This document shows, piece after piece, positions 1 through 64,000 of a stretch of 64,000 nucleotides of DNA (its first letter is position 1; each line of letters starts with the position of its first letter). Made by a program: the position numbers and the translations under genes. The stretch lies in the NCBI RefSeq assembly GCF_026242055.1, contig NZ_JAPJDL010000004.1:186001-250000 (forward strand). Direction: 5' to 3'. The notes below the pieces were generated by a model, which did no database searches, was not told where the DNA came from, and saw only the letters and a list, made by a program, of their open reading frames with translations. Source of the stretch: Lentzea sp. NEAU-D7 (lineage in GTDB: Bacteria > Actinomycetota > Actinomycetes > Mycobacteriales > Pseudonocardiaceae).

Positions 1-48
1 CGTATCTCGCACGCATCTGTCGCAAGTGGACTGATTATCGCTGCTCGC

Positions 49-246
49 TCAGTGATCGTCGTCTCGCTGGTAGATCAGCCGCTTGCGGTCGCGATAGCGC
101 AACGCGTATCCCGCGACCAGCAGGCCGATCGCCAAGACGACCAGAACCGCGCTGAGGGGACTTTCGTCGGTAGCTGTGGTCACCAGTATGGAGATCACGG
201 CCAGCAGGACCAGGCTGGGCGCGATCCAGCGGAGTTTCTTCTCCAT
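49..246 (-). CDS. small two-helix membrane protein
   Basis: The 65-residue product starts MEKKLRW and has two hydrophobic stretches, about residues 8-23 and 29-47. A basic and acidic tail (YRDRKRLIYQRDDDH) should lie in the cytoplasm. No conserved catalytic motif is visible and I do not recognise a named family. The ATG at 246 has only a weak purine-rich upstream stretch. The gene is isolated, with a 500-bp non-coding gap upstream. Similar tiny two-helix proteins recur in this window (6497, 40486, 41208). Coding status rests on the clean hydrophobic pattern and composition, so confidence is moderate. Confidence 0.55.
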   Translation of the reverse strand: MEKKLRWIAPSLVLLAVISILVTTATDESPLSAVLVVLAIGLLVAGYALRYRDRKRLIYQRDDDH

Positions 247-750
247 GGCGCTCGCTCTTCGCTAGTTCGGCTGTCTCCCTCTTCCATCCTCGCTGGTGCG
301 GTGGATCGAACACATGGCCTGACCGCGCAAGTACGGTGACCCTTTCTTGCCGGATCTCGGCAATCTCGCGGCTGATCACGCACCATGGGCGCGAGCGTCC
401 CAAGTCGGCTTGACGCCGATCGATTTTCCAGGAAGAAGTGCGTTCGTCGTCAAGCTCACGGTGCGCGGTAGTTGCTCATCGAAAGGACCTCGAAGGTTGC
501 GCGGTGCAGGCCTCCTGGAGACTGACGACAGTGATCGGCCGGGGCGGGAGTCCGAGTCCTGCCTCACCGAGAGAGAAGGCAGGCGGATCTGGGGCGACGA
601 TCCGGCGGTCGCTGCGCTGCGAGAAGACGATCTCTTGCTCGTTCTGTGCGGCATGCCGGGCTGAATCGGGTCGTGCGGCGGTAAGCTCTCCCCAGGTGTG
701 CCGGGAAGCCTGGTCGGCGTTGTTCGACGACGCCTTCTCGAGGAGTGTTC
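247..750. other. non-coding gap with leader RNA element at its end
   Basis: No reading frame here has a good start or family resemblance. The overlapping frames on both strands are Arg/Ser-rich shadows. The only structured signal I see is the conserved leader element at 691-734. Confidence 0.5.
691..734 (+). promoter_or_regulatory. recurrent leader RNA element, copy 1
   Basis: The 24-nt core at 695-718 contains GCCGGGAAGCCTGGTCGGC and is nearly identical to four other leaders in this window. Within it CCGG can pair with CTGG around a GAAGC loop. A 7-bp stem with a TTCGA loop follows at 716-734 (GGCGTTG with CGACGCC, one G-U pair). The Shine-Dalgarno AGGAG at 741-745 comes just after the hairpin. 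The downstream gene is now only a methyltransferase remnant followed by an ABC exporter. Confidence 0.6.
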
Positions 751-1137
751 ATGGACACCACCGTCGCCGGTACGGTGATCGCCCCGATGATCATCACCGT
801 TGCGGCTCAGTACGAGGAGCACCAGCTGGTCCGAGATGACCTCGCGGAGCGCATCTCGCCAGCGACCGGGCGAACGGCGGTTGCCTTGTGCCGCAAACGG
901 TACCTCGACGACCTGATCGGCATCTCAGATGCTGATGTGGTCGTGGTTCTCGGTGCTGGATTCGACACGAGGAGCGCCAGGTCTTCTCAACACGCGATTG
1001 GTTCCGATCCACTTCGAGAAACAGGTTCTCGCAAAGGTTCCCGCCGGGAAGTGGCGGGGTTCGTCAAGCTGTCAGCCTGCCTCTTGTCGACGTCGGAGAT
1101 CGAGCGGATCGTGCATTGCGTCAAGGTGTCGGCATGA
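751..1137 (+). pseudogene. remnant of LCMT-type SAM-dependent methyltransferase
   Basis: The first 85 or so residues resemble the PPM1/LCMT-like class I methyltransferases: a CRKRYLDDL helix followed by the SAM-binding motif VVLGAGFDTR. Family members run to about 270 residues. Here the frame leaves homology right after motif I, and the next recognisable piece (LVPIHFEKQ, about 1000-1030) is in another frame, so part of the middle is deleted and the frame is broken. The rest of the C-terminal half is absent. The ATG at 751 has AGGAG five bases upstream; a GTG at 745 is the alternative. The stop overlaps the ABC ATPase start (ATGA), so the surviving translation may still couple to the exporter. 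Confidence 0.7.
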
Positions 1138-2045
1138 CGTCCCCGGTGATCGATACACGCGGTCTCACCAAGCGTTATGGCGATGTCGTTGCGGTGGAGG
1201 ACTTGTCGCTGACGGTCGCGGCAGGGGAGACCTACGCGTTGCTCGGCCTCAACGGTGCGGGCAAGATGACGACGATCCGCATGCTGCTGGGCATGGTGCG
1301 CCCTACCAGCGGATCCGTTCACGTGCTGGGAACCGCTCTCGGGCCGGGCGCACACGGGCTGTGGTCACGGGTGGGCTACCTGGTGGAAACACCTGCGGCG
1401 TATCCGGAACTCACCGTCCGGGAGAACCTGGCGGTGGCGGCTCGCTTAAGAGGCGTACTCCCGCGCAGCCGCGTGAGCGAGATGATCGAGCGGCTGAAAC
1501 TGACTGCTTACGCGGACAAGCGCGCGCGAACGCTGTCGCTGGGCAATGCGCAACGACTGGGGCTGGCCAAGGCGCTGCTGCACGAACCCGACCTGCTGAT
1601 CCTCGACGAGCCCGCCAACGGCCTGGACCCGGCGGGCGTCGCGGAGATCCGCGATCTGCTGCGCGAGTTGAGCCGGGATCAGGGTGTGACCGTGGTGCTG
1701 TCCAGCCACATCCTCACCGAGGTAGCGCGACTTGCGACTCGCATCGGTGTGATCCACCGCGGCCGGCTCGTCCGCGAGCTGGAAGCGGCAGATCTCAACG
1801 CATTCCTGAACCAACGCCTGTGCGTGTCAGCTCGTGACCCGGAATCGGCCGAGCGGGCGTTGACCACCGCGGGCTTCGCACCGGTCAGGTTGGACACCGG
1901 TGCTCTCGTTCTGACCGACGCCCGGTCTGTGCGGGAACCCGACGCCGTGGCCACCGTCCTCGTGGCCGCGGGCTGCCCGCCGACCCGGCTCGTCGTCGAG
2001 CAGGACGACCTGGAGACCTTCTTCCTGCGTGAGGTGGAGTCGTGA
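1134..2045 (+). CDS. ABC-2 exporter ATP-binding protein, altered Walker A
   Basis: This 303-residue protein is a typical nucleotide-binding subunit of a two-gene ABC-2 exporter. Visible motifs are an A-loop region GLTKRYG, Walker A GLNGAGKM at residues 38-45, a signature region LSLGNAQRLG, Walker B LLILDEP, a D-loop near GLDP and an H-switch VLSSH. The residue after the Walker A lysine, which is Ser or Thr in nearly all P-loop ATPases and coordinates Mg2+, is Met45 here, followed by two threonines. ATP binding or turnover may therefore be changed. Start ATG 1134 overlaps the preceding stop; a TTG at 1116 is less likely. It overlaps its permease by four bases, so the two are cotranslated. The transported substrate is unknown. 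Confidence 0.9.
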   Translation: MTSPVIDTRGLTKRYGDVVAVEDLSLTVAAGETYALLGLNGAGKMTTIRMLLGMVRPTSGSVHVLGTALGPGAHGLWSRVGYLVETPAAYPELTVRENLAVAARLRGVLPRSRVSEMIERLKLTAYADKRARTLSLGNAQRLGLAKALLHEPDLLILDEPANGLDPAGVAEIRDLLRELSRDQGVTVVLSSHILTEVARLATRIGVIHRGRLVRELEAADLNAFLNQRLCVSARDPESAERALTTAGFAPVRLDTGALVLTDARSVREPDAVATVLVAAGCPPTRLVVEQDDLETFFLREVES

Positions 2046-2812
2046 TCGACGCGTTGGCGACCGAAGCGCTCAAGACGCGACGATCTCGCGTGCCGTTGGT
2101 GACCGCTGTGGTGTTCACCGTCGCTGTTCTGGTTGGCGGGCTGTTCATGTTCATCCTCCAAGACCAGGAGCGTGCTCGGTCACTCGGTTTGATCGGCACC
2201 AAGGCCGCGCTCGTCGGCGGTCAGGCGGACTGGCCGACGTACTTCTCCTTCCTCGCACAGATCACCGCTGTGGGCGGGATCGTGGTGTTCGGTCTCGTCT
2301 CGGTGTGGCTGTTCGGGCGGGAGTTCAGCCAGAACACCGTCAAGGACCTTTTGGCGTTGCCGACCTCCCGGACCTCGATCGTCGCGGCGAAGTTCGTCGT
2401 GGCTCTGGTGTGGTGCCTGGCGCTGACGTTCCAGCTGCTTGTCCTCGGCCTGCTGATCGGTGTGGCGCTCGGCCTGCCGGGTCTGTCCGCGGAAGTGCTT
2501 GCTCGCGGCGCGGCGGTGATCGTCGCGACCGCGGTGATGACGATGCTGCTCACCACGCCGATTGCGTTCGCGTCCAGCGTCGGCAGGGGCTACCTGCCGG
2601 GATTTGGAGTGATCATCGCTTCTGTCTTCTGCGCGCAGATCGTCGCCGCGCTCGGCTACGGCCGGTACTTCCCATGGTCGGTCCCGGCGTTGTTCAGCGG
2701 TCTGGCGGGTCCGGATCAGGTGCCGACCGGCGTGCTCGGCGTGGTGCTGGTCGGAGCGACGGGGGCGGTGGCGACCGCGTTGTGGTGGCGCAACGCCGAT
2801 CAGGACCGCTGA
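2042..2812 (+). CDS. ABC-2 type permease subunit
   Basis: This 256-residue integral membrane protein has about six helices. A short cytoplasmic amphipathic start (ATEALKTRRSRVPLVT) is typical of ABC-2 permeases. The motif FGREFSQNTVKDLLALP after the second helix is the usual coupling region that contacts the ATPase. The GTG at 2042 overlaps the ATPase stop in a GTGA arrangement. The two subunits should form a dimer-of-dimers exporter for a drug, lipid or peptide; nothing nearby identifies the cargo. The final 13 bases overlap convergently with the DUF6653-type gene. Confidence 0.88.
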   Translation: MIDALATEALKTRRSRVPLVTAVVFTVAVLVGGLFMFILQDQERARSLGLIGTKAALVGGQADWPTYFSFLAQITAVGGIVVFGLVSVWLFGREFSQNTVKDLLALPTSRTSIVAAKFVVALVWCLALTFQLLVLGLLIGVALGLPGLSAEVLARGAAVIVATAVMTMLLTTPIAFASSVGRGYLPGFGVIIASVFCAQIVAALGYGRYFPWSVPALFSGLAGPDQVPTGVLGVVLVGATGAVATALWWRNADQDR

Positions 2813-3282
2813 CCCTGGTGGCGCTCCCACAGCCAGCCGAAGCGGTCGATGCGCCACAACTGTGCCATCACGACCACGGTGGTGCCGAAGACCGTCGGCC
2901 ACACCTCCAGGGCGATCAGACCCCAGAGGATCAAGCCGAATCCGATGACGCCGACGGCGACCAGCAAGCGCAGCACCGCACGGTGGTCGGGCGGTACGAG
3001 GTCGTGGTTCTCGAGCCAGGCGCGCTCGCCGTAGATGCCCCGCGCAGCCCAGCTGCGCGGTTCGCGCACAGGCGGGAACGCTCGCGGATTGACGAACAGC
3101 CAGACGACCACAGCACCGATGGGCAGAAGACTCCACCAGCCGATCCACGTGCGGCTCCAGACAGCCAGCAGCATCAACGGAATCGCGGCGAATCGCGTCC
3201 AGACGCTCCACGGGTTGGCGTGCCGTTGCCATGCTTCGTCTGTCATGCCGAAGGCCTTCGCGACGCGGTCAGCCACGTCCAT
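2800..3282 (-). CDS. DUF6653-type membrane protein
   Basis: The product has 160 residues if translation starts at ATG 3282, which has GGAGGAG seven bases upstream; a longer frame to 3321 is less likely. It opens with a soluble helix and the conserved-looking stretch HANPWSVWTR, followed by two helices, a loop carrying NPRAFPPV and ERAWLENHD, and two more helices near residues 100-140. This resembles the DUF6653 family as I remember it. The function is unknown. It follows the broken glycosyltransferase on the same strand with a 14-base overlap, so it is probably in the TetR-glycosyltransferase operon. Confidence 0.75.
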   Translation of the reverse strand: MDVADRVAKAFGMTDEAWQRHANPWSVWTRFAAIPLMLLAVWSRTWIGWWSLLPIGAVVVWLFVNPRAFPPVREPRSWAARGIYGERAWLENHDLVPPDHRAVLRLLVAVGVIGFGLILWGLIALEVWPTVFGTTVVVMAQLWRIDRFGWLWERHQGQRS

Positions 3283-4520
3283 TGTGGATCTCCTCCAGGT
3301 CGCGGACGGCTGTGCCGACACCGTCTTCCCCGCGGATCTGCTCGCTGAGGTCGATGGCGCGTTGCTGGAGCGCGGGATCGCTCACGGCTCGAGTGATCGC
3401 GTCGCTGAGCGAGGTGACGGTGATGTTCCGGTGGGGAAGTGGCGGAGGGGCAACGCCGACAGCGTGCATCCGCTGCGCCCAGTGGGGTTGATCGGCGACG
3501 AACGGGCAGATCACCTGGGGCAACGCCTGCCGCCAGAGCCGCGGCGGTGGTTCCTCCTCCGCCGTGGTGCACGACCGCTGCCACCTTGCCGAACAGCCAG
3601 TCGTGCGGCGCCTGGTCGATGACGAGGAGGTCGTCGGACGAGCGTGTGGCCAGCCCGCCCCAGCCGGTGGCCACGACCGCGCGCACCCCCGCATCTCTGA
3701 CCGCATCGGCGACGATGTCGCCGATGCGCTGGGCGTCTCGTCCCGCCATGCTGCCGAAACCGAGGTAGACAGGCGGCGGACCCGCCTCCAGGAACGCCCG
3801 CAGCGACATCTCCGGTGACCACGCCGCGTTCCGCGGCAGGAGCCAGAAACCCGTGGTCCGCACGGATTCGGGCCATGCGGGATCGACCGGTGTCACGGCT
3901 GAGCTGAACGCCTGCAACACCAGGGCGTGGTCTGGGCCGCGACCACGTGCCAGTCCGAGGTCGTCGGCGCGCCAGGTGTTGACGACACCGTTGTAGGCGC
4001 GCATGGTCGCCGACACCGTGAGATAGGTGGCCCGGTTGAGGAACCGGGGAACTCTCGGCAGCGGCACCATGGGACAGGGGAACTCCGAGGTCGGCACCCA
4101 ACCGGGCTGCAGCGTGGCCAGAACGGCAGGTACGCCGAGCAGTTCCGCCGCGTGCTGTGCGGGCACACTCGGCGAGTGCACCAGCAGATCTGCGCCGGAG
4201 GAGCATGCGACCGCACCGACGTCGCGCAGCACGTCCGCCATCAACGGCTTGATGCGCCGGATCGTCGAGATCGCTGTGAGCTTGCCGCGCACACCCCTGT
4301 ACCCGCCCTCGATCGCCTTGACCATGGTCGGGTCGCGAAGCAGCCTGTTCGGTCCCTCGTCGAGCGGCGCGAACTCCACGTCGTAAGAGACAGCGCTGTC
4401 AGCGAAGGACGCGGGAGCGGCGAGCACCGCATCGTGGCCTGCCCGTCGGAAAGCCACCGCGAGCGCCAGGAACGGTTGCACATCGCCACGCGTGCCGTGG
4501 GTGACCAGCAAAGCTTTCAC
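3269..4520 (-). pseudogene. MGT-type glycosyltransferase with frameshift
   Basis: This GT-B fold, family 1 glycosyltransferase resembles macrolide and sterol glycosyltransferases. The start MKALLVTHGTRGDVQP (GTG 4520) carries the HGTRGD acceptor-domain loop, and VYLGFGSMAG opens the nucleotide-sugar domain. The donor motif HHGGGGTTAAALAAG then loses frame: the expected PQVICPFVADQPHWA continues one frame over. One extra base near 3521 (GTTGCCCCAG where one base fewer keeps frame) splits the gene, and the second frame runs to a stop at 3269. Without recoding, the donor-sugar site is lost. RBS GAGAGGAA precedes the start and the gene overlaps the TetR stop (GTGA). A sequencing error is possible because everything else is intact. 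Confidence 0.8.
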
Positions 4521-5125
4521 CGACTGTTCCTCTCGTCGATCGCGGTGAACGCGGCGAGCCAGCGGTCGTCGGCGAACAGGCCGTTGGTCAGCATTTCCAG
4601 ACCGGCGCGAGCGCCACGTACCGCTGTCGCGGTCTCGGCCGGGTCGCCGCCCAGCAGCCGGCCGACGTGATCGCCGAGCACCAGCGGTGCCAGCAACCAC
4701 GAGACGTAGGTGACCGTTCGCGCTCGTGCGTCCGCTGAAGTGCGAACCCAGCCCTCAGCCTCACCGGTCTCGAGCCACGTTTCCGTGCGTTCGACGATCT
4801 CGGCGAACAGCGCACGGGCCGCCGGGGTGTCGTCGAGCAACGCTCTCGCCAGGTAACGCCGGACCGGTGTCGCCGCCTGCAGCACCTCTCCCAAAGCCTC
4901 GGAGGCCGCTTCACCGCCGCTGCGGATCGAGTCGAGGACGTAGTCGTCGCAAGCCTGCCGGAGTCCGTCCTTCGAGCCGAAGTGGTGCACCACCAGCGCG
5001 GGCGAGATCCCGGCATCCGCGGCCACCGCGCGGACCGACGTGCCCGCGATGCCGTCGGTGCCGAACCGGGCGAGTGCCGCGTCACGGATACGAGCCCGTG
5101 CCGTCAGATCGGAGACTGAACGCAT
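4517..5125 (-). CDS. TetR family transcriptional regulator
   Basis: The 202-residue product starts at ATG 5125. The N-terminal helix-turn-helix (residues 10-55) has the typical pattern RIRDAALARFGTDGIAGTSVRAVAADAGISPALVVHHFG (positions about 10-48, key residues A16, F19, G23, T27, V38 and H43). The C-terminal part is the ligand and dimer domain. It is cotranscribed with the glycosyltransferase (GTGA overlap) and divergent from the CPA1 antiporter. The simplest reading is a repressor of its own operon, perhaps also acting on the antiporter promoter in the shared 160-bp gap. The ligand is unknown. Confidence 0.88.
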   Translation of the reverse strand: MRSVSDLTARARIRDAALARFGTDGIAGTSVRAVAADAGISPALVVHHFGSKDGLRQACDDYVLDSIRSGGEAASEALGEVLQAATPVRRYLARALLDDTPAARALFAEIVERTETWLETGEAEGWVRTSADARARTVTYVSWLLAPLVLGDHVGRLLGGDPAETATAVRGARAGLEMLTNGLFADDRWLAAFTAIDERNSR

Positions 5126-5136
5126 GTTCTGATTAT

Positions 5137-5150
5137 TGAACGTCTGTTTA
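5137..5150. promoter_or_regulatory. possible TetR operator
   Basis: The sequence TGAACGTCTGTTTA is an imperfect inverted repeat (TGAAC against TAAAC on the other strand). It lies 12 bases upstream of the regulator start in the divergent gap. Position and spacing suit TetR autoregulation; the match itself is weak. Confidence 0.3.
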
Positions 5151-5208
5151 GTCCGCGTCCAGGCCAGTCGGTTTGCTTTGCTCGGAGCTTTACGGCATCT
5201 TGGCGCGC

Positions 5209-5259
5209 GGTGCGCCGGGAAGTCTGGTCGGCAACGCTCATCACGAACTCGTGGTGGGC
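5209..5259 (+). promoter_or_regulatory. recurrent leader RNA element, copy 2
   Basis: The core at 5209-5232 contains GCCGGGAAGTCTGGTCGGC. A 10-bp stem-loop follows at 5236-5259 (GCTCATCACG with CGTGGTGGGC, two G-U pairs, AACT loop). It sits 27 bases before the antiporter start. Upstream it shares TTACGGCATCTT with copy 5. Confidence 0.65.
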
Positions 5260-5285
5260 CTGGTCGACGTGGGCGGAGTTCTTTG

Positions 5286-6497
5286 ATGGCGCTGGTTCTG
5301 GCGTTCGGTGTAGTCCTGCTGATCAGCGTCTCGCTGTCCGGTCTCGCCGCCCGCACCATCCTGTCGACGGCGTTGATGTTCCTGGTGGCGGGAGCGTTGA
5401 TCGGCCAAGGTGGCCTCGGGCTGGTCGACATCCCGTCCAACAGCGGGTTCGTCACAGTTCTCGCTGATCTCGCGCTTTTCACCGTCCTGTTCACCGACGG
5501 TCAGCGGGCAGGCTTGCCCGACCTGAAGCAGGGGTGGCGGCTCTCGGGCAGGGCGCTGGGCCTGGCCATGCCGCTGACCATGGTCGGCATCGCCGTGCCG
5601 ACGCACTTCCTCACCGGACTGGACTGGACGACGTCGTTCCTGATCGGCGCGATCCTCTCGCCGACCGACCCCGTGTTCGCCTCCGCGATCGTGGGCCGCA
5701 CCGACGTACCCGCGCGGCTGCGGCGCCTGCTCAACGTCGAGTCCGGACTCAACGACGGTCTCGCGCTGCCGTTCGTGCTCATCTTCCTGGCCACGGCCGC
5801 CAACAAGGACACCGATTTCGCCACGATCGGCATCGAACTGGTCGCAGGGCTCGCTCTGGGCGTCGTGATCCCCGCCGTCGTCGTGCTGTCGTGGCGGCTG
5901 CGGATCTTCACCGCCGAACCGCGGCTGCAAGCACTGGGGCCCCTGGCCATCGCGGTCATGCTGTACGCGGCCTGCCACCTGACGCACGCCAACCCCTACC
6001 TCGCCGCGTTCGCAGCCGGGTCGACCATCGCCACCCTGGACCGTGTCGCGGCAGAGCACTTCGAGCACTTCGGTGACCTGCTGTCGGAGATCACGAAGTT
6101 CGCGGCGCTGCTCGTCTTCGGCGCGCTGATCACACCGGAACGCCTCTCGCACCTGACCGTGGGGGACTGGGCGGTCGCGGTCATCGCGATCCTGCTCGTG
6201 CGCCCGGCGGCGATGATGTTGTCGCTTCTGCGCACACCCCTGCCCGCACGCGAACGTTCCGCCGCAGCATGGTTCGGCCCGAAGGGCTTCGCGTCGGTGG
6301 TCTACGGGCTTCTCGTCCTGCAAGCCGGGATCCCGACCGGTGAGCACGTGTTCGACCTGGTGGCGATCACCATCGCCTTGTCGATCGTGCTGCACTCCTC
6401 GACGGACGTGCCCGTGGCCAAGGCCCTGAGTTTCGAGCCTCCGGACGGGCTCCCCACAGGCAGGCCAGACGACCGAAAGGAGCGCGAGCAGGCCTGA
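5286..6497 (+). CDS. CPA1 family Na+/H+ (or K+/H+) antiporter
   Basis: This 403-residue protein has about twelve membrane helices. Family landmarks are the helix-5 motif SPTDPVFASAIVGR and the helix-6 motif NVESGLNDGLALP, which carries the Asp used for cation and proton exchange. It exchanges monovalent cations for protons across the cell membrane for pH and salt control. ATG 5286 is chosen because GGAG lies six bases upstream and the membrane protein starts there (MALVLAFG); the frame runs further upstream with non-native sequence. It lies behind leader element copy 2 and overlaps the next small membrane gene (TGATG). A close paralogue lies at 16520-17737. Confidence 0.92.
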   Translation: MALVLAFGVVLLISVSLSGLAARTILSTALMFLVAGALIGQGGLGLVDIPSNSGFVTVLADLALFTVLFTDGQRAGLPDLKQGWRLSGRALGLAMPLTMVGIAVPTHFLTGLDWTTSFLIGAILSPTDPVFASAIVGRTDVPARLRRLLNVESGLNDGLALPFVLIFLATAANKDTDFATIGIELVAGLALGVVIPAVVVLSWRLRIFTAEPRLQALGPLAIAVMLYAACHLTHANPYLAAFAAGSTIATLDRVAAEHFEHFGDLLSEITKFAALLVFGALITPERLSHLTVGDWAVAVIAILLVRPAAMMLSLLRTPLPARERSAAAWFGPKGFASVVYGLLVLQAGIPTGEHVFDLVAITIALSIVLHSSTDVPVAKALSFEPPDGLPTGRPDDRKEREQA

Positions 6498-6745
6498 TGG
6501 GATCGCCGAACCTGACCCTCGTGTGGGCGGCGCTGGTGATGCTGTCCTTCTTCGCCATCCCGCGGCGTCACTGGTACGTGCAGTTGCCCGCTGTCCTCGG
6601 CTGGGCGTTGGTGTGGTTCGACGGCGAGTTCACAGGTCACTGGACGGACTCCCTAGGACTCGCCGTCGCCGGCTTCAGCTTGCTGTGGCTGTGGTTCGGC
6701 ACACCTTCCGACAACACTGAGCGACGGGGCCACCATGAGCCCTGA
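6497..6745 (+). CDS. small membrane protein cotranscribed with antiporter
   Basis: This 82-residue protein has three predicted helices (about residues 6-22, 28-42 and 50-67) and a hydrophilic tail. The start overlaps the antiporter stop by one base and the end overlaps the next gene by 11 bases, so all three are one translationally coupled unit. I do not recognise the family. A role alongside the antiporter, such as an accessory subunit, is inference from position only. Confidence 0.7.
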   Translation: MGSPNLTLVWAALVMLSFFAIPRRHWYVQLPAVLGWALVWFDGEFTGHWTDSLGLAVAGFSLLWLWFGTPSDNTERRGHHEP

Positions 6746-7553
6746 TGCGGAAGCGGTGTTGCGCGAACGGTGGTCGCGCAGCCAGCGGTACGTCACAGCG
6801 TTCTCCGTGTTCCTGCCGGCGTTGCAGTTCCTGCCCTGCACGGCGATCGTCCTGCTGGCAGGTGGTGGAATCATTTCGTCGGCGGCGATTGCGCTGGTGC
6901 CGATTGCTGTCGCAGCACTGGCACTGCGCCACTGGCTCCGCCGCCAGACACCTCTCGACCCGTCGTCATGGTTGCCCGCCGCGGCCATCGCAGTGGGAGC
7001 GCAGCAACTGTCCATCGCGATCCCCGGGTATGGCATTGCCACCGGCAGAACACATGACGAGCTGACCGGGCCGACCGTCTTGTTCTTCGGCAGCTGGAGT
7101 GTCGCGGCCGCGACCTGCGTGGCAGCTCATCGCGCGAGCCGAGCTCTTCTCAAGCCGCTCATCGCCGAGCTCGGATCAGCTGATGTGCGCTTGCCGCTCG
7201 ACGTGCGGGCCGCGGTCAGCGGCCCTGAACTCGTGTCGGCTCAGATCGTGGTCGATCATGACCGTGTCGAGTGGACCGTGCGCTTGTACGCGGGCCTTGG
7301 TCGGGGTTCGCGGTTGGACAACTCGGTTCCGTTCCGCGAACTCATCCGCGTGTTGCCGGTGACCTTGCCAGCTGTTCCCGTGCTGCGGCCGTGGACCGTT
7401 CTGCCCGGAGGCATCACGTTGTACGCCCAAGCAGGGCCGGCTGTCCTGTTGACCTCCATGAACGACGAGTGGCTCATCCCTGTGCACGACGCGGTGCTCG
7501 TCACCGAACTGCTGAACCGTCGCCAAGAACTGTGGGTACTGGGAACGAACTGA
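6735..7553 (+). CDS. membrane protein, paralogue of the 13297-14382 product
   Basis: The 272-residue product has four hydrophobic helices in the first 130 residues, then a soluble C-terminal domain of about 140 residues rich in beta pattern. It aligns along its length with the gene at 13297-14382: shared landmarks are PSSWLPA, AHRASRALL, IAELGS, the DHDRVEWT region and a final WLIPVHDAVLV matching WTVPAHEAAAM. That paralogue carries an extra YbaB-like domain which this one lacks. The function is unknown. It ends the antiporter operon and may be a membrane-anchored accessory of cation stress, which is inference from both copies being near antiporters and leader elements. Confidence 0.75.
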   Translation: MSPDAEAVLRERWSRSQRYVTAFSVFLPALQFLPCTAIVLLAGGGIISSAAIALVPIAVAALALRHWLRRQTPLDPSSWLPAAAIAVGAQQLSIAIPGYGIATGRTHDELTGPTVLFFGSWSVAAATCVAAHRASRALLKPLIAELGSADVRLPLDVRAAVSGPELVSAQIVVDHDRVEWTVRLYAGLGRGSRLDNSVPFRELIRVLPVTLPAVPVLRPWTVLPGGITLYAQAGPAVLLTSMNDEWLIPVHDAVLVTELLNRRQELWVLGTN

Positions 7554-7576
7554 CTCACGCCCGGCCAGGCGGTGAG
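7554..7576 (+). terminator. possible hairpin terminator
   Basis: CTCACGCC can pair with GGCGGTGAG (one bulge, six-base loop) immediately after the stop of the antiporter operon and before the convergent TrkA-type gene. There is no T-tract, as is usual in high-GC actinobacteria. Confidence 0.35.
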
Positions 7577-7631
7577 CTGAGTCGGCAGTGGACGTGGCCG
7601 ATGTTGGGCGTCGAGGACGGCTGAAGAGCGC

Positions 7632-8210
7632 TCAGGGCTGTTCGGCGCAGACTTCGAGGAGCAGGTCTCCCTCGCGCAGCACGTGCGGCTCGGCTTGATC
7701 ACGCCAGTGGCGTGTGTTCTCCCGCGTGGCGGCGAGTACTTCAGGGGCGCACTCAGTCAGGCGCAGGCCGATCTCGTTGCGCAGGACGGCTCGCTCGACG
7801 AACACCAGGTCCTCGAGCTCGCACGTGCAGTCGTCTGGCGGCGACGCGTCCTCGACGACGCGGTCAGCGCCGAGGTACAACCCCACTTCCCGCCAATGCG
7901 GCTCGTGGAAGGCGACCATCACGATCGCCTGGTCGTTGAGCCAGCGAACCGCGCACAGGATGCGCAAGGCGACAGCGTCGTCCGCTACCGTAACGATCAC
8001 CCGTGTCGCGCGCGGGACGTCGGCTTCGCGCAACGCGGTGACATCGGTGCCGTTGCCGAGCACAGACCGGGCCCCACGCTGCGATACGAGGTTGGCGCGA
8101 GCAAGATCGGTGTCGATCACGGCCAGGGACCCGAGCTGGGGCCCGAACATCGCTCCGAGCACCCGCTGCCCACGCTCGCCGTAGCCGATCAAGACGGTGT
8201 GTGAATCCAA
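7632..8210 (-). CDS. TrkA-N domain protein
   Basis: The 192-residue product is a Rossmann-fold regulator of K+ transport. The NAD-binding motif GYGERG sits near residue 9, an acidic residue ends strand 2 (VIDTD), and GARSVLGNGTDV is the usual substrate-independent turn of RCK/TrkA-N proteins. The C-terminal 60 residues end in a short TrkA-C-like segment (LREGDLLLEVC). No pore is attached or adjacent, so it should be a soluble gating or sensing subunit of a distant channel or antiporter. The start is probably TTG 8210 with AGGAG five bases upstream; longer frames would translate the leader RNA. Leader element copy 3 precedes it. Confidence 0.82.
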   Translation of the reverse strand: MDSHTVLIGYGERGQRVLGAMFGPQLGSLAVIDTDLARANLVSQRGARSVLGNGTDVTALREADVPRATRVIVTVADDAVALRILCAVRWLNDQAIVMVAFHEPHWREVGLYLGADRVVEDASPPDDCTCELEDLVFVERAVLRNEIGLRLTECAPEVLAATRENTRHWRDQAEPHVLREGDLLLEVCAEQP

Positions 8211-8230
8211 AGCAACTCCTGGATGGCGGA

Positions 8231-8268
8231 GCGGCAGATCAGCCGCCGACCAGACTTCCCGGCACACC
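8231..8268 (-). promoter_or_regulatory. recurrent leader RNA element, copy 3
   Basis: The core at 8245-8268 on the minus strand contains GCCGGGAAGTCTGGTCGGC. It is followed by the hairpin GCGGC-TGATCT-GCCGC at 8231-8246. The element ends about 21 bases before the TrkA-type start, with the Shine-Dalgarno in between. Confidence 0.65.
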
Positions 8269-8328
8269 TGGGAAGGAAGGATAACCGATGACCGACCAAC
8301 TGAGCGCCGTCCAGATCCTGGTGCGTTG

Positions 8329-9660
8329 TCAGCCGTCTGCGGGACCGCGATTCCTTGCTGCCGCACTGCTTCTCGTATTCGTTGCCTGCTGATGCACGTC
8401 CGGGATGCCGTCGTTGTCCGCGTCGAGAGTCTCTTCCTCGTGGATCCGGCGGTACACCCTGTTGCGCACGCGAAGGATCACGGTCGCGATCAGCGCGGAC
8501 AGCACCGAGCCCAGCAGCACGGCCACCTTGGCGTTGCTGTAGTCGGCGCTGCCCTCGCCGAACGACAGTTCGCTGATCAGGAGTGAGACGGTGAACCCGA
8601 TGCCGGCGAGAATCGACAGGCCGACCACGTCGATCCAGGCCAGGTCGTCGTCCAGATCGGCCTTGGTGAACCGCGCGACCAGCCAGGTGGCCGCGGTGAT
8701 GCCGATCGGTTTGCCCAGCAGCAGCCCGAGAACGATGCCGAGCGTCACGCTGTCGGTGAGCGAGGTGACGAAACCGCTCAGGCCTCCGATCGAGACGCCG
8801 GCGGCGGCGAAGGCGAAGATAGGAACGGCCACACCGGTGGACAGAGGCTGCCACCGGTGCTGGAAGATCTCGGCCAGGCCGGGGCCCTCGCCAGATTTGC
8901 GGATCACCGGCACGGCGAATCCGAGCAGCACGCCCGCCACGGTTGCGTGGATCCCGGAGGCGTGCATGAGTGCCCACGTCGCCACCGCGAGGGGAATCAG
9001 CAGCCACCACGACCGGACGCGTCGCTGCACGAGCACGGTGAACAACGCCAGCGGGACGAACATCAGCAGCAACGGCACCAGTGACAGGTCGTCGGTGTAG
9101 AAGAGGGCGATGATCACGATGGCGATCAGGTCGTCCACAACGGCGAGGGTCAGCAGGAACGTGCGCAGCGCGGAAGGCAGACACCTGCCGATGACCGCGA
9201 GCACCGCGAGCGCGAACGCGATGTCGGTAGCGGTGGGGATGGCCCAGCCGGACAACGCGGGGCCGCCTCCGAGGTTGATCGCGACGAAGATCAACGCCGG
9301 GACGAGGACGCCGCCGAATGCAGCCGCGATCGGGACGGCGGCGCGGCGGGGATCGCGCAGGTCGCCGGCGACGAACTCGCGTTTGAGTTCCAGGCCGGCG
9401 ACGAAGAAGAAGATGACCAGCAGGCCGTCGGAGGCCCATTCGGCGAGACTGAGGCGCAGGTGCAGCGATTCAGGGCCGATCTCGACGGTGCGCAGGGTTT
9501 CGTAGATCGATGCCCACGGCGAGTTGGCCCACACCAGGCCCACCACTGCCGCGATCAGCATGATGACGCCGCCGACGGTCTCCAGGCGGAGCAGGTCGGC
9601 GATGCGCTTGGTCTCGGGCCAGGACGCGCGGCTGAACAGCCGGGTCTTCACGGGTTCCAC
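8329..9660 (-). CDS. nhaA: Na+/H+ antiporter NhaA
   Basis: This 443-residue protein has the NhaA layout: about twelve helices, [17 protein letters not shown] near residue 100, [17 protein letters not shown], and the paired aspartates of the ion site in [17 protein letters not shown]. NhaA exports Na+ or Li+ in exchange for protons and is activated at alkaline pH in Escherichia coli. A charged tail of roughly 40 residues ([12 protein letters not shown] and onward) follows the last helix. GTG 9660 has GGAG six bases upstream. Leader element copy 4 ends close to this Shine-Dalgarno, suggesting control at translation. The TrkA-type gene follows downstream behind its own leader. Confidence 0.95.
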
Positions 9661-9671
9661 AGCTCACTCCG

Positions 9672-9713
9672 GGTGTCGTCGGCCGCAACGCCGACCAGAC
9701 TTCCCGGCACACC
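9672..9713 (-). promoter_or_regulatory. recurrent leader RNA element, copy 4 (before nhaA)
   Basis: The core at 9690-9713 (minus strand) contains GCCGGGAAGTCTGGTCGGC. This copy has the clearest fold: GTCGGC pairs with GCCGAC around GTTGCG, and the outer GGTGT pairs with ACACC at 9672-9676, enclosing a CCGG-GAAGT-CTGG hairpin. The 3-prime strand of the outer stem abuts the nhaA Shine-Dalgarno. Confidence 0.7.
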
Positions 9714-9794
9714 ATGCCGCTCGTCACGGCAACGGTCCGACCGTACCTCACGATCAGGCAGCGGGCCTGTCGATGTGATCTTGTCCGGAACGGA

Positions 9795-10091
9795 TCAGGT
9801 TGATGTCCCGCGGTTCCGCCACGTCTGGACGATGACGACCACCGGGCCGCACGCGGTCACCGCCGCGCCGATCGCGATCAGCACGGTCGATGACAGCGAC
9901 ACGCCCGTGATGACCACCACCAGGCCAACGGCGTAGATCAGCAGCAGGCCGATCAGCCTCAGCACACGCGGCGGCAGCAGGCGATGCGGTGGCGGCGTTG
10001 TGGCGAGTTTGGCTGCGAACGTGGGATCGTCCTCGGCGAGACGTTGCGCGATGTCGTCCAGTTCGCGCTGCTCGTCCTCGGCCAATCCCAT
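9795..10091 (-). CDS. DUF3040 family membrane protein
   Basis: This 98-residue protein starts MGLAEDEQRELDDIAQRLAEDDP, the acidic amphipathic helix that marks DUF3040, followed by two membrane helices (about residues 42-60 and 63-82). DUF3040 proteins are small actinobacterial membrane proteins without an assigned function. ATG 10091 lies nine bases after GGAGG; GTG and TTG codons just upstream in frame are less likely. It lies downstream of the SPFH/NfeD pair on the same strand with a 45-base gap. A second DUF3040 gene is at 57106. Confidence 0.8.
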   Translation of the reverse strand: MGLAEDEQRELDDIAQRLAEDDPTFAAKLATTPPPHRLLPPRVLRLIGLLLIYAVGLVVVITGVSLSSTVLIAIGAAVTACGPVVVIVQTWRNRGTST

Positions 10092-10136
10092 TGTCACGCA
10101 CCTCCCCAACCCGCCACATCGACTATTCGCGCCTGC

Positions 10137-11183
10137 TCAGCGATCCGCCAGTTCCGGTCGCAGCGCGGACCGCGCGTTCACCGGTTCGGCGGCTTCTGCC
10201 GCGTCCGCGACCGCTTCGGCAGCGGCCTCGCTCGCCCGGGCCACGTCCTTCTCTGCCTGTGCCGCGGCAGCCTCGACGGCTTCGTCAGGCTTGGCGGCGG
10301 CCGCCGATCGCGGCAGCACATCGGAGAACGCCTTCGAGACGTCTTGCAGTGCGGTGGTGACCTCGCTCGGAATCACCCAGAACGTGTTACCGGGACCCTC
10401 CGCGAGCTTGGGCAGCATCTGCAGGTACTGGTAGGCGAGCAGCTTCGGGTCGGGGTCGTTGCGGTGCACCGACTGGAAGACCTGGTCGATCGCGCGGGAC
10501 TCGCCTTCCGCCTTCAGGATCGTGGCGGCCCGGTTTCCTTCGGCGCGCAACACGGCGGCCTGCTTGTCGCCCTCGGCCGTGAGGATCTGCGACTGCCGCT
10601 GCCCTTCGGCGTTCAGGATCGCGGCCCGCTTGTCGCGTTCGGCCCGCATCTGCTTCTCCATCGCCTCCTTGATGCTCTGCGGCGGGTCGATGGCCTTGAT
10701 CTCCACCCGGTTGACCCGCAGGCCCCACTTACCGGTCGCGTCGTCGAGCACACCGCGCAACTGGTTGTTGATCGTGTCGCGTGAGGTGAGGGTCTTCTCG
10801 AGATCCATGGACCCGACGACGTTGCGCAGGGTGGTGACCGTGAGCTGCTCGACCGCCTGCAGGAAGCTGGCGATCTCGTAGGCGGCGGCGCGGGGGTCGG
10901 TGACCTGGAAGTACAGCACCGTGTCGATCTCCACGACCAGGTTGTCCTCGGTGATCACCGGCTGCGGCTGGAAGGACACCACCTGCTCGCGCAGGTCGAT
11001 CGCCGGGTAGACGCGGTCGATGTAAGGGATGACGAAGTTGAGACCGGGCTTGAGGGTGCGCTGGTAGCGGCCTAGACGTTCGACGTTGCGCGCTCGGGCC
11101 TGCGGCACGATGCGCACGGCGCGCAGGACCGTGAACGCCGCGAAGATCGCGAGCACGAGTCCGGCGACGAGCAATGTGGACAT
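10137..11183 (-). CDS. SPFH/band 7 membrane protein
   Basis: The 348-residue product has an N-terminal membrane anchor (residues 2-22), then an SPFH domain (about 25-200) with the characteristic start ARNVERLGRYQRTLKPGLN and DNLVVEIDTVLYFQVTDP. A coiled-coil of repeated AEG units (AILNAEGQRQSQILTAEG and on) spans about 205-260, as in stomatin and QmcA-type proteins. The C-terminal 60 residues are Ala/Glu-rich and low in complexity. Such proteins form membrane-associated oligomers that scaffold proteases or lipid domains. ATG 11183 has a GGGAG site. It is four bases from the NfeD stop, the classic NfeD-SPFH pair. Confidence 0.92.
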   Translation of the reverse strand: MSTLLVAGLVLAIFAAFTVLRAVRIVPQARARNVERLGRYQRTLKPGLNFVIPYIDRVYPAIDLREQVVSFQPQPVITEDNLVVEIDTVLYFQVTDPRAAAYEIASFLQAVEQLTVTTLRNVVGSMDLEKTLTSRDTINNQLRGVLDDATGKWGLRVNRVEIKAIDPPQSIKEAMEKQMRAERDKRAAILNAEGQRQSQILTAEGDKQAAVLRAEGNRAATILKAEGESRAIDQVFQSVHRNDPDPKLLAYQYLQMLPKLAEGPGNTFWVIPSEVTTALQDVSKAFSDVLPRSAAAAKPDEAVEAAAAQAEKDVARASEAAAEAVADAAEAAEPVNARSALRPELADR

Positions 11184-11187
11184 GGAC

Positions 11188-11619
11188 TCACTCCCGTGGA
11201 TAGACGACGGCGGTGGTGCCATCGATGTGCAGAACGTCGACCGTGCTTCCGGCGGGGATGACGAGCGACTCGTCGTACGGACGGGCCGTCCAGTCCTCGC
11301 CACGGAGGCGCACGAGGCCCTCGTGGCCGTTCACCTCGCGGAGCACGTAGGCCGAAGCGCCGACCAACGCTTCCACGCCGAACCGTTCGAGCCGCGGCTG
11401 CAGCATCATTCGCCGCGCCCAGGGCCTGATGAGCACCACACCGGCGGTGGACACGACGCTGAACACCACGAGCTGGCCAAGAAGCGGCAGACCGATCGCC
11501 GCCGTCCCCGCCGTGGCGACAGCCGCGGTGGCGAGGATGCCCAGTGCCGCGGTGAAGGTGAAGATCTCAGCGATGGCCAGCACCAACGCGATGACCAACC
11601 AGATGAGCCAGGGATCCAT
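11188..11619 (-). CDS. NfeD family membrane protein
   Basis: This 143-residue protein has three to four closely packed helices (residues 3-60) and a C-terminal OB-fold domain (about 80-143) with the typical EALVGASAYVLREV and GSTVDVLHIDGTTAVV segments. It lacks the N-terminal ClpP-like protease domain of long NfeD proteins, so it is the short class. NfeD partners stomatin-type SPFH proteins in the membrane. GGGAGGG precedes ATG 11619. It is the first gene of a two-gene operon. Confidence 0.9.
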   Translation of the reverse strand: MDPWLIWLVIALVLAIAEIFTFTAALGILATAAVATAGTAAIGLPLLGQLVVFSVVSTAGVVLIRPWARRMMLQPRLERFGVEALVGASAYVLREVNGHEGLVRLRGEDWTARPYDESLVIPAGSTVDVLHIDGTTAVVYPRE

Positions 11620-11751
11620 GGTGCGACCCTCCCTAGGTGGAGGTACGCCTCGAACGTGCGACGTCTCCCCTTCATCGTGGATCCGATCCTGTCCGGCGGA
11701 CAGGTGTCCGCCCGGCCAGTTGGACCGCCGTTGCCTGCCGGTGCCCGGCAA

Positions 11752-12873
11752 TCAGCGGATCGGCGCAGCCTGGGGCCAGCCGAGCAGGCGCGCACCGAGC
11801 ACCGCCACCTGAAGGGTGAACGCCTGGGCGGGATCGTCGGCGCGGTAGCCGGTCAGTTCGCGCACCCGATCGAGGCGGTAGGTGACTGTGCGCACGCCGA
11901 CGCCGAGATTCTTTGCGGTAGTGGTCGTCACCCGCCCGGAAGCGAAGTACGCCTCCAGCGTGTCCATCAGACGCTCAGCCCCTCCGCGAGCGCCCAGCAG
12001 CGGCTCGAGCACGGCGGTGACGAGTTCGCCGAGTGCCGCGCTGTCACGCTGAAGTACTTGGTAGACCAGGAGATCGGCGGCTTTGACGAGCCGCTCGCTC
12101 AGGTTGAGCCGTTCGGCGAGGTCGAGGGCGTTGCGGGCCTGTTCGAAGGAGCGGACCGCGCCTCCGGGACCGGACTGCGGCTGGCCGAGACCGACCCGCC
12201 ACGCGGAGGTCCGTCCCACCACCTCACCGACCTGACGCGCGAACTCCTCAGGCGCGCCTTCGAGGTTGTGCGGGACCACGCACACCAGGAGGCCTTCGCG
12301 CGCGGCCACGAGCACATGGCGGGAGCTGAACCGCAGACTCATGGCGGCCTGGACACTCGGGGTCGCCGTACCCGAGTCGAGGAACGGCTCGGACGTGGAT
12401 GCCGCTGCGACGACGTTCGTGCCGGCGAGCTGCAACCCGTACCGCTCCGCGCGTTCCGCGAGCTGGCCGAGGTCGCGCCCGGTGAGCAGGTCGTCGATGA
12501 ACTCGTGACGCAGCGACTCATCGCGGCGCAGGGTCCAGCGCTGGCTCTCCTCGTAGCCCTTGGTCAACTCGCCGACGGCATCCTCCGCCGCCTGGAACAA
12601 GGCGTCACCAATTCGTTTCAGCGCGTCGGCGCTCGCTGCGGCGTCCTCGCCGGGCAAGGTGGCCCAGGTTCGCCCTGTCGCCTCGAGATACCCCTTGATC
12701 AGCTCGCGCAGCGGCACCCCGCGCGCCGCAGCGTCGGCACCCGTGTCGTGCAGGTCACGCCGTTCTTTGGCCGAGAGCGATCTTCTCGCCCGGCTGATAT
12801 CTCGTAGTGCCTGAACGAACACCGGCACATCCGCAGTCATCTTGTGCGGCGCTGGGCCGGTCTTCCTGGTCAT
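11752..12873 (-). CDS. PucR family transcriptional regulator
   Basis: This 373-residue protein has the layout of actinobacterial PucR/CdaR-type regulators: an N-terminal helical domain (about 15-110), a GGDEF-like middle region with SFEQARNALDLAERL, and a C-terminal helix-turn-helix (about 310-360, TAKNLGVGVRTVTYRLDRVRELTG split as TAKNLGVGVRTVTYR then LDRVRELTG). These proteins usually activate nearby catabolic or transport genes. GGAGG lies five bases before ATG 12873, and the start overlaps the SRPBCC stop by four bases, so it is in a three-gene operon with the SRPBCC and YbaB-domain genes. Confidence 0.9.
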   Translation of the reverse strand: MTRKTGPAPHKMTADVPVFVQALRDISRARRSLSAKERRDLHDTGADAAARGVPLRELIKGYLEATGRTWATLPGEDAAASADALKRIGDALFQAAEDAVGELTKGYEESQRWTLRRDESLRHEFIDDLLTGRDLGQLAERAERYGLQLAGTNVVAAASTSEPFLDSGTATPSVQAAMSLRFSSRHVLVAAREGLLVCVVPHNLEGAPEEFARQVGEVVGRTSAWRVGLGQPQSGPGGAVRSFEQARNALDLAERLNLSERLVKAADLLVYQVLQRDSAALGELVTAVLEPLLGARGGAERLMDTLEAYFASGRVTTTTAKNLGVGVRTVTYRLDRVRELTGYRADDPAQAFTLQVAVLGARLLGWPQAAPIR

Positions 12874-13274
12874 GTGACCTCCGTGGAGTCAGGCGCGAGC
12901 TCAGCGCGGACCTCGGAGGCCAATGCCGTCAACGCTTCATCGATCCATGCGTCGACACGCGTCCTGCGCACGCCGCGCGGTACGTGCAGGTCGACCGACA
13001 CCACGCTCGTGTTGTCGCCGAGCCGGAGTACCCGCAGCCGGCCCGAGTAATCGGCACCGCTGTCGGAACCCCACTGGACGCACAGTCGCTTCCAGTCGAT
13101 CATGATTGGCATCTCGACATCCCGGTCGCGGAACCACAGGCGCAGAAGTCGCGGCCCCGAGAGCTCGGTCTCGACACCTGGTGGCAACCACGCCGTGTTC
13201 GCCAGGTCGGCGGCGATCTGGAACACGGTGTCGGCGTCAGCAGGGATCGAACGGCTTCGTGGCAACGCAGTCAC
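12870..13274 (-). CDS. SRPBCC-fold (polyketide cyclase-like) protein
   Basis: The 134-residue product begins TALPRSRSIPADADTVFQIAADLANTAWLP; the RSIPADADTVFQI strand-helix start and the C-terminal helix (DAWIDEALTALASEVRAEL) are the START/SRPBCC signature. These proteins form a hydrophobic ligand cavity; the ligand cannot be read from sequence. GTG 13274 is the only start compatible with the preceding stop at 13297, although AGGAG is only two bases away, so the true start could be slightly different. It overlaps the PucR gene (ATGA). Confidence 0.7.
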   Translation of the reverse strand: MTALPRSRSIPADADTVFQIAADLANTAWLPPGVETELSGPRLLRLWFRDRDVEMPIMIDWKRLCVQWGSDSGADYSGRLRVLRLGDNTSVVSVDLHVPRGVRRTRVDAWIDEALTALASEVRAELAPDSTEVT

Positions 13275-13296
13275 ACTCCTTTGTGGACTTCGGAGC

Positions 13297-14382
13297 TCAA
13301 GCGGCGAGCTCGGCGACTTGCTGCGCAAGAGCGGGCAACGCCTCCGTCCTCTGTTTTGTCGCGTACCGCTCGACCATGAGGTGCTGGACCTGCTTGCGAA
13401 CAATCCTGTGCGCCTCGACGATGCACACCATGAGATCCGCAGAGACGAGCTGAGGGCTCTTCCCCTGAATTCCTTCGGTCAACGCGATGCCGGTGGTGAC
13501 CCCGTCCGCGTTCACCGTCACCGAGACGGAGCCGTCGTCAGTGGACGAAGTCGCCTTCGCGGCGCCGAGCAGTCGCATCATCTCGTGGTACCGAGCGCGT
13601 TCCTGCTCGATCGCAGCCTCGACGCGCTGTTCCCACCGCGTCTTCCGTCTGCGTAGCAGCGCACACATCGCCGCCGCCTCGTGCGCGGGAACCGTCCACC
13701 GGCCCGACGAGGTGTGCAGCACCAAGGCGGGCGATGTGCCTTTGTCCACGCTTGCCATCGTGATGTTCACGTCGTGGAGGTTGCGGAAAGACACGCCCGC
13801 ATCGAGCCGGCCACCTGCGGTGCGACAGGTCCAGTCGACTCGGTCGGTGCCGATGATGATGCGGGACAACGAACTGCGGAACACCAGCTGGAGCGGAGTG
13901 GAACCGAGCTCGGCAACCGGCGACGCGAGCAACGAACGGCACGCGCGCCGGGCGAGCGAGCACGCCGATCCCGCGCTCAGAATCCCGAGGGCGAGCAACG
14001 CTTTCAGTGCCACAGCGGTCCCGGTCGCCGAACGCAGGGCCACGCCGAAACCCGGCACCACGCCGAACACGAGTTGGCTGCCGGTCATCAGCACTGTCGC
14101 GGGGAACCACGAGGCGGGATCGGTGAGACCGTCGCGACGCAGCCACGCCACAAGCGCTACGGACAACAGGGCCGCCACGACAACGGGAATCACCGACCAT
14201 GTCGTCGCTGAGACAGCCGGGTGGGGAAACAGCGCGAACGTCAGGCAGATCAACACGAGCAACGCGGGAAGACCCACCATCGAGGCCAGCAGGAGCACTC
14301 TAGCGTGGTGCCATCGTGCGGCCAGAGCGACAGCTACTTGTGGGCTGTCGATCATCGGAATCATGCGGGGAATCAAAACCAC
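13297..14382 (-). CDS. membrane protein with C-terminal YbaB/EbfC-like domain
   Basis: The product has about 361 residues. The N-terminal 250 match the 6735-7553 product: four helices, then a soluble domain with PASWFPA, ARRACRSLL, VAELGS, TDRVDWT and WTVPAHEAAAM. Residues about 260-340 form an added module: a coiled helix (QERARYHEMMRLLG), a SVSVTVNADGVTTGIAL hairpin and a closing helix, the pattern of YbaB/EbfC nucleoid-type proteins found in actinobacterial ESX-like loci. The combination of a membrane anchor and a YbaB fold is unusual. GTG 14382 has GAGG six bases upstream; ATG 14364 is possible. Leader element copy 5 lies about 205 bases upstream. Confidence 0.75.
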   Translation of the reverse strand: MVLIPRMIPMIDSPQVAVALAARWHHARVLLLASMVGLPALLVLICLTFALFPHPAVSATTWSVIPVVVAALLSVALVAWLRRDGLTDPASWFPATVLMTGSQLVFGVVPGFGVALRSATGTAVALKALLALGILSAGSACSLARRACRSLLASPVAELGSTPLQLVFRSSLSRIIIGTDRVDWTCRTAGGRLDAGVSFRNLHDVNITMASVDKGTSPALVLHTSSGRWTVPAHEAAAMCALLRRRKTRWEQRVEAAIEQERARYHEMMRLLGAAKATSSTDDGSVSVTVNADGVTTGIALTEGIQGKSPQLVSADLMVCIVEAHRIVRKQVQHLMVERYATKQRTEALPALAQQVAELAA

Positions 14383-14829
14383 GGCACACCTCACCCCTAG
14401 CGGTCCTGTGGCGTGAACGCCTTGCAGGACGGGAGTAGAAGAGCAGCTCGAACCGAGTGCCCGCCAAGCCGGGAGAACGCGCGGTTCAGCGTTCGGGCGG
14501 ATGGCCCGTCTTGCTCGACAGGGGGAGGAAACATGCGGAGGAGGATGATCGAAGCCGGGGCATGGCACCTCAAGTCGTGTATCCGTTCGTCACCGTGTTG
14601 TGACGGACGGGCCGACCAGGCTTCCCGGCGCTCCACCCATAAAGATGCCGTAAGAACGTTCGCAAGGCAAACCCCGGATGAACCACCCGCATTCAGAGGG
14701 GTCACTGTCGCCGCATGTCATCGGCAGATCGACCAGACGTTCAGGTCGGTGCGAGCCGGTGAGCTGGCTGGACAGCTTGGTGAGCATCCTCCGATCGGAT
14801 GATGCTCACCGCTTGCCTCGTATGCTTCG
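14383..14829. other. non-coding gap with leader element copy 5
   Basis: This stretch would be the 5-prime leader of the YbaB-domain gene. It contains the conserved element at 14589-14634. I find no convincing reading frame; those present are Arg/Pro-rich and lack a ribosome site. Confidence 0.5.
14589..14634 (-). promoter_or_regulatory. recurrent leader RNA element, copy 5
   Basis: The core at 14611-14634 (minus strand) contains GCCGGGAAGCCTGGTCGGC. A hairpin GTCAC-AACACG-GTGAC follows at 14589-14604. TTACGGCATCTT upstream matches copy 2. The first downstream gene is the YbaB-domain membrane protein about 205 bases on. Confidence 0.6.
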
Positions 14830-14988
14830 CTACGCGCGGATCGTGACCAGCGCCGGAAGGATCGCCGTCACGACGATGCCGAGCATCACCAACATGGCCG
14901 ACCGCACCCCGACGCCGCCGACCAGCGGCGTCGACGTTGCCGCATATGCGAGCAGCAACAGTACGACGAACAACACCCTGGGAGACAA
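14830..14988 (-). CDS. possible small two-helix membrane protein
   Basis: The frame encodes SPRVLFVVLLLLAYAATSTP, a glycine turn (LVGGVGVRS) and a second helix, about 52 residues in all. The pattern resembles the small two-helix proteins at 22957 and 41208, but the conserved RGPN-AYIALV turn is missing and no ribosome site is visible. The start is uncertain: TTG 14988, GTG 14976 or a longer Arg-rich frame. It could be a decayed gene. Confidence 0.35.
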   Translation of the reverse strand: MSPRVLFVVLLLLAYAATSTPLVGGVGVRSAMLVMLGIVVTAILPALVTIRA

Positions 14989-15277
14989 CCGGTGGTGCTG
15001 AGATGCCTTGCCGGTCAGTCGTCGTCGAAGATGTCGAGTGCGTCTCCCAGCAACTCGGATCCACCGATCGCTCCGTCCCAATGCCCACGAGCTGACATGC
15101 ACCTGAAAGCCGACGCGCCGGCTTGCCGACTCTTCGTCCACTTACGCCAGAACCTTCGGACCGAGTCACGCCACATCCTCGAACACCTCGCGCAGACAGA
15201 GATGCGTCGCCGCGCCACCTGAACAGCACAGCAGATGCCGCTCCTGATGCTCGTCGTCCAAGTCATGCGACCCGCCC

Positions 15278-16059
15278 TTGGGAACGCGTACTTTCTGGCC
15301 TGATCGCGCTGCTGGCCGCGCACGAGTTGTGAGACGAGGCCGCCCTGGGCGAACTTGCGAACCGGGTCACCGGACTCGGGCACGCGGGCGACGCTCGGAT
15401 GCTGTCGATCGGACTCGCAGGGCAAGCCCACCACGACGTGCTGATCGGCGACCTCGCCGCAGCCGACGAGCACCGGGCGCACTATCGCGACGTGTACGAG
15501 GCTCTGACCGGAACCCCGGCCTTCCCTTCGGTGGACGTGCTCGTGCACGCCTGGCGCGGGCAACGCCACCGCGCACGGCTTGGCCGCCCGCTGCGCAGCC
15601 CTGCTCGCAGATCCCCAGCAGGCCGAGCCGCACTACGTCGCCGCCCTCACCCACCTCGACGGCACCCGGCTGTCCCTGGAACGAGCACGCACCCAACTGC
15701 TGTACGGCGAGTGACTGCGCCGTCAGCGGCGCCGCGCCGACGCCCGAACCCAACTGCACGCCGCGCTTCGCACGTTCACCACTGCCGGTGCCACCGCCTT
15801 CGCCGCCCGCACCCGCGCCGAACTGGTCGCGGCCGGAGCGCAGCTCACCGAACGCCTTGCCGCACCAGACGACGCCTACGAAACACTGACCGCCCAGGAA
15901 GCACGCGTCACCCGCCTCGCCGCAGCCGGCGCCACGAACCAGGAGATCGCCGTCAGTCTCGTGGTCAGCCCCACCACCGTGGACTGCCACCTGCGCAAGG
16001 TCTTCCGGAAACTCCGGATCACCTCTGGCCGACAGCGCCGCAGCCTGCACCACGCCTGA
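15278..16059 (+). pseudogene. LuxR family (large ATPase type) regulator, 3-prime remnant
   Basis: The end (15901-16059) encodes a good LuxR helix-turn-helix: LAAAGATNQEIAVSLVVSP, then TVDCHLRKVFRKLRI. Going upstream, the TPR-like region reads through LLYGE, then a TGA at about 15712-15714 where relatives have Trp (LYGEWLRRQRRR), and a frame change is needed near 15555 to link DVLVHAW with NATAHGLAARCAALL. A further TGA interrupts LLAAHEL near 15331. The N-terminal ATPase domain is absent. So this is a truncated, multiply broken gene. Large LuxR regulators are often pathway-specific activators, but no target cluster is seen here. Confidence 0.75.
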
Positions 16060-16519
16060 CACTCAACGTGTTCGGCCGACACGGCTCAGCGCTGGTCTGC
16101 GGCTCGGCGAAGCCGGTGGGTGAATGTTCGGCCCGTCGAGGTTGAGTACACGCTTCGCTGACCGTGAACCTCGAGAACGGATCAAGCGCCATCCTGCGCT
16201 CGCCTTCGGTGCCTGGCGTGCCGGGAACCAGATCGCTAGCAGTCCGCTGGCCTTGCACATCTGCAAGTTCTCGATGGCTCCGCGATGAAGTCCTTTGCCT
16301 CGCGGGACCGAGCATGTCCGGACTGTCCAAGAAGGAGTGACCGATCCGCGTCTGTTCGCTGCGGTCGTGCTTGTCACAGTGGCGAACACGGTCGTGTTCG
16401 GCCTGACCGCCAGCCCTGGTCACGGGCTTTGCTCGAAGGTCCGGTCCAGTGATCGTCGCGCTGTGCCGGCCGTGAACTCAACCGCTGGACAGGGGTGCCG
16501 GCAGCGGTGATCGACCGTA
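16060..16519. other. non-coding gap
   Basis: This lies between the LuxR remnant and the convergent CPA1 gene. One plus-strand frame (16295-16510) has a hydrophobic run (LFAAVVLVTVANTVVFGL) but no ribosome site and no relatives I recognise. Otherwise I see nothing. Confidence 0.4.
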
Positions 16520-17737
16520 TCAATCAGGGGGCGTGCGTCCGACGTCCGGCTTGTCCGGTCCGCCGGCGGGCAGGTTGTCAGGTGGCTCGATCCGCAGGGC
16601 CTTGGCGACCGGGACGTCCGAAGAGGAGTGCAGGACGATGGACAGGGCGATGGTGACAGCGACGAGGTCGAAGACGTGTGAGGCTTCGGGCAGGCCGGAC
16701 TGCACGACGAGCAGACCGTAGACGACCGACGCGAAGCCCTTGGGCCCGAACCACGCTGCAGCCGCCCGTTCTTGCTTGCTCAGCCTGCTGCGCAGCAGCG
16801 AGAGGGCGATCGACAGTGGTCGTACGAGCAGGATCGCCACCACCGGGACCAGCCAGTCACCGACGCTCAGATGCGACAACCTTTCAGGGGTGATCATCGC
16901 CCCGAAGACGAGCAGCGCGCCGAACTTGGTGGTCTCCGACAGCAGATCGCCGAAGTGCTCAAACCGCTCGGCCGCAGTCGGGGTGAGGGTCGCGATGGTG
17001 GAACCGGCAGCGAAGGCAGCCAGGTAGGGGTTTGCGTGGGTCAGATCCGCTGCCGCGTAGACGACGATGCCCACCGACAGCGGCCCGAGCGCCTGCAGGC
17101 GGGGTTCTGCGCCCAGGAGCGGCAACCTCAGTGCCAGCGCCACGAGACCGGGTACCGCGACGCCGAGGACCAGGCCGAGGACGAGTTCGAGAGCGATCTC
17201 GCCGGGGTGCGCGGTCTCGTGCGAGGCCGTAGCCAGGAAGAGAAGCACGAACGGAAGGGCCAAGCCGTCGTTGAGACCGGACTCGACGTTGAGCAGGCGC
17301 CGCAACCGCAGTGGTACGTCCTCGCGGCCGACGATCGCGGAGGCGAAAACCGGGTCAGTGGGGGACAGGATCGCACCCAGCAGGAAAGCGGTGGCCCAGT
17401 CCAGGCCGGCCAGGTAGTGCGCGGGCACCGCGATGCCGATCATGGCCAGCGGCATGCCGATGCCCAGTGCCTTGCCCGAACTACGCCATCCCTCGCGCAA
17501 CGCGGGCAATCCGGCCCGCTGCCCGTCGGTGAACAACACCGTGAACAGGGCCAGGTCGGCCAGCGCCGAGACGAACCCGCTGTCGGAGGGGATCTCCACC
17601 ACGCTGAATCCGCCATGGCCCAGCAGAGCCCCGGCGAGGAGCACCATCAACGCCGTCGAGAGCACTGTGCGTGCCGCCAGCCCTGACAACGCGACGCTGA
17701 CCAGCATCACCACACCGAAAGCCAGCACCAGCGTCAC
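16520..17737 (-). CDS. CPA1 family Na+/H+ antiporter, second copy
   Basis: The 405-residue protein is a close paralogue of the 5286-6497 antiporter along the whole length, with identical stretches such as SPTDPVFASAIVGR, NVESGLNDGLALPFV, FEHFGDLLSE and WFGPKGFASVVYGLLV. The catalytic ND motif and TDP motif are intact. GTG 17737 has GGAG eight bases upstream and gives the N-terminus VTLVLAFGVVMLVSVALSG, matching the first copy; longer frames add unrelated sequence. It is a single gene with no small-protein partners. A weak relative of the leader core (GCCGGGAGAACTGG at 17747-17760) precedes it, too degenerate to count. Confidence 0.9.
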   Translation of the reverse strand: MTLVLAFGVVMLVSVALSGLAARTVLSTALMVLLAGALLGHGGFSVVEIPSDSGFVSALADLALFTVLFTDGQRAGLPALREGWRSSGKALGIGMPLAMIGIAVPAHYLAGLDWATAFLLGAILSPTDPVFASAIVGREDVPLRLRRLLNVESGLNDGLALPFVLLFLATASHETAHPGEIALELVLGLVLGVAVPGLVALALRLPLLGAEPRLQALGPLSVGIVVYAAADLTHANPYLAAFAAGSTIATLTPTAAERFEHFGDLLSETTKFGALLVFGAMITPERLSHLSVGDWLVPVVAILLVRPLSIALSLLRSRLSKQERAAAAWFGPKGFASVVYGLLVVQSGLPEASHVFDLVAVTIALSIVLHSSSDVPVAKALRIEPPDNLPAGGPDKPDVGRTPPD

Positions 17738-18708
17738 GGAAGAGCTCCAGTTCTCCCGGCTGCCTACCGGGGAGTGCTGAACGGGACACGGGTTCGCGAT
17801 ACCCGCCAGACGGGCAGCCAATCGAGATGGGGACCTTGCGATCGCCCGACGGATTGCATCCAAATCGAGGCGCTTTGGGAGGTCCTGCCATGGACCTGCA
17901 CCGAGGACGCCAGTCACCGATGTCCGCGAGACCAACGCAACCGGGTCCCGACCACCGCGTCGCGCGTGACCATGACACTGCCAGGTGGCTGCGGCTCCGA
18001 TGCCGTAGACCAATCCACCGGCACGCCAGCGAACGCGAATGTTCTAGGTGTCAACTCCCCGCGACGCGCTGACAGCGCCGGGCGGTGTCTGACTGCGGTC
18101 CGCGCGTCGACCTCGACCCGGCACCACCGTTGTCGGCGGGGACGCTGAGGAGATCAGCCTGCCAGCCGGCCGCCGCCCGGCACACCGAGTGCTTAGCCAG
18201 TGCTCGCCGTGTGCCAGCCGATCCGTCGGGACGCCCGACAGGCGAAAGGTGGTCGCAAGGTTCTGGTAGCGGCCTATGGGAACCCGACAGAGGACACGAG
18301 TGAAACGAAACGAACCTGAGCGGGAGCAAGTCCTTCCCGCACGGGCTTAGCGGTCCGGGTTCCCCTGGCCATCGCGTTGTCCAGGTGCGGTGCCACGGAA
18401 ACCGATCGCTGACGGTGACGCGCCGAGCATGTCGAGCACGCTGAACTGGGAGACCAAAGGTGGACAGGATGATCGAGCGTGACTACGGGCGCCGCTTGGA
18501 CTAGATCGAGCAGGCGTGGGGTGACCGACTCGCGTCCGCTCTTGTCGTCACCGTTTTGGTCGGCTTCTTGGTCATCAACTCCGACGTCGTGCTGTTGTGA
18601 GCACCGGATGCCGCCAGTCGGTTCGCTGGTGGTCGTCAGCCGTCGCAGCCAAGGAAACCTGCAGAAGAGTTGAGCGGCGTGGCGACATGGAGGCAGGAGG
18701 AATTCATC
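17738..18708. other. long gap, mostly non-coding
   Basis: This is a divergent intergenic region of almost 1 kb. It holds the small nonsense-broken frame at 18469-18600 and a 6-bp stem at 18319-18339 (GCGGGA with TCCCGC). The other frames look like shadows. It probably contains promoters of both flanking genes, none of which I can place confidently. Confidence 0.4.
18469..18600 (+). pseudogene. small one-helix protein with in-frame stop
   Basis: ATG 18469 opens MIERDYGRRLD, then TAG at 18502, then IEQAWGDRLASALVVTVLVG and a short hydrophobic end to a TGA at 18598. An acidic/basic helix followed by one membrane helix is a sensible small protein, and a single G- or C-to-T change (GAG or CAG to TAG) explains the interruption. 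AAAGGTGGACAGG precedes the ATG. The family is not known to me. Confidence 0.35.
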
Positions 18709-19194
18709 GTGCGTGCTGGCCAGGTCGGAGGTCTCGGCAGGTCGAACGCACTCGTGATGGGCGCGTCAGCGCTGTTGCTGTTCAGCGCCGTCGCCTACGC
18801 CGGCGACCCTGCCCAGGACGACAGCGCTGCGCAGCAGATCACCGGCGCCGCGGGTACCGAACAACGCGAGTACTTCGGCTCGGACCCGTTCGCCGGCGAC
18901 GGGCTGATCGTCAACGCCGTCCTCACCGAGGTGCTCGGACAGAAGTCGTTCGTGTTCGGCGGGAGCAAGTACGGCGACGAGCCGCTGCTCGTGCTCTCCA
19001 CCGAGAACGCGGATGCCGTCAGAGAGGGCGATGACTTCCAAGTGAGCCACATCGTGGAGCAGTTCCACCTGGCCGACCAACGCCACCGCTACGGGCTGCT
19101 CGACAACACCTACTACGACGAAGAGTTCCTGGTCGCGCACGAGGTGCGACAGGGCGTGTCCACACGGTCAGAGACCACCACATCGTCGAGTTGA
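18709..19194 (+). CDS. secreted protein, relative of the 46754 lipoprotein
   Basis: The 161-residue product has a signal peptide (about residues 1-32: a basic stretch, NALVMGASALLLFSAVAYA, cleavage near AYA-GD). The mature domain aligns with the lipoprotein at 46754-47227: both carry an AVLTEVL/APVENDL strand, SKYGDEPLLVL against ASYGDDSLLVL, a GDDFQVSHIVEQF segment and YDEEFL against ANEEFL near the end. The shape suggests a small OB-like beta barrel. There are no catalytic residues that I can name. GTG 18709 has AGGAGG eight bases upstream. It is 18 bases before the tandem Usp gene, probably one operon. Confidence 0.78.
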   Translation: MRAGQVGGLGRSNALVMGASALLLFSAVAYAGDPAQDDSAAQQITGAAGTEQREYFGSDPFAGDGLIVNAVLTEVLGQKSFVFGGSKYGDEPLLVLSTENADAVREGDDFQVSHIVEQFHLADQRHRYGLLDNTYYDEEFLVAHEVRQGVSTRSETTTSSS

Positions 19195-19212
19195 CGGACG
19201 GGAAGGAGAATC

Positions 19213-20136
19213 ATGGAGGTGTCGAACGATAGCGCGATCGTCGTCGGCGTGGACGGAACGGAGCCGTCGGAGCGGGCTGCCCGGTGGGCTGCACGGCAGG
19301 CGGCGATCTTCGGCAAACCGCTGCTGCTGGTGTACGCCATGCAGTGGCCGGTTTACACCAGTGCGCACCTGCATGCCCCTGTGGGCATCGGTGCCATGGA
19401 ACCGGGCGTCACCGAGGAGCCGATGCGGCGATGGGCGCGGGACATGCTCGAAGGGCTTGCCGAACACTGCCGCCAGACTGCCGGTGTCGACGTGCACACC
19501 GAGATCTTCTCGGGTGATCCGGCGGACGCGGTGATCTTGGCCGCGGATCGGGTGGCATTCGTGGTGGTCGGCCACTCCGACCACGGCGGTGTGGCCGAGT
19601 TCCTGCTCGGGTCCACCGCGCAGCGACTCGCACGGTCGTGCCCATGGCCGGTCGTCGTCGTCCGGGATGAGGTCGCGGTCGACGGCAGGCGTGACGACGG
19701 ACCGGTGGTAGTCGGAGTGGACGGATCCCCTGTCAGCGGGCGGGCTCTCCGGTTCGCCTTCGGATTCGCCGCCCGACATGCCGCCGAGGTCGTGGTCCTG
19801 CACGCCGCCGACGGAGAGGTCACTACCGTGGTCGAGCCCGTGAAGACCCACGACGAGGCGTTGCTGCGCGAGGACTTGGGCCCGGTGGGCACGGAGCTGG
19901 CCGCCTGTGCACAGCGGTACCCAGGCGTTCGGCACCAATTGATGTCCGTCGGTGGCCCTGTGGTGGATGGATTGCTCTCCGCGTCCGCCGACGCGTCCCT
20001 GTTAGTCGTCGGCAGCCACGGCAAGGGCGCGGTTCGCCGGGCGTTCATGGGCTCGGTCAGCCACGCGGTTATCGACCGCGCTTCATGCCCGGTGGCGGTT
20101 CTGACCCACCAGACGAGGGAGTCCGGCCAGCGCTGA
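19213..20136 (+). CDS. universal stress protein, tandem Usp domains
   Basis: This 307-residue protein contains two Usp domains. Domain 1 (about 8-150) starts AIVVGVDGTEPSERAARWAA; its loop reads GHSDHGGVAEFLLGST. Domain 2 (about 158-300) starts VVVGVDGSPVSGRALRFAF and carries the full ATP-binding pattern GSHGKGAVRRAFMGS. Tandem Usp proteins bind ATP and are induced by hypoxia or stationary phase in mycobacteria. Start ATG 19213 has GGAAGGAGAATC upstream. It follows the secreted protein and is closed by a perfect palindrome. Relatives lie at 38989 and 59537. Confidence 0.92.
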   Translation: MEVSNDSAIVVGVDGTEPSERAARWAARQAAIFGKPLLLVYAMQWPVYTSAHLHAPVGIGAMEPGVTEEPMRRWARDMLEGLAEHCRQTAGVDVHTEIFSGDPADAVILAADRVAFVVVGHSDHGGVAEFLLGSTAQRLARSCPWPVVVVRDEVAVDGRRDDGPVVVGVDGSPVSGRALRFAFGFAARHAAEVVVLHAADGEVTTVVEPVKTHDEALLREDLGPVGTELAACAQRYPGVRHQLMSVGGPVVDGLLSASADASLLVVGSHGKGAVRRAFMGSVSHAVIDRASCPVAVLTHQTRESGQR

Positions 20137-20513
20137 CGCCCTGACCCGGCGAGTGGACACTCGTCTCGCTTGCTCATCTGAGGAATCCTGGGGTACCCCA
20201 GGATTCGGCGGTTCAGGGGCTCGCCAGACCGTCGGCGGCCTCGTTGCCGACGAGCCGGAGCAGGTCATCGTCGTCGCCGCCGCGTCGTGGGCCCGCTCGT
20301 GACGAACGCGGCAAGGTCGCGCGCCGCGGGGCAAGCATGCGACGGCAATTCAGGTCTGGGGAATTCTGCAGCACCTTGACACGGCCTGGGCGGGCGAGCG
20401 TCATGCTCTGCACGCGGCCGTTGATCCCCGTGGTGCAGATGTTGAAGCGACTGCTCGCAGAACGAGCTCCGCACAACGGTGTGGATATGTCGAGAAAGTC
20501 CACTTGCGACAGT
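20137..20513. other. non-coding gap between convergent genes
   Basis: It contains the 24-bp palindrome at 20183-20206. The remaining 300 bases show no supported gene on either strand. Confidence 0.5.
20183..20206. terminator. perfect 24-bp palindrome, probable bidirectional terminator
   Basis: The half-site GAATCCTGGGGT is followed directly by its exact reverse complement. As RNA this forms up to a 10-bp stem with a tight loop. It lies 47 bases after the Usp stop and downstream of the convergent YetF gene. No T-tract is present. A protein-binding palindrome is the alternative. Confidence 0.5.
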
Positions 20514-21032
20514 TCAGGACTTCGGCACGTCGGGTACGTTCTCGAGGGCATCTAGGTTTCCCGCCGAGCTCAGGGGAATGACGCTGAAGCTGCCATCGGT
20601 TTCCAGGACGACAGCCATGACTTGGTTGAGGCCACCCTGTCCTTGCGCCCGCACAGCTTGGAGCACCTCGGCGTGGCTGACACGTTGGTCGCGCATCGCC
20701 TCGGCGCGTAAACGGCCCCGCCACACCAGCAGGGTCGGAGTTGCCTTCACCGCTCGGCGGACCAGTGGTACGCGCACCGAGGTCCAAGCGACGGCGAACT
20801 GCGCGCAGATCAGCAGCCCCAACGCCAGGACCCCCTCCGCCAGCGCTACGCCGGAAGTGAGCAGAACGGTGGCCAGGGTGGAACCGAGAGCCACCGTCAC
20901 CACCAAGTCGAAGGCGTTCATCTTGGCCAAGGTTCGCTTGCCCGCGAGCCGTAGCAGGAGCACCAGCGCCGCATAGGCGCATGCGCCCACGATCACCACC
21001 CGCAGCAGCCCGGTCCATGAATCGAAGAACAT
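20514..21032 (-). CDS. DUF421/YetF family membrane protein
   Basis: The 172-residue product has three N-terminal helices (to about residue 80), containing the family stretch LLRLAGKRTLAKMNAFDLVVTVALGSTLA (key residues L29-GKR-MNAFD-GS). A soluble domain follows with LLVWRGRLRAEAM, a helix predicted to read RVSHAEVLQAVRAQG and a final strand pattern VVLETDGSFSVIP. YetF proteins affect spore or envelope properties in Bacillus, but their biochemical role is unclear. ATG 21032 lacks a strong ribosome site. It is a single-gene unit, convergent with the Usp gene. Confidence 0.88.
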   Translation of the reverse strand: MFFDSWTGLLRVVIVGACAYAALVLLLRLAGKRTLAKMNAFDLVVTVALGSTLATVLLTSGVALAEGVLALGLLICAQFAVAWTSVRVPLVRRAVKATPTLLVWRGRLRAEAMRDQRVSHAEVLQAVRAQGQGGLNQVMAVVLETDGSFSVIPLSSAGNLDALENVPDVPKS

Positions 21033-21816
21033 GCCCAGGTCTACCCAGCCGCGCTCGGGCGAAGCGCAGTGGAGTGAACGGCGCCCTGCGCTGCCACCGT
21101 TGCAAGGAGATCGCAAGATTCAGTCCCTGCTCCCGCAGGGACGCCGTGCGCCAATTCGACGAAGCACTGCGGCGAGGAACGGCGACTCCCGCTTGCGAAG
21201 TCTGGAGATTGGGGCAGCGGCCTGAACGGGTGAGTTCGATGGCCAGCATGCGCCGGCGTCCCGTCGGCACGCACTTGCCGCGTGCACCGAACATCGGGCA
21301 ACAAGCAAGACGCGCCAGCAGCTGCGGATCGGGCGTTCACGATGATGGCACGCTCCGCGAAGAAGCGCTCTCCGATCTTGTCGACATCAACAGCCGCAGG
21401 TATCCGGGACCGCTGATCGACAAGACGGGACACGAAGGAGGAGCACAAGTTCACCGCGCTCTGAGCGCCACAATGGGACTACGCAGGCGCGGTACAGGTG
21501 TTCCACGACAGCCCGGCACCTCGCCCCGACTGTGAAATGCCAGCGGCCCGAGTTTGTATCCGACTGGCAACCTCGACGGCGGAACGTCGCCCGCTCGCGC
21601 TTCGATCAACGCGATGACAGGGCTGCACGCCGACGCGCCCAGCAACTTCTGCCCGCGGCGGCCCCTACCCACCGGACGAAACGCACGGGCGATGGTTGAT
21701 CCATATCGAACTCGATCAGGTGGTCTGACCTTGCGAGTAGCTGACGGACCGGGAGCTGACAGGGCGAACGGGTACGCCCGAAGGGGAACCCGGTAGCGAA
21801 GATGGGAGCGACCCAA
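21033..21816. other. non-coding gap
   Basis: Almost 0.8 kb between divergent genes. Several short Arg-rich frames occur on both strands but none has a start with a ribosome site or a recognisable motif. It may hold a decayed gene that I cannot identify. Confidence 0.4.
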
Positions 21817-22410
21817 ATGTTTCGCAAATATACTCGAAAGGGATTGTCGGCAGCCGCGTTGTCCCTGGCAGTCGCGGCGTCGACCGCGTGCGGTGGCGCC
21901 ACTGCAGGCGATCCGGTCGGCACACCCACCACCTCAGGCGAGGTGGAGGCCGAGGCCCTACGTGATAGCGAGAGCGCAAATCGGTGCCTCACCGCTGATC
22001 TGCGCGTGCACCTTGGTCCTGGCAACAACGACATGCAGGGCATCCATGTGCCGCTGCGTTTCACCAACACCGCCGGCCAGCCGTGCACATTGCACGGTGC
22101 ACCTGGTGTCTCTTACGTCACCGGTCAGGGCGGCGAGCAGATCGGGTTGCCGGCGCAGCGCCACGTCGACGGGCCGGTGGTGACCCTGAAGCCTGGCGCG
22201 ACGGCATCCGCGGCCCTGTTCCTGTCCAGTGCGCCGCAGAAAACACCGGATTGTGAAGAGGTGCAGGCCGGCGGCTTGCGGGTTTACCCGCCGAACGCCA
22301 CAGAACCTGAGTTCGTCGGCCACACCGCCACAACTTGCGCGCCGCCGCTCGGCGGCCCGTTCCTCGAGGTCGGTCCTGTCCGGCCCGGAGCCGACAACAC
22401 CCGGATCTGA
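21817..22410 (+). CDS. DUF4232 lipoprotein
   Basis: The 197-residue product starts MFRKYTRKGLSAAALSLAVA and has a lipobox-like ASTAC with the lipid-modified Cys at about residue 25. After a Thr/Ser-rich linker comes a DUF4232 domain (about 55-190): NRCLTADLRVHLGP, a GIHVPLRFTNTAGQPCTLHG strand pair with Cys, GVSYVT and a C-terminal PDCEEVQAGGLRVYPP. These are surface beta-sandwich lipoproteins of actinomycetes with unknown function. GGGAG lies ten bases before ATG 21817; ATG 21802 is possible. Single gene. Confidence 0.85.
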   Translation: MFRKYTRKGLSAAALSLAVAASTACGGATAGDPVGTPTTSGEVEAEALRDSESANRCLTADLRVHLGPGNNDMQGIHVPLRFTNTAGQPCTLHGAPGVSYVTGQGGEQIGLPAQRHVDGPVVTLKPGATASAALFLSSAPQKTPDCEEVQAGGLRVYPPNATEPEFVGHTATTCAPPLGGPFLEVGPVRPGADNTRI

Positions 22411-22956
22411 GGCCGGCTCCATGTGCGGGTCGACCGGCGACTCCAGTGCACTGGTGCCAAGGCCTGCACAGCAGCGCGCCCGGCCAGGCATCAGTTGGCG
22501 AACGAGCTTCGACATGATCCCTCTTGCTCGCTCGTGGCCTGAGCTCTTGTCTCGTCGCTGCTGTAACGGCGCCCATCGGTTCCGGCAAGGCATCTGAGCC
22601 TTGGCTCGCCGCATGGAATCCAGATTCGGTGAGCTTCGTTCGGCACCAGGTCACAATCGAGTGAACCCTTGTCCTCCAGGGGTGTCACAGCCAGCCGTCG
22701 CGGTACTCGTTCAGTGTGGTCTGGCCGTGTTCATGAACCTCGCAGTGCGGCTTGCCCGGCGATGGCGTTGCTGCTGAACGACGTACCTGTCAGTTCAACG
22801 AGGACTGTGTGACGGACTGATGGACGCATTTGCTCGGTGCGATGGCCTTCGACTTCGATGTGTCGATTCCGGGCTGGGGTGCACCGCGAGTACTTCCAGA
22901 TCGAGCAGGACGAACGGTCGTGAACGGTCGACTTTCTCTAGGAAGGGCGAACGAGG
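22411..22956. other. non-coding gap
   Basis: No supported gene. A short plus-strand stretch just before 22956 reads REYFQIEQDERS before a stop and could be the end of a lost gene, but it is too short to assign. Confidence 0.4.
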
Positions 22957-23226
22957 ATGCCGGACGAGTTGCCTCCGGGCCGAAGCCTGGTCAAGGCGAA
23001 GATCATCGCGGCGTTGGTGGTGCTTGCCTTCCTGGTGGGGCTGCTCTTCGTGGCGATCAACCGAGGCCCGAATGACGCGTACATCGCATTGGTCGCCCTG
23101 ACGATCGCCGGGCTTGTGCTCGCGCTGCTCGTCGCCTGGTACCGCCGCAAGCGCTGGCCGACGAGTCGTAACCTAGGGTCTGATGTGGACGGTTCCGCCG
23201 AGGTGCGACAGCGACGGGTTACCTGA
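22957..23226 (+). CDS. small two-helix membrane protein (RGPN-AYIALV family)
   Basis: This 89-residue protein has helix 1 (KIIAALVVLAFLVGLLFVAI), a turn RGPNDAYIALVALT and helix 2 running into a basic tail. It is clearly related to the product at 41208-41429, sharing the spacing and the RGPN(D/Q)AYIALVA turn. ATG 22957 is preceded by an AGGGCGAACGAGG region. It is a stand-alone gene with non-coding DNA on both sides. The function is unknown. Confidence 0.65.
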   Translation: MPDELPPGRSLVKAKIIAALVVLAFLVGLLFVAINRGPNDAYIALVALTIAGLVLALLVAWYRRKRWPTSRNLGSDVDGSAEVRQRRVT

Positions 23227-23511
23227 TTGTTGTGCCGTTCCGAAGTGCTCTGGGCGTGGTGACGGGTAGCCGTACGCAAGGTCGTGATTGCTCGAGCGAG
23301 CAGAGGTCGCGATGAACAACGAGCAGGTCTGTCGAACGGCAGTGGTCGTGATGGCGGCGGACGCCGGCGAGCGCCGTTGGAGACCTGCTCGAAGCTCTGC
23401 GCCTGACTGAACCAGGCCAGCACGTGAGGGTGACCGTTGTTCGTGCAGGACAACGACACGCATTTGAAGTCACCATCACCGCTCGCATGCGCTGAGACGG
23501 AGGCCAACCGC

Positions 23512-24096
23512 ATGAAGCTTTTGATCGGCACGGTTGTCACGCTGATGTTCGTGCTCGCGTCGTGCGGCGAACCTCAACGTGTGCTGCAGAGCGGAACGAT
23601 CGGCGCAAACGGCGAGGTCGGTGATGTTCTGCTGCGCAACATCCACGTGACGCCACCGGGTGGAGACGGCTACGAGCAGGGTGCGAACGCAGTGGTGCAG
23701 TTCGCGGTGTTCAACCGTGCCGGGGAGGCGGATGCGCTCATCGACGTTCGAAGCGATGCCGCCCAGGACATCGTGATGCACTGGGACACCCAGTGCGACG
23801 GCAGGACAGAGCCGGTGGAGCGTCTTCCGTTGCTGGCCGACGGCGGGGTTGCCCGGCTGAGCGGAGCACTGCTGGCCTACCACCTGGAGATGATCGACCT
23901 GACCCACGAGGTGCGCGCGGGCACTGATGTCGCGGTCACCTTCGAGTTCGAGCGAGCCGGCAGCACCACACTCGACGTCCCGGTGGAGGTCGCCTCCGAA
24001 GCAGTCGGCTCCAGGCACCCGCGACAATGCCCGGCTTCGGACAGCGCGCCGCCCGTCAGCCGACCGGCGGCCCCCTCGACGGAGACGCGGCGATGA
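23512..24096 (+). CDS. LpqE-like lipoprotein
   Basis: The 194-residue product begins MKLLIGTVVTLMFVLASCGEPQ; LASC is a good lipobox with Cys18 as the lipidation site. The mature part is a beta-sandwich like mycobacterial LpqE and the PCu(A)C copper chaperone-like fold: VLLRNIHV, a FNRAGEADALIDVRSDAA strand pair and FEFERAGSTTLDVPV. The His/Met ligands expected of PCu(A)C are not evident. GGAGG lies eight bases before ATG 23512. It overlaps the POT gene (ATGA). A longer paralogue is at 48607. Confidence 0.82.
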   Translation: MKLLIGTVVTLMFVLASCGEPQRVLQSGTIGANGEVGDVLLRNIHVTPPGGDGYEQGANAVVQFAVFNRAGEADALIDVRSDAAQDIVMHWDTQCDGRTEPVERLPLLADGGVARLSGALLAYHLEMIDLTHEVRAGTDVAVTFEFERAGSTTLDVPVEVASEAVGSRHPRQCPASDSAPPVSRPAAPSTETRR

Positions 24097-25547
24097 GCGT
24101 TTCCCGAGACACGAAGGGTAGGACGTTCTTTGGTCACCCGCGAGGGCTGGCGAACCTCTTCGGCGTAGAGATGTGGGAGCGGTTCTCGTTCTACGGGATG
24201 CAGGGCATTCTCACGATCTACCTGTACTACGCCGCGTCCGAGGGCGGTCTCGGGCTGTCGGAGGCCACCGCGACGAGCATCGTCGGCGCCTACGGTGGGC
24301 TGGTCTACCTGTCGACCATCGCCGGCGCCTGGGCCGCCGACCGACTGCTCGGTTCGGAACGCGTGCTGTTCTTCAGCGCGGTTCTGATCATGTTCGGCCA
24401 TGTCGCTCTCGCGCTGCTGCCGGGCTTCGCGGGTGTCGGTGTCGGGTTGTGCGCGGTCGCGCTCGGCAGCGGTGGCCTCAAGGCGAACGCCACCTCACTG
24501 GTGGGTTCGCTGTACGACAGGGACGATCCCCGCAGGGATGCTGGCTTCTCGTTGTTCTACCTCGGTGTGAACCTCGGTGCGCTGGCCGGGCCTCTGCTGA
24601 CGGGCCTGGCCCAGAAGGAACTCGGATTCCACTACGGATTCGGGCTGGCGGCGATCGGCATGGCCGCAGGACTGATCCAGTACACGTTGGGGCGGAAGAA
24701 CTTCGCGCCCGAGGAGAGCGCGGCACCCAACCCGTTGCCCGCGTCGAAACGGCTGCTGGCCGCCGTCGTGGCCGTCGCGGCGATCACCGCCGTCGTCGTG
24801 CTGGTGCTCACCGAGGTCATCACCCTGGCCAACCTGGCCAACGTCACGATCGTCGTCATCGTGATCGCCGCCGTCGCCTACTTCGCGGTGATCCTCTCCA
24901 GCAAGAGGATCACCGCGACGGAACGCAAGCGGGTCTGGAGTTTCGTGCCCATGTTCCTGGCAAGCTTCGTGTTCTTCTCGTTGTTCCAGCAGCAGTTCAC
25001 CGTCGTGGCCATCTACGTCGACCAACGGCTCGACCGGTCGCTGTTCGGCTGGCAGATGCCGGTGGCGTGGGCCAACTCGATCAACCCTGTCTTCATCATC
25101 CTGCTGGCGGGCGTGTTCGCCGCACTCTGGACCAAGCTGGGTACGCGGCAGCCGTCCACGCCGATCAAGTTCTCTCTCGGCACCACGCTGATGGGCCTGG
25201 CGTTCCTGATGTTCCTGCCGATGGCGGGCGAACGAGGCAACACGACACCGTTGCTGGCGCTGGTGGGCATCCTGCTGGTGTTCAGCATCGCGGAGCTGTC
25301 GTTGTCACCGGTCGGGTTGTCACTATCCACGAAGCTGGCGCCCAAAGCCTTCCACACGCAGATGGTGGCGCTGAACTTCTTGTCCATCGCGCTCGGCACA
25401 GCCACCGCGGGATCGCTCGCATCGCTCTACAGCGTCGACAACGAGGCCACCTATTTCGCGATCGTCGGTGGCACCGCGGTGGCGTTCGGTGTGCTGATCG
25501 CGGTGGCCAGCCCGTTCATCCGGCGACTGATGTCCGGTGTGCACTGA
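24093..25547 (+). CDS. POT family (proton-dependent oligopeptide) transporter
   Basis: This 484-residue major facilitator has twelve or more helices. The POT signature is clear: the proton-coupling ExxER region as EMWERFSFYGMQG near residue 27, GGLKANATSLVG with its Asn in helix 4, and FSLFYLGVNLGALAGP. These proteins import di- and tripeptides with protons; some bacterial members take other small substrates. ATG 24093 overlaps the lipoprotein stop. Downstream, the glucose-dehydrogenase-like and GH15 genes follow closely, so a sugar-related role should not be excluded. A collapsed copy of this gene lies at 37860-38222. Confidence 0.92.
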   Translation: MSVSRDTKGRTFFGHPRGLANLFGVEMWERFSFYGMQGILTIYLYYAASEGGLGLSEATATSIVGAYGGLVYLSTIAGAWAADRLLGSERVLFFSAVLIMFGHVALALLPGFAGVGVGLCAVALGSGGLKANATSLVGSLYDRDDPRRDAGFSLFYLGVNLGALAGPLLTGLAQKELGFHYGFGLAAIGMAAGLIQYTLGRKNFAPEESAAPNPLPASKRLLAAVVAVAAITAVVVLVLTEVITLANLANVTIVVIVIAAVAYFAVILSSKRITATERKRVWSFVPMFLASFVFFSLFQQQFTVVAIYVDQRLDRSLFGWQMPVAWANSINPVFIILLAGVFAALWTKLGTRQPSTPIKFSLGTTLMGLAFLMFLPMAGERGNTTPLLALVGILLVFSIAELSLSPVGLSLSTKLAPKAFHTQMVALNFLSIALGTATAGSLASLYSVDNEATYFAIVGGTAVAFGVLIAVASPFIRRLMSGVH

Positions 25548-25570
25548 TCTGAAAGGTGAACCCCCCGCTG

Positions 25571-26632
25571 ATGCGTGCTATCACGGTCATACCGAAGCAA
25601 CAGGACACCCTGGAACTGACCGACGTGCCAGATCCGGAACCAGTCGGCGGTGAGCTGCTGGTGCAAGGACTGGCCGTGGGCGTGTGCGGGACCGACAAGG
25701 AGATCGTCCGCGGCGAGTACGGCTGGTCACCACCGCAGCGCGAGCGCCTCGTCATCGGGCACGAGTCGCTGGGCCGCGTCCTCACGGCCGGGCCGGACAC
25801 CGGATTCTCAGCGGGTGATCTGCTGGTGGGTGTCGTCCGCCGTCCCGACCCGATCCCCTGTGGAGCATGTGCCCACGATGAGTTCGACATGTGCCGCAAC
25901 GGCAAGTACACCGAACGCGGCATCAAGGAGCTAGACGGGTATGCGAGCGAACTGTGGTGCGTGGAAGCCGACTACGCCGTGAAGATCGATCCCGCGCTGG
26001 AACAGGTCGGCGTTCTCATGGAGCCCACCTCCGTCGTGGCCAAGGCCTGGGAGCAGATCCGTCGTGTCGGTGAGCGCGCCTGGTTCGAACCACGACGTGC
26101 CCTGATCACCGGAGCCGGTCCGATCGGGCTGCTCGCCGCGTTGCTCGGCATCCAACAAGGCCTCGACGTGCACGTGCTCGATCGCGTGACCGACGGGCCG
26201 AAGCCCGATCTGGTGCGCAAGCTGGGAGCGACCTACCACCACGAGGACGCCGCGACGGTGGCCGCTCGTGTTCATCCCGACGTGGTGGTCGAGGCGACCG
26301 GCGCCGGCACCGTCGTCTTCGACGTGCTCGCCAACACCGCCGCCTACGGGATCGTGTGCCTGACCGGGGTCTCGTCCGTCGGACGTCCGATACGGCTCGA
26401 CGCGGCGGCGATCAACCGCGAGCTCGTTCTCGAGAACGACGCCGTGATCGGGTCGGTCAACGCCAACCTGCGGCACTACCGGCAGGCCGCTGACGCACTG
26501 GCGTCCGCCGACGAGACCTGGCTCGACTCCCTGATCACCCGCAGAGTGCCGCTGACCCGCTACGCCGATGCGTTCGAGTCCGGTCCTGAGGACGTCAAGG
26601 TCGTCATCGAGCTGAACGGAGCCGGCTCGTGA
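25571..26632 (+). CDS. glucose 1-dehydrogenase-type medium-chain dehydrogenase
   Basis: The product has 353 residues from ATG 25571 (GTG 25556 adds five). It resembles archaeal-type glucose dehydrogenases rather than ordinary alcohol dehydrogenases. Visible features: catalytic zinc Cys in VGVCGTDKEI, GHESLGRV, a lobe-zinc loop CGACAHDEFDMC, a Glu in VLMEPTSVVAKAWEQI, and the nucleotide motif ITGAGPIGLLAALLG. The expected reaction is oxidation of D-glucose or a related aldose to the lactone with NAD(P)+. The GTGA overlap with the GH15 gene suggests that glucose released by a glycosidase is oxidised by this enzyme, which is inference from context. Confidence 0.85.
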   Translation: MRAITVIPKQQDTLELTDVPDPEPVGGELLVQGLAVGVCGTDKEIVRGEYGWSPPQRERLVIGHESLGRVLTAGPDTGFSAGDLLVGVVRRPDPIPCGACAHDEFDMCRNGKYTERGIKELDGYASELWCVEADYAVKIDPALEQVGVLMEPTSVVAKAWEQIRRVGERAWFEPRRALITGAGPIGLLAALLGIQQGLDVHVLDRVTDGPKPDLVRKLGATYHHEDAATVAARVHPDVVVEATGAGTVVFDVLANTAAYGIVCLTGVSSVGRPIRLDAAAINRELVLENDAVIGSVNANLRHYRQAADALASADETWLDSLITRRVPLTRYADAFESGPEDVKVVIELNGAGS

Positions 26633-28431
26633 CCGCCACGCCGATCGAGGACTACGCGCTCCTGGGCGACCTGCAGACAGCGGCTCTGGTCGACCGGCGC
26701 GGCAGCATTGACTGGCTGTGCCTGCCGCGGTTCGACTCACCCGCCTGCTTCGCCGCCCTGCTCGACGACGCGGACGCTGGCCGGTGGTTGCTGGCGCCGG
26801 CGAACGGGACGCCGTGCACCCGTCGCCGCTACCGGGACGAAACACTGGTTCTCGAGACCGAGTGGGAGACACCGGACGGGACCGTGCGGGTGATCGACTT
26901 CATGCCGCCGCGCGGCGAGGCCGCGGACGTGGTGCGCATCGTGGAGGGGATCTCCGGCTCCGTGCCGATGCGCATGGACCTGCGGCTGCGGTTCGACTAC
27001 GGCAACGTCGCGCCCTGGGTGCGCCGCCACGACGGTCAGCTCGTCGCGATCGCCGGGCCGGACGCGGTGTGGCTGCACACGCCGGTCACCCTCGACGAGA
27101 CCGGCTCAGGTGCCGAGTTCACCGTACGCGCAGGTCAGCGGATTCCGTTCGTGCTCACCTACGCGCCTTCCCACTGCCCGACACCGCAGGTCGTGGACGC
27201 GGAGCAGGCCCTGCGTGACACCGAACGACACTGGCGCGCCTGGATCAGCGGCTGCCGGTACGAGGGCCGCTGGGATCGCGAAGTGCGCCGCTCGCTGATC
27301 TTGCTGAAGGCGCTGACCTATGCCCCGACGGGCGGAATAGTCGCCGCGGCCACCACGTCACTTCCGGAGGAACTGGGCGGCACGCGCAACTGGGACTACC
27401 GCTACTGCTGGCTGCGCGACGCGACCTTCACCCTGCAGGCGCTGCTCGGTACCGGCTTCGTGGAAGAGGCGCGTGCGTGGCGGGAATGGCTCGTCCGGGC
27501 AGTCGCGGGGGACCCGGCGAAACTCCAGATCATGTACAGCGTCGACGGCGCGCGGAGGTTGCCGGAACAGGAATTGCCGTGGTTGTCCGGCTACGCGGAG
27601 TCGGTACCTGTGCGCATCGGCAACGCCGCGGCGGATCAACTCCAGCTCGACGTCTGGGGTGAGGTCCTGGAAGGCCTGCACCTCGCCCGGCAGTCGGGGA
27701 TCGCGGTCATGGACACGGCCTGGGACGTCCAACGCGCGCTGCTCGACTACCTCGAAGGGCACTGGGCCGAACCGGACAACGGCCTGTGGGAGGTCCGCGG
27801 ACCGCGCAGGCACTTCGTGCACTCCAAGGTGATGGCGTGGGTCGGGCTGGACCGCGCCGTGCACACCGTCGAACACCACGGCCTCGACGGACCAGCCGAC
27901 CGCTGGCGCCACGTGCGGGACACCATCCACCGCGAGGTGTGCGAGCACGGCTACGACGCGGAACAAGGCACGTTCACCCAGTACTACGGCTCACGAGCGG
28001 TCGACGCAGCCTTGCTTCTCCTGCCCCGCGTCGGATTCCTGCCCTGGCACGATCCGCGTGTCCGCGGCACCGTCGACGCTGTTCAACGGCAGCTCTCCGA
28101 GGACGGGCTCATCCTCCGGTACCGCACGGAGGTCGAAGGCCGAGTCGACGGGTTGCCCGGCTCGGAGGGCGTATTCGTGGCGTGCAGCTTCTGGCTCGCT
28201 GACGCGTTGTGCGGCATCGGACGCGTGGAGGAAGCCGAAGCGCTGTTCCGGCGATTGCTCGACCTGCGCAACGACGTCGGGCTGCTCAGCGAGGAGTACG
28301 ACGTCGCCACCGGACGGCACCTCGGCAACACACCACAGGCGTTCAGCCTCGTCGGCCTCGTCAACACCGCTCGCAGCCTGTCTGGAGGGCCGACGACGAC
28401 CTCGGCACCGGCCGACGCCAGGGGTCGATGA
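26629..28431 (+). CDS. glycoside hydrolase family 15 protein
   Basis: The 600-residue enzyme begins EDYALLGDLQTAALVDRRGS, with IDWLCLPRFDSPACF, the standard start of actinobacterial GH15 proteins. The (alpha/alpha)6 catalytic barrel has RNWDYRYCWLRDATFTLQAL near residue 250 and, near 500, DGLPGSEGVFVACSFWLADA, whose EG is the likely catalytic base region. Characterised members are glucoamylases or trehalases; mycobacterial relatives cleave trehalose. There is no signal peptide, so the enzyme is cytoplasmic, which favours trehalose or maltodextrin. It is the last gene of the POT/dehydrogenase/GH15 operon. A C-terminal fragment of a second copy lies at 40281-40458. Confidence 0.92.
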   Translation: MTATPIEDYALLGDLQTAALVDRRGSIDWLCLPRFDSPACFAALLDDADAGRWLLAPANGTPCTRRRYRDETLVLETEWETPDGTVRVIDFMPPRGEAADVVRIVEGISGSVPMRMDLRLRFDYGNVAPWVRRHDGQLVAIAGPDAVWLHTPVTLDETGSGAEFTVRAGQRIPFVLTYAPSHCPTPQVVDAEQALRDTERHWRAWISGCRYEGRWDREVRRSLILLKALTYAPTGGIVAAATTSLPEELGGTRNWDYRYCWLRDATFTLQALLGTGFVEEARAWREWLVRAVAGDPAKLQIMYSVDGARRLPEQELPWLSGYAESVPVRIGNAAADQLQLDVWGEVLEGLHLARQSGIAVMDTAWDVQRALLDYLEGHWAEPDNGLWEVRGPRRHFVHSKVMAWVGLDRAVHTVEHHGLDGPADRWRHVRDTIHREVCEHGYDAEQGTFTQYYGSRAVDAALLLLPRVGFLPWHDPRVRGTVDAVQRQLSEDGLILRYRTEVEGRVDGLPGSEGVFVACSFWLADALCGIGRVEEAEALFRRLLDLRNDVGLLSEEYDVATGRHLGNTPQAFSLVGLVNTARSLSGGPTTTSAPADARGR

Positions 28432-28439
28432 GGTTCGGT

Positions 28440-28457
28440 GAGCTGACCAGACAGCTC
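28440..28457. terminator. possible hairpin between convergent genes
   Basis: GAGCTG and CAGCTC are separated by six bases, nine bases after the GH15 stop and before the convergent AGCS symporter end. No T-tract. Confidence 0.3.
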
Positions 28458-28501
28458 GGAGTGCAGGGCCAGGAAGGAGAGTCCGCGGACATTCCACGTG
28501 A

Positions 28502-30097
28502 TCAGGAGCTGACGTTCTCACTCTTCCGGACCTCGCCGGAATCGATCTTGTTTCGGAAACTCCTCAACTCCTGCTTCACCACCGGCGCCAGCAGGTACAG
28601 GCCGATGATGTTGAACAGGGCGAGCAGGAACAGCACGGCGTCGGCGAAGCTGAGCACGCTGCCCAGGGTCAGCACCGACCCGGCGACGATGAACAGGCAG
28701 AAGATCAACTGGTAGAGACGTTCGCTGCCCCGTGACTTGCCGAACAGGTAGGTCCACGCCTTCTGTCCGTAGTACGCCCAGGTGATCAGTGTGGACAGGG
28801 CGAACAGAGCGACCGCCACGGTGAGCACGTAGGGGAACCAGGGCAGCACGGTCTCGAAGGACTGCGAGGTCACGGTGACCCCGTCCGGAATGTCACCGCC
28901 GGCGAACACGCTGGCCTGAGCGTCGGTCCAGAACTGGGTCTTGGCGATGACGATAGTCAACGCGGTCATGGTGCAGATGACGACGGTGTCGATGAACGGC
29001 TCGAGCAGAGCGACGTAGCCCTCGGTGACCGGGTTCCTGGTCTTGACCGCCGAGTGCGCGATCGGCGCGGACCCGAGGCCCGCCTCGTTGGAGAACGCCG
29101 CTCGCTGGAAGCCGACGATCAGCGCGCCGACAGCGCCGCCCACCACGCCCTCCGGTGAGAAGGCGCCGGAGACGATGGCGCCGACCGCGGCGGGCACTCC
29201 GGAGATGTTGACGCCAATGACGATCAGGCAGGCCGCGACGTAGACGATGGCCATCGACGGGACCAGCTTGCTGGTCACCCTGCCGATGGACTTGATCCCG
29301 CCAATGATCACAGAACCGACCACGAGGGCGAGCACGACACCGAAGATCAGGGCGGCACCGTCACTGCCGAGGAGGCCGTTGTCCCCTCCGGTGACATCGC
29401 GCAACTGGGCGAAGGTCTGGTTCGCCTGGAACATGTTGCCACCGGAAATGGCGAAGAACAGGATCATCACCGCCGCCAGCACTGCGAGGACCCTGCCGAC
29501 GGCCTTGCCCCGGCTGCCGAACCGCTCCGCGATCCCCTTGCGCAGGTAGTGCATGGGGCCGCCGGAGACCGTGCCGTCCTCGTGCATTTCTCGGTACCGC
29601 ACACCGAGCGTGCACTCGACGAACTTGGTGCACATGCCCAGGAGCCCTGCGACGATCATCCAGAACGTGGCACCCGCGCCACCGATGGTCACCGCGACGC
29701 CCACACCCGCGATGTTGCCGAGACCGACCGTGCCGGACACCGCCGAACTGAGCGCCTGGAAGTGCGTGATCTCGCCGGGATCGTCCTTCTTGCTGTACTT
29801 CCCGCGCACCAGGTCCAGCGCCATCTTGAACCCGCGGAACTGGATGAATCCGAAGTAGACGCTGAAGATGGTCGCGGCGGTGACCAGCCAGGCGACGATC
29901 CACGGGAACTCCAGGCCGAACACGGAAATCTCTGCGAAGACGAACGCGGACAGTGCCTGGGACACCGGATCGAAGACGCTGTTGATCCAGTTCTCGACGG
30001 CGCCGAGAGTCCCGCTCTCCGTGGCGAGCACGTTCGCGGCGATGAGTCCGTTGTGGTCGGCGCCGATGATTACGGCGTCCGCGGTTTCCACGGTCAT
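28502..30097 (-). CDS. AGCS family alanine/glycine:cation symporter, chimeric N-terminus
   Basis: This 531-residue transporter has eleven or so helices. AGCS hallmarks are GFIQFRGFKMALDLVRGK, the ion-site region SGTVGLGNIAGVGVAV, GGPMHYL and NEAGLGSAPIAHS. These carriers import alanine or glycine with Na+ or H+. The first 26 residues are foreign: MTVETADAVIIGADHNGLIA with AANVLA is the FAD-binding start of phytoene-desaturase-like oxidoreductases (usually VIGAGHNGLVAANLLA). Native AGCS sequence begins about LGAVENWINSVFDPV. ATG 30097 has AAAGGA five bases upstream and no later start has a ribosome site, so the relic is probably translated. It overlaps the upstream small membrane gene (ATGA). 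Confidence 0.88.
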   Translation of the reverse strand: MTVETADAVIIGADHNGLIAANVLATESGTLGAVENWINSVFDPVSQALSAFVFAEISVFGLEFPWIVAWLVTAATIFSVYFGFIQFRGFKMALDLVRGKYSKKDDPGEITHFQALSSAVSGTVGLGNIAGVGVAVTIGGAGATFWMIVAGLLGMCTKFVECTLGVRYREMHEDGTVSGGPMHYLRKGIAERFGSRGKAVGRVLAVLAAVMILFFAISGGNMFQANQTFAQLRDVTGGDNGLLGSDGAALIFGVVLALVVGSVIIGGIKSIGRVTSKLVPSMAIVYVAACLIVIGVNISGVPAAVGAIVSGAFSPEGVVGGAVGALIVGFQRAAFSNEAGLGSAPIAHSAVKTRNPVTEGYVALLEPFIDTVVICTMTALTIVIAKTQFWTDAQASVFAGGDIPDGVTVTSQSFETVLPWFPYVLTVAVALFALSTLITWAYYGQKAWTYLFGKSRGSERLYQLIFCLFIVAGSVLTLGSVLSFADAVLFLLALFNIIGLYLLAPVVKQELRSFRNKIDSGEVRKSENVSS

Positions 30098-30423
30098 GAG
30101 CGGTCCTTTCGGCTTTTCCTGCGCAGAAGCAACGTGCCAATGCCAATCAACCCGACCTTGCGCACGACCGACGTCAGCCGGTCCTCCAGCGGTCCGCCTG
30201 GACAGGGTGACGGGTGCAGCCAGGCGCGGTACCGCCGGACTAGGGAGACGGTGACCCCGATGAGCACGGCAGCCAGTGCCGCGCTCACAAGCGGTATGTA
30301 GGTGCTGCTGAATTCGCGGAAGATCGCGGTGAGCAGCAGGCCGGCGAGGAAGGTGGCGCTGAGGACGCCGGCGAGGACCTTCCACCAGTAGAGCCGGTCG
30401 TCCTGACGTCGATGATCCTGCAC
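30094..30423 (-). CDS. small membrane protein between ctaD and symporter
   Basis: The 109-residue product starts with a basic stretch (QDHRRQDDRLYWW), has two helices (VLAGVLSATFLAGLLLTAIF and IPLVSAALAAVLIGVTVSLV), and then a basic tail with a third weakly hydrophobic segment (VGLIGIGTLLLRRKSRK). GTG 30423 follows GAGGCGGAG. It lies ten bases downstream of ctaD and overlaps the symporter start, so it belongs to this leftward operon. The function is unknown. Confidence 0.65.
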   Translation of the reverse strand: MQDHRRQDDRLYWWKVLAGVLSATFLAGLLLTAIFREFSSTYIPLVSAALAAVLIGVTVSLVRRYRAWLHPSPCPGGPLEDRLTSVVRKVGLIGIGTLLLRRKSRKDRS

Positions 30424-30433
30424 GGTCTCCGCC

Positions 30434-32611
30434 TCACTTCCTGGTTTCCTGCGCCTGTTCGTCGCTCCACGGATTGGCGAGCTGTCCGCCGACGCTGAAC
30501 AGTCCGCCGAAGAACAGCACGACGGCGATGCCGAGGTGCAGGAAGCTGTCTGAGTGGTCGAGCCCGAGGAAACCCGTGGGTGACGCGGTGGCGGTACTGC
30601 CGAAGACGAACAGGCAGAGGTTGACGACGGCACCCAGGAACGCGAACATGATCAACGACACCCGCCACCAGGCAGACACCAACGCCGTGACGGCGAGCGA
30701 AGCGAGCACCAGGGCGTGGCCGGCGCTGATCTCCCACCACAGCGCGCGGGGTCCGCTGACAGCCGGCACGGCCGCGCTGACTGCGGCGCCCAGGACGAAG
30801 ACGCGTGCGATGAGCTCACGACGGTCGCGGCCCATGTGGGCGGGCGCCGTGTCGTTCTTCTTCGTGCGCTCAAGTGCTTCGTCGGTGTGGAGGCCCTCGT
30901 GCTCGTGCTGGCCTCTGCTCTTGCGGCCGCCTGATCCGCCGATCGTGTGCTGACGCATCTGCCGGGCCGCCTTGGGGTGGTGCAGTTCGAAAGCTGGCCG
31001 TTCGGATCGGATGCGCGGCAGTTGGTAGAAGTTGTGGCGAGGCGGTGGCGAGGTGGTGGCCCATTCGAGCGAGTTGCCGAAGCCCCAAGGGTCATCGGCA
31101 GTGACGCGTTCGCCGTACCTTCTGCTGCGCAGAGCGTTCCAGATGAACACCAGAGTGGAGGCCCCGAGCAGGAACGCCCCGATGGAGGACACGAGGTTCA
31201 TACCGGTGAACCCGTCAGTGGGCAGGTAGTCGGCGTAGCGGCGGGGCATGCCGGCGTTCCCGAGCCAGTGGTGCACGAGGAACGTGGTGTGGAAGCCGAT
31301 GAACGTCGTCCAGAAGTGCCACTTCGCGAGGCCCTCGTGGAGCATGCGGCCGGTCATCTTCGGCCACCAGAAGTACAGGCCTGCGAAGGTGGCGAAGACG
31401 ATCGTGCCGAACAGCACGTAGTGGAAGTGGGCGACCACGAAGTACGTGTCGGTGACGTGGAAGTCCAGCGGTGGCGACGCGAGGATCACGCCGGACAGAC
31501 CACCGAACAGGAACGTGACGAGGAACCCGACCGCCCACAGCATCGGCGCTTCGAAGGTGAGGGTGCCGCGCCACATCGTGCCGATCCAGTTGACGAACTT
31601 GATACCGGTGGGCACGGCGATGAGGAACGAGGTGAAGGAGAAGAACGCGAGCAGCACCGCGCCGGTGGCGAACATGTGGTGTGCCCATACGGCAGCAGAC
31701 AGCAGCGTGATGGTGATGGTGGCGAACACCAGTCCGCGATAGCCGAACACGGGTTTTCGGCTGAAGACGGGCAGGATCTCGGTGACGATGCCGAAGTAGG
31801 GCAGCGCGACGATGTAGACCTCGGGATGGCCGAAGAACCAGAACAGGTGCTGCCAGAGGATCGCACCGCCGTTGGCCGGGTCGAACACGTGTGCCCCGAG
31901 GTGCCGGTCCGCGAGCAAGCCGAACATCGCGGCGGTCAGCACGGGAAAGGCCAGCAGGATCAGGATGCTGGTGAACAGGATGTTCCAGGTGAAGATGGGC
32001 ATCCGCCACATGGTCATGCCGGGTCCGCGCAGGCAGATCACCGTGGTGATCATGTTGACCGCGCCGAGGATCGTGCCCAGGCCGCTGAGGATGAGACCGG
32101 TGGCCCACAGGTCCGCGCCGACACCTGGCGAGTGCGTCGCGAGGCTCAGCGGGGTGTAACCCGTCCAGCCGAAGTCGGCGGTGCCACCTGGGGTGAGGAA
32201 GCCGCTGAGCACGATGAGCCCGCCGAACAGGAACAGCCAGTAGGACAAGGCGTTGAGGCGGGGGAAAGCCACGTCGGGAGAGCCGATCTGCAGCGGCAAC
32301 ACGAAGTTGGCGAAGCCGAACACGTTAGGGGTGGCGTAGAGCAGCAGCATCAGCGTGCCGTGGGCGGTGAAGAGCTGGTTGTACTGCTCGTTGGACAGGA
32401 ACTGCAGGCCGGGTGCCGCCAGTTCGACGCGCATGAACAGCGCCATCACGCCGCCGATGACGAAGAACCCGAACGAGGTCGCCAGGTACAGCAGGCCGAT
32501 CTGCTTGTGGTCGGTGGTGCGCAGTAGGTCCAGGAACCGCGAGCGAGGTTCGTGGCGGAGATCGGAGGACTGCTGTGCGGACGATGCCGTGCGGGTGGGG
32601 GACTGGGTCAA
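30434..32611 (-). CDS. ctaD: cytochrome c oxidase subunit I fused to DUF4383-like domain
   Basis: The product has 725 residues, against about 570-590 for normal actinobacterial CtaD. Residues 1-560 hold the full haem-copper oxidase core: TAHGT (haem a ligand), WFFGHPEVY (CuB His and Tyr), WAHHMFATG (two CuB His) and [11 protein letters not shown] (haem ligands), then [20 protein letters not shown], the usual end. The frame continues through a Gly/His/Lys linker into a four-helix module (about 600-715: [19 protein letters not shown] to [15 protein letters not shown]) like DUF4383. Either a stop was lost between two genes or this is a real fusion. TTG 32611 has GGAG six bases upstream; GTG codons at 32626 and 32641 are alternatives. 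Confidence 0.9.
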
Positions 32612-32639
32612 GGTGCGCTCCACTCCGCTCGTTCGCACT

Positions 32640-33175
32640 GCGTACTTCGGATCTTCAGCGGAGTCGACTCCGGTGTGGAAGATTCCGAACCACGCGCAGG
32701 CCGAGCCGGCGAGCGATGCCAGCCCTCCCAGCGCGTCGCCGATACCGAGATGCTTGCCCAGCGACGGCAGGTGGCGGGTGATGACCACCGGATCGGGTGG
32801 CGGTCCGTAGACCACGGGTTCGTCCAACAGCAGGAAGAACCCCCGCATCGCCTGCACCGTCGTCGGGGTCGTGGCCGTACAGGCGGGCATCCGTGGTGCC
32901 CGCGTCGTTGAGCTGCGCTACCCGCTTGGCCGCGCGCTCGCAGCTCGTCGAGTTCACCGAACTGGATGGAGTCGGTGGGCAGGTCTTCGCGAAGGCGGGC
33001 TCCTGGCTGGCGCCGAGCCGGTCGTAGCACACCGTGCACTGCCACACGCGGCCGTCATCCCTGCGCTGGCACGCCCTGATGACGGTGAAGATCCCGTAGC
33101 GCGAAGCCAGATCTTCGTAGCGACCGTCGTACGACGGTCGCCGCTCTTCAGAAGGTCCACCAGGTTAAAGTCCAT
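32640..33175 (-). pseudogene. ferredoxin-type 4Fe-4S subunit, multiply frameshifted
   Basis: Pieces in successive frames rebuild the C-terminal half of the Fe-S subunit found with formate-dehydrogenase-like and NrfD proteins. FNLVDLL starts near 33170; then RYEDLASRYGIFTVIRACQR; RVWQCTVCYDRLGASQEPAF with [38 protein letters not shown]; and [19 protein letters not shown]. Frame changes are needed near 33128, 32990, 32940 and 32860. The N-terminal cysteine clusters are missing. Four lesions rule out a single sequencing slip. The last fragment is in the same frame as ctaD and runs into it. Partner subunits are not present. Confidence 0.72.
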
Positions 33176-33277
33176 GACTCTCACGCCCCCGTTCCGGTCT
33201 GCTCCGTGGTGCCATACCGCCGCTGGTAGGACTGCACCAGGTTGACCCGCCCAGACCGCGTGGGCCGAATCCGGTGA

Positions 33278-33508
33278 TCAGTACACAGAAGCTTTCCTCG
33301 CGGTGCTCAGGTTCCCCAGCCTGTGCCGGGCGAGCTGATGCAGCATCTCGCTCAGCGCCTCGGGAACGATCTGTCCTTCCAGGTCCTGCCGCGCGTTGAG
33401 CACGGTCTTCGAGACGACGGGCCGTGCAAGTACACCGCTGAACTCTGCGGCCAACCCGTTCGTCACCTCCATCACGTGCCGGTCTGACTGTTCGACCTCG
33501 ACAGTCAT
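33278..33508 (-). CDS. three-helix bundle protein (ArsC-linked dimerisation-type domain)
   Basis: The product has 76 residues from ATG 33508, which follows GGAGGAG by four to five bases. The pattern (VMEVTNGLAAEFSGVLAR, VVSKTVLNARQDLEGQIVP and EALSEMLHQLARHRL) resembles the three-helix dimerisation domain often found at the N-terminus of actinobacterial low-molecular-weight phosphatase or arsenate reductase proteins, here as a stand-alone protein. This assignment is by pattern and moderately secure. The promoter carries the CAACNTTTGC box at 33596-33606 and the UUCG hairpin at 33620-33643. Confidence 0.65.
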   Translation of the reverse strand: MTVEVEQSDRHVMEVTNGLAAEFSGVLARPVVSKTVLNARQDLEGQIVPEALSEMLHQLARHRLGNLSTARKASVY

Positions 33509-33595
33509 CTTCTCCTCCTCACTTGGCTTCACCTCCATCCTGAACGAGCTGCCGGGCGCGGGACCTGACGAGTCGATGACGAATCCATGCTGTTG

Positions 33596-33606
33596 GCAAC
33601 TTTTGC
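33596..33606 (-). promoter_or_regulatory. GCAA-N3-TTGC box before three-helix gene
   Basis: GCAACTTTTGC is a palindrome with a three-base centre, 88 bases upstream of the ATG at 33508. It matches the motif shared by five other leftward promoters. Confidence 0.45.
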
Positions 33607-33619
33607 CTGTTCGAAAGGA

Positions 33620-33643
33620 CCGAAAGGACTTCGGTCCTTTCGG
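33620..33643. promoter_or_regulatory. 10-bp stem with TTCG loop / DosR-like palindrome
   Basis: CCGAAAGGAC and GTCCTTTCGG are perfect inverted repeats around TTCG, an unusually stable RNA tetraloop. As DNA, AGGACTTCGGTCCT also resembles the DosR/DevR box GGGACTTNNGTCCC. It could be the qcrAB terminator or an operator for the three-helix gene; the position, 112-135 bases upstream of that start, allows both. Confidence 0.45.
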
Positions 33644-33970
33644 TGCGGGACGACCACGACTTGGTCTCCCGTCTCGGGGCAGACAAAAGAACGGATGACA
33701 CCGCGAGGTTCAGAGCCGGAAGTACTGCTTGTTCGGCACGGTTTCAGCAGTGCCCTGGTGGGTACCGCACCGCCACGGTGGCCTTGGCCGCCAGAGATGG
33801 GGAACCCGCGCCACCTGGACCTGCAGCAGGTTCGAGTACTGGTTTGCGGACGGGTGCGTCGTCTGCCCGTCCGGTAGCCAATGCTCCCGCGCAGAGGAGC
33901 TCACCCCGGTGTGTCACGCGGCTGTGGTCGGTCGAGCGGTCGAAGCGGCGGCCTTGGGAGCTCTTCGGCG

Positions 33971-35467
33971 TCATCCATGCTCGTCACTGCCCTGTGGATC
34001 AGGGCTGAAGAACCCGCCTCGAACCGGCTTGCCCGCTGCGCCGAGCTCGTTCGGCTTCTTCGGAACCGGCGCGCCGGCGTAGGGCAGACCGGTCCTGCCG
34101 AGCGACTGGTGCAGTTCCAGGAATGCGCCGTGCGGCTGGCGTTTGACGATGCCGGTCTCAATGCCGTGCTCGAGCGTCTCGCGGTCACGCCGCTGAAGGC
34201 CCAGGCAGATGCGGTAGGTCAGGTAGTAGGCGAGTGGGGGGAGCAGGACCACCCCGAGCCTGCCCCACCAGACCGCCGTGTTCAACGAAACGTCGAACAC
34301 GAAGGCGATGATGTCGTTCGCGCCGGACAAGAGCAGAACAACGAAGAACGTGATCGCCATCATTCCCAGGCTGGTCCGCATCGCGGCGTCACGAGGCCTC
34401 TGTACAAGGTTGTGGTGCGCACGGTCGCCGGTGAGCCGCCGTTCGACCCACGGGTAGAGGGCCGCCGTACCGAGCACGAGAACAGGTAGCACCACGGTCG
34501 GGAAAACGACTGCGGGAATCCGGTAGTTCCACAGTGGTATCTCCCAGGCCGGCCAGATGCGAGCCGCACCGTCAAGCCAGATCAGGTACCAGTCGGGCTG
34601 TGATCCAGCGGAGACCTGTGTCGGGTCGTAGGGGCCGTAGTTCCACACGGGGTTGATTTGCAGTAGGCCACCCATCGCAGCCAGAACGCCGACCACGCCG
34701 GTGAACAAGGCACCGCTCTTGGCGGCGAACACCGGCACGATGCGTACGCCGACGACGTTGTTCTCCCGACGGCCGACGCCGGGGAACTGGGTGTGCTTCT
34801 GGTACCACACGAGGGCGAGGTGCACGGCGACGAGCGCGAGAATGATCGCGGGCAGCAGCAGGATGTGGACGGTGTAAAGCCTCGGAATGATGTCATTGCC
34901 AGCGTACTCACCACCGAACACCAGCCAGTGGATCCACGTGCCGATCACCGGGATCGACAGCATGATTCCAGACGCGATGCGCAAGCCTGTGCCAGACAAC
35001 AGGTCATCGGGCAGCGAGTAGCCAGCGAAACCCTCGGCGATGCTCACCGTGAACAGGCCGATTCCGATCACCCAGTTCATCTCGCGTGGCCGGCGGAACG
35101 CCCCGGTGAAGAAAATCCGGAGCATGTGCACGACGATCGCGGCGACGAAGACCAGCGCGGCCCAGTGGTGCACTTGACGCAGGAACAGCCCGGCACGTAC
35201 CTCGAACGAGATCTGCAACGTCGACTCGTAGGCGCGCGACATTTCGATGCCTCGCAGGTTGGCATAGCTGCCGTCGTAGACGACTTCCTCCATGGAGGGG
35301 TCGAAGAAGAGTGCGAGATAGGTGCCGGTGAGTAGCAGCACGACCAGGCTGTAGAGCGCGATCTCGCCGAGGAGGAACGACCAGTGCGTCGGGAACACCT
35401 TGTTGAGCTGTCGCCGCAGACCTGCGGCCAGGGGCAGGCGGCGGTCCGTCCAGTCGAACGCGTTCAC
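33971..35467 (-). CDS. qcrB: cytochrome bc1 complex cytochrome b subunit
   Basis: This 498-residue protein has eight or nine helices. Four haem-ligating histidines are visible in two pairs: [20 protein letters not shown] and [17 protein letters not shown]. The Qo-site region appears as [17 protein letters not shown] (PDWY is the actinobacterial form of PEWY). It oxidises menaquinol and passes electrons to QcrA and QcrC. GTG 35467 overlaps the qcrA stop (GTGA) and has GGGAG eight bases upstream. No qcrC lies beside it, which is unusual. The tail ([18 protein letters not shown]) is typical of actinobacterial QcrB. Confidence 0.94.
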
Positions 35468-36573
35468 GGCTCCAACTCCCAGAATCCAGGTCCCACCGGT
35501 GCTGTGAAGTCGCCGCGTGCCACGAAGTAGCCGTCGTCGTCGACATCGATCGGCAGCTGCGGCAGCGCGCGCACAGCTGGACCGAAGACCGGTTCGGCAT
35601 GCTTTCCGAGGTCGAACTGCGACTGGTGGCACGGGCACAGCAGAAGGTCGATCTGCTGTTCGAACAGCGAGACAGGACAACCAAGGTGCGTGCAGATGCG
35701 GGAATAGGCGTAGTAGTCGTCGAAGTTCATGCCGCGCCGGTCCGGCCGTCGCTCGACCACGACGTCAGGGCGCAGCCGGAACAGCATCGCCGGGCTGTCC
35801 GCCCGATGCATCGCCTCCGCCAGCAGTTCCGGATGGCCGCGCTCGCTCTCACGGAACGGCACGACCGGCATCATGGATCCCGCCTCGAGTTCTCCTGGCC
35901 GGACGAGCACGATCGTGTGAGGGTCATCGCCGACCGCGCGCAGGTACACCTTCTCGCCGTTGTGCGAGCGCCAAGGGGTGCGCCACAACGTGTCCTCGCC
36001 GCGGCCGGAGTCCCACGGGTCGCGCACGAAGCCCCCGAGTGCCACCACACCCGCGCCTGCGCCGAGTACCGCGGCACCCAGCCCGGCCGTCCGTCGGAAC
36101 AACGAACGCCTGGCGACCCCGGAACGTTCGGCAGCATCGGTCACGGTGGCCACCAGCGTGTTGCGGGAGGTGTCCGTGGATCCCTCGCCGCCGTGGTCGT
36201 GCCGTCGTTGCACCGACTGCTCGTGTGGCAGAAACCGTTTGATGTGGACGATCAGAGCGACGGTGAACCCCAGCACCGTCAGCCCGGACGTTAGTCCGAG
36301 CATCGGTGTGTAGAGCTGGTGAAGAGCCGAGCCAGGTTGCTGTGGAGGTACGTACCTCCACGGCCAGAACAGGTAGACCGCGACCAACGCGAGTCCAGAG
36401 ATGATCGAGATTCCCATCCACGTCAGCACGTGCCTGCGGGCACGTCGTTCCGCCCTGGTGCCAAGTGTCGGCCAGGGGCCGGCGTATTGGCGGAGCTCGA
36501 CGTCATCTAGTTCCGCGCTGTGCCGCACCAGTTCGTCTCGGCCGGTGGAATCTTTGTCTTGGCTGGGGTGCAC
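35464..36573 (-). CDS. qcrA: Rieske iron-sulfur subunit of cytochrome bc1 complex
   Basis: The 369-residue protein has three membrane helices (about 60-80, 95-117 and 170-190), as in actinobacterial QcrA, and a C-terminal Rieske domain with [20 protein letters not shown] then PCHQSQFD, giving the two Cys and two His of the 2Fe-2S cluster. Upstream a long hydrophilic N-terminus carries [23 protein letters not shown] 36573 has GGGAG six bases before it. First gene of the qcrAB unit. Two copies of the CAACNTTTGC-type box lie 90-116 bases upstream, divergent from the enolase gene. Confidence 0.93.
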
Positions 36574-36662
36574 TTCAGTCTCCCGTCGGCAGCTGCGTCG
36601 CGAGTGCAGCTGGCGTTCCCCATATCCGGCGGAGAAAACTAAGGCGAAGGAGCGTGTAAGGG

Positions 36663-36689
36663 GCAAATGTTGTTGAGTCGCAATGTTGC
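36663..36689 (-). promoter_or_regulatory. two GCAA-TTGC boxes in the qcrA/enolase divergent region
   Basis: GCAAATGTTG (36663-36672) and GCAATGTTGC (36680-36689) are spaced by seven bases. The first begins 90 bases upstream of qcrA. The divergent enolase gene starts 83 bases away on the other side. Confidence 0.45.
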
Positions 36690-36771
36690 TTTCGTTCTGG
36701 TCACAGACAGCTCACGGTGCCTTCGTGGTGGTACTCGCGGTACAAATGCTCACGTGATCGGAGTAAGACAA

Positions 36772-37887
36772 ATGGCTGCCATCACAGACGTGTCCGCCGA
36801 CGTCTATCAGATCGAACTCGACGAACCGCACGCGGACGGCACCTTGACATGGCGTCACATCACGGTCGTCATATCAACAGTGCGCGCCGACGGAGTGACG
36901 GGAGTCGGATGGACCTATGGCGCGGGCGGGGCGGCTGATGTGATCCGTGACGTTCTCGCGCCCGCGATCGACGGCATGGACACGATGGACGTGCAGGGCT
37001 GCTGGCAAGCGATGCGCGTAGGTGCGCGCAACGCTCTTGTGCCAGGCCTGGTGATGTCGGCGATCTCCGCGGTGGACATCGCGTTGTGGGATCTGAAGGC
37101 GAAGACGCTCGGGACACCACTGAGTTGGTTGCTGGGCAGGGTGCGCACCGCCGTGCCGGTCTACGGCAGTGGCGGCTTCACCAGCCTCGGCGAGGACGAG
37201 CTGGGGCGTCAGCTCGGCACCTGGGTGCACGAGGATGGCATGTCCAGCGTGAAGATGAAGATCGGCGGCACCACCGACGAACGCGACGTTCGGCGAATGA
37301 ACCTCGCACGTCAGGCGATCGGCTCTGGTGCTCAGCTGTTCGTCGACGCCAACGGCGCTTATACCGCCAAACAAGCGGTCCGGATCGCGGATCGAGCAGC
37401 GGAGGCAGACGTCACTTGGCTCGAAGAGCCGGTGTCGTCGAACGACCTGACAGGGCTGGCGATGGTGCGCAATGCCGTCCAAGCCGACGTGGCGGCGGGG
37501 GAGTACGGCACCTCTGAAGGCTACTTCCGGGAGATGTGCCAGGCGGGCGCGGTGGACTGCCTGCAGGTTGATGTCACGCGCTGCGGCGGTATCACCGGAT
37601 TTCTCCGCGCCGCGGCGATCGCGGGCTCGTTCGAACTGGAGATCAGTTCGCACACCGCACCGCAACTGCATGCCGCGGTCAGCTGCGCGGTCCCGAACAT
37701 CCGGCACATCGAGTGGTTCAGCGATCACGTCAGGGCCGACGAAATCCTGTTCGCCGGGTGTGTTCGTCCTGATGACGGGTTTCTCACACCGCAGACCGAG
37801 CTATCTGGACATGGACTTGCCGTCCGCGACGCCACGGACCACCGGGTGCAGTTCCCAACATGGTCGGCCACGTCTCGCTCGCTCTGA
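36772..37887 (+). CDS. enolase superfamily (mandelate racemase/muconate lactonising) protein, altered C-terminus
   Basis: The 371-residue protein has a capping domain followed by a barrel with the expected residues: SVKMKIGG (KxK base), VDANGAY (first metal Asp), TWLEEPVSS (second metal Glu), AAGEYGTSEGYF (third metal Glu) and ISSHTAPQLH (His on the last strands). This points to a Mg-dependent acid-sugar dehydratase or racemase of the mandelate racemase subgroup; the substrate cannot be read. The final residues (FPTWSATSRSL) are translated from DNA of the adjacent POT fragment in another frame, so the natural C-terminus has been replaced. ATG 36772 has GGAG eight bases upstream. Confidence 0.85.
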   Translation: MAAITDVSADVYQIELDEPHADGTLTWRHITVVISTVRADGVTGVGWTYGAGGAADVIRDVLAPAIDGMDTMDVQGCWQAMRVGARNALVPGLVMSAISAVDIALWDLKAKTLGTPLSWLLGRVRTAVPVYGSGGFTSLGEDELGRQLGTWVHEDGMSSVKMKIGGTTDERDVRRMNLARQAIGSGAQLFVDANGAYTAKQAVRIADRAAEADVTWLEEPVSSNDLTGLAMVRNAVQADVAAGEYGTSEGYFREMCQAGAVDCLQVDVTRCGGITGFLRAAAIAGSFELEISSHTAPQLHAAVSCAVPNIRHIEWFSDHVRADEILFAGCVRPDDGFLTPQTELSGHGLAVRDATDHRVQFPTWSATSRSL

Positions 37888-38222
37888 TCCCGGGTTCGGC
37901 CGGTGTTGGTCTGGGCCTCTGCGCCGTGGGACGGGGGAGGGGTGGGTTGAAGGCCAATGCCACCACCAGTTCACCGTCGTTGTCCTCTACCGTTGATCAG
38001 CGGCTCGACCGCACGCTCTTCGGCTGGGAGATGCCGGTAGTGTGGACCGACCCGATCAATGCGATCTTCATCATCCTGCTGGCAGGAGCATTCGCGAGCT
38101 GCTGCAGCGTCGACGACGAGGCGGTGTACTTCAGTGTGGTCGGCGGCGCGGCAGTCGCGTTCGGAGTGCTGCTCGTCCTGGCCAGTCCGTTCATCCACAA
38201 GCTGATGAGCGGCGTGCGCTGA
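37860..38222 (+). pseudogene. collapsed POT transporter fragment
   Basis: A 120-codon open frame consists of three separate pieces of a POT transporter joined in frame. MVGHVSLALIPGSAGVGLGL with GGLKANAT equals helices 3-4; then a piece with VDQRLDRTLFGWEMPVVW and AIFIILLAGAFA equals the middle; then CSVDDEAVYFSVVGGAAVAF to KLMSGVR is the true end. The same segments occur in the intact gene at 24093-25547 (DQRLDRSLFGWQMPVAW, YSVDNEATYFAIVGG). Two internal deletions removed over 300 codons yet preserved the frame. It cannot form a working carrier. It overlaps the enolase 3-prime end by 28 bases. Confidence 0.82.
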
Positions 38223-38225
38223 GGC

Positions 38226-38978
38226 TCAGGTCTGGGGAACGTTGCCTGTCAGCGCCAGCAGCAAACCCAAGGCGGGCAGCAGGTTGTTCACCTGATGAGC
38301 GACTATCGCTCCGATCAGGCTGCCGGTGAACATTCTGGCCAGTCCGACCGGAATCGACAGCACGAGCAGTAGCGGGGTGCGCAGCAGTTCCAAATGCGCC
38401 AAGGAGAAGAGAACACTTGTCACCGCGAACACGACCCACCGGTTGAGCCGCCAGTGCTCCAATGAGCGCCACAACGCACCCCGGAACAGCACCTCCTCGG
38501 CTGCGGGAGCGACGAGCCACACCACCAGGAACACGGTCACGGCCGCAGCTGTGGGCATCTGCCGGTCGGCGAACGCCTCACCAACCGCTGACGTGGCCTG
38601 ATCGCCGCCGACCCAGTTCGCCCACACGATGGCGGCGGGAATGGTGACCAGCAGTCCGGCGAGCCCGATCGCCGCACCGAGACCAGCCGAACGCAGCCCG
38701 GACCGGACCGCGAGCTCGCGGCGCGACCGGCCTGTTCGCGGTCCTGCTCCGAACAGCGACGTGCACGCGATCGCGACCAGCGCACCACCCACAGGAGGCA
38801 CGATCAGCAACACGAGCAGGCCGCTGTCGGGCAGCTGTCCTTCCTCGACGGTCGCCGGGTCGGCCGGCGCGTACCAGATCAGCGTGACCACCGACAGCGC
38901 CAGGAACGCCACCTCGGCGGCGACGAAGACGATGAGCATGCGCAGGCCCGCCATGAACCCACCCAGCTGTTCGTGCAC
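38226..38978 (-). CDS. CPBP family intramembrane metalloprotease
   Basis: This 250-residue protein has about seven helices and the CPBP/Abi motifs: motif 1 AAEEVLFRGALWRSLEHW (EExxxR), motif 2 LFSLAHL and motif 3 AIVAHQVNNLLPA, all with the putative catalytic Glu and His residues. Relatives cleave prenylated or membrane proteins; bacterial members are linked to bacteriocin self-immunity and stress. GGGAGG lies five bases before GTG 38978. It lies ten bases after the Usp stop on the same strand, so it is the third gene of the leftward A-type-protein/Usp/CPBP operon. Confidence 0.88.
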   Translation of the reverse strand: MHEQLGGFMAGLRMLIVFVAAEVAFLALSVVTLIWYAPADPATVEEGQLPDSGLLVLLIVPPVGGALVAIACTSLFGAGPRTGRSRRELAVRSGLRSAGLGAAIGLAGLLVTIPAAIVWANWVGGDQATSAVGEAFADRQMPTAAAVTVFLVVWLVAPAAEEVLFRGALWRSLEHWRLNRWVVFAVTSVLFSLAHLELLRTPLLLVLSIPVGLARMFTGSLIGAIVAHQVNNLLPALGLLLALTGNVPQT

Positions 38979-38988
38979 CCTTACCTCC

Positions 38989-39765
38989 CTACTCGCTCAG
39001 CAAGGCATGGGGTACCACGGCGACGGGACAGGATGCGTGGTTGAGCGCGGTACGGCTGACCGAGCCGAACAGAGCGCGATGCACGGCACCGTCGCCGTGG
39101 TCGCTCACCACGAGGAGCTGGGCATCTTCGGACTGCTCCAGCAGGATCCTGGCGTCGTCGCGCACAGGACGTAATTCGCATGCGTAACGCTTCGCGTAGC
39201 CGGCGGCGAATCGCACGGCGGGCATGCTGTCAGGCGAGTCGTCCACTCCGACGATCACCGGACCGCTGCGGCCCACCGGGCCACCGCGGACTGCGACAAC
39301 AGGGCGGTCCGCGTCGTGCACCAAGGTCGTGACGGTGGAGCCGATCAACGCGCGAGGCAACGCCCACTGGCCGGACATCCCGACTACCAGCAGCTCGGCG
39401 TCCACGGTCCGTGCTGCCTCGATCAAGGCGGGAGCCGCCCGGCCGCCCACGACTTTGACGTCGACCTCAAGTCCCGGCTCAAGCCGTCGGCACTCCTCAG
39501 CGGCGACGGCGACATCCTCTTCTGCCTGCCGTATGAGCGACGTGTCATCGAACACCGCCGCAGCACCCCATCCGGGTGCCGCCACCGCGCCCCACGCACT
39601 CGTGACCGACGTCAGATGCGCATGCACGAGCAGCAGCGGACAGCATCGGTGGGCGGCTTCGTCCGCCGCCCACCTGACCGCTTCCCACGCGGTGTCGGAG
39701 CCGTCGAAGCCGACGACCACACCACCTCGGTGGCCGACCTCGACGAACGGATTCGCCGCAGACAT
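38989..39765 (-). CDS. tandem universal stress protein with truncated second domain
   Basis: The 258-residue product has a complete first Usp domain (about 12-160: VVVGFDGSDTAWEAVRWAAD, ending LLVVGMSGQWALPRALIGST) and a second one that starts normally (VIVGVDDSPDSMPAVRFAAG) but jumps after YACELRPV straight to DDARILLEQSEDAQLLVVSD. About 50 residues, strands 2-3 and the helix between, are missing relative to the products at 19213 and 59537. The final DHGDGAVHRALFGSVS keeps a partial nucleotide loop, with Asp for the first Gly. ATG 39765 follows GAGG by eight bases, ten bases after the A-type-like gene. Confidence 0.85.
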   Translation of the reverse strand: MSAANPFVEVGHRGGVVVGFDGSDTAWEAVRWAADEAAHRCCPLLLVHAHLTSVTSAWGAVAAPGWGAAAVFDDTSLIRQAEEDVAVAAEECRRLEPGLEVDVKVVGGRAAPALIEAARTVDAELLVVGMSGQWALPRALIGSTVTTLVHDADRPVVAVRGGPVGRSGPVIVGVDDSPDSMPAVRFAAGYAKRYACELRPVRDDARILLEQSEDAQLLVVSDHGDGAVHRALFGSVSRTALNHASCPVAVVPHALLSE

Positions 39766-39775
39766 GTCCGCCGCC

Positions 39776-40069
39776 TCAGGACTTGCGGTGAACGGCGAAG
39801 TGGAACTTGCCGCAATCGTCGCCCTGGACATCGAGCACCTGATCGCTGAGGCAGCGAGCGGCGATGTGGTCGAGGAACACACGCGAGCCCGCAGCTCCGG
39901 CCACGACCTGGTCACCATCCACCGGCTCGTCGGCGACCACCAGCGCGAAGCTGGCGCCCGTGGCGGGCTTCCTGGTGAGCGAGATTCTCAGCCCGCCCTG
40001 TGCGCCGTGGCAGGCGACGGAGGCGATGGTGTTGATCGCTTGGCTGGCTCGCTGGCTGACGTCGAGCAT
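39776..40069 (-). CDS. A-type (IscA/HesB-like) fold protein without cluster motif
   Basis: The 97-residue protein starts MLDVSQRASQAINTIASVAC and continues GGLRISL, FALVVADEPVDGDQVVAGAAG and a SRVFLD strand, the layout of HesB/IscA proteins of actinobacterial stress loci. The canonical Cys-x(n)-Cys-Gly-Cys ligands are absent; three scattered cysteines occur. It may have kept the fold for another role. AGGAG lies five bases before ATG 40069. It leads the operon with Usp and CPBP genes. The GCAAATGTTGC box lies 86 bases upstream. The paralogue at 58037 has no cysteine at all. Confidence 0.8.
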   Translation of the reverse strand: MLDVSQRASQAINTIASVACHGAQGGLRISLTRKPATGASFALVVADEPVDGDQVVAGAAGSRVFLDHIAARCLSDQVLDVQGDDCGKFHFAVHRKS

Positions 40070-40154
40070 TGCGGCTCCTGGTGACGGCTTCGTGCTGACG
40101 AGTCCACCGTAAGGACCGGACGCGTCGGCTGCACGGACGCGATGTACGGATAGC

Positions 40155-40165
40155 GCAAATGTTGC
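40155..40165 (-). promoter_or_regulatory. GCAAATGTTGC box before A-type/Usp operon
   Basis: An exact copy of the palindromic motif (GCAA-ATG-TTGC), 86 bases upstream of the ATG at 40069 and reading CAACATTTGC in the direction of transcription. Confidence 0.5.
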
Positions 40166-40280
40166 ACAGACGAAAGGTAACGCTCTCTGCGGATCGGTTC
40201 GATTGTGTGTGCCGATCGTGTACGGCACATTCGAGACAGTTGGCAGGATTAGGCTGGGCTGTCAGCCGTTTCCGACACGC

Positions 40281-40458
40281 GTTGCACGCCATCGGCCGGG
40301 CCCAGTGAGGCCACCGGTCTCTTCCAGCGGGTTCTGCACCTTGCAGCGACGTCGGACTATTCCGCGAGGAGTGCGACGTCAACGCCGGTCGCCAGGTGGG
40401 CAAAGCACCATAGGCGTTCAGCCTGGTCGGTCTCATCGCACCCACCCGCACGCTGTCG
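40281..40458 (+). pseudogene. C-terminal fragment of a GH15 gene
   Basis: In the plus strand, pieces match the end of the intact GH15 protein. LHAIGRAQ then TGA; EATGLFQRVLHLA, as EAEALFRRLLDLR; after a frame change SDVGLFREECDVNAGRQVG, as NDVGLLSEEYDVATGRHLG; then KAP-TAG-AFSLVGLIAPTRTLS, as NTPQAFSLVGLVNTARSLS. Two stops and a frame change show that it is dead. Together with the POT fragment at 37860 it marks a second, decayed copy of the 24-28 kb operon in the same order and orientation. The rest of the 416-bp gap holds the promoter of the A-type gene. Confidence 0.75.
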
Positions 40459-40485
40459 GAGCTCACATCACGACGTCGCAATGAC

Positions 40486-40671
40486 TCAGCGGCGGCTGAT
40501 GGCGAACAGCATCACCGTCATCGGCACCGCTGCCGCGGACAGGGCGATGGCCGCCAGCACGATCCAGGAGACCTGGTAGCGGTTGCCCGCGTAGACGGCG
40601 AATCCGACCAGGAACGCCAGCGGGATCAGCGCGAAGAGCAGACCTGCCCTGATACGAGGTTCGACGTCCAT
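40486..40671 (-). CDS. small two-helix membrane protein
   Basis: The 61-residue product starts MDVEPRIRAGLLFALIPLAF, turns at GNRYQVSW and has a second helix (IVLAAIALSAAAVPMTVMLF) with a short basic end. GGAAGGACAGGACG precedes ATG 40671. It follows the Cys-rich gene by 23 bases on the same strand, so both are probably cotranscribed. Not recognised; its shape resembles the two-helix products at 49 and 41208. Confidence 0.6.
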   Translation of the reverse strand: MDVEPRIRAGLLFALIPLAFLVGFAVYAGNRYQVSWIVLAAIALSAAAVPMTVMLFAISRR

Positions 40672-40694
40672 CGTCCTGTCCTTCCGAGCTGGTC

Positions 40695-41108
40695 TCAGGC
40701 GAGCGCGCCAATCAGATTCCGGCACGCCTGTTCGCACTTGCGGCATGCTTCCGCGCAGACTCGGCAGTGCTCGTGCCGTTCGGCATGTTGAGCACATTCG
40801 TCGCCGCACGACTTGCAGAGCGTCGCGCACGCTTCGAGCACGGCGCGGGTGGCGTTGGCGTCGTAGCCGGTGTGGCGCGACAGGATCCGGCCGGCGGCGG
40901 CGCAGATGTCCGCACAGTCCTCGCAGGTGCGGATGCATTTGCGCAACATCGGCAACTGGTCATCTGCCTCTGACAAGCACGCGTCCGCACAGGCCGTGCA
41001 TGCCTGGGCACAGGCGATGCATTCCTCGATGCACCGCACGAGCGCTGACCGGTCCACCTGCCCCAGGTCCGCCGGATAAGTCTCAAGCATTTCGGTTACC
41101 ACGGTCAT
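40695..41108 (-). CDS. Cys-rich four-helix copper-binding-type protein (DUF326)
   Basis: The 137-residue protein has about 19 cysteines in helical CxxC and CxxxC spacing: CIEECIACAQACTACADAC, CIRTCEDCADIC, CATLCKSCGDEC and CRVCAEACRKCEQAC. This is the DUF326 four-helix bundle; characterised Csp proteins store many Cu(I) ions inside the bundle. No Tat or Sec signal is present, so it is a cytosolic form. GGAGG lies 11 bases before ATG 41108; ATG 41117 is closer but spaced too tightly. A copper-buffering role next to oxidase genes is plausible but inferred. Confidence 0.88.
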   Translation of the reverse strand: MTVVTEMLETYPADLGQVDRSALVRCIEECIACAQACTACADACLSEADDQLPMLRKCIRTCEDCADICAAAGRILSRHTGYDANATRAVLEACATLCKSCGDECAQHAERHEHCRVCAEACRKCEQACRNLIGALA

Positions 41109-41207
41109 GTGGTTCATGCCTCCTCACGTCGATTTCGGCTGATTCTTGGGCGAGCGGCCGAGCACGCCCATGGCTGTGATCAAAACCGAGCAGGATCTTT
41201 TCGGCTG

Positions 41208-41429
41208 CTACGAGCGCTCAAATCGGCGTCGGCGTGCGTGTCTGCGCATCCCGGCCACAAGTCCGACCACCAGAGCGACGACAGTGCATGCGACAAGCGC
41301 GATGTATGCCTGGTTCGGTCCGCGCTCCACAGATACCCACAGCAGGCCGAGCAGGAACGCGACGCTGAGCCAGCCTGCCGTCACCTTCGCACCGTAGAGC
41401 GGCTCGTCCTGCTGGTCAGGTGAACTCAT
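41208..41429 (-). CDS. small two-helix membrane protein (RGPN-AYIALV family)
   Basis: The 73-residue product has a hydrophilic start (SSPDQQDEPLYGAK), helix 1 (VTAGWLSVAFLLGLLWVSV), the turn ERGPNQAYIALVACT and helix 2 with a basic tail (RRHARRRRFERS). It is homologous to the 22957 product. GGAGG lies nine bases before ATG 41429. It is six bases downstream of the pyruvate oxidase-like gene, so the two are cotranscribed. The function is unknown. Confidence 0.75.
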   Translation of the reverse strand: MSSPDQQDEPLYGAKVTAGWLSVAFLLGLLWVSVERGPNQAYIALVACTVVALVVGLVAGMRRHARRRRFERS

Positions 41430-41435
41430 GGTTGT

Positions 41436-43229
41436 TCACCTCCGCGCGCCGGGCAGTAGCTCCTGCGCCTTGGTCTTGGTGCCCTGGACGATCAGGTGCC
41501 ACGCCTCCGGGTCGCCGCGCAGGATCGCCTCGGTCAACGACTTCACCTGGTCGAACGTGGCGTGTGGTGGGATCGGCGGCACCTCGGGATCGCAACGGAC
41601 GTCCAGCAGGGTCGGCCGGTCGGCGCTGAGGGCCAGATCCCACGCGCGTCCAAGCTGATCGGGGGCGTCGACGTCGATGGCCTGCATCCCGAGAGAGCGG
41701 GCGAAGCCCGCGTAGTCCACATCGGGAAGTGTCTGCGACTCCTCGAACTTCGGTGCACCGCCCATCGCCCGCAGCTCCCATGTGACCTGGTTGAGGTCGT
41801 TGTTGTGGAACACGCAGACCACCAGCCGTGGATCTGACCACCGGACCGCGTACCGAATCACGGTGATCAGCTCAGCCAGACCGTTCATCTGCATCGCGCC
41901 ATCACCGACCAGCGCGATCGCCGGGCGATCGGGATGGGCGAACTTCGCGCCGATCGCATACGGCACCGCCGGGCCCATCGTCGCGAGCGTTCCCGAGAGG
42001 GAGCCGCGCATGCCGCGTCGCATCTTCAGGTCGCGGGCGTACCAGTTCGCCGCGGAACCGGAGTCGGCGGTGATGATCGCGTTGTCCGGAACCCGGCTCG
42101 ACAGCTCCCAGACGACGCGCATCGGGTTGACCGGGTCGGCATCGACCATCGCCTGCTTCTCCATGGTGTCCCACCAGCGGGCGACGTTGCTCTCGACCGA
42201 TTCCCGCCATTTGCTGCGTGGTTTGCGTTCCAGCAACGGTACGAGCGCCGCGAGGGTGGCCTGCGCGTCACCGATCAGGTTCACCTCGGTGGGGTAGCGC
42301 ATGCCGATGAACTTGCCGTCGATGTCGATCTGGATCGCCCGCGCCTGACCGAAATCCGGAAGGTACTGGGTGTAAGGGAAGTTCGATCCCACGATCAGCA
42401 ATGTGTCGCAGTCACGCATCAGCTCGTAGCTCGGGCGCGTGCCGAGCAGGCCGATCGACCCGGTTACGTACGGCAGGTCGTCGGGCAACACGTCTTTGCC
42501 CAGCAGCGCTTTCGCGACACCGGCACCGGTGAGGTCGGCCAGCTGCTCGACCTCGCCCACGGCCGACCGCGCCCCTGAACCGATCAGCATGGCGACCTTC
42601 TCGCCGGCGTTGAGAATCTCAGCGGCCCGGCTGATGTCTTCCTCGGGAGGCAGCACCCTCGACCTCGGAGCTCCCGGCCTGCTGGACGGAACCTGTTTGA
42701 ACTCGTGCTGCGGTGGGACGTAGTCCTCCTCCTGCAGATCGGCCGGAATGATCACTGCCGTGGGTGTGCGCTCCGCGAGCGCGACGCGGATGGCCCGGTC
42801 GATCGCGTTGGGCAGCTGCTCGGCGACGTTGACCTCCACCAGGTACTCGCTCGCCACGTCCTTGAACAACGACTGCAGGTCCACCTCCTGCTGGTAGCTG
42901 CCGCCCATCGCGCTGCGTGCCGTCTGACCAACGATCGCCACTACCGGCACGTGGTCCAGCTTGGCGTCGTACAGGCCGTTGAGCAGGTGGATGGCACCGG
43001 GGCCGGAAGTGGCCAGGCAGACGCCGGCCTTGCCGGAGAACTTCGCGAAACCCACTGCAGCGAGCGCCGCCATCTCCTCGTGCCTGGCCTGGATGAAGCG
43101 TGGTTGGTCACCTGCCCTGCCGAACGCGGCGATGATGCCGTTGATGCCGTCGCCGGGGTAGGCGAACACCTGGTCGACCTGCCAGTCCCTCAACCTGGCG
43201 ACTACGTGGTCGCCGACCGTCTGGGTCAT
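41436..43229 (-). CDS. thiamine-diphosphate enzyme, pyruvate oxidase/dehydrogenase (quinone) type
   Basis: This 597-residue enzyme has the three-domain layout of PoxB, pyruvate oxidase and acetolactate synthase. The catalytic Glu lies in ARHEEMAALAAVGFAKFSG near residue 50. The central domain carries VAMLIGSGARSAVGEVEQLA and GSIGLLGTRPSYELM, the latter resembling a PoxB-type FAD region. The ThDP motif is LVGDGAMQMNG to FHNNDLNQV. The likely reaction is oxidative decarboxylation of pyruvate to acetate with electrons to quinone, but acetolactate synthase activity cannot be excluded by sequence alone. GAGGAGG precedes ATG 43229. The GCAAACGTTG box lies 98 bases upstream. Confidence 0.88.
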   Translation of the reverse strand: MTQTVGDHVVARLRDWQVDQVFAYPGDGINGIIAAFGRAGDQPRFIQARHEEMAALAAVGFAKFSGKAGVCLATSGPGAIHLLNGLYDAKLDHVPVVAIVGQTARSAMGGSYQQEVDLQSLFKDVASEYLVEVNVAEQLPNAIDRAIRVALAERTPTAVIIPADLQEEDYVPPQHEFKQVPSSRPGAPRSRVLPPEEDISRAAEILNAGEKVAMLIGSGARSAVGEVEQLADLTGAGVAKALLGKDVLPDDLPYVTGSIGLLGTRPSYELMRDCDTLLIVGSNFPYTQYLPDFGQARAIQIDIDGKFIGMRYPTEVNLIGDAQATLAALVPLLERKPRSKWRESVESNVARWWDTMEKQAMVDADPVNPMRVVWELSSRVPDNAIITADSGSAANWYARDLKMRRGMRGSLSGTLATMGPAVPYAIGAKFAHPDRPAIALVGDGAMQMNGLAELITVIRYAVRWSDPRLVVCVFHNNDLNQVTWELRAMGGAPKFEESQTLPDVDYAGFARSLGMQAIDVDAPDQLGRAWDLALSADRPTLLDVRCDPEVPPIPPHATFDQVKSLTEAILRGDPEAWHLIVQGTKTKAQELLPGARR

Positions 43230-43310
43230 GAAGCCTCCTCGCTAGGTCTCTCCGTTCGCCTACCCCGGAAGCGTCGTCGCCAACACGTAACGCGCCGACC
43301 ATTGCGGCTG

Positions 43311-43336
43311 AAAACGTTTTGGTGGTGCAAACGTTG
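43311..43336 (-). promoter_or_regulatory. AAAACGTTTT palindrome and GCAAACGTTG box
   Basis: AAAACGTTTT (43311-43320) is a perfect 10-bp palindrome. GCAAACGTTG (43327-43336) is the motif shared by six leftward promoters. Both lie in the gap between the pyruvate oxidase-like gene and the divergent SDR gene. Confidence 0.45.
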
Positions 43337-43436
43337 TGGGGGCGTTGTGTGGATAACGGCTCGATGTCGTGATGTGAGGAGTAGGCCTGCAGTGGTACCC
43401 ATGGCGCGAAGTGACCGCAGCGAGAGGTGAACCGGC

Positions 43437-44450
43437 ATGGGAACGAGTCTTGGGCCACAGGTTGTCGTCGTCACCGGGGCGACCGGAGGCGTTGGACGCG
43501 CGACGGCTCGCGCGTTCGCTCGTCGCGGGGACCGGGTGGCCCTGCTGGCACGAGGCGAGAACGGTCTCCAGGCGGCGTCCGATGAAGTGCGGCGGTTGGG
43601 CGGAGTTCCGCTGCCGTTGCCCACGGACATGGCTGACAACAATGCTGTCAGCGCGGCAGCGGACCGGATCGAGGAGGAATTGGGTCCGGCCGACGTGTGG
43701 GTGAACAACGGCTTCACAACCGTGTTCGCGCCGTTCTCCGAGATCGAACCCGACGAATTCCGCCGCGTCACCGAGGTCACCTACCTCGGCTACGTCAACG
43801 GCACCCGAGCAGCCTTGCGTCAGATGGTGCCGCGTGGACGCGGCACCATCGTGCAAGTCGGTTCAGCGCTCGCCTATCGGGGGATTCCGCTGCAGTCACC
43901 GTACTGTGGCGCCAAACATGCCATTCAGGGCTTCACCGAGTCCCTGCGGTGCGAACTCATGCACGACCGCAGCGGCCTGGAGATCACGATGGTGCAGCTG
44001 CCAGCGCTTAACACGCCGCAGTTCGACTGGGCGCTGTCCCGCATGCGCCGCAAGGCGACACCGGTGGCACCGATCTACCAGCCGGAGCTGGCGGCCAAGG
44101 CGATCACGTACGCGGCAGACCATCCCGATCGTCGTGAGTACTGGCTAGGAGCCAGCACGGTCGCCACGTTGATGGCGAACCGGCTGATGCCAGGACTCCT
44201 CGACCGTTACCTCGCTCGAACCGGATATGAGGCGCAGCAGACAGATCAGCTTGAAGACCCTGATCGTCCGGCGAACCTGTGGGAGCCGGTAGACGGCACT
44301 GGGCCGGACTTCGGTGCCCAGGGCCGTTTCGGACCGCACCAGCGCGATCACAGTCCGCAGCTGTGGCTGTCCCAGCACCGCAAGGCGGTCAGCGTGGTCA
44401 CGCTGCTGTGCGGGGCGGCGGCGTATCTGCGCTGGCGCGGCCGTGAGTGA
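43437..44450 (+). CDS. short-chain dehydrogenase/reductase with C-terminal extension
   Basis: The 337-residue product has a classical SDR core (about 8-240): VVVTGATGGVGRATARAFAR, VWVNNGFTT in place of NNAG, catalytic VGSALAYRG (Ser) and YCGAKHAIQGF (YxxxK). The C-terminal 90 residues hold GYEAQQTDQLEDPDRPANLWEP and a final hydrophobic helix (VVTLLCGAAAYLRWRG) that may anchor it in the membrane. Similar long SDRs occur widely in actinobacteria without known substrates. ATG 43437 follows GAGAGGTGAACCGGC. Convergent with the MarR gene, two bases apart. Confidence 0.88.
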   Translation: MGTSLGPQVVVVTGATGGVGRATARAFARRGDRVALLARGENGLQAASDEVRRLGGVPLPLPTDMADNNAVSAAADRIEEELGPADVWVNNGFTTVFAPFSEIEPDEFRRVTEVTYLGYVNGTRAALRQMVPRGRGTIVQVGSALAYRGIPLQSPYCGAKHAIQGFTESLRCELMHDRSGLEITMVQLPALNTPQFDWALSRMRRKATPVAPIYQPELAAKAITYAADHPDRREYWLGASTVATLMANRLMPGLLDRYLARTGYEAQQTDQLEDPDRPANLWEPVDGTGPDFGAQGRFGPHQRDHSPQLWLSQHRKAVSVVTLLCGAAAYLRWRGRE

Positions 44451-44452
44451 GG

Positions 44453-44935
44453 TCAGATCCAGCCGAGATCGCTTCCGTTCACGGCTGGTTCTCCACCGGC
44501 CGTGGCGAACGCCGTAAGCGCGTCGATGAGGCCTTGCCGGTGATCCTCCGGCATCCGCTCGACGATCTTCCTGATCCCGGCACGACGTCGTCGGGTGACA
44601 TCCCGGACGAGCTTCTTGCCGGACTCCGTCAGCTCGATGACGACTTCGCGGCGTGAGGCCGGGTTGGGCTGACGCGCCACCATCTCCAGTGCGAGGAGGC
44701 GGTCCACCGTCCTAGTCGCGGTGGACGGGTTGACCCCGAGGAACTCGGCCAGCGTGGTCAGTTTCATCGGCCCTCTGCTCTGCAGCACGACGAGCACACG
44801 GAACTGGGGCAGCGTGATGGTGTCGCCCGCTGCGGCGATCGACCGTGCGGAGACGGCGACGAGAAGACGCGACGCGGTGAGCACGGCGTCCGCGAGTGCA
44901 TCGACGCTGGTGGTGTCGACCTTGGACCGAGTCAT
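44453..44935 (-). CDS. MarR family transcriptional regulator
   Basis: The 160-residue product has the winged helix of MarR proteins: ITLPQFRVLVVLQSRGPMKL, then TTLAEFLGVNPSTATRTVDR (recognition helix) and the wing LEMVARQPNPASRREVVIEL. Flanking helices form the dimer. MarR proteins answer to phenolics or oxidants and usually control adjacent genes. It is 50 bases downstream of the SnoaL-like gene on the same strand. ATG 44935 lacks a strong ribosome site. The SDR is a possible target by position only. Confidence 0.9.
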   Translation of the reverse strand: MTRSKVDTTSVDALADAVLTASRLLVAVSARSIAAAGDTITLPQFRVLVVLQSRGPMKLTTLAEFLGVNPSTATRTVDRLLALEMVARQPNPASRREVVIELTESGKKLVRDVTRRRRAGIRKIVERMPEDHRQGLIDALTAFATAGGEPAVNGSDLGWI

Positions 44936-44985
44936 GGCACAGTTGTACCCCAACGGCACCGTGTTGCCACAAACGCCGGAAAACG

Positions 44986-45363
44986 TCACTCTTGCGCGGA
45001 GTAGTGGATCGTCTGTACTGCGATACGGCCGTTCTTCACGAGATAGGTGTCGACGCCGTCGTGGATTCTGGTGCTGTCTGGAGAACATCGCCCCGACCAC
45101 TCGAGCATGCCGACCTCGCCGTGCACGAGCAGGCTGCGATAGTTGTACGCACCGTCGGGTAGATAGCCGCGCAGAATGGCCGCGAGCGAGCGGATCGCAT
45201 CGTGGCCGTGGTGAACGCCCTCAGCCGACAACGTGACTACGTTGGCGGCGTAGTTCCGGTCGAGATCGGCCTGCAGCCTGCCGGCGCGCCGTTGCTCGAG
45301 ATGGTCTTCGAGAACGTCCCGAGTGCTTCTGCCGTTGGAGTCCTGTGCCGACATCGGGATCAC
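44986..45363 (-). CDS. SnoaL-like/NTF2-fold protein
   Basis: The product has 125 residues. The pattern (DVLEDHLEQRRAGRLQADLD, VVTLSAEGVHHGHDAIRSLA, a PDGAYNYRSLLVHGEVGMLE sheet and GVDTYLVKNGRIAVQTIHY at the end) is typical of NTF2-like proteins of the SnoaL type. These bind small hydrophobic molecules or act as lyases and isomerases; no catalytic pair is obvious. GTG 45363 overlaps the PPC stop (GTGA), and ATG 45354 is an equally reasonable start. Confidence 0.78.
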   Translation of the reverse strand: MIPMSAQDSNGRSTRDVLEDHLEQRRAGRLQADLDRNYAANVVTLSAEGVHHGHDAIRSLAAILRGYLPDGAYNYRSLLVHGEVGMLEWSGRCSPDSTRIHDGVDTYLVKNGRIAVQTIHYSAQE

Positions 45364-45866
45364 GGCGTGTGCCTGTTGGAGGGTGCGAGTCCGTGCCGCA
45401 GGGGGTCTTCCTCGATCGCTGAATCACCGTCGAGGTCGATCAACGCCAACCCGCACTCGGGGTCGAAGCGCCGCGTCAGCTGCTGTGGCGACTCCGCCAC
45501 GACGATCTCCATTGTCGGCCGGACCGTGGCCGCACGTAGATGGCCACCGCGCGTGCTGCCGTCGCGAAGGCTGAGCACGGCGTGGGCGTGGACCTGCCAT
45601 CCACCGTCCTCGCGGGGCACGATGTCGCCGATGAGAGACAGCACCTCCGTCTGCTCGTCCACCGGGATGTTCTGGTACTGCTTGCTCTCAACGTCGAAGA
45701 AGGCGAGCGTGCTCCGGCGGAACGCGCCGATGCCGGTGAACGAGGCGGAGCGCAGCTGCAGGTCGCCGGCGAAGTCGGTCAGTGTGTCGATCACCGAGTC
45801 ACCCGCGTCCAGCACGAGGACATGGCTTTTGACGAGGTCGGCGCCCAGAGTCTTGATACGGACCAT
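45360..45866 (-). CDS. PPC domain (DUF296) protein
   Basis: The 168-residue product has the PPC/DUF296 fold found in prokaryotic proteins and plant AT-hook proteins: FAGDLQLRSASFTGIGAFRR, VLSLIGDIVPREDGGWQVHA and the metal-binding pattern HAHAVLSLRDGSTRGGHL with three histidines. An additional 40-residue tail follows. Bacterial PPC proteins are trimeric and of unclear role. ATG 45866 has GGAG eleven bases upstream. The degenerate motif GGAAACCGTTGC lies about 62 bases upstream. It is coupled to the SnoaL-like gene. Confidence 0.85.
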   Translation of the reverse strand: MVRIKTLGADLVKSHVLVLDAGDSVIDTLTDFAGDLQLRSASFTGIGAFRRSTLAFFDVESKQYQNIPVDEQTEVLSLIGDIVPREDGGWQVHAHAVLSLRDGSTRGGHLRAATVRPTMEIVVAESPQQLTRRFDPECGLALIDLDGDSAIEEDPLRHGLAPSNRHTP

Positions 45867-45952
45867 CGCGATCGCCGCTCCGTTTCTTCGAAGGCTGTTG
45901 ATGCTCGGCTTTCCGTTCTGTGCCAATGGAAACCGTTGCTGCGAAAGGGTTA

Positions 45953-46741
45953 TCAAGATAACGACTCGGTCAGGTCGGTGAGCCAGTCCTGGTTGGCGAA
46001 GACGTCGAGGACGCGACCGTCGTGCGTGACCGTCGGCGTGCCGAAGTGGGACTGACCGTCTCCGCTCTGCCGTTTCAACGCGGGGTCGTTCCTGGCGGCC
46101 TCGAGCTGGCTCCGAACCGCGTCGGCGAACGCCCTGTCCCGCACCGCCGCGGCGAAGGCGTCCGCCGTCACGCCGAGGCGTCGTGCGAGATCGATGAGCT
46201 GATCGTCGTTGTACGGCCGGCTGTGTTCTGGCGGCATGTGGCGCATGAGTGTCGTGTGGAAGTCGAGAAACGCCTGAGGCTCATGCGAGGCCACGCCGAG
46301 GGCGGCGTTGGCCGCGGTCAGTGAATATCCGGGTGGATCCGAACGTTGGTCGAGGAGATTGACCAGGTGGTAGCGAACGCGGAGGGAGCCGTTCGTCAAA
46401 CGCTCGTGCACATCCTGCCCGTACCGTTCTTCGAACGCGCCGCAAGCAGGGCAGAGGAAGTCCTCGTAGACGTTGATGACCACCGGTGCGTCCTCCTGGC
46501 CCGCCACGACGGTCCCGCTCTCGCGGTCGAGCGTGACCGGGACGGAGTCGGGCGGTGCCGTGACAGCCGGGATGGGCTGGGCCGTCTGGGCCGACCTGTC
46601 CCGTGCCGTCAGGGCGACCACGACGGCGACCGCCGCAGCCAGCGCGAGGACGACCGCCAGACCGATGAACACCGGGACGCGGTCGCGACTGCTTCTCCTC
46701 GCGGCGCTGACGACGTTCTTCCTTCGGCGTTGGGCTCCCAT
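45953..46741 (-). CDS. membrane-anchored DsbA-family thioredoxin
   Basis: The 262-residue protein has a basic N-terminus, one membrane helix (about 25-47: VFIGLAVVLALAAAVAVVVA) and an extracytoplasmic thioredoxin_4/DsbA domain. The active site is CPAC in INVYEDFLCPACGAFEERYG, and the cis-Pro loop appears as FGTPTVTHDG. It probably forms or isomerises disulfides in exported proteins, like mycobacterial DsbA-like proteins. GGAGG lies four bases before ATG 46741. It is 12 bases downstream of the OB-like lipoprotein gene, so the two form an operon. Confidence 0.88.
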   Translation of the reverse strand: MGAQRRRKNVVSAARRSSRDRVPVFIGLAVVLALAAAVAVVVALTARDRSAQTAQPIPAVTAPPDSVPVTLDRESGTVVAGQEDAPVVINVYEDFLCPACGAFEERYGQDVHERLTNGSLRVRYHLVNLLDQRSDPPGYSLTAANAALGVASHEPQAFLDFHTTLMRHMPPEHSRPYNDDQLIDLARRLGVTADAFAAAVRDRAFADAVRSQLEAARNDPALKRQSGDGQSHFGTPTVTHDGRVLDVFANQDWLTDLTESLS

Positions 46742-46753
46742 GCCGCCTCCGTG

Positions 46754-47227
46754 TCAGCTGGTCGGCGCCGGGCTCGACGTGGACATGGACTCGGCTTCGA
46801 GGAACTCCTCGTTCGCGTACGCGTCGAACAGTGCCGCCTCACCCAGCCCGTACCGCTCGGCATAGTCGTCGTAGGAGAACTGCCGCACGGTGCCGGTCAC
46901 CGTCATCGTCCGGCCTTCGGTGAACTCGGGCTGGTCGCCCTTGAAGAGCACGAGAAGCGAGTCGTCGCCGTAGGAGGCGGCGTCGAGGATTACCGACTCG
47001 TCGGTGAGATCGTTCTCCACCGGGGCCGTGATGGTGGCCTTCTTCCCGACGTGGTCGGCGTTGGCGAAGTACTGAGGCTGATCAGGCTTTGTGGTGGTAG
47101 TGGTCATGTCGGTCGTGCCTGGGACCACATCGTTCACAGGGTCGTCGTTCCCGCATCCGGTCAGGACGCCGGACCCCAGGCCCAGCACCGCGGCGGCGGC
47201 GATCAAGCGATTCCTCACGGAGCTCAC
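46754..47227 (-). CDS. lipoprotein, relative of the 18709 secreted protein
   Basis: The 157-residue product starts SSVRNRLIAAAAVLGLGSGV then LTGC, a good lipobox with Cys near residue 24. A Thr/Asp linker follows, then a beta-rich domain (VGKKATITAPVENDL, VILDAASYGDDSLLVLF, RTMTVTGTVRQFSYDD, NEEFLEAESM) that aligns with the 18709 product. It is probably a small OB-like barrel on the cell surface. GTG 47227 has GGGAG five bases upstream. The GCAAATGTTGC box lies 73 bases upstream. First gene of the unit with the DsbA-like gene. Confidence 0.8.
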   Translation of the reverse strand: MSSVRNRLIAAAAVLGLGSGVLTGCGNDDPVNDVVPGTTDMTTTTTKPDQPQYFANADHVGKKATITAPVENDLTDESVILDAASYGDDSLLVLFKGDQPEFTEGRTMTVTGTVRQFSYDDYAERYGLGEAALFDAYANEEFLEAESMSTSSPAPTS

Positions 47228-47299
47228 AGGCTCTCCCATCATCGTCGGTTCGTTGTTCCGTTGGCGTACCCAGCCGACGAGCATCAAAAGTGCCTTTAT

Positions 47300-47310
47300 G
47301 CAAATGTTGC
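47300..47310 (-). promoter_or_regulatory. GCAAATGTTGC box before lipoprotein/DsbA operon
   Basis: Identical in sequence to the box at 40155-40165, and 73 bases upstream of GTG 47227. Confidence 0.5.
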
Positions 47311-47367
47311 TCAATGCATCCATACAGGCTTGCGATCCGCCGAAAACGATGCAGGACAGCAACCCGG

Positions 47368-48447
47368 TCATGCGTGTCGTTCGTCGCTCTGATGCGAAGG
47401 TGGTGAGAAGAGCGCGCGTAGCACGATGACGAGCGGCACGGCGAAAACGGCGCCCACGATGCCCGCTGTGACGGCGCCGGTCGAGACCGCGAGCACGACC
47501 ACGAGGGGGTGTAGCCGCACGGCTTTGCCCAGCAACAGAGGTTGCAGGATGTTGCCCTCGAGTTGCTGGACCCCGATCACGATGGCGAAGACGACAAGAG
47601 CGACGAGCGGGCCCTTCGTCACGAAGGCGACCAGCACAGCCATTCCGCCGGTGACGAATGCGCCGACGAAGGGGACGAAGCCTCCGAGGAACACCAGCGA
47701 GGCGAGGGGAAGTGCGAGCGGCACGCCGAGCAGCACGAGACCCGCGCCAATGCCGATCGCGTCTATGAGGGCGACGCCGATGCTCGCCCGGACGTACGTC
47801 GAGAGTTGTGCGAACGCACGCCGGATCCGCTGGTCGGCACGGTGTGCAAGGTCGCGTGGCATGGCGCGCACTACGGCTCGATGTACGCGTTCACCGTCGT
47901 GCAGCAGGATGACCAGTACGAACAGAGCGAGCACCGTCCCTGCCAGGAACCGCATGAGCGCCGATGCCGTCGCCGTCACGCTCGAGGCGAGCTGATCCGA
48001 GCGCTCCCGCAGCCATGCGGTGAGGTTGTCGATGCCTTCTTCGATCTGCCGCTGGCTCAGGTTCAGGGGACCGTGCACGAGCCAATGACGCAGCGACGAG
48101 AGACTTGACTGCAACGTGGCCTGCAGATCGGTGAGCCCGGAGACGATGGCGTTCACCGCGAACGCAAGGATTCCGCCGATCACCGCGACTCCGGCGAGCA
48201 ACACGAGCGCCGTGGCCAGCCACCGGGGTACGTGCAACCGCTGGAGCCAGTGGACGACCGGGTGTAGCAGCGCGGCCAGCAGCAACGCCACCGCGCACGG
48301 CAGTAGCACCGCGCTGACCATCACCGAGAGCCGGATCAGCAGGTAGAGCAGCACGATCAGGGCGATGCACGCGGCCGCCGGTACCGCCGCTTCTTTGAGA
48401 CGACGTACCAGCTGTGCGGAGTTCGGGGGATGTGGTTCTTCCTTCAC
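47368..48447 (-). CDS. AI-2E family (PerM-like) membrane protein
   Basis: This 359-residue protein has about eight helices in the AI-2E layout: two N-terminal helices, AALLHPVVHWLQRLHVPRWL, a helical extracytoplasmic domain (about 95-175), then the conserved C-terminal half with YVRASIGVALIDAIGIGAGL, GVPLALPLASLVFLGGFVPF and GPLVALVVFAIVIGVQQLEG, ILQPLLLGKAVRLHPL. Members include autoinducer exporters and Na+/H+ antiporter-like proteins, so the substrate is open. GTG 48447 has only a distant GGAAGG. Single gene, divergent from the LpqE-like lipoprotein. Confidence 0.88.
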   Translation of the reverse strand: MKEEPHPPNSAQLVRRLKEAAVPAAACIALIVLLYLLIRLSVMVSAVLLPCAVALLLAALLHPVVHWLQRLHVPRWLATALVLLAGVAVIGGILAFAVNAIVSGLTDLQATLQSSLSSLRHWLVHGPLNLSQRQIEEGIDNLTAWLRERSDQLASSVTATASALMRFLAGTVLALFVLVILLHDGERVHRAVVRAMPRDLAHRADQRIRRAFAQLSTYVRASIGVALIDAIGIGAGLVLLGVPLALPLASLVFLGGFVPFVGAFVTGGMAVLVAFVTKGPLVALVVFAIVIGVQQLEGNILQPLLLGKAVRLHPLVVVLAVSTGAVTAGIVGAVFAVPLVIVLRALFSPPSHQSDERHA

Positions 48448-48606
48448 GGTGTTTGGTTAGCCTTCCCCGTACCGCCGAAACCGCACCTGTCCACTGTGGA
48501 TCTTCGTTGCCCTGTAACGGCGGAGTCACAACGGGCGGTAGACCGTTCCCTCCCACGGCATCGGGGAAGCCCACTGGTGACAAGCGAATCAGGAGAGGAG
48601 CGACCC

Positions 48607-49371
48607 ATGCTGCCAACCGGTATCGCGAAGATCGCGTCGACGACGGCGGTGGTGCTGCTGGCGCTCACAGCCGCGTCCTGCGGTGAACCTCAACGGGTGT
48701 ACGAGAGCGGCACCATCGGCACCAACGCGGAGTTCGGCGAGATCCTGCTGCGCAACGTTCACCTCCGCCCGCCGGAGGGCAACGCCTTCCGACCCGGCGA
48801 CGATGGCGTGATCAGCCTCGCATTGTTCAACCAGGCGAACCATCCCGACGCACTGGTGGATGTGCGCACGCCAGTGGCCGGTGACGTCGAGATCCGGTGG
48901 GACCGCGACTGCGACGGCAGCGGTGAGAAGGTGCAGGAGTTGCCATTGGCCGCGGACGGCGGGGTCACCGGAGTGGCGGGCGAGCAACTCGCCTACCACC
49001 TGCGCGTCTTGAACTTCTCCGAGGAAGTTATCGCGGGTACCACGGTACCGGTCACGTTCGAGTTCGACCGTGCCGGGGAGACGACCGTAGACGCCATCAT
49101 CGAGACGACGGGAGACGGGGACGACGGCCCGCTGCCTTCCTGCACACCCGACGAGATCACGCTGACCGGCGTGGTGCAGAGCGGTGTCGAGCCGCGGTGC
49201 CTGGTGATGAGGGTCGACGACGGCCGGCAGTTCCTGCTGCTCGGCGGAGATCGTCAGGTACTGCAGACCGGCGAGGAGGTCGTCGTAGAAGGCACACCGG
49301 CACCTGGCAGGCCGACGACCTGCATGCAGGGCATTCCGTTCCTCGTCAGCGATGCCAGACTGTCTGGCTGA
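48607..49371 (+). CDS. LpqE-like lipoprotein with extra C-terminal domain
   Basis: The 254-residue product has a signal with lipobox TAASC (Cys about 25). The CGEPQRVYESGTIGTNAEFG start closely matches the 23512 paralogue (CGEPQRVLQSGTIGANGEVG), as do LLRNVHLRPP, HPDALVDVRTPVAGDVEI and VTFEFDRAGETTVDA. Unlike the paralogue it adds about 75 residues (DEITLTGVVQSGVEPRCLVM to TCMQGIPFLVSDARLSG) with an OB-like strand pattern and two Cys. ATG 48607 follows AGGAGAGGAG. It overlaps the end of the next minus-strand gene by 26 bases. Confidence 0.82.
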   Translation: MLPTGIAKIASTTAVVLLALTAASCGEPQRVYESGTIGTNAEFGEILLRNVHLRPPEGNAFRPGDDGVISLALFNQANHPDALVDVRTPVAGDVEIRWDRDCDGSGEKVQELPLAADGGVTGVAGEQLAYHLRVLNFSEEVIAGTTVPVTFEFDRAGETTVDAIIETTGDGDDGPLPSCTPDEITLTGVVQSGVEPRCLVMRVDDGRQFLLLGGDRQVLQTGEEVVVEGTPAPGRPTTCMQGIPFLVSDARLSG

Positions 49372-49645
49372 GCCAGTCGAGCAGCCCGGATCGGTCCGCG
49401 ACGTCCGCCTCGACCACGTGCTTGAAGCGGTCGAGTTCCTCTTCGAGGCCGAGTTCCTGTGCGCTTGCGGAACTGCCCTGTTGCTGCTCGGCGCACAGCT
49501 TCACCCTGGTGTGTTCGTCCGGTAGCCCTTGAAAGGTCGCGAACGCCTCCGGGAGTTGTCGCCCCATCCGCTGGCACTTCGACCACTGGTGAACCACGGT
49601 GTCCAATGGTGCGTCGACTTCGGTCGATTCGATTACCTCAGTCAT
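49346..49645 (-). CDS. short SRPBCC-like protein
   Basis: The 99-residue product starts MTEVIESTEVDAPLDTVVHQ, then WSKCQRMGRQLPEAFATFQG. This matches the opening of cyclase/dehydrase SRPBCC proteins (VDVPVxxVYxxWxxFExFP), but the central sheet is shortened to about 50 residues and the end (EELDRFKHVVEADVADRSGL) resembles their last helix. It may be an internally deleted derivative or a distinct small family. ATG 49645 has TGAGG twelve bases upstream, which is weak. Confidence 0.55.
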   Translation of the reverse strand: MTEVIESTEVDAPLDTVVHQWSKCQRMGRQLPEAFATFQGLPDEHTRVKLCAEQQQGSSASAQELGLEEELDRFKHVVEADVADRSGLLDWLSQTVWHR

Positions 49646-49818
49646 GACGGTCGGCTGCCTCAGGAACGGCTGGCAGAAGGAGTCCACAGTGGACTGAATC
49701 GCATCGTTACGGCCATGTTGTCAACGTATCGGTGGTGTCACAGTCGCTGCGCGAGGACCAGTTCGTGGTAACCGGCAGCCATCGACAGCACGCGTTGAGC
49801 AGACAAGGAGCTGACGGC

Positions 49819-52782
49819 ATGGCACCCCGCAACACAGGCGCGCTCGCGGCCGAGCTCACCCGGCGGCTCCGCGGTGAGGTGAGGTTCGATCCCGGCAGCC
49901 GGGCGTTGTACGCGACCGACGCGTCCAACTACCGCCAGCCGCCCATCGGTGTGGTGCTTCCACGCGATGTGGACGACGCGGTGGCCACCATCGAGATCTG
50001 CCGTGATCACGACGCACCTGTGTTGTCGCGCGGTGCCGGCACCAGCCTGGCGGGTGCATGCTGCAACGACGCCGTGGTGCTGGATTGGTCGAAGTACTGC
50101 GACCGTGTCGAGTCGGTGGACGTGGAAAAGCGACGCGTGGTGTGCCAGCCGGGGGTTGTGCTCGACCACCTGAACCGGATCACGCGCCGCGACGGTCTCG
50201 TCTTCGGACCGAAGCCGTCCACACACGGTCAGTGCACGATCGGGGGGATGATCGGCAACAACTCCTGCGGCTCCACGGCGCAGTGGGCGGGCACGACCGC
50301 CGACAACGTCCGCGCGTTGGAGATCCTGACCTACGACGGAACCCGGATGTGGGTCGGCCGCACCGACGAGGTCGGCTACGCGGCCCGGCTGGCGGCGGGA
50401 GGGAGGCAGGCGGAGATCTACCGCGGTGTTCGCGCGCTCCGGGACCGGTATGCCGACGCTATCCGGACCGGGTTCCCCGACATTCCACGTCTGGTGTCGG
50501 GCTTCAATCTCGACGCACTGTTGCCGGAGAGCGGATTCGACCTCGCGAAGGCCCTGGTGGGTACGGAGTCCACATGCGTGACGGTGTTGCGCGCGCAGCT
50601 GGATCTCGTGCCCGAGCCCGCCGAGGCGGTGATGGTGCTGTTGTCGTATCCAAGCATCGCCGAAGCGGGCGACGCGGTGCCCCAGATCAACGGGCACGCA
50701 CCAATGGTGCTGGAGGGTGTCGACGAGAAGCTGGTCGGTTTCATGCGCCGCAAGCACCTGCATCCGGAGGCGGTGCGGCTGCTGCCCCGCGACGGCAGAG
50801 CCTGGTTGATCATCGAGTTCGGCGGCGACACGCGCGACGAGGCGCGTGCGGCCGCGGGCAAGCTCGTCGACGACCTGACAGGCAACGGCTCGAGGTGGCC
50901 CAAGGCGGAGATCTTCGACGACGACGAGCACCGCGAGCAGATCTGGCAGGTGAGGGAGTCGGGCCTGGGCGCGACGGCACGAGTGCCCGGCATGCCCGAC
51001 GCCTGGCCTGGCTGGGAGGACTCCGCCGTGCCGCCCGACCGGCTCGGTGACTACCTGCGGGACCTGACCACACTGCAGGAGGACTTCGGCTACGAGCAAT
51101 CGAGCCTCTACGGCCATTTCGGGCACGGCTGCGTACACAGCCGGATGCCGTTCGAACTCACCACCGCGGACGGCATCCAGTCTTTTCGCGCGTTCGTGGA
51201 ACGCGCCGCGGACCTGGTCGTGTCCTACGGCGGCTCGCTGTCCGGCGAGCACGGCGACGGGCAGGCACGGGGAGAGTTGCTGCCGAGGATGTTCGGGGAG
51301 GAGCTGACTCGCGCTTTCCGAGAGTTCAAAGCGATCTTCGACCCGCGCAACCGGATGAACCCCGGCAAGGTCGTCGACGCGCGTCCGCTCGACGAGAACC
51401 TCCGCCTCGGGGCGGACTACGAACCGGCCGAACCGAGCACCGAGTTCACGTTCCCGCACGACGAAGGCAGCCTCGCGCACGCGACGCTGCGGTGCGTCGG
51501 CGTGGGCAAGTGCCGTCAGTCAGAAGGCGGCGTGATGTGCCCGAGCTACATGGTCACCAAGGAGGAGAAGCACTCGACCCGCGGCCGCGCACGGCTGCTC
51601 AACGAAATGATGTCCGGCCGCACCATCACCGACGGATGGCGCAGCGAGGACGTGCACGACGCGCTCGACCTGTGCCTGGCGTGCAAGGGGTGCAAGACCG
51701 ACTGCCCGGTGAACGTCGACATGGCCACCTACAAGGCAGAGTTCCTGTCCCACCACTTCGAGGGCAGGCTCCGGCCCCTGGAGCACTACAGTCTCGGCTG
51801 GCTGCCGCTGTGGGCACGGCTGGCCGCACTCGCTCCGGGCCTTGTGAACGGAATCGCGCATGCGCCGGTCACAGGCCCGATCGTCAAGCGCCTCGGCGGC
51901 GTCGATCCCTGGCGGGACCTGCCCAGATTCGCCTCCCTGCGGTTCACGGACTGGTACCGGCACCGGGGACCACGTGGTTCCGGGGAGCGCGGAACGGTGC
52001 TGCTGTGGCTGGACACCTTCACGAACAGCTTCCAGCCGGAAATCGCGGTGGACGCGCTCACCGTGCTGGAAGCGGCGGGATTCCGGGTGAAGATCCCCAC
52101 GGGGACGCTCTGCTGCGGCTTGACCTGGATCTCCACCGGGCAGCTGGGAATCGCGCGCAGGGTGTTGCGCCGGACGGTGACGACGCTGGCACCGCAACTG
52201 CGAGCGAGGGTTCCCCTGGTTCTGCTGGAACCCAGCTGCGCGTCCGTGTTCCGGGCCGACGCCCGTGAATTGCTCGGCTACGACCTCGACGTCGAACGGC
52301 TGCGCAAGCAGAGCCACACGCTCGCAGAGCTGCTCACGGACCGGGCGCCCAGGTTCGCACCGGAAGTGCGGTCGGACGAACCGGTCTCCGCCAAGGTTCA
52401 GGTGCACTGTCACCAGCACGCGGTACTGGGATACGACGCGGAACGCGACCTGCTCGACCGAGCGGGCGTGGACGCCGAGTTGCTCGACTCGGGATGCTGC
52501 GGTCTGGCCGGCGACTTCGGCATGACGGCGGAGCACCGCGACGTGTCGATGGCCTGTGCCGAGCGCGTGCTGCTACCCGCAGTCCGCCAGGCCGACACCT
52601 CAAGCCTCGTGATCGCCGACGGTTTCTCCTGCCGCACTCAGATACGCCAGGGGCACACAGGCCGCGTGGCGGTGCATTCGGCTCAGGTGCTGGCGTCCGC
52701 CGTGCGGGGTGTCCGGCTGACGGAGAAACCGGAACAGGTCCTCAGGCTTCGATCCCACCAAGACCGGACGGAGACGCGATGA
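49819..52782 (+). CDS. D-lactate dehydrogenase-type FAD oxidase fused to Fe-S/CCG subunit
   Basis: The 987-residue protein combines GlcD-like and GlcF/GlpC-like parts. Residues 1-230 hold the FAD (PCMH) domain with VLSRGAGTSLAGACCNDAVV and GGMIGNNSCGSTAQWAGTTA. Up to about 540 is the FAD-linked C-terminal domain with FGHGCVHSRMPF and GEHGDGQARGELLPRMFG. Then come two 4Fe-4S motifs (CVGVGKCRQSEGGVMCPSY, CLACKGCKTDCPVNVD) and two CCG domains (TLCCGLTWIS, LLDSGCCGLAGDFGM). The expected role is a quinone-linked D-lactate (or other 2-hydroxyacid) dehydrogenase. AAGGAG lies eight bases before ATG 49819. It overlaps the site-2 protease (ATGA). Confidence 0.92.
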   Translation: MAPRNTGALAAELTRRLRGEVRFDPGSRALYATDASNYRQPPIGVVLPRDVDDAVATIEICRDHDAPVLSRGAGTSLAGACCNDAVVLDWSKYCDRVESVDVEKRRVVCQPGVVLDHLNRITRRDGLVFGPKPSTHGQCTIGGMIGNNSCGSTAQWAGTTADNVRALEILTYDGTRMWVGRTDEVGYAARLAAGGRQAEIYRGVRALRDRYADAIRTGFPDIPRLVSGFNLDALLPESGFDLAKALVGTESTCVTVLRAQLDLVPEPAEAVMVLLSYPSIAEAGDAVPQINGHAPMVLEGVDEKLVGFMRRKHLHPEAVRLLPRDGRAWLIIEFGGDTRDEARAAAGKLVDDLTGNGSRWPKAEIFDDDEHREQIWQVRESGLGATARVPGMPDAWPGWEDSAVPPDRLGDYLRDLTTLQEDFGYEQSSLYGHFGHGCVHSRMPFELTTADGIQSFRAFVERAADLVVSYGGSLSGEHGDGQARGELLPRMFGEELTRAFREFKAIFDPRNRMNPGKVVDARPLDENLRLGADYEPAEPSTEFTFPHDEGSLAHATLRCVGVGKCRQSEGGVMCPSYMVTKEEKHSTRGRARLLNEMMSGRTITDGWRSEDVHDALDLCLACKGCKTDCPVNVDMATYKAEFLSHHFEGRLRPLEHYSLGWLPLWARLAALAPGLVNGIAHAPVTGPIVKRLGGVDPWRDLPRFASLRFTDWYRHRGPRGSGERGTVLLWLDTFTNSFQPEIAVDALTVLEAAGFRVKIPTGTLCCGLTWISTGQLGIARRVLRRTVTTLAPQLRARVPLVLLEPSCASVFRADARELLGYDLDVERLRKQSHTLAELLTDRAPRFAPEVRSDEPVSAKVQVHCHQHAVLGYDAERDLLDRAGVDAELLDSGCCGLAGDFGMTAEHRDVSMACAERVLLPAVRQADTSSLVIADGFSCRTQIRQGHTGRVAVHSAQVLASAVRGVRLTEKPEQVLRLRSHQDRTETR

Positions 52783-53909
52783 AGGCAACAATCCAAATCG
52801 GACGGTTCTGGAGTGTCTGCGTCGGACTGCACTGGAGCGTGCTGGTCATCGTGGCGCTGCTGATGTCCGGCATCGGGTTCGGTCAGCTTCCGGTCGTCGC
52901 CGCCGGGCACGCCTGGTGGGTCTACCTGGTCGCGGGATTCGTGACGGCCGTGTTCTTCCTTGTGTCGTTGCTGGCTCACGAGCTCGCGCATGCCCTTGTG
53001 GCGCGCAGAACGGGTCAGGAGGTCGAGGGCATCACGCTCTGGATGCTGGGCGGCCTGGCGTCGCTGAAAGGTCAGGCACGCACACCGGGCGCCGAGTTCC
53101 GGGTCGCGGCGGTCGGGCCCGCTACAAGCCTGCTGGTGGCACTCGTGTCCGGCGCTGCTCTGCTGCTGGCGGGCACGCTGGACGCCGATCCGCTCGTGCT
53201 CGGAGTCCTTGTCTACCTGGCGTTCATCAACGTGGTGCTGGCCGCGTTCAACCTCGTGCCCGCAGCGCCGTTGGACGGTGGCCGGATCCTGCGATCGGCG
53301 CTGTGGGCGTGGTGGGACGACCCGCACCGGGCGACCGTGTGGAGCACCAAAATCGGCCGCGGGTTCGGCTTCGTGCTGATCGCGCTCGGTGTGTGGTCGC
53401 TGTTCACCGGGTTCGCCGGTGGCCTGTGGTGGTCCCTGATCGGTCTGTTCATCGTGACGATGGCGAGCGCGGAGGAGCGCCAGTCCACGCTCGGCAGGAT
53501 GCTCGAAGGCCTGAGGGTGCGGGACGTCATGACCCCGGAGCCGGAAACCGTGGACGGCGGACTGAGCGTGAGCTCGTTCCTGCAGGACGTGGCGCTCGCC
53601 CGCCGACACTCCGCCTTTCCGCTGGTCGACGAAGACGGGGCGCTCCAGGGCATGGTCACGCTGGGCAGGCTCAAGCGGGTCGCGCCCGGCCAGCGCGGTT
53701 CTGTCGCGCTGCGCGAGGTCGCCTGCGAGCCGAAGGACATTCCACTGGTACAGCCCGACGACCCGCTGGCGGACCTGCTGACCCGGATGAACGGATGTAC
53801 TGACGGCCGGGCCCTGGTGTTCGAGGAGGAACGGCTAGTCGGCATCGTCTCGCCCACCGACATCAGCCGCGCGGTCTCCCTCCAGGGGCTGAACACCGGC
53901 CGTGCCTGA
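52779..53909 (+). CDS. site-2 protease family M50 protein with CBS pair
   Basis: The 376-residue membrane protein has the zinc motif LLAHELAHALVARRTG near residue 69 and the second motif VPAAPLDGGRILRSALW (Asp ligand), defining an intramembrane metalloprotease of the M50 SpoIVFB-like branch. After about residue 245 two CBS domains follow (VRDVMTPEPETVDGGLSVSS and CEPKDIPLVQPDDPLADLL), which may bind adenine nucleotides and gate activity. It probably cleaves a membrane-bound substrate such as an anti-sigma factor, but none is nearby. ATG 52779 overlaps the preceding stop, with GGAG upstream. Confidence 0.9.
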   Translation: MKATIQIGRFWSVCVGLHWSVLVIVALLMSGIGFGQLPVVAAGHAWWVYLVAGFVTAVFFLVSLLAHELAHALVARRTGQEVEGITLWMLGGLASLKGQARTPGAEFRVAAVGPATSLLVALVSGAALLLAGTLDADPLVLGVLVYLAFINVVLAAFNLVPAAPLDGGRILRSALWAWWDDPHRATVWSTKIGRGFGFVLIALGVWSLFTGFAGGLWWSLIGLFIVTMASAEERQSTLGRMLEGLRVRDVMTPEPETVDGGLSVSSFLQDVALARRHSAFPLVDEDGALQGMVTLGRLKRVAPGQRGSVALREVACEPKDIPLVQPDDPLADLLTRMNGCTDGRALVFEEERLVGIVSPTDISRAVSLQGLNTGRA

Positions 53910-53913
53910 GCTC

Positions 53914-54408
53914 TCAGGCGGCGGGTGCGCGCTTGTGCCCGCGCAGCGAACTGGACGCGTCGAGCCCGGCGTCGGGGTCGACGCCCACACCGAGGCGCTC
54001 GACCAATTCGCCGCCCAGCCAGCCGCCGACCGACGCGAGCACGAGACCGCCCAGCGCGAACGAGATGCTGAGCACGGTGGGCCGCCACGTGACCTGGTCC
54101 AGTCGCAGCAGCCAGCTCACGGCGAAGAGCGCGAGCGCCAGGCCGTTGACGAGCCCGTGGATGAGCCCCACCCGCTTGGCCCGGGTCTTTCCCGGAATCG
54201 CGAACCAGTCGACCCAGCCGAACATGGCGGCGAGCACACCACCCAGTACACCCGCGGCCGTCGTGTACGCGCTGGCGACGGCGAAGTTCGTCGTGGTGGT
54301 CGCGAAGTACAACCCGTCGAAGCAGACCGCCGTGAACAGCAGTCCCAGAGGAAACACGATCAGCATCGGATGGATCGCGTGTCCCATCATTCGTGCGCGG
54401 CTTCGCAT
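53914..54408 (-). CDS. DUF2231 membrane protein
   Basis: The 164-residue protein opens MRSRARMMGHAIHPMLIVFP; the GHAIHPMLI motif with four helices and FDGLYFAT is characteristic of DUF2231. Four helices span about 18-36, 45-68, 85-103 and 112-130, then a hydrophilic tail. The family is of unknown function and often carries haem-like His pairs; the two His of GHAIHP are candidates only. GGAGG lies six bases before ATG 54408. It ends five bases from the convergent protease gene. Confidence 0.88.
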   Translation of the reverse strand: MRSRARMMGHAIHPMLIVFPLGLLFTAVCFDGLYFATTTTNFAVASAYTTAAGVLGGVLAAMFGWVDWFAIPGKTRAKRVGLIHGLVNGLALALFAVSWLLRLDQVTWRPTVLSISFALGGLVLASVGGWLGGELVERLGVGVDPDAGLDASSSLRGHKRAPAA

Positions 54409-54555
54409 GGCATTCCTCCTCGATGTCTCGGTTCCCACCGCGTACCCAGCCACCTGTCGCAGGAAGCGCGATTCCGCGTGAGGACCGCGTTTTTAGCGGT
54501 ATCGCAAGGGAATTCCTGCCACAGGGACCATTCACCTTCACCACGGAGGCAACCC

Positions 54556-55575
54556 GTGAGAAACGATCAGGTCAGGCAGATCACTGTCGCGCTCATCGCC
54601 GTCGTCGCGGCGGTCGCCCTCTTGCTGGCCCTGGTGGCCTGTTCACCGCGAGAAACCGGCACCGGCGCCCCGGTGCAGCAGAGAGGCTCCTCGTACGCGG
54701 ATCTGGTCGAGCGGGTGTCACCGAACGTGGTCACCGTGCGCACGGATGCGGGCGTGGGAAGTGGTGTGGTCTTCCGCTCGGACATCGTGCTGACCAACGA
54801 GCATGTGGTCGGCGGGCGGGATCAGGTGAGCGTCGAGTACGCGGACGGTGGACGTTCTGGCGGCACAGTGCTCGCCACCGACCCCATCACCGACCTCGCG
54901 GTGGTCCGGACCGAGCGCAAGGACTTGCCGGTCGCCGAGTTCCGCAAGGAGCTGCCGCGTCCCGGTGATTCGGTGCTGGCGATCGGAAGCCCGCTCGGGT
55001 TCGAGAACTCCGTCACGGCGGGCATCGTGTCCGGGCTGCACCGGGAGATTCCCGGTTCGGCGGCGCAGACGAGGTCGTTGGTGGATCTCATCCAAACCGA
55101 TGCCCCGATCTCACCCGGCAACTCCGGTGGCGCTTTGCTGGACACCAGCGGAAAGGTAATAGGCATCAACGAGGCTTACATCCCACCCGCGGCCGGCGCG
55201 GTGTCACTCGGGTTCGCCATCCCGTCGGCGACCGCGGTCGACATCGCGGAGCAACTCATCGAGGGCGGCACAGCGGAACATCCGTATCTCGGTATCAGTG
55301 CGGGTCGTCTGACCGACGAGATCCGGGAGCGGTTCGGCGTGCGGGCCGACTCCGGGGTCGTCGTGCTTGGCGTCGACGAGAACGGTCCGGCCGCGGACGC
55401 CGGCATTCGGCCCGGTGACGTGATCGTGCGGCTGCACGATATAGAGGTGAGCACTGTGGAATCGTTGCTGGGCGCCCTGCGAGCGACCGACCCCGGACAG
55501 CAGGTAGCGGCGATGATCGTGCGCAACGGCGACAAGCAGGAGCTAAGGGTGAAGATCGCTGCACGTAGTCGTTGA
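54556..55575 (+). CDS. HtrA/DegP-like S1C serine protease lipoprotein
   Basis: The 339-residue product has a signal with a LVAC lipobox (Cys about 31), so it is membrane-anchored outside the cell. The trypsin-like domain has the triad His in VLTNEHVVGG, Asp in DPITDLAVVR and Ser in PISPGNSGGALLDTSG. A PDZ domain follows (about 250-335: GVVVLGVDENGPAADAGIRP, GDVIVRL). It is a quality-control protease for envelope stress. GGAGG lies six bases before GTG 54556. Single gene, divergent from DUF2231. Confidence 0.93.
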   Translation: MRNDQVRQITVALIAVVAAVALLLALVACSPRETGTGAPVQQRGSSYADLVERVSPNVVTVRTDAGVGSGVVFRSDIVLTNEHVVGGRDQVSVEYADGGRSGGTVLATDPITDLAVVRTERKDLPVAEFRKELPRPGDSVLAIGSPLGFENSVTAGIVSGLHREIPGSAAQTRSLVDLIQTDAPISPGNSGGALLDTSGKVIGINEAYIPPAAGAVSLGFAIPSATAVDIAEQLIEGGTAEHPYLGISAGRLTDEIRERFGVRADSGVVVLGVDENGPAADAGIRPGDVIVRLHDIEVSTVESLLGALRATDPGQQVAAMIVRNGDKQELRVKIAARSR

Positions 55576-56037
55576 TGGCGTGGCTCGCGCTGGTATCGGC
55601 GTCACGGACCCGTGCAGGGGGAGGCCCTGGCCGACCAGTGCAACCGAACGCGGGGGTCCAACATGGCGCGTGCACCGACCGGCGCAACCGGGCTGGTCAC
55701 CAGCTGACGCGCGCATACGCGCGTTCCAACGCGTAGGAAGCTGTGTAGTAGGCGGCCGCGGTGTAGAGGTGGTCGACACCGCCCTGCGCCGCGAGGCGCA
55801 AAGTGACGCTCTTGCGGGGAAGTTGTCTCCCTCTGTCCACATCCTTCGTCGTTTCCAGCCACGCTGCCGACTGGTTGCGGCGCCATGCGTCTGGCCCCGC
55901 GTCGTGAGGCGAGCGTGACGCCGCCGAGACGTGGAGGTGTTGTCCGCGCACCGCGATAACCAACAGGACACGAACTGTGTCCCAGAGCCGGGAGCGGATA
56001 CCCGAACGGCGTGGCCTCAACAGAGAGGAGGACGACG
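55576..56037. other. non-coding gap with inverted repeat
   Basis: It holds no supported gene. GGACAC-GAACT-GTGTCC at 55966-55982 is a perfect 6-bp inverted repeat 56 bases before the first SPW gene and could be an operator or leader hairpin. A minus-strand frame ending YYTASYALERAYARVSW lacks a credible start. Confidence 0.45.
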
Positions 56038-56484
56038 GTGGTCTTCCGTTCACAACGGCACGAGCCCGGATACATCGAGTGGCACGAGACCGAGAAGCGT
56101 TGGCGGCCACCTGTGGCCGCGAGCGTGGCGAGCGCGGTGAACTTCCTGGCCGGAGTCTGGCTCGTCCTGGCACCGTTCGTGCTCGGCTTCGGGACAACGG
56201 GCGGCGCCGTGCAGGGGTACTGGAACGAGATCGTCCTCGGCGTCGTCGTGGCGTTGCTCGCACTGGTGCGGGTGTTCGCGCCGAAAGAGGTGCCGTGGTT
56301 CAGCGTTGTCAACGGCGTGCTCGGACTGTGGCTGATCGTGTCGCCGTTCGTACTGGGCTACGAGGGGCCAGATGCCCCTTCGGCCATCGCGGTCGACATC
56401 TCCGCGGGCGCGATCATCGCGGTCATGGCCTCGGTGAGCGCCACGACCACCTACCGCCTCCGCGCCCGATCTGGACAGGAGTGA
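56038..56484 (+). CDS. SPW-repeat membrane protein 1
   Basis: The 148-residue protein has four helices arranged as two SPW repeats: helix 1 AVNFLAGVWLVLAPFVLGFG, WNEIVLGVVVALLALVRVF, the signature VPWFSVVNGVLGLWLIVSPF and a last helix IIAVMASVSATTTY. SPW proteins (named for a Ser-Pro-Trp motif, here VPW) are membrane proteins of unknown function. GTG 56038 follows GGAGG by six bases. First of five related genes in this part of the window, five bases ahead of copy 2. Confidence 0.9.
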   Translation: MVFRSQRHEPGYIEWHETEKRWRPPVAASVASAVNFLAGVWLVLAPFVLGFGTTGGAVQGYWNEIVLGVVVALLALVRVFAPKEVPWFSVVNGVLGLWLIVSPFVLGYEGPDAPSAIAVDISAGAIIAVMASVSATTTYRLRARSGQE

Positions 56485-56489
56485 GGATC

Positions 56490-57038
56490 ATGGTTTTCGG
56501 ATCATCAGGCAGGACTCGGGGTGACGAGCGGACATCCGCTCGCGGGGAGACCGCCGAGGTCACGCCTGGGCAGCTGCGGCCCTACGGGTACGCACCGCTG
56601 GTCTATCCGTACGGGGCACCGCTGGCCCTCGACACCCGCGAACCCGTCGGCGCCGCCACTGCCAGCGGTGTCACGTTCCTGGCGGGGCTGTGGCTGGTAT
56701 TGGCGCCGTTCGCGTTGGGCTACGACACCGCCCCACAGGCTCGCTGGAACGACATGGTCATCGGCGGGGTCATCGCGGTGCTCGCGATCGTGCGCGCCTT
56801 CGCGCCGATGCGGGTGGCATGGTTCAGCATCGTCAACGTCGCACTGGGCATCTGGCTCGTGGTCGCGCCTCTCACACTCGGCTACAGCCGTCCGGAAGCA
56901 ACTCCTGAAGCCGTCATCAACGATCTCGTCGTCGGTGCGGTCGTGATCGCGATGGCTTCGTTGAGCGCTGCGAGCACCTACCGCCGCCGTGAAGAGGAGG
57001 CCGACGAGCGCGAGGAGGAACCGGACGAGCAACGCTGA
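56490..57038 (+). CDS. SPW-repeat membrane protein 2
   Basis: The 182-residue product has a 55-residue cytoplasmic N-terminus with a Pro/Tyr-rich stretch (PYGYAPLVYPYGAPL), then the four SPW helices: VTFLAGLWLVLAPFALGYD, WNDMVIGGVIAVLAIVRAF, VAWFSIVNVALGIWLVVAPL (Ala in place of the SPW-repeat Pro) and VVGAVVIAMASLSAASTY. The C-terminus is strongly charged (RRREEEADEREEEPDEQR). GAGG lies before ATG 56490. It directly follows copy 1, in one operon. Confidence 0.88.
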   Translation: MVFGSSGRTRGDERTSARGETAEVTPGQLRPYGYAPLVYPYGAPLALDTREPVGAATASGVTFLAGLWLVLAPFALGYDTAPQARWNDMVIGGVIAVLAIVRAFAPMRVAWFSIVNVALGIWLVVAPLTLGYSRPEATPEAVINDLVVGAVVIAMASLSAASTYRRREEEADEREEEPDEQR

Positions 57039-57105
57039 CCGTCGGCCGCACTCTCCGGTGCGGTATCCGGCTGGAGAACCGACCTCGTTGGCCCGGAGCG
57101 CGATG

Positions 57106-57381
57106 ATGCTGAACCACGATGACCGCCGCCGTCTCAAAGAGATCGAACGTCAACTCGAGCGCGAGGATCCCCTTCTGGTGGAAGGAATGCGACAAGCCTG
57201 GCCGTGCACCCGGAAGTGGCCGTTCGTCGTATTGATCATCACCGGCGTACTGCTGACCGTGCTGGGCACTGCGGTGCTCAGCGTGTACCTGGTCGTCGTC
57301 GGCCTGGCCTGTACAGGCGGCGGATTCGTCGTCGTGATGCGCAAACGCCGTTCGGACGACGACTCGTGCTGGCCGGAGTAG
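57106..57381 (+). CDS. DUF3040 family membrane protein
   Basis: The 91-residue product starts MLNHDDRRRLKEIERQLERE, the acidic/basic amphipathic helix of DUF3040, followed by two helices (about 40-60 and 63-80) and a charged end. GGAG lies seven bases before ATG 57106; ATG 57103 is alternative. It lies between SPW copies 2 and 3 on the same strand, 67 bases after the former. Paralogue of the gene at 9795. Confidence 0.82.
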   Translation: MLNHDDRRRLKEIERQLEREDPLLVEGMRQAWPCTRKWPFVVLIITGVLLTVLGTAVLSVYLVVVGLACTGGGFVVVMRKRRSDDDSCWPE

Positions 57382-57413
57382 AGGGAACAACATCAACGAA
57401 CAGGAGTGTCGTG

Positions 57414-57896
57414 ATGGTTCGACAACCACCGCTTGGCTCACGTGGCCAAGAGCAGACCACTGACCCGGAACACATGTATCCCTATGGTGCGGAGCCGGCG
57501 TACGGGGGACGAGTTCCGCTCGGAGCGAGTGCCGCGAGCGCGGTGACGTTCCTCGCCGGTATCTGGCTGGTGCTTGCGCCTTTCGTGCTGGAGTACGTGC
57601 CGGCCAGCTCCGGAATCGGCGCGTACTGGAACGACCTGGTGGTCGGCGTCGCGATCGCGACGCTCGCCATCGTGCGCACCGTGGCCCCGTCGAACGTGCC
57701 TTGGTTCAGCATTGTCAACGTCGCACTCGGAGCATGGCTGATCGTGGCACCGTTTGTACACGAGTACGAAGGTGCGAACAAAGGTGTCATGATCGGCAAC
57801 GACCTCGCGGTCGGCATGGTCGTGATCGTCATGGCGGCAGCGAGTGCCGTGTCAACCCACCGCCACCGCAGCCGCACCGAGCAGGCGTCGAACTGA
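57414..57896 (+). CDS. SPW-repeat membrane protein 3
   Basis: The 160-residue product has a 38-residue N-terminal extension with MYPYGAEPAYGG, then VTFLAGIWLVLAPFVLEYV, WNDLVVGVAIATLAIVRTV, VPWFSIVNVALGAWLIVAPF and VGMVVIVMAAASAVSTH. It has the same repeat geometry and spacing as the other SPW copies. AGGAG lies seven bases before ATG 57414. The tail is His/Arg-rich (HRHRSRTEQ). Confidence 0.9.
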   Translation: MVRQPPLGSRGQEQTTDPEHMYPYGAEPAYGGRVPLGASAASAVTFLAGIWLVLAPFVLEYVPASSGIGAYWNDLVVGVAIATLAIVRTVAPSNVPWFSIVNVALGAWLIVAPFVHEYEGANKGVMIGNDLAVGMVVIVMAAASAVSTHRHRSRTEQASN

Positions 57897-58036
57897 ACAA
57901 TCACGCTGTTCTTGGCGGGCCGCGACCCGCAGGGACCGCACGTCGTGACGATCCCCGCGTGCCGCGCTCGGCACGTCAGGTTCAACGACCTGGCCGCCCC
58001 CGTGCAGGTGCCTCGTGGCACGTACTCGGCCTGAAC

Positions 58037-58330
58037 TCAGGCCTTGACGCGCAGAGCGAACTGGATCTCGCCATCGCCAGCGCGGCGAGCGTCGAGCACG
58101 TGGTTGTCGAGGATTTCGGCTGCCTCAGGTTCTAGGAACACGTGGGATCCCAGTGCTCCGACAACGACCTGGTCACCGTCGAGCGGATGGGACGTCATCG
58201 TGAGCGCGAGATCGGCGCCTTGATCGTTCCGGTCGGCAACCGAGATCCTGATCCCAGCGCTGTCGGAGGTACCTGCTGAGGAGGCGAGAGTGTTGATGGC
58301 TTCGCCGGCATTGGCCGTGACGTCGAGCAT
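58037..58330 (-). CDS. A-type (HesB-like) fold protein without cysteine
   Basis: The 97-residue paralogue of 39776-40069 starts MLDVTANAGEAINTLASSAG and continues GIRISVADRN, LALTMTSHPLDGDQVVVGAL and GSHVFLEPEAAEILDNHVLD. It contains no cysteine, so it cannot hold a Cys-ligated Fe-S cluster in the usual way. AAGGAGG lies six bases before ATG 58330. A CAACCTTTGC box lies 54 bases upstream. Single gene, convergent with SPW 3. Confidence 0.8.
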   Translation of the reverse strand: MLDVTANAGEAINTLASSAGTSDSAGIRISVADRNDQGADLALTMTSHPLDGDQVVVGALGSHVFLEPEAAEILDNHVLDARRAGDGEIQFALRVKA

Positions 58331-58383
58331 GCTTCCTCCTTCGATTGTCCTTGCCCATCAACGTAACCGTGGCAGACGAACCT

Positions 58384-58393
58384 GCAAAGGTTG
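58384..58393 (-). promoter_or_regulatory. GCAAAGGTTG box before second A-type gene
   Basis: The motif reads CAACCTTTGC in the direction of transcription, 54 bases upstream of ATG 58330. It is inside an inverted repeat CCTGCA/TGCAGG (58381-58399). Confidence 0.45.
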
Positions 58394-58522
58394 TGCAGGC
58401 TGAATTTTGCGGGCGGAAGGATTTTGGCCTGAAACGGTGAGATCGATTCGTTACCGGTGTCACGGTGCAGTGAACCGGTGGCGTGCAGGTGTCGCGGACG
58501 CCCATGGCGGTACCCGACTCGC

Positions 58523-59011
58523 ATGACGCCACCCAGAAACCAGTCCTCAGTGCACACACCATTGAGCGAGCTCAACGGTATGCGCCAACCGTCACGGGCG
58601 CGCTATCCCGCTCGGCACCTCCGCGATCGGGGCGGACTTGCGGCGGTGCCGAACGCGTTGACCTTCCTAGCCGCGGTCTGGCTGTTGCTCTCAGCGGTCA
58701 GCTTCCACCACATCACCGCAGGGCGCTGGAACGAGCTCGTCACAGGAACCGTGATCGCCGTCGTCGCACTGGCCCGCGCGATCTCGCCGCGGTCGATTCC
58801 GTGGCTCGACTGGGTCACCGTCGCCCTCGGCGGCTGGCTGGTGGCCACGCCGCTGCTGCTGGCCCACGACACACCAGCCGCGGCGGTCAACGTCGTCGTT
58901 GTCGGTCTCGTCGTCATCGCGCTCGCGTTGGTGAGTACGGCGATCTCGTGGCGAGCCCGGTCGAAGCCACGGTTCGACGCCTACCCCGGTGACACGTCGA
59001 GGATGGGATGA
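58523..59011 (+). CDS. SPW-type membrane protein 4 (divergent)
   Basis: The product has 162 residues from ATG 58523 (start uncertain, ATG 58580 possible, no clear ribosome site). The helix pattern follows SPW proteins: NALTFLAAVWLLLSAVSF, WNELVTGTVIAVVALARAI, IPWLDWVTVALGGWLVATPL and VVVGLVVIALALVSTAISW. The VPWFS signature is changed to IPWLD, and the N-terminus is Arg-rich without the Pro/Tyr stretch. It overlaps the next gene by four bases (ATGA). Confidence 0.75.
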   Translation: MTPPRNQSSVHTPLSELNGMRQPSRARYPARHLRDRGGLAAVPNALTFLAAVWLLLSAVSFHHITAGRWNELVTGTVIAVVALARAISPRSIPWLDWVTVALGGWLVATPLLLAHDTPAAAVNVVVVGLVVIALALVSTAISWRARSKPRFDAYPGDTSRMG

Positions 59012-59214
59012 CGATGTTGCTCGAAGAACGCCCGCGGCGGCGGTACTCGATCCGGCGCTACCTCCTGCTGACCGGCGCCGGTATGGCGATTACGGTCGGC
59101 GGTGGTCTCGCAGTCAACTTCGACGTGCTCATGCTGGGCATTGGATGCGCGGTCGTGGGCGTCGTGGGAATTCGTCGCCGCGGGGTGCCTGTGGGGGAGC
59201 GGTGGGACGACTGA
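59008..59214 (+). CDS. small membrane protein
   Basis: The 68-residue product has a basic start (LLEERPRRRYSIRRY) and two short helices (LLLTGAGMAITVGGGLAV and LMLGIGCAVVGVVGI), ending GVPVGERWDD. It is embedded in an operon by overlaps on both sides. The family is not known to me. Confidence 0.65.
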   Translation: MTMLLEERPRRRYSIRRYLLLTGAGMAITVGGGLAVNFDVLMLGIGCAVVGVVGIRRRGVPVGERWDD

Positions 59215-59540
59215 GCAGACCACAGATCATCGTCCTACTCGTCGGCACGTCGCAGACGGCGTCTGGCCTGTTCGGCTTTCCGGATGTCGGTGAACCACAT
59301 CGAATTCTGCTGGTGTGCACCGGACTGCTCGGCCTCGCCTGCACCTGCAGCAGCCGCCACGCTCGGCTGTACGGCGCCGGTCTCGCCATCTTGTACGGCG
59401 CCATCGCCTACGCCGCAATCGAGGAAGACGCCTTGGTCCTGCATTTGCGAGTAGTTCTCGTAGGGCTGGTGGCCGCCGTCGTGCCGACCGGACGAGGCCA
59501 GGCCGGCGTGCCCAGACCAGTGAAAGGGGAAGCCAGGTGA
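59202..59540 (+). CDS. membrane protein, DUF4383-like
   Basis: The product has 112 residues from GTG 59202, which overlaps the preceding gene and follows a GGGGGAG site. Four hydrophobic segments run from IIVLLVGTSQTASGLFG through HRILLVCTGLLGLACTC, LYGAGLAILYGAIAYAAI and VVLVGLVAAVVPTG. The GFPDVGEPHRILLVCTGLLG pattern recalls the DUF4383-like module on the ctaD product. GTGA overlap with the Usp gene. Confidence 0.6.
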   Translation: MGRLSRPQIIVLLVGTSQTASGLFGFPDVGEPHRILLVCTGLLGLACTCSSRHARLYGAGLAILYGAIAYAAIEEDALVLHLRVVLVGLVAAVVPTGRGQAGVPRPVKGEAR

Positions 59541-60400
59541 ACGAACCGGTCGTGGTGGGAGTCGACGGCTCGGACGCCGCGGAACACGCGGCGGTCTGGG
59601 CAGCCAACGAAGCGGTGCGGAGAGGCTCGCCTCTCGTGCTGGTGCACATCGTCCGATGGCCGGTGTACGAGCACATGTACTTGCCCTCGCCCTCTGTAAC
59701 GATGGACGAAGCACCGTTGCGGCGGTGGGCGGCGACCATGCTGAAGTCGCTGGCCGATGTCTGCCGCGCGGTTCACCCGGCTGTCGAGGTGAACACTCGC
59801 GTGGAGGTCGGCGTACCCGCCGAGGCTCTGACCGCTGTCGAGCCACATGCCGCAATGGTTGTCGTCGGAGCGGCCGGCGCCGGCAGGTTGACCCGGCTGT
59901 TCCTCGGCTCCACCGCAGCTGAGCTTGCACGGCACAGCAAGCCTCCCGTGGTGGTAGTGCGGGAGACAGACACGTCGGGCGGTCATGTCGTCGTCGGCGT
60001 CGACGGATCACCCACGAGCGCGCGGGCCGTCGACTTCGCTTTCGAGTTCGCTGCCCGGCACCACGCGGAACTCGTCGCTGTACACGCTTGGAGCGACGTA
60101 CCACTCGACGAGGCGCTGCACGGTGAGCCGGTTGACGGGGGCACGGCGTTGCAGCACGCCCAGCGGTCGCTCGACCTGGCGATCGCCGGCGCCGTGCGTA
60201 GGTGGCCGGATGTGTCGGTTCGCGATGTCGCCGCGATAGAACGACCCGCCAACGTGTTGCTGGAACAAGCCCAGGGCGCCAGCCTGCTCGTGGTCGGCAG
60301 CCATGGCCGAGGTGCGCTGCGTCGGGCTCTGCTGGGCTCAGTCAGCCACACCATCCTGCACGAGTCACCCTGCCCGGTGGCCGTGCTACGAGCTCATTGA
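59537..60400 (+). CDS. universal stress protein, tandem Usp domains
   Basis: The 287-residue product has two Usp domains: VVVGVDGSDAAEHAAVWAAN at the start, AAMVVVGAAGAGRLTRLFLG closing domain 1, VVVGVDGSPTSARAVDFAFE opening domain 2 and LLVVGSHGRGALRRALLGSV as a full ATP-binding loop. GTG 59537 overlaps the preceding stop. It is the last gene of an operon of SPW 4, two small membrane proteins and Usp, a combination that suggests a membrane-stress function. Confidence 0.92.
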   Translation: MNEPVVVGVDGSDAAEHAAVWAANEAVRRGSPLVLVHIVRWPVYEHMYLPSPSVTMDEAPLRRWAATMLKSLADVCRAVHPAVEVNTRVEVGVPAEALTAVEPHAAMVVVGAAGAGRLTRLFLGSTAAELARHSKPPVVVVRETDTSGGHVVVGVDGSPTSARAVDFAFEFAARHHAELVAVHAWSDVPLDEALHGEPVDGGTALQHAQRSLDLAIAGAVRRWPDVSVRDVAAIERPANVLLEQAQGASLLVVGSHGRGALRRALLGSVSHTILHESPCPVAVLRAH

Positions 60401-61311
60401 CCGTCGCTACCCGTTTCATGAACCAGAATCGGTTGTGCGACAGAGATTCTTGCTGTTGTGCCGAACGCACGCTGCGCGGTGACCGATGCTGGCCGAGGTT
60501 CGAGTCTGGCAGGTGTCATGCCGTTCCCGGTGGGCGACAGTTCATCGGGGTCATCACCTCGGCTTCGCGATTTTTGTTCGGTGCGCGACCACTGGTAGTG
60601 GGTGCACTGCGGCCGCAACTTCGCGACCGGTTCCGGCTTTTCGCGTCCCCGGCAGGGATGTGCTGCGTTCCTTGCGTCGAGCCTGCTGGTGTTCGTGGCC
60701 GGTGGGCGATCAACGAGAAGATGTTCATGGCCCTGCAGATCAGCCATCTGATACTCACCGCCCGGTCAGCTCGGCCTGCTGCCGGGCCGCCGGTGAACGA
60801 GCCACCGCAGGGCTGACCCGAGCCGGTGGTGCCTGTGAGCGAGAAGGTCCAAGAAGATCTTCACCGATCCCGCGAACTCACACGCCAAGGCACGATCACC
60901 GGACCGCGCGTCGGCGGGTGCAGGTCGTACGGCGGCGATCCGTTTCGGGTCTGTCCAGCTGCGACGGTTGAAGGACGTGACGATTTTGTTTCGCCCGAAC
61001 TGGCAGCTGCCGTGGCGGCATCGTACTGACGGATGTGGCTCGGTGGCTCGGCGAATTCCGGTGATTCTTCAAGACGCCGATGTCCCAGCATGCATCACAG
61101 TGGTTCTTGGATCGTTCCATGTGACTCCGGCACCACCTCCTGCGCCATGGGCATCGGCAAGCCCTCTCGGGCGCCTGGGGTCGGGGCTGAACTCGACGTT
61201 GTCCCGTCCGTTATCTGCCTAACGGCACGGTGACAGCGTGCATCGGGACAGGGGTCTGCGCGGTAACCAGCGGAGTGAGGAGGCTTCGGCAACTGGAAGG
61301 AAGTGACTGGA
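60401..61311. other. long non-coding gap
   Basis: 0.9 kb without a supported gene. A plus-strand frame (60826-61029, SEKVQEDLHRSRELTRQGTI) has no ribosome site and no relatives that I know. It may contain promoters for SPW 5 or the residue of lost genes. Confidence 0.4.
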
Positions 61312-61854
61312 ATGGCTCGACGTCCAGCGGACCAGCACGCGGAGCGGATCGAGACTGAGCCTCGTACCGCGGAGCGGTCGACCGACCCGATCCCGGAGCA
61401 GCGACAGCCGTACGCCTATCCGGGATACGGCTACGGATACGGCGCTCCGCCAACCTATCCGGCGGCGCCGCCGCCCGCGGCCAGCGCCGCGAGCGCCGTG
61501 ACGTTCCTCGCCGGTGTTTGGCTGGTGCTCTCACCGTTCGCGCTCGACTACGCCCCTGCCGTGCAGGGAGTGGGGGCGTACTGGAACGACCTGGTGGTCG
61601 GTAGCGCGATCGCGGTGCTAGCGCTTGTGCGGGCCGTGTCTCCGCGCAACGTGCCGTGGTTCAGCGTGGTCAACGTAGCGTTGGGCACCTGGTTGATCGT
61701 CGCGCCAATGGTGCTTGACTACGCCGAAGGCGTGAGCACGACGGTTGCGACTTCCAACGACGTGATCGTAGGAGCACTCGTCGTGATCATGGCCGGGCTG
61801 AGTGCCGCGATCACCTACCGGAATCGCAGTGACCGAAACGCATCCGACCGGTGA
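61312..61854 (+). CDS. SPW-repeat membrane protein 5
   Basis: The 180-residue product starts with a hydrophilic region (DQHAERIETEPRTAERSTDP) and a Pro/Tyr/Gly stretch (YAYPGYGYGYGAPPTYPAAP). The four SPW helices follow: VTFLAGVWLVLSPFALDYA, WNDLVVGSAIAVLALVRAV, VPWFSVVNVALGTWLIVAPM and VVIMAGLSAAITY. ATG 61312 is preceded by GAAGGAAGTGACTGGA; GTG 61303 is an alternative. It overlaps the exchanger start (GTGA), linking SPW function to ion transport in this operon. Confidence 0.9.
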   Translation: MARRPADQHAERIETEPRTAERSTDPIPEQRQPYAYPGYGYGYGAPPTYPAAPPPAASAASAVTFLAGVWLVLSPFALDYAPAVQGVGAYWNDLVVGSAIAVLALVRAVSPRNVPWFSVVNVALGTWLIVAPMVLDYAEGVSTTVATSNDVIVGALVVIMAGLSAAITYRNRSDRNASDR

Positions 61855-63164
61855 CGCAGGACAGGTTTCCGGGCAGGTTGGCCGCGGCGGCCGCGATCTG
61901 CCTGCCCGGTGCCTACCTCGGAACTGCGGACTACCTGGGTTTGCCACATCCCGGCTTCCCCGCCGTTGCGGACGCGATGGTGTTCGGCATCGCGATCGTG
62001 GGAGCCGCGTTCGTGCTCGCCTGGGCGGCGGAAGCGGCCCAGGTCGACATCAGCGCTGGGCTCGCCATCGCAGTACTCGCCGTCGTCGCCGTGCTGCCCG
62101 AGTACGCGGTCGACCTGGTGTTCACCTACCAGGCAGGACAGCAGTTCGGAGAGCACGGCACATGCGTGTCGGCGGAAGGCGGAGCAAACCCTTGCTCCCT
62201 TGCGCTGGCGAACATGACAGGAGCCAACCGCATCTTGGTGGGATTCGGCTGGCCGCTGGTCGTTCTGGTGGCGAGCATTTCGGCACGGCGGGCGGCCAGG
62301 AGCAGCGCCTCGACCCGGCCCGGCCGGGTCAGCCTGGCGCCCACCATGTCGGCCGAGGTGGTCTTTCTCGGCATCGCGACGCTGTACTCACTGACGCTGC
62401 CGCTGCGCACATCGCTCACTCTGCTCGACGCCGCCATCTTCGTGTCGATTTTCGCCGCGTACGGCTGGAGACTGGCGAAGATGCCAGCGGAGCAACCTGA
62501 CCTGATAGGTGTGGCGGCGTGGGCCGGGGGCAAACCGGCCGCTCGCCGCCGCACCCTGGTTATCAGCATGTTCGTGGCCGCGGGCCTGGTCATCCTGGCC
62601 ACGGCGGAACACTTCGCGCATAGCCTCGTGGACACCGGGCAGCAGATCGGCGTCGACGAGTTCCTGCTGGTGCAGTGGATCGCTCCGCTGGCGAGCGAGT
62701 CACCCGAGCTGATCGTCGCCTGCCTGTACGCGGTGCGTCTCAAGGCGTCGCACTCGCTGGGCACGTTGCTGTCCAGCAAGGTCAACCAGTGGACGTTGCT
62801 GGTTGGCACAATTCCGGTGATCTTCGCGATCTCCGCGACGACCGCTCACGGGTTGCCGATCGACACGAACCAGCGCCTGGAACTGCTTATCACAGCAGCG
62901 CAGTCGTTGTTCGCGGTGAGCATTCTGGTCAACCTCGGCCTCACCACCGGCGGGGCGGCGACGCTCTTCGCGTTGTTCGCCGTCCAGTTCGTCGCCAGCA
63001 TCACGATGTCACCCCGGTTCAACGAAGTCCTGATCCTGGTGCTGTCCGCGCTGTACACGGCGCTGGCCGCTGGACAGCTCCTGCGCCGCAGACGTGACTG
63101 CGTACGGGTGGTGCGCGACGGATTGGTGCGCCCGTTCTCCGAACTCGAACACAGGGACACCTGA
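61851..63164 (+). CDS. CaCA-type cation/proton (sodium/calcium) exchanger
   Basis: The 437-residue protein has about eleven helices and two inverted alpha-repeats. Repeat 1 is VLAVVAVLPEYAVDLVF with ANMTGANRILVGFGWPLVV. Repeat 2 is PLASESPELIVACLYAVRL with LGTLLSSKVNQWTLLVGTIP. The Glu and Asn or Ser residues of these repeats form the ion site in CaCA proteins. Ca2+ or Na+ export against protons is likely; the ion is not fixed by sequence. GTG 61851 overlaps the SPW 5 stop. It is followed by a small membrane gene nine bases on. Confidence 0.85.
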   Translation: MTQDRFPGRLAAAAAICLPGAYLGTADYLGLPHPGFPAVADAMVFGIAIVGAAFVLAWAAEAAQVDISAGLAIAVLAVVAVLPEYAVDLVFTYQAGQQFGEHGTCVSAEGGANPCSLALANMTGANRILVGFGWPLVVLVASISARRAARSSASTRPGRVSLAPTMSAEVVFLGIATLYSLTLPLRTSLTLLDAAIFVSIFAAYGWRLAKMPAEQPDLIGVAAWAGGKPAARRRTLVISMFVAAGLVILATAEHFAHSLVDTGQQIGVDEFLLVQWIAPLASESPELIVACLYAVRLKASHSLGTLLSSKVNQWTLLVGTIPVIFAISATTAHGLPIDTNQRLELLITAAQSLFAVSILVNLGLTTGGAATLFALFAVQFVASITMSPRFNEVLILVLSALYTALAAGQLLRRRRDCVRVVRDGLVRPFSELEHRDT

Positions 63165-63173
63165 GGAGATGCC

Positions 63174-63656
63174 GTGATGACCAGCAAGGCCGCCGTGGGG
63201 GCCACCAGCGGTCTGGTGGCGGGAATGGTGATGGGCTTCTGGGTGATGGCGGTGATGGCGGCTTTCGGAACGGGGATGCTCGCGCCACTCAACATCATCG
63301 CTCATCTGGTCGTCCGGGACGTGCCGCTGGACGGGGCGTTCGACTGGACCGGCCTGCTGGTAGGCGGCGCCGTTCACCTGGTTCTGTCAGTGCTGTTCGG
63401 CGCTCTGTTCGGTATGGCGCTGCGCCGCCGTTCGGGATACCGCTCGCTGCAGGGCAAGGCATTGGTGATCGCCGGATTCCTCTTCGGTCTGCCGCTGTGG
63501 CTCGTCGACCGCGTGCTGCTGTGGCCCCTGATCAATCTGGCTGGAGCGCGTGCGTTCACGCCGTGGGTCTCGTTCTTCGGCCACGTCCTGTACGGGTCCG
63601 CGCTCGGCATCGGCGTGTGGTCGACCATCAGGACTCCCACCGCCCGTCTCGGATGA
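63174..63656 (+). CDS. membrane protein of unknown function
   Basis: The product has 160 residues from GTG 63174 or 159 from ATG 63177 (GAGGAG upstream). Helices span about 8-33, 55-78, 97-112 and 128-150, with a Gly-rich opening (AAVGATSGLVAGMVMGFWVM), LLVGGAVHLVLSVLFGALFG and WLVDRVLLWPLINLAG. The pattern is like the small permease-type proteins beside exchangers, but I do not recognise a family. Nine bases downstream of the exchanger, same operon. Confidence 0.65.
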   Translation: MMTSKAAVGATSGLVAGMVMGFWVMAVMAAFGTGMLAPLNIIAHLVVRDVPLDGAFDWTGLLVGGAVHLVLSVLFGALFGMALRRRSGYRSLQGKALVIAGFLFGLPLWLVDRVLLWPLINLAGARAFTPWVSFFGHVLYGSALGIGVWSTIRTPTARLG

Positions 63657-64000
63657 ACTGAGGACCACTGCGTGAGATCGCCTCTGCACTGTGCAAATGA
63701 TGTGTTTCACTCGGGCATGTGCCCAATTCGGTGGCTCGGCGAGAACTGGCGGACGGCGATGTGGACGCGGCCTTAATGCCCTATCCGGGGGCGGATGCGA
63801 TCGCCGGTCACGCGTATGCAGGAGTTCGGACGTCGGCTCACGGAGGGGATGGCGCCCTCATCGAGGTGGCGCATGTTCTCGCGTGATTGGATGTTCCGGC
63901 TCGCGGACCTTCCCGGTCTCCGCACGCGGATACTTGCGAGGCGGCCGCCAAGGTCGCCGGCAAACCCCGCTACGATGACGAATCCTGCCGTACTCCGGCA
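63657..64000. other. terminal non-coding stretch
   Basis: No supported gene to the window edge. A single box-like GCAAATGATG at 63693-63702 differs from the shared motif in one base, with no leftward gene starting close by. Confidence 0.4.

Follow-up and report, generated by a model that had tools for sequence, protein, structure and literature searches.

The mRNAs of Na+/H+ antiporters in Actinobacteria and some Chloroflexota carry what looks like an unrecorded on-switch, an RNA element of 25 nt whose signal may be salt or something related to it. That the element is a structured cis-regulatory RNA is well supported; computation shows its fold, the genes that it precedes, and the helices and terminators with which it competes. 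On balance, and with some reserve, we think it probable that the element is a sensor at the mRNA 5' end, in which a hairpin (P1) competes with an alternative helix and a signal that stabilizes P1 would turn expression ON.

Five copies in the Lentzea window

The window, a 64,000-nucleotide stretch of the Lentzea sp. NEAU-D7 genome, holds five copies of an exact 19-nt core, where 0.17 matches (up to 3 mismatches) are expected by chance; none of 100 shuffles reached five. The original prediction placed five copies of a conserved 24-nt core between genes, and all five lie at the coordinates and on the strands it gave, with 0 mismatches each and each 5' of a gene in the sense orientation. The core stands, but the true unit is 25 nt long (GGNGN, the core and one further nucleotide).

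Three of the copies were said to precede cation-transport genes, and Pfam matches bear this out. Copy B (5209..5233, + strand) precedes a CPA1 cation/proton antiporter gene (Na_H_Exchanger; 5286-6497, +; PF00999, E 1.2e-38), copy C (8244..8268, -) a TrkA_N gene (7632-8210, -; PF02254, E 1.3e-15) and copy D (9689..9713, -) the gene for the Na+/H+ antiporter NhaA (8329-9660, -; PF06965, E 6.4e-133). Copy A (695..719, +; 43.3 bits, E 4.3e-08) precedes an LCM methyltransferase gene of which a 5' fragment is recognizable (751-1137, +; PF04072, E 6.8e-06), the frame being broken 3' of it. The ORF at 2029-3348 that was called an exporter matches nothing in Pfam at E<=0.001. Copy E (14610..14634, -) precedes a YbaB-like gene (13297-14394, -, or from GTG 14568); the start chosen by composition is 216 nt downstream of the element, and the alternative is the in-frame GTG 42 nt downstream. 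The expected YbaB-domain match to PF02575 is present (E 0.00012), but its score of 22.7 falls below the curated cut-off of 25.5.

Architecture, covariation and distribution

The consensus is GGNGN-GCCG-GGAAGNCUGGU-CGGC-N. It describes a single RNA element in which P1 consists of four Watson-Crick pairs, a closing pair that is U.G or C.A, an 11-nt loop and a GGNG 5' tail; conservation is highest in the loop, which hardly varies at all. The covariance check proposed with the original prediction turned out positive, with compensatory two-sided changes in three of the four Watson-Crick pairs: C2-G18 to U-A in 4 rows, G1-C19 to U-A in 3 and C3-G17 to U-A in 1. None of the cells at these pairs is unpaired in the 56 rows used for model R1 (from 57 distinct rows; the one omitted is an own-genome row with a broken pair). 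The covariation score is 0.122, a value that neither the 500 shuffles nor any slid structure reached (at most 0.073). Other controls were unstriking: the three pairs with two-sided change compare with 1.4 in shuffles (23 of 500 as high), and the corresponding counts were 47 of 500 for cells paired and 298 of 500 for cells with two-sided change, with all p-values weakened by the relatedness of the sequences. Of 163 leaders, 112 have U.G or C.A as the closing pair (64.2 on average and 84 at most in permutations), and only 2 have C-G, against 22.9 expected.

Three other ideas about the core were rejected. An in-core hairpin, CCGG/CUGG, is often preferred by free folding, but shows no two-sided change and has a broken pair in 3 rows. 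A G-quadruplex formed from the four GG tracts conflicts with the compensated variants, which alter G17 or G18. An A+.C pair as the sole sensor of pH conflicts with the U.G found at that place in 69 of 163 leaders.

A TANNNT-like -10 box lies 13-18 nt 5' of the core. The element is thus just 3' of this box and probably forms the 5' end of the mRNA, with a transcription start that we infer from sequence. Given that start, the leaders have the conserved, covarying sensor in the 5' UTR that is expected of a riboswitch.

The Lentzea genome has 13 exact core copies, and eight copies (7 exact, 1 with a mismatch) are clustered within 19 kb of one contig. In other genomes the core occurs in at least 119 stretches, 113 of them Actinomycetota by title. 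At E<=1e-4, 161 of the 246 genomes sampled from the window's class have the element, yet the copies tested fall outside every Rfam family. The predicted enrichment before antiporters is clear at the 158 sites outside the own genome, 112 of which have a cation transporter downstream by Pfam (NhaA 86, CPA1 14, Mrp 6, ArsB-like 2, P-type ATPase 2, Na/Ca exchanger 2); the NhaA and CPA1 site sets have zero overlap. In many genera nhaA is preceded by the same element. Some downstream genes have no obvious tie to cations, namely those for a methyltransferase, an FAD oxidoreductase, a PPDK-like protein and hydrolases. The Pfam scan covered 171 of 172 downstream ORFs, omitting a degenerate own-genome copy in L007.

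Of 20 variant loci examined, 7 were added (L171-L176, with gene names assigned by eye, and L188). L187, L189 and L190 repeat loci already included, L179 was omitted although genuine-looking, and nine (L177, L178, L180-L186) were omitted for want of a convincing gene start nearby. Among these, L180 may still be a true copy: its loop U15 is changed to G, and an ArsB-like N-terminus follows after 149 nt. A Pseudomonadota control with up to 1 mismatch matched 1 of 249 genomes, which was the seed itself and had no ORF after it; the Chloroflexota search tolerated 2 mismatches. Five viral matches were set aside as chance hits, GGNG being absent from them.

Competing helices, terminators and the proposed switch

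The original prediction described a separate hairpin shortly after each core as a conserved feature. This did not hold, because the downstream sequence alone is no stabler than shuffled sequence (149 leaders). The core's 3' half folded together with the downstream sequence, on the other hand, reaches -15.4 kcal against -12.8 in shuffles (p 3.6e-14, 149 leaders). The supposed 6-bp hairpin at 9678-9695 is not a separate structure. Its 5' arm, GUCGGC (9695-9690, -), belongs to the core and pairs in the fold prediction with GCCGAC (9683-9678), which makes the hairpin a competitor of P1. The 10-bp hairpin at 5236-5259 does exist, as an insert in the loop of copy B's predicted competing helix, GUCGGC 5227-5232 with GUCGAC 5263-5268 (+). 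Competing helices are likewise predicted for copy C (8247-8242 with 8235-8230, -) and copy A (716-723 with 727-734, 8 bp, +), the latter directly 5' of a Shine-Dalgarno-like GAGGAG at 740-745. At copy E a possible one, GUCG 14616-14613 with CGAC 14577-14574 (-), was picked out by eye rather than by folding.

The P1 3' arm is complementary to the segment 5' of the Shine-Dalgarno sequence beyond shuffled controls. CCGACC, the complement of core GGUCGG, occurs in 30 of 151 leaders (9.8 in shuffles) and CGACC in 56 of 151 (23.8 in shuffles). There was no covariation between base 20 and the downstream NGCC, and no enrichment in a longest-helix test with G.U allowed. With P1 locked, the ribosome site (-18 to +3) becomes cheaper to open by 3.85 kcal, compared to 1.67 in shuffles (p 1.5e-11, 148 leaders), although in the energy model locked P1 lies 12.7 kcal above the free ensemble. 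The mean unpaired probability of the Shine-Dalgarno sequence, in contrast, drops when P1 is locked (0.448 free, 0.380 locked in 128 leaders; 0.407 and 0.382 in shuffles; p 0.003), against the ON model, so that in Actinomycetota this model draws its support from the opening energy and not from the unpaired probability. The competing helix, the opening energy and the terminators described below predict an expression platform that cannot coexist with the sensor fold; the Shine-Dalgarno unpaired probability disagrees.

In Chloroflexota, the core is predicted to run into an intrinsic terminator built with its own arm at 9 of 14 exact sites, and such a terminator is also found at L114; the genes that follow encode CPA1, NhaA-like or PP2C proteins. 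Four of the 14 sites (L225, L226, L227 and L091) show no excess structure in the core plus 18 nt. The terminator scan detected the one at L228 and missed that at L230, in our reading because its loop exceeds the 3-8 nt limit of the scan.

According to the proposed mechanism, P1 would be the sensor, competing with an alternative helix made from one P1 arm and downstream RNA. In Actinomycetota this helix would adjoin or reach the ribosome site and shut off translation; in Chloroflexota it would at most sites be the intrinsic terminator and shut off transcription. A P1-stabilizing signal would then switch on the genes for Na+/H+ antiporters and others that serve cation homeostasis. One sensor coupled to two expression platforms argues for riboswitch logic with the formed hairpin as ON, which would presumably also be the direction in vivo.

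The main rival to a directly bound ligand is a binding protein. Like the RAT antiterminator hairpins, to which BglG/LicT-type proteins bind, P1 could be the site of a stabilizing protein, which would itself sense salt or pH; the element's size, single hairpin, invariant loop and terminator overlap agree with such a site. Scattered targets, with 13 exact copies in one genome, would also suit a trans-factor regulon, although the factor would have to be common to two phyla and no recurring regulator family is seen among the Pfam families listed for directly downstream genes. Regulators of this type need not be linked to their targets. We regard a protein site as rather unlikely, but far less so than the explanations that follow.

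A DNA operator for a transcription factor just 3' of the promoter would account for the fixed distance from the -10-like box and for GCCG...CGGC as an inverted repeat. It is very improbable, because the 11-nt middle is asymmetrical yet most conserved, the closing pair favors U.G/C.A and avoids C-G, contrary to dyad symmetry, and the downstream complement and terminators work at the RNA level. Scarcely more probable is a conserved trans-acting RNA that targets the loop: the very high conservation of the loop sequence fits, but the stem covaries in cis and the partner would need to stay constant across two phyla. Mobile or repeated DNA with no regulatory role, the alternative named in the original prediction, has the eight clustered copies in its favor and is nonetheless highly unlikely. 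Outside the element itself the copies are alike at most in promoter sequence, and that in some cases only; the same gene families (nhaA among them) follow it in many genera, and the gene association and compensatory changes fit such a repeat poorly.

The idea of a cis-regulatory RNA that senses an ion or nucleotide survives as to the RNA, from its compensatory changes, place, genes and platforms, while direct ligand binding by that RNA is something we infer from sequence. As a guess, the candidate ligand is Na+, or else a related signal such as another ionic cue or alkaline pH. For an aptamer 25 nt is very small, which was counted against a riboswitch. A bolder version of the signal-stabilized P1, tentative and somewhat short of an even chance, makes the element a new class of riboswitch. 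Its 25-nt sensor, perhaps smaller than any other in nature, would bind Na+ directly or read alkaline pH and would be a main actinobacterial sodium-stress switch, with translational platforms there and terminators in Chloroflexota. If Na+ binding is true, the element would be a minimal natural ion sensor and would explain control of sodium and pH balance in actinobacteria, including antibiotic producers. Its size suits direct structural work, and a sensor shared by two expression platforms allows these to be compared.

Relation to known regulatory RNAs

Membership in nhaA-I or nhaA-II had been raised as a possibility, but no Rfam family matched. The whole window gave 0 matches at the gathering threshold. 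At E<=10, 14 own-genome loci gave 4 matches, none at the core, and leader 5180-5300 gave 4 unrelated minus-strand matches (E 2.4 or worse). The own-genome copies thus fall outside the Li+-I, Li+-II and Na+-I covariance models. The element is also undescribed in the literature searched, which includes passages of PMC9646797, PMC9337991, PMC11109978, PMC8632094, PMC6429828 and PMC12892944.

The association with nhaA and other monovalent-cation transporter genes at the 158 sites is nevertheless that of the Li+-I, Li+-II and Na+-I riboswitches. Li+-I and Li+-II (the nhaA-I and nhaA-II motifs) reside in leaders of nhaA and other monovalent-cation transporter genes and activate expression (PMC9646797), a paper whose main text does not contain "actinobacter-". 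Its nhaA-I aptamer construct, "73 nhaA", has stems P1 and P2, whereas the present element is a single 4-5 bp hairpin in 25 nt. Na+-I (DUF1646) and Na+-II are described as sodium-responsive leaders of cation transporter genes, the DUF1646 motif having two extended stems, P1 and P2 (PMC9337991); the element resembles both in its genes and differs in having no Rfam match.

The RAT antiterminators of the BglG/LicT/SacY systems, like P1, are small hairpins overlapping a terminator. The genes downstream here are other than PTS, and no PTS or BglG-type family is among the Pfam families listed for directly downstream proteins (25 of 36 families in one list). The preQ1-I riboswitch, an H-type pseudoknot of ~34 nt, likewise pairs a very small sensor with terminator or Shine-Dalgarno platforms, and resembles the present element in both respects, although it controls different genes.

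Copies, anatomy and covariation of the element

As originally predicted, the core GCCGGGAAGYCTGGTCGGC is present in five exact copies in the window, within elements at 695-719 (+), 5209-5233 (+), 8244-8268 (-), 9689-9713 (-) and 14610-14634 (-) (copies A to E). Chance would give 0.17 matches with up to three mismatches, and five were reached in none of 100 shuffles. The 9.3-Mb assembly of this Lentzea contains the core 13 times exactly, once with one mismatch and twice with two. A single 19-kb stretch of the window's contig (C34) holds seven exact copies (the window's five included) together with the one-mismatch copy, and another contig, C4, holds three exact copies. The one-mismatch copy (L014, C34:185327-185345, left of the window) has a broken C2-G18 pair and no convincing gene start close by, the best candidate being 202 nt off; it is probably decaying.

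In 143 leaders, G occupies positions -5, -4 and -2 at a frequency of 99% or more, and the stretch from -18 to -13 resembles a TANNNT -10 box (T 0.49, A 0.62, T 0.57). Because of the location of this box, transcription should start at about GGNG. Seven of 172 leaders also share a second, promoter-like pair, GGTTTGC ... (A/G)CGGCAT, with a constant spacing of 10-11 nt to the downstream GGNG (window 5160-5208 at copy B and 14635-14690 at copy E; loci L001, L030, L040, L086 and L117), which perhaps reflects an alternative sigma factor.

Among leaders retrieved with up to two mismatches, the hairpin P1 shows compensatory changes, which were proposed at the outset as support for a structured RNA. 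Its covariation score (0.122) is higher than that of every one of 500 shuffles and of every slid structure. Three of the five pairs show two-sided change (56 distinct rows), with C2-G18 becoming U-A in four leaders, G1-C19 in three and C3-G17 in one. The count of such pairs was reached in 23 of 500 shuffles, that of paired cells in 47, and that of cells with two-sided change in 298. Two-sided changes are absent from a competing in-core hairpin. At the closing position, 112 of 163 leaders carry U.G or C.A (64.2 on average after permutation) and just two carry C-G where 22.9 were expected, a pattern that would fit a need for a wobble geometry. Kinship among the sequences inflates such counts. 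The stronger argument is the occurrence of unlike pair changes in unlike genomes; each compensated variant precedes an NhaA-like or ABC-transporter ATPase-like ORF (mostly judged by eye).

Distribution and downstream genes

Scanning named genomes for the core returned at least 119 stretches, and by title all but L024, L077, L091, L099, L101 and L114 among the matches listed are from Actinomycetota. When two mismatches are allowed, 106 of 396 genomes sampled from that phylum contain the 24-mer (15 matches for the reversed sequence in the 396). A 25-position covariance model matches 191 of 246 genomes of the window's class at E<=1, a number that drops to 161 at E<=1e-4. Chloroflexota, the phylum of a Chloroflexi MAG, has 14 exact sites in 12 of 151 genomes, the seed among the 12, and matches in 18 of the 151 once two mismatches are tolerated. 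Among 249 genomes from the phylum of a Mesorhizobium, only the seed itself matched with up to one mismatch, and no ORF was detected there downstream of the core. Five core matches in viral contigs all lack the GGNG part.

An ORF follows the element at 172 of 174 sites checked, and a Pfam scan covered 171. The 13 from this Lentzea include three NhaA (one at 8329-9660, after copy D), three LCM methyltransferases, two CPA1 (one at 5286-6497, after copy B), two YbaB, one TrkA_N and one FAD-binding protein. Pfam hits among the 158 ORFs of other genomes are NhaA (86), Na_H_Exchanger (16), Mrp/NuoL-type (6), CBS (6), ABC (4), PPDK_N (3), P-type ATPase, Na/Ca exchanger and ArsB/CitMHS/NhaB (2 each), and TrkH, TrkA and pyrophosphatase (1 each). 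A disjoint recount of these 158 by sequence similarity gave 86 NhaA, 14 CPA1, six Mrp, and two each of ArsB-like, P-type ATPase and Na/Ca exchanger proteins (112 of 158); CBS proteins, ABC ATPases, PPDK-like enzymes and hydrolases are among the remaining 46. At Chloroflexota sites, nine of ten scanned proteins are Na_H_Exchanger and one is PP2C, and the ORFs at L237 and L238 are NhaA-like by eye.

In this Lentzea and in Lentzea alba the element also stands before LCM-type methyltransferases and FAD oxidoreductases (L002, L005, L006, L007, L008 and L086), genes with no evident connection to a salt-type switch. PPDK_N-like (PEP synthase-like) genes follow the element at three loci (L056, L084, L096). 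Within 751-1837, the methyltransferase ORF of copy A stops at 1137, while its counterparts at L005 and L007 have 285 codons; it is either a pseudogene or the product of a sequencing error. Under copy E, an ORF of about 55 codons (14397-14563, minus strand, ATG at 14563) is, by eye, a possible leader peptide: it ends just ahead of position 14394, where the YbaB-like gene starts. A second CPA1 antiporter gene (16520-18013, minus strand), similar in DNA to 5286-6497, is without the element; about 160 nt upstream, a weak partial match at 18171-18186 (E 0.018), with GGTGTGCCGGG kept and the loop lost, may be a decayed copy.

Predicted helices that compete with P1

Between core and start codon, the word CGACC occurs in 56 of 151 leaders against 23.8 for shuffles, and CCGACC in 30 against 9.8. 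These words complement GGUCGG of the core, and ribosome-site words are enriched as well; GACC starts 15-20 nt upstream of the start codon in 34 of 74 GACC-bearing leaders. Folding U12-C19, the core's 3' part, together with the downstream segment gives -15.4 kcal, against -12.8 when shuffled (p 3.6e-14, 149 leaders). By itself, the downstream segment equals its shuffles (-7.77 vs -7.77), and the core's 5' part plus that segment does not differ from shuffles (p 0.42). From the word enrichment and this folding contrast, the downstream RNA therefore seems to be selected for pairing with the 3' arm of P1. Such pairing also accounts for two hairpins in the original prediction: the 6-bp hairpin at copy D (9690) is not separate, one arm being the core's own, and the 10-bp hairpin at copy B (5209) is inserted in the loop of a GUCGGC/GUCGAC helix.

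Locking P1 lowers the opening cost of -18 to +3 by 3.85 kcal (1.67 shuffled, p 1.5e-11) and that of -13 to -5 by 1.56 kcal (0.67 shuffled, p 8e-4; 148 leaders each), but the mean unpaired probability of the Shine-Dalgarno moved oppositely, from 0.448 free to 0.380 locked (128 leaders). Locked P1 lies 12.7 kcal above the free ensemble in the energy model, so that a ligand, a loop fold unknown to the model or kinetic control would be needed.

The core leads straight into a terminator at nine of the 14 sites that are exact in Chloroflexota (L228-L233, L235, L237, L238), as it does at L114, on a Ktedonobacteraceae contig. In L230, the terminator helix is formed by GGAGUGCCGGG and CCCGGCACUCC, with UCUUUUCUUU after it; in L228, ACUGGU pairs with ACCAGU, followed by a U-rich tail. 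When core plus 18 nt is compared with versions whose downstream sequence is shuffled, the ten sites have z values of -1.9 to -3.8. Because one sensor arm doubles as a terminator arm, P1 and the terminator are mutually exclusive. At L225, L226 and L236 the Shine-Dalgarno, and at L236 also the AUG, apparently lies within a helix or loop using the core's 3' arm (by eye). The z of L236 (-3.3) matches its structure, unlike those of L225 and L226, which with L227 and L091 fall between -1.2 and 0.8 (core plus 18 nt). An earlier set had a run of about five T within the first 75 nt in 3 of 169 leaders; tails of only four T, as in L114, are not captured by that count.

A candidate ON riboswitch and known classes

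In the proposed arrangement, a single conserved sensor of 25 nt would work through different expression platforms in the two phyla, both opposed by P1, ahead of cation/proton antiporters of three unrelated families. This combination has the look of an ON riboswitch. A protein that binds the RNA, in place of direct ligand sensing, would produce the identical pattern. For a riboswitch, the downstream gene set points to Na+ as the putative signal, or to one rising alongside it, such as alkaline pH; S. coelicolor NhaA is said to function in the alkaline stress response (PMC12892944).

As to whether the element belongs to nhaA-I or nhaA-II, none of the copies tested matches a family in Rfam 15, and three genome-wide motif papers contain nothing resembling it where they mention antiporters, sodium or the phylum. 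The Li+-I, Li+-II and Na+-I riboswitches control genes similar to those behind the element, but their aptamers, where described, are larger and two-stemmed (PMC9646797, PMC9337991).
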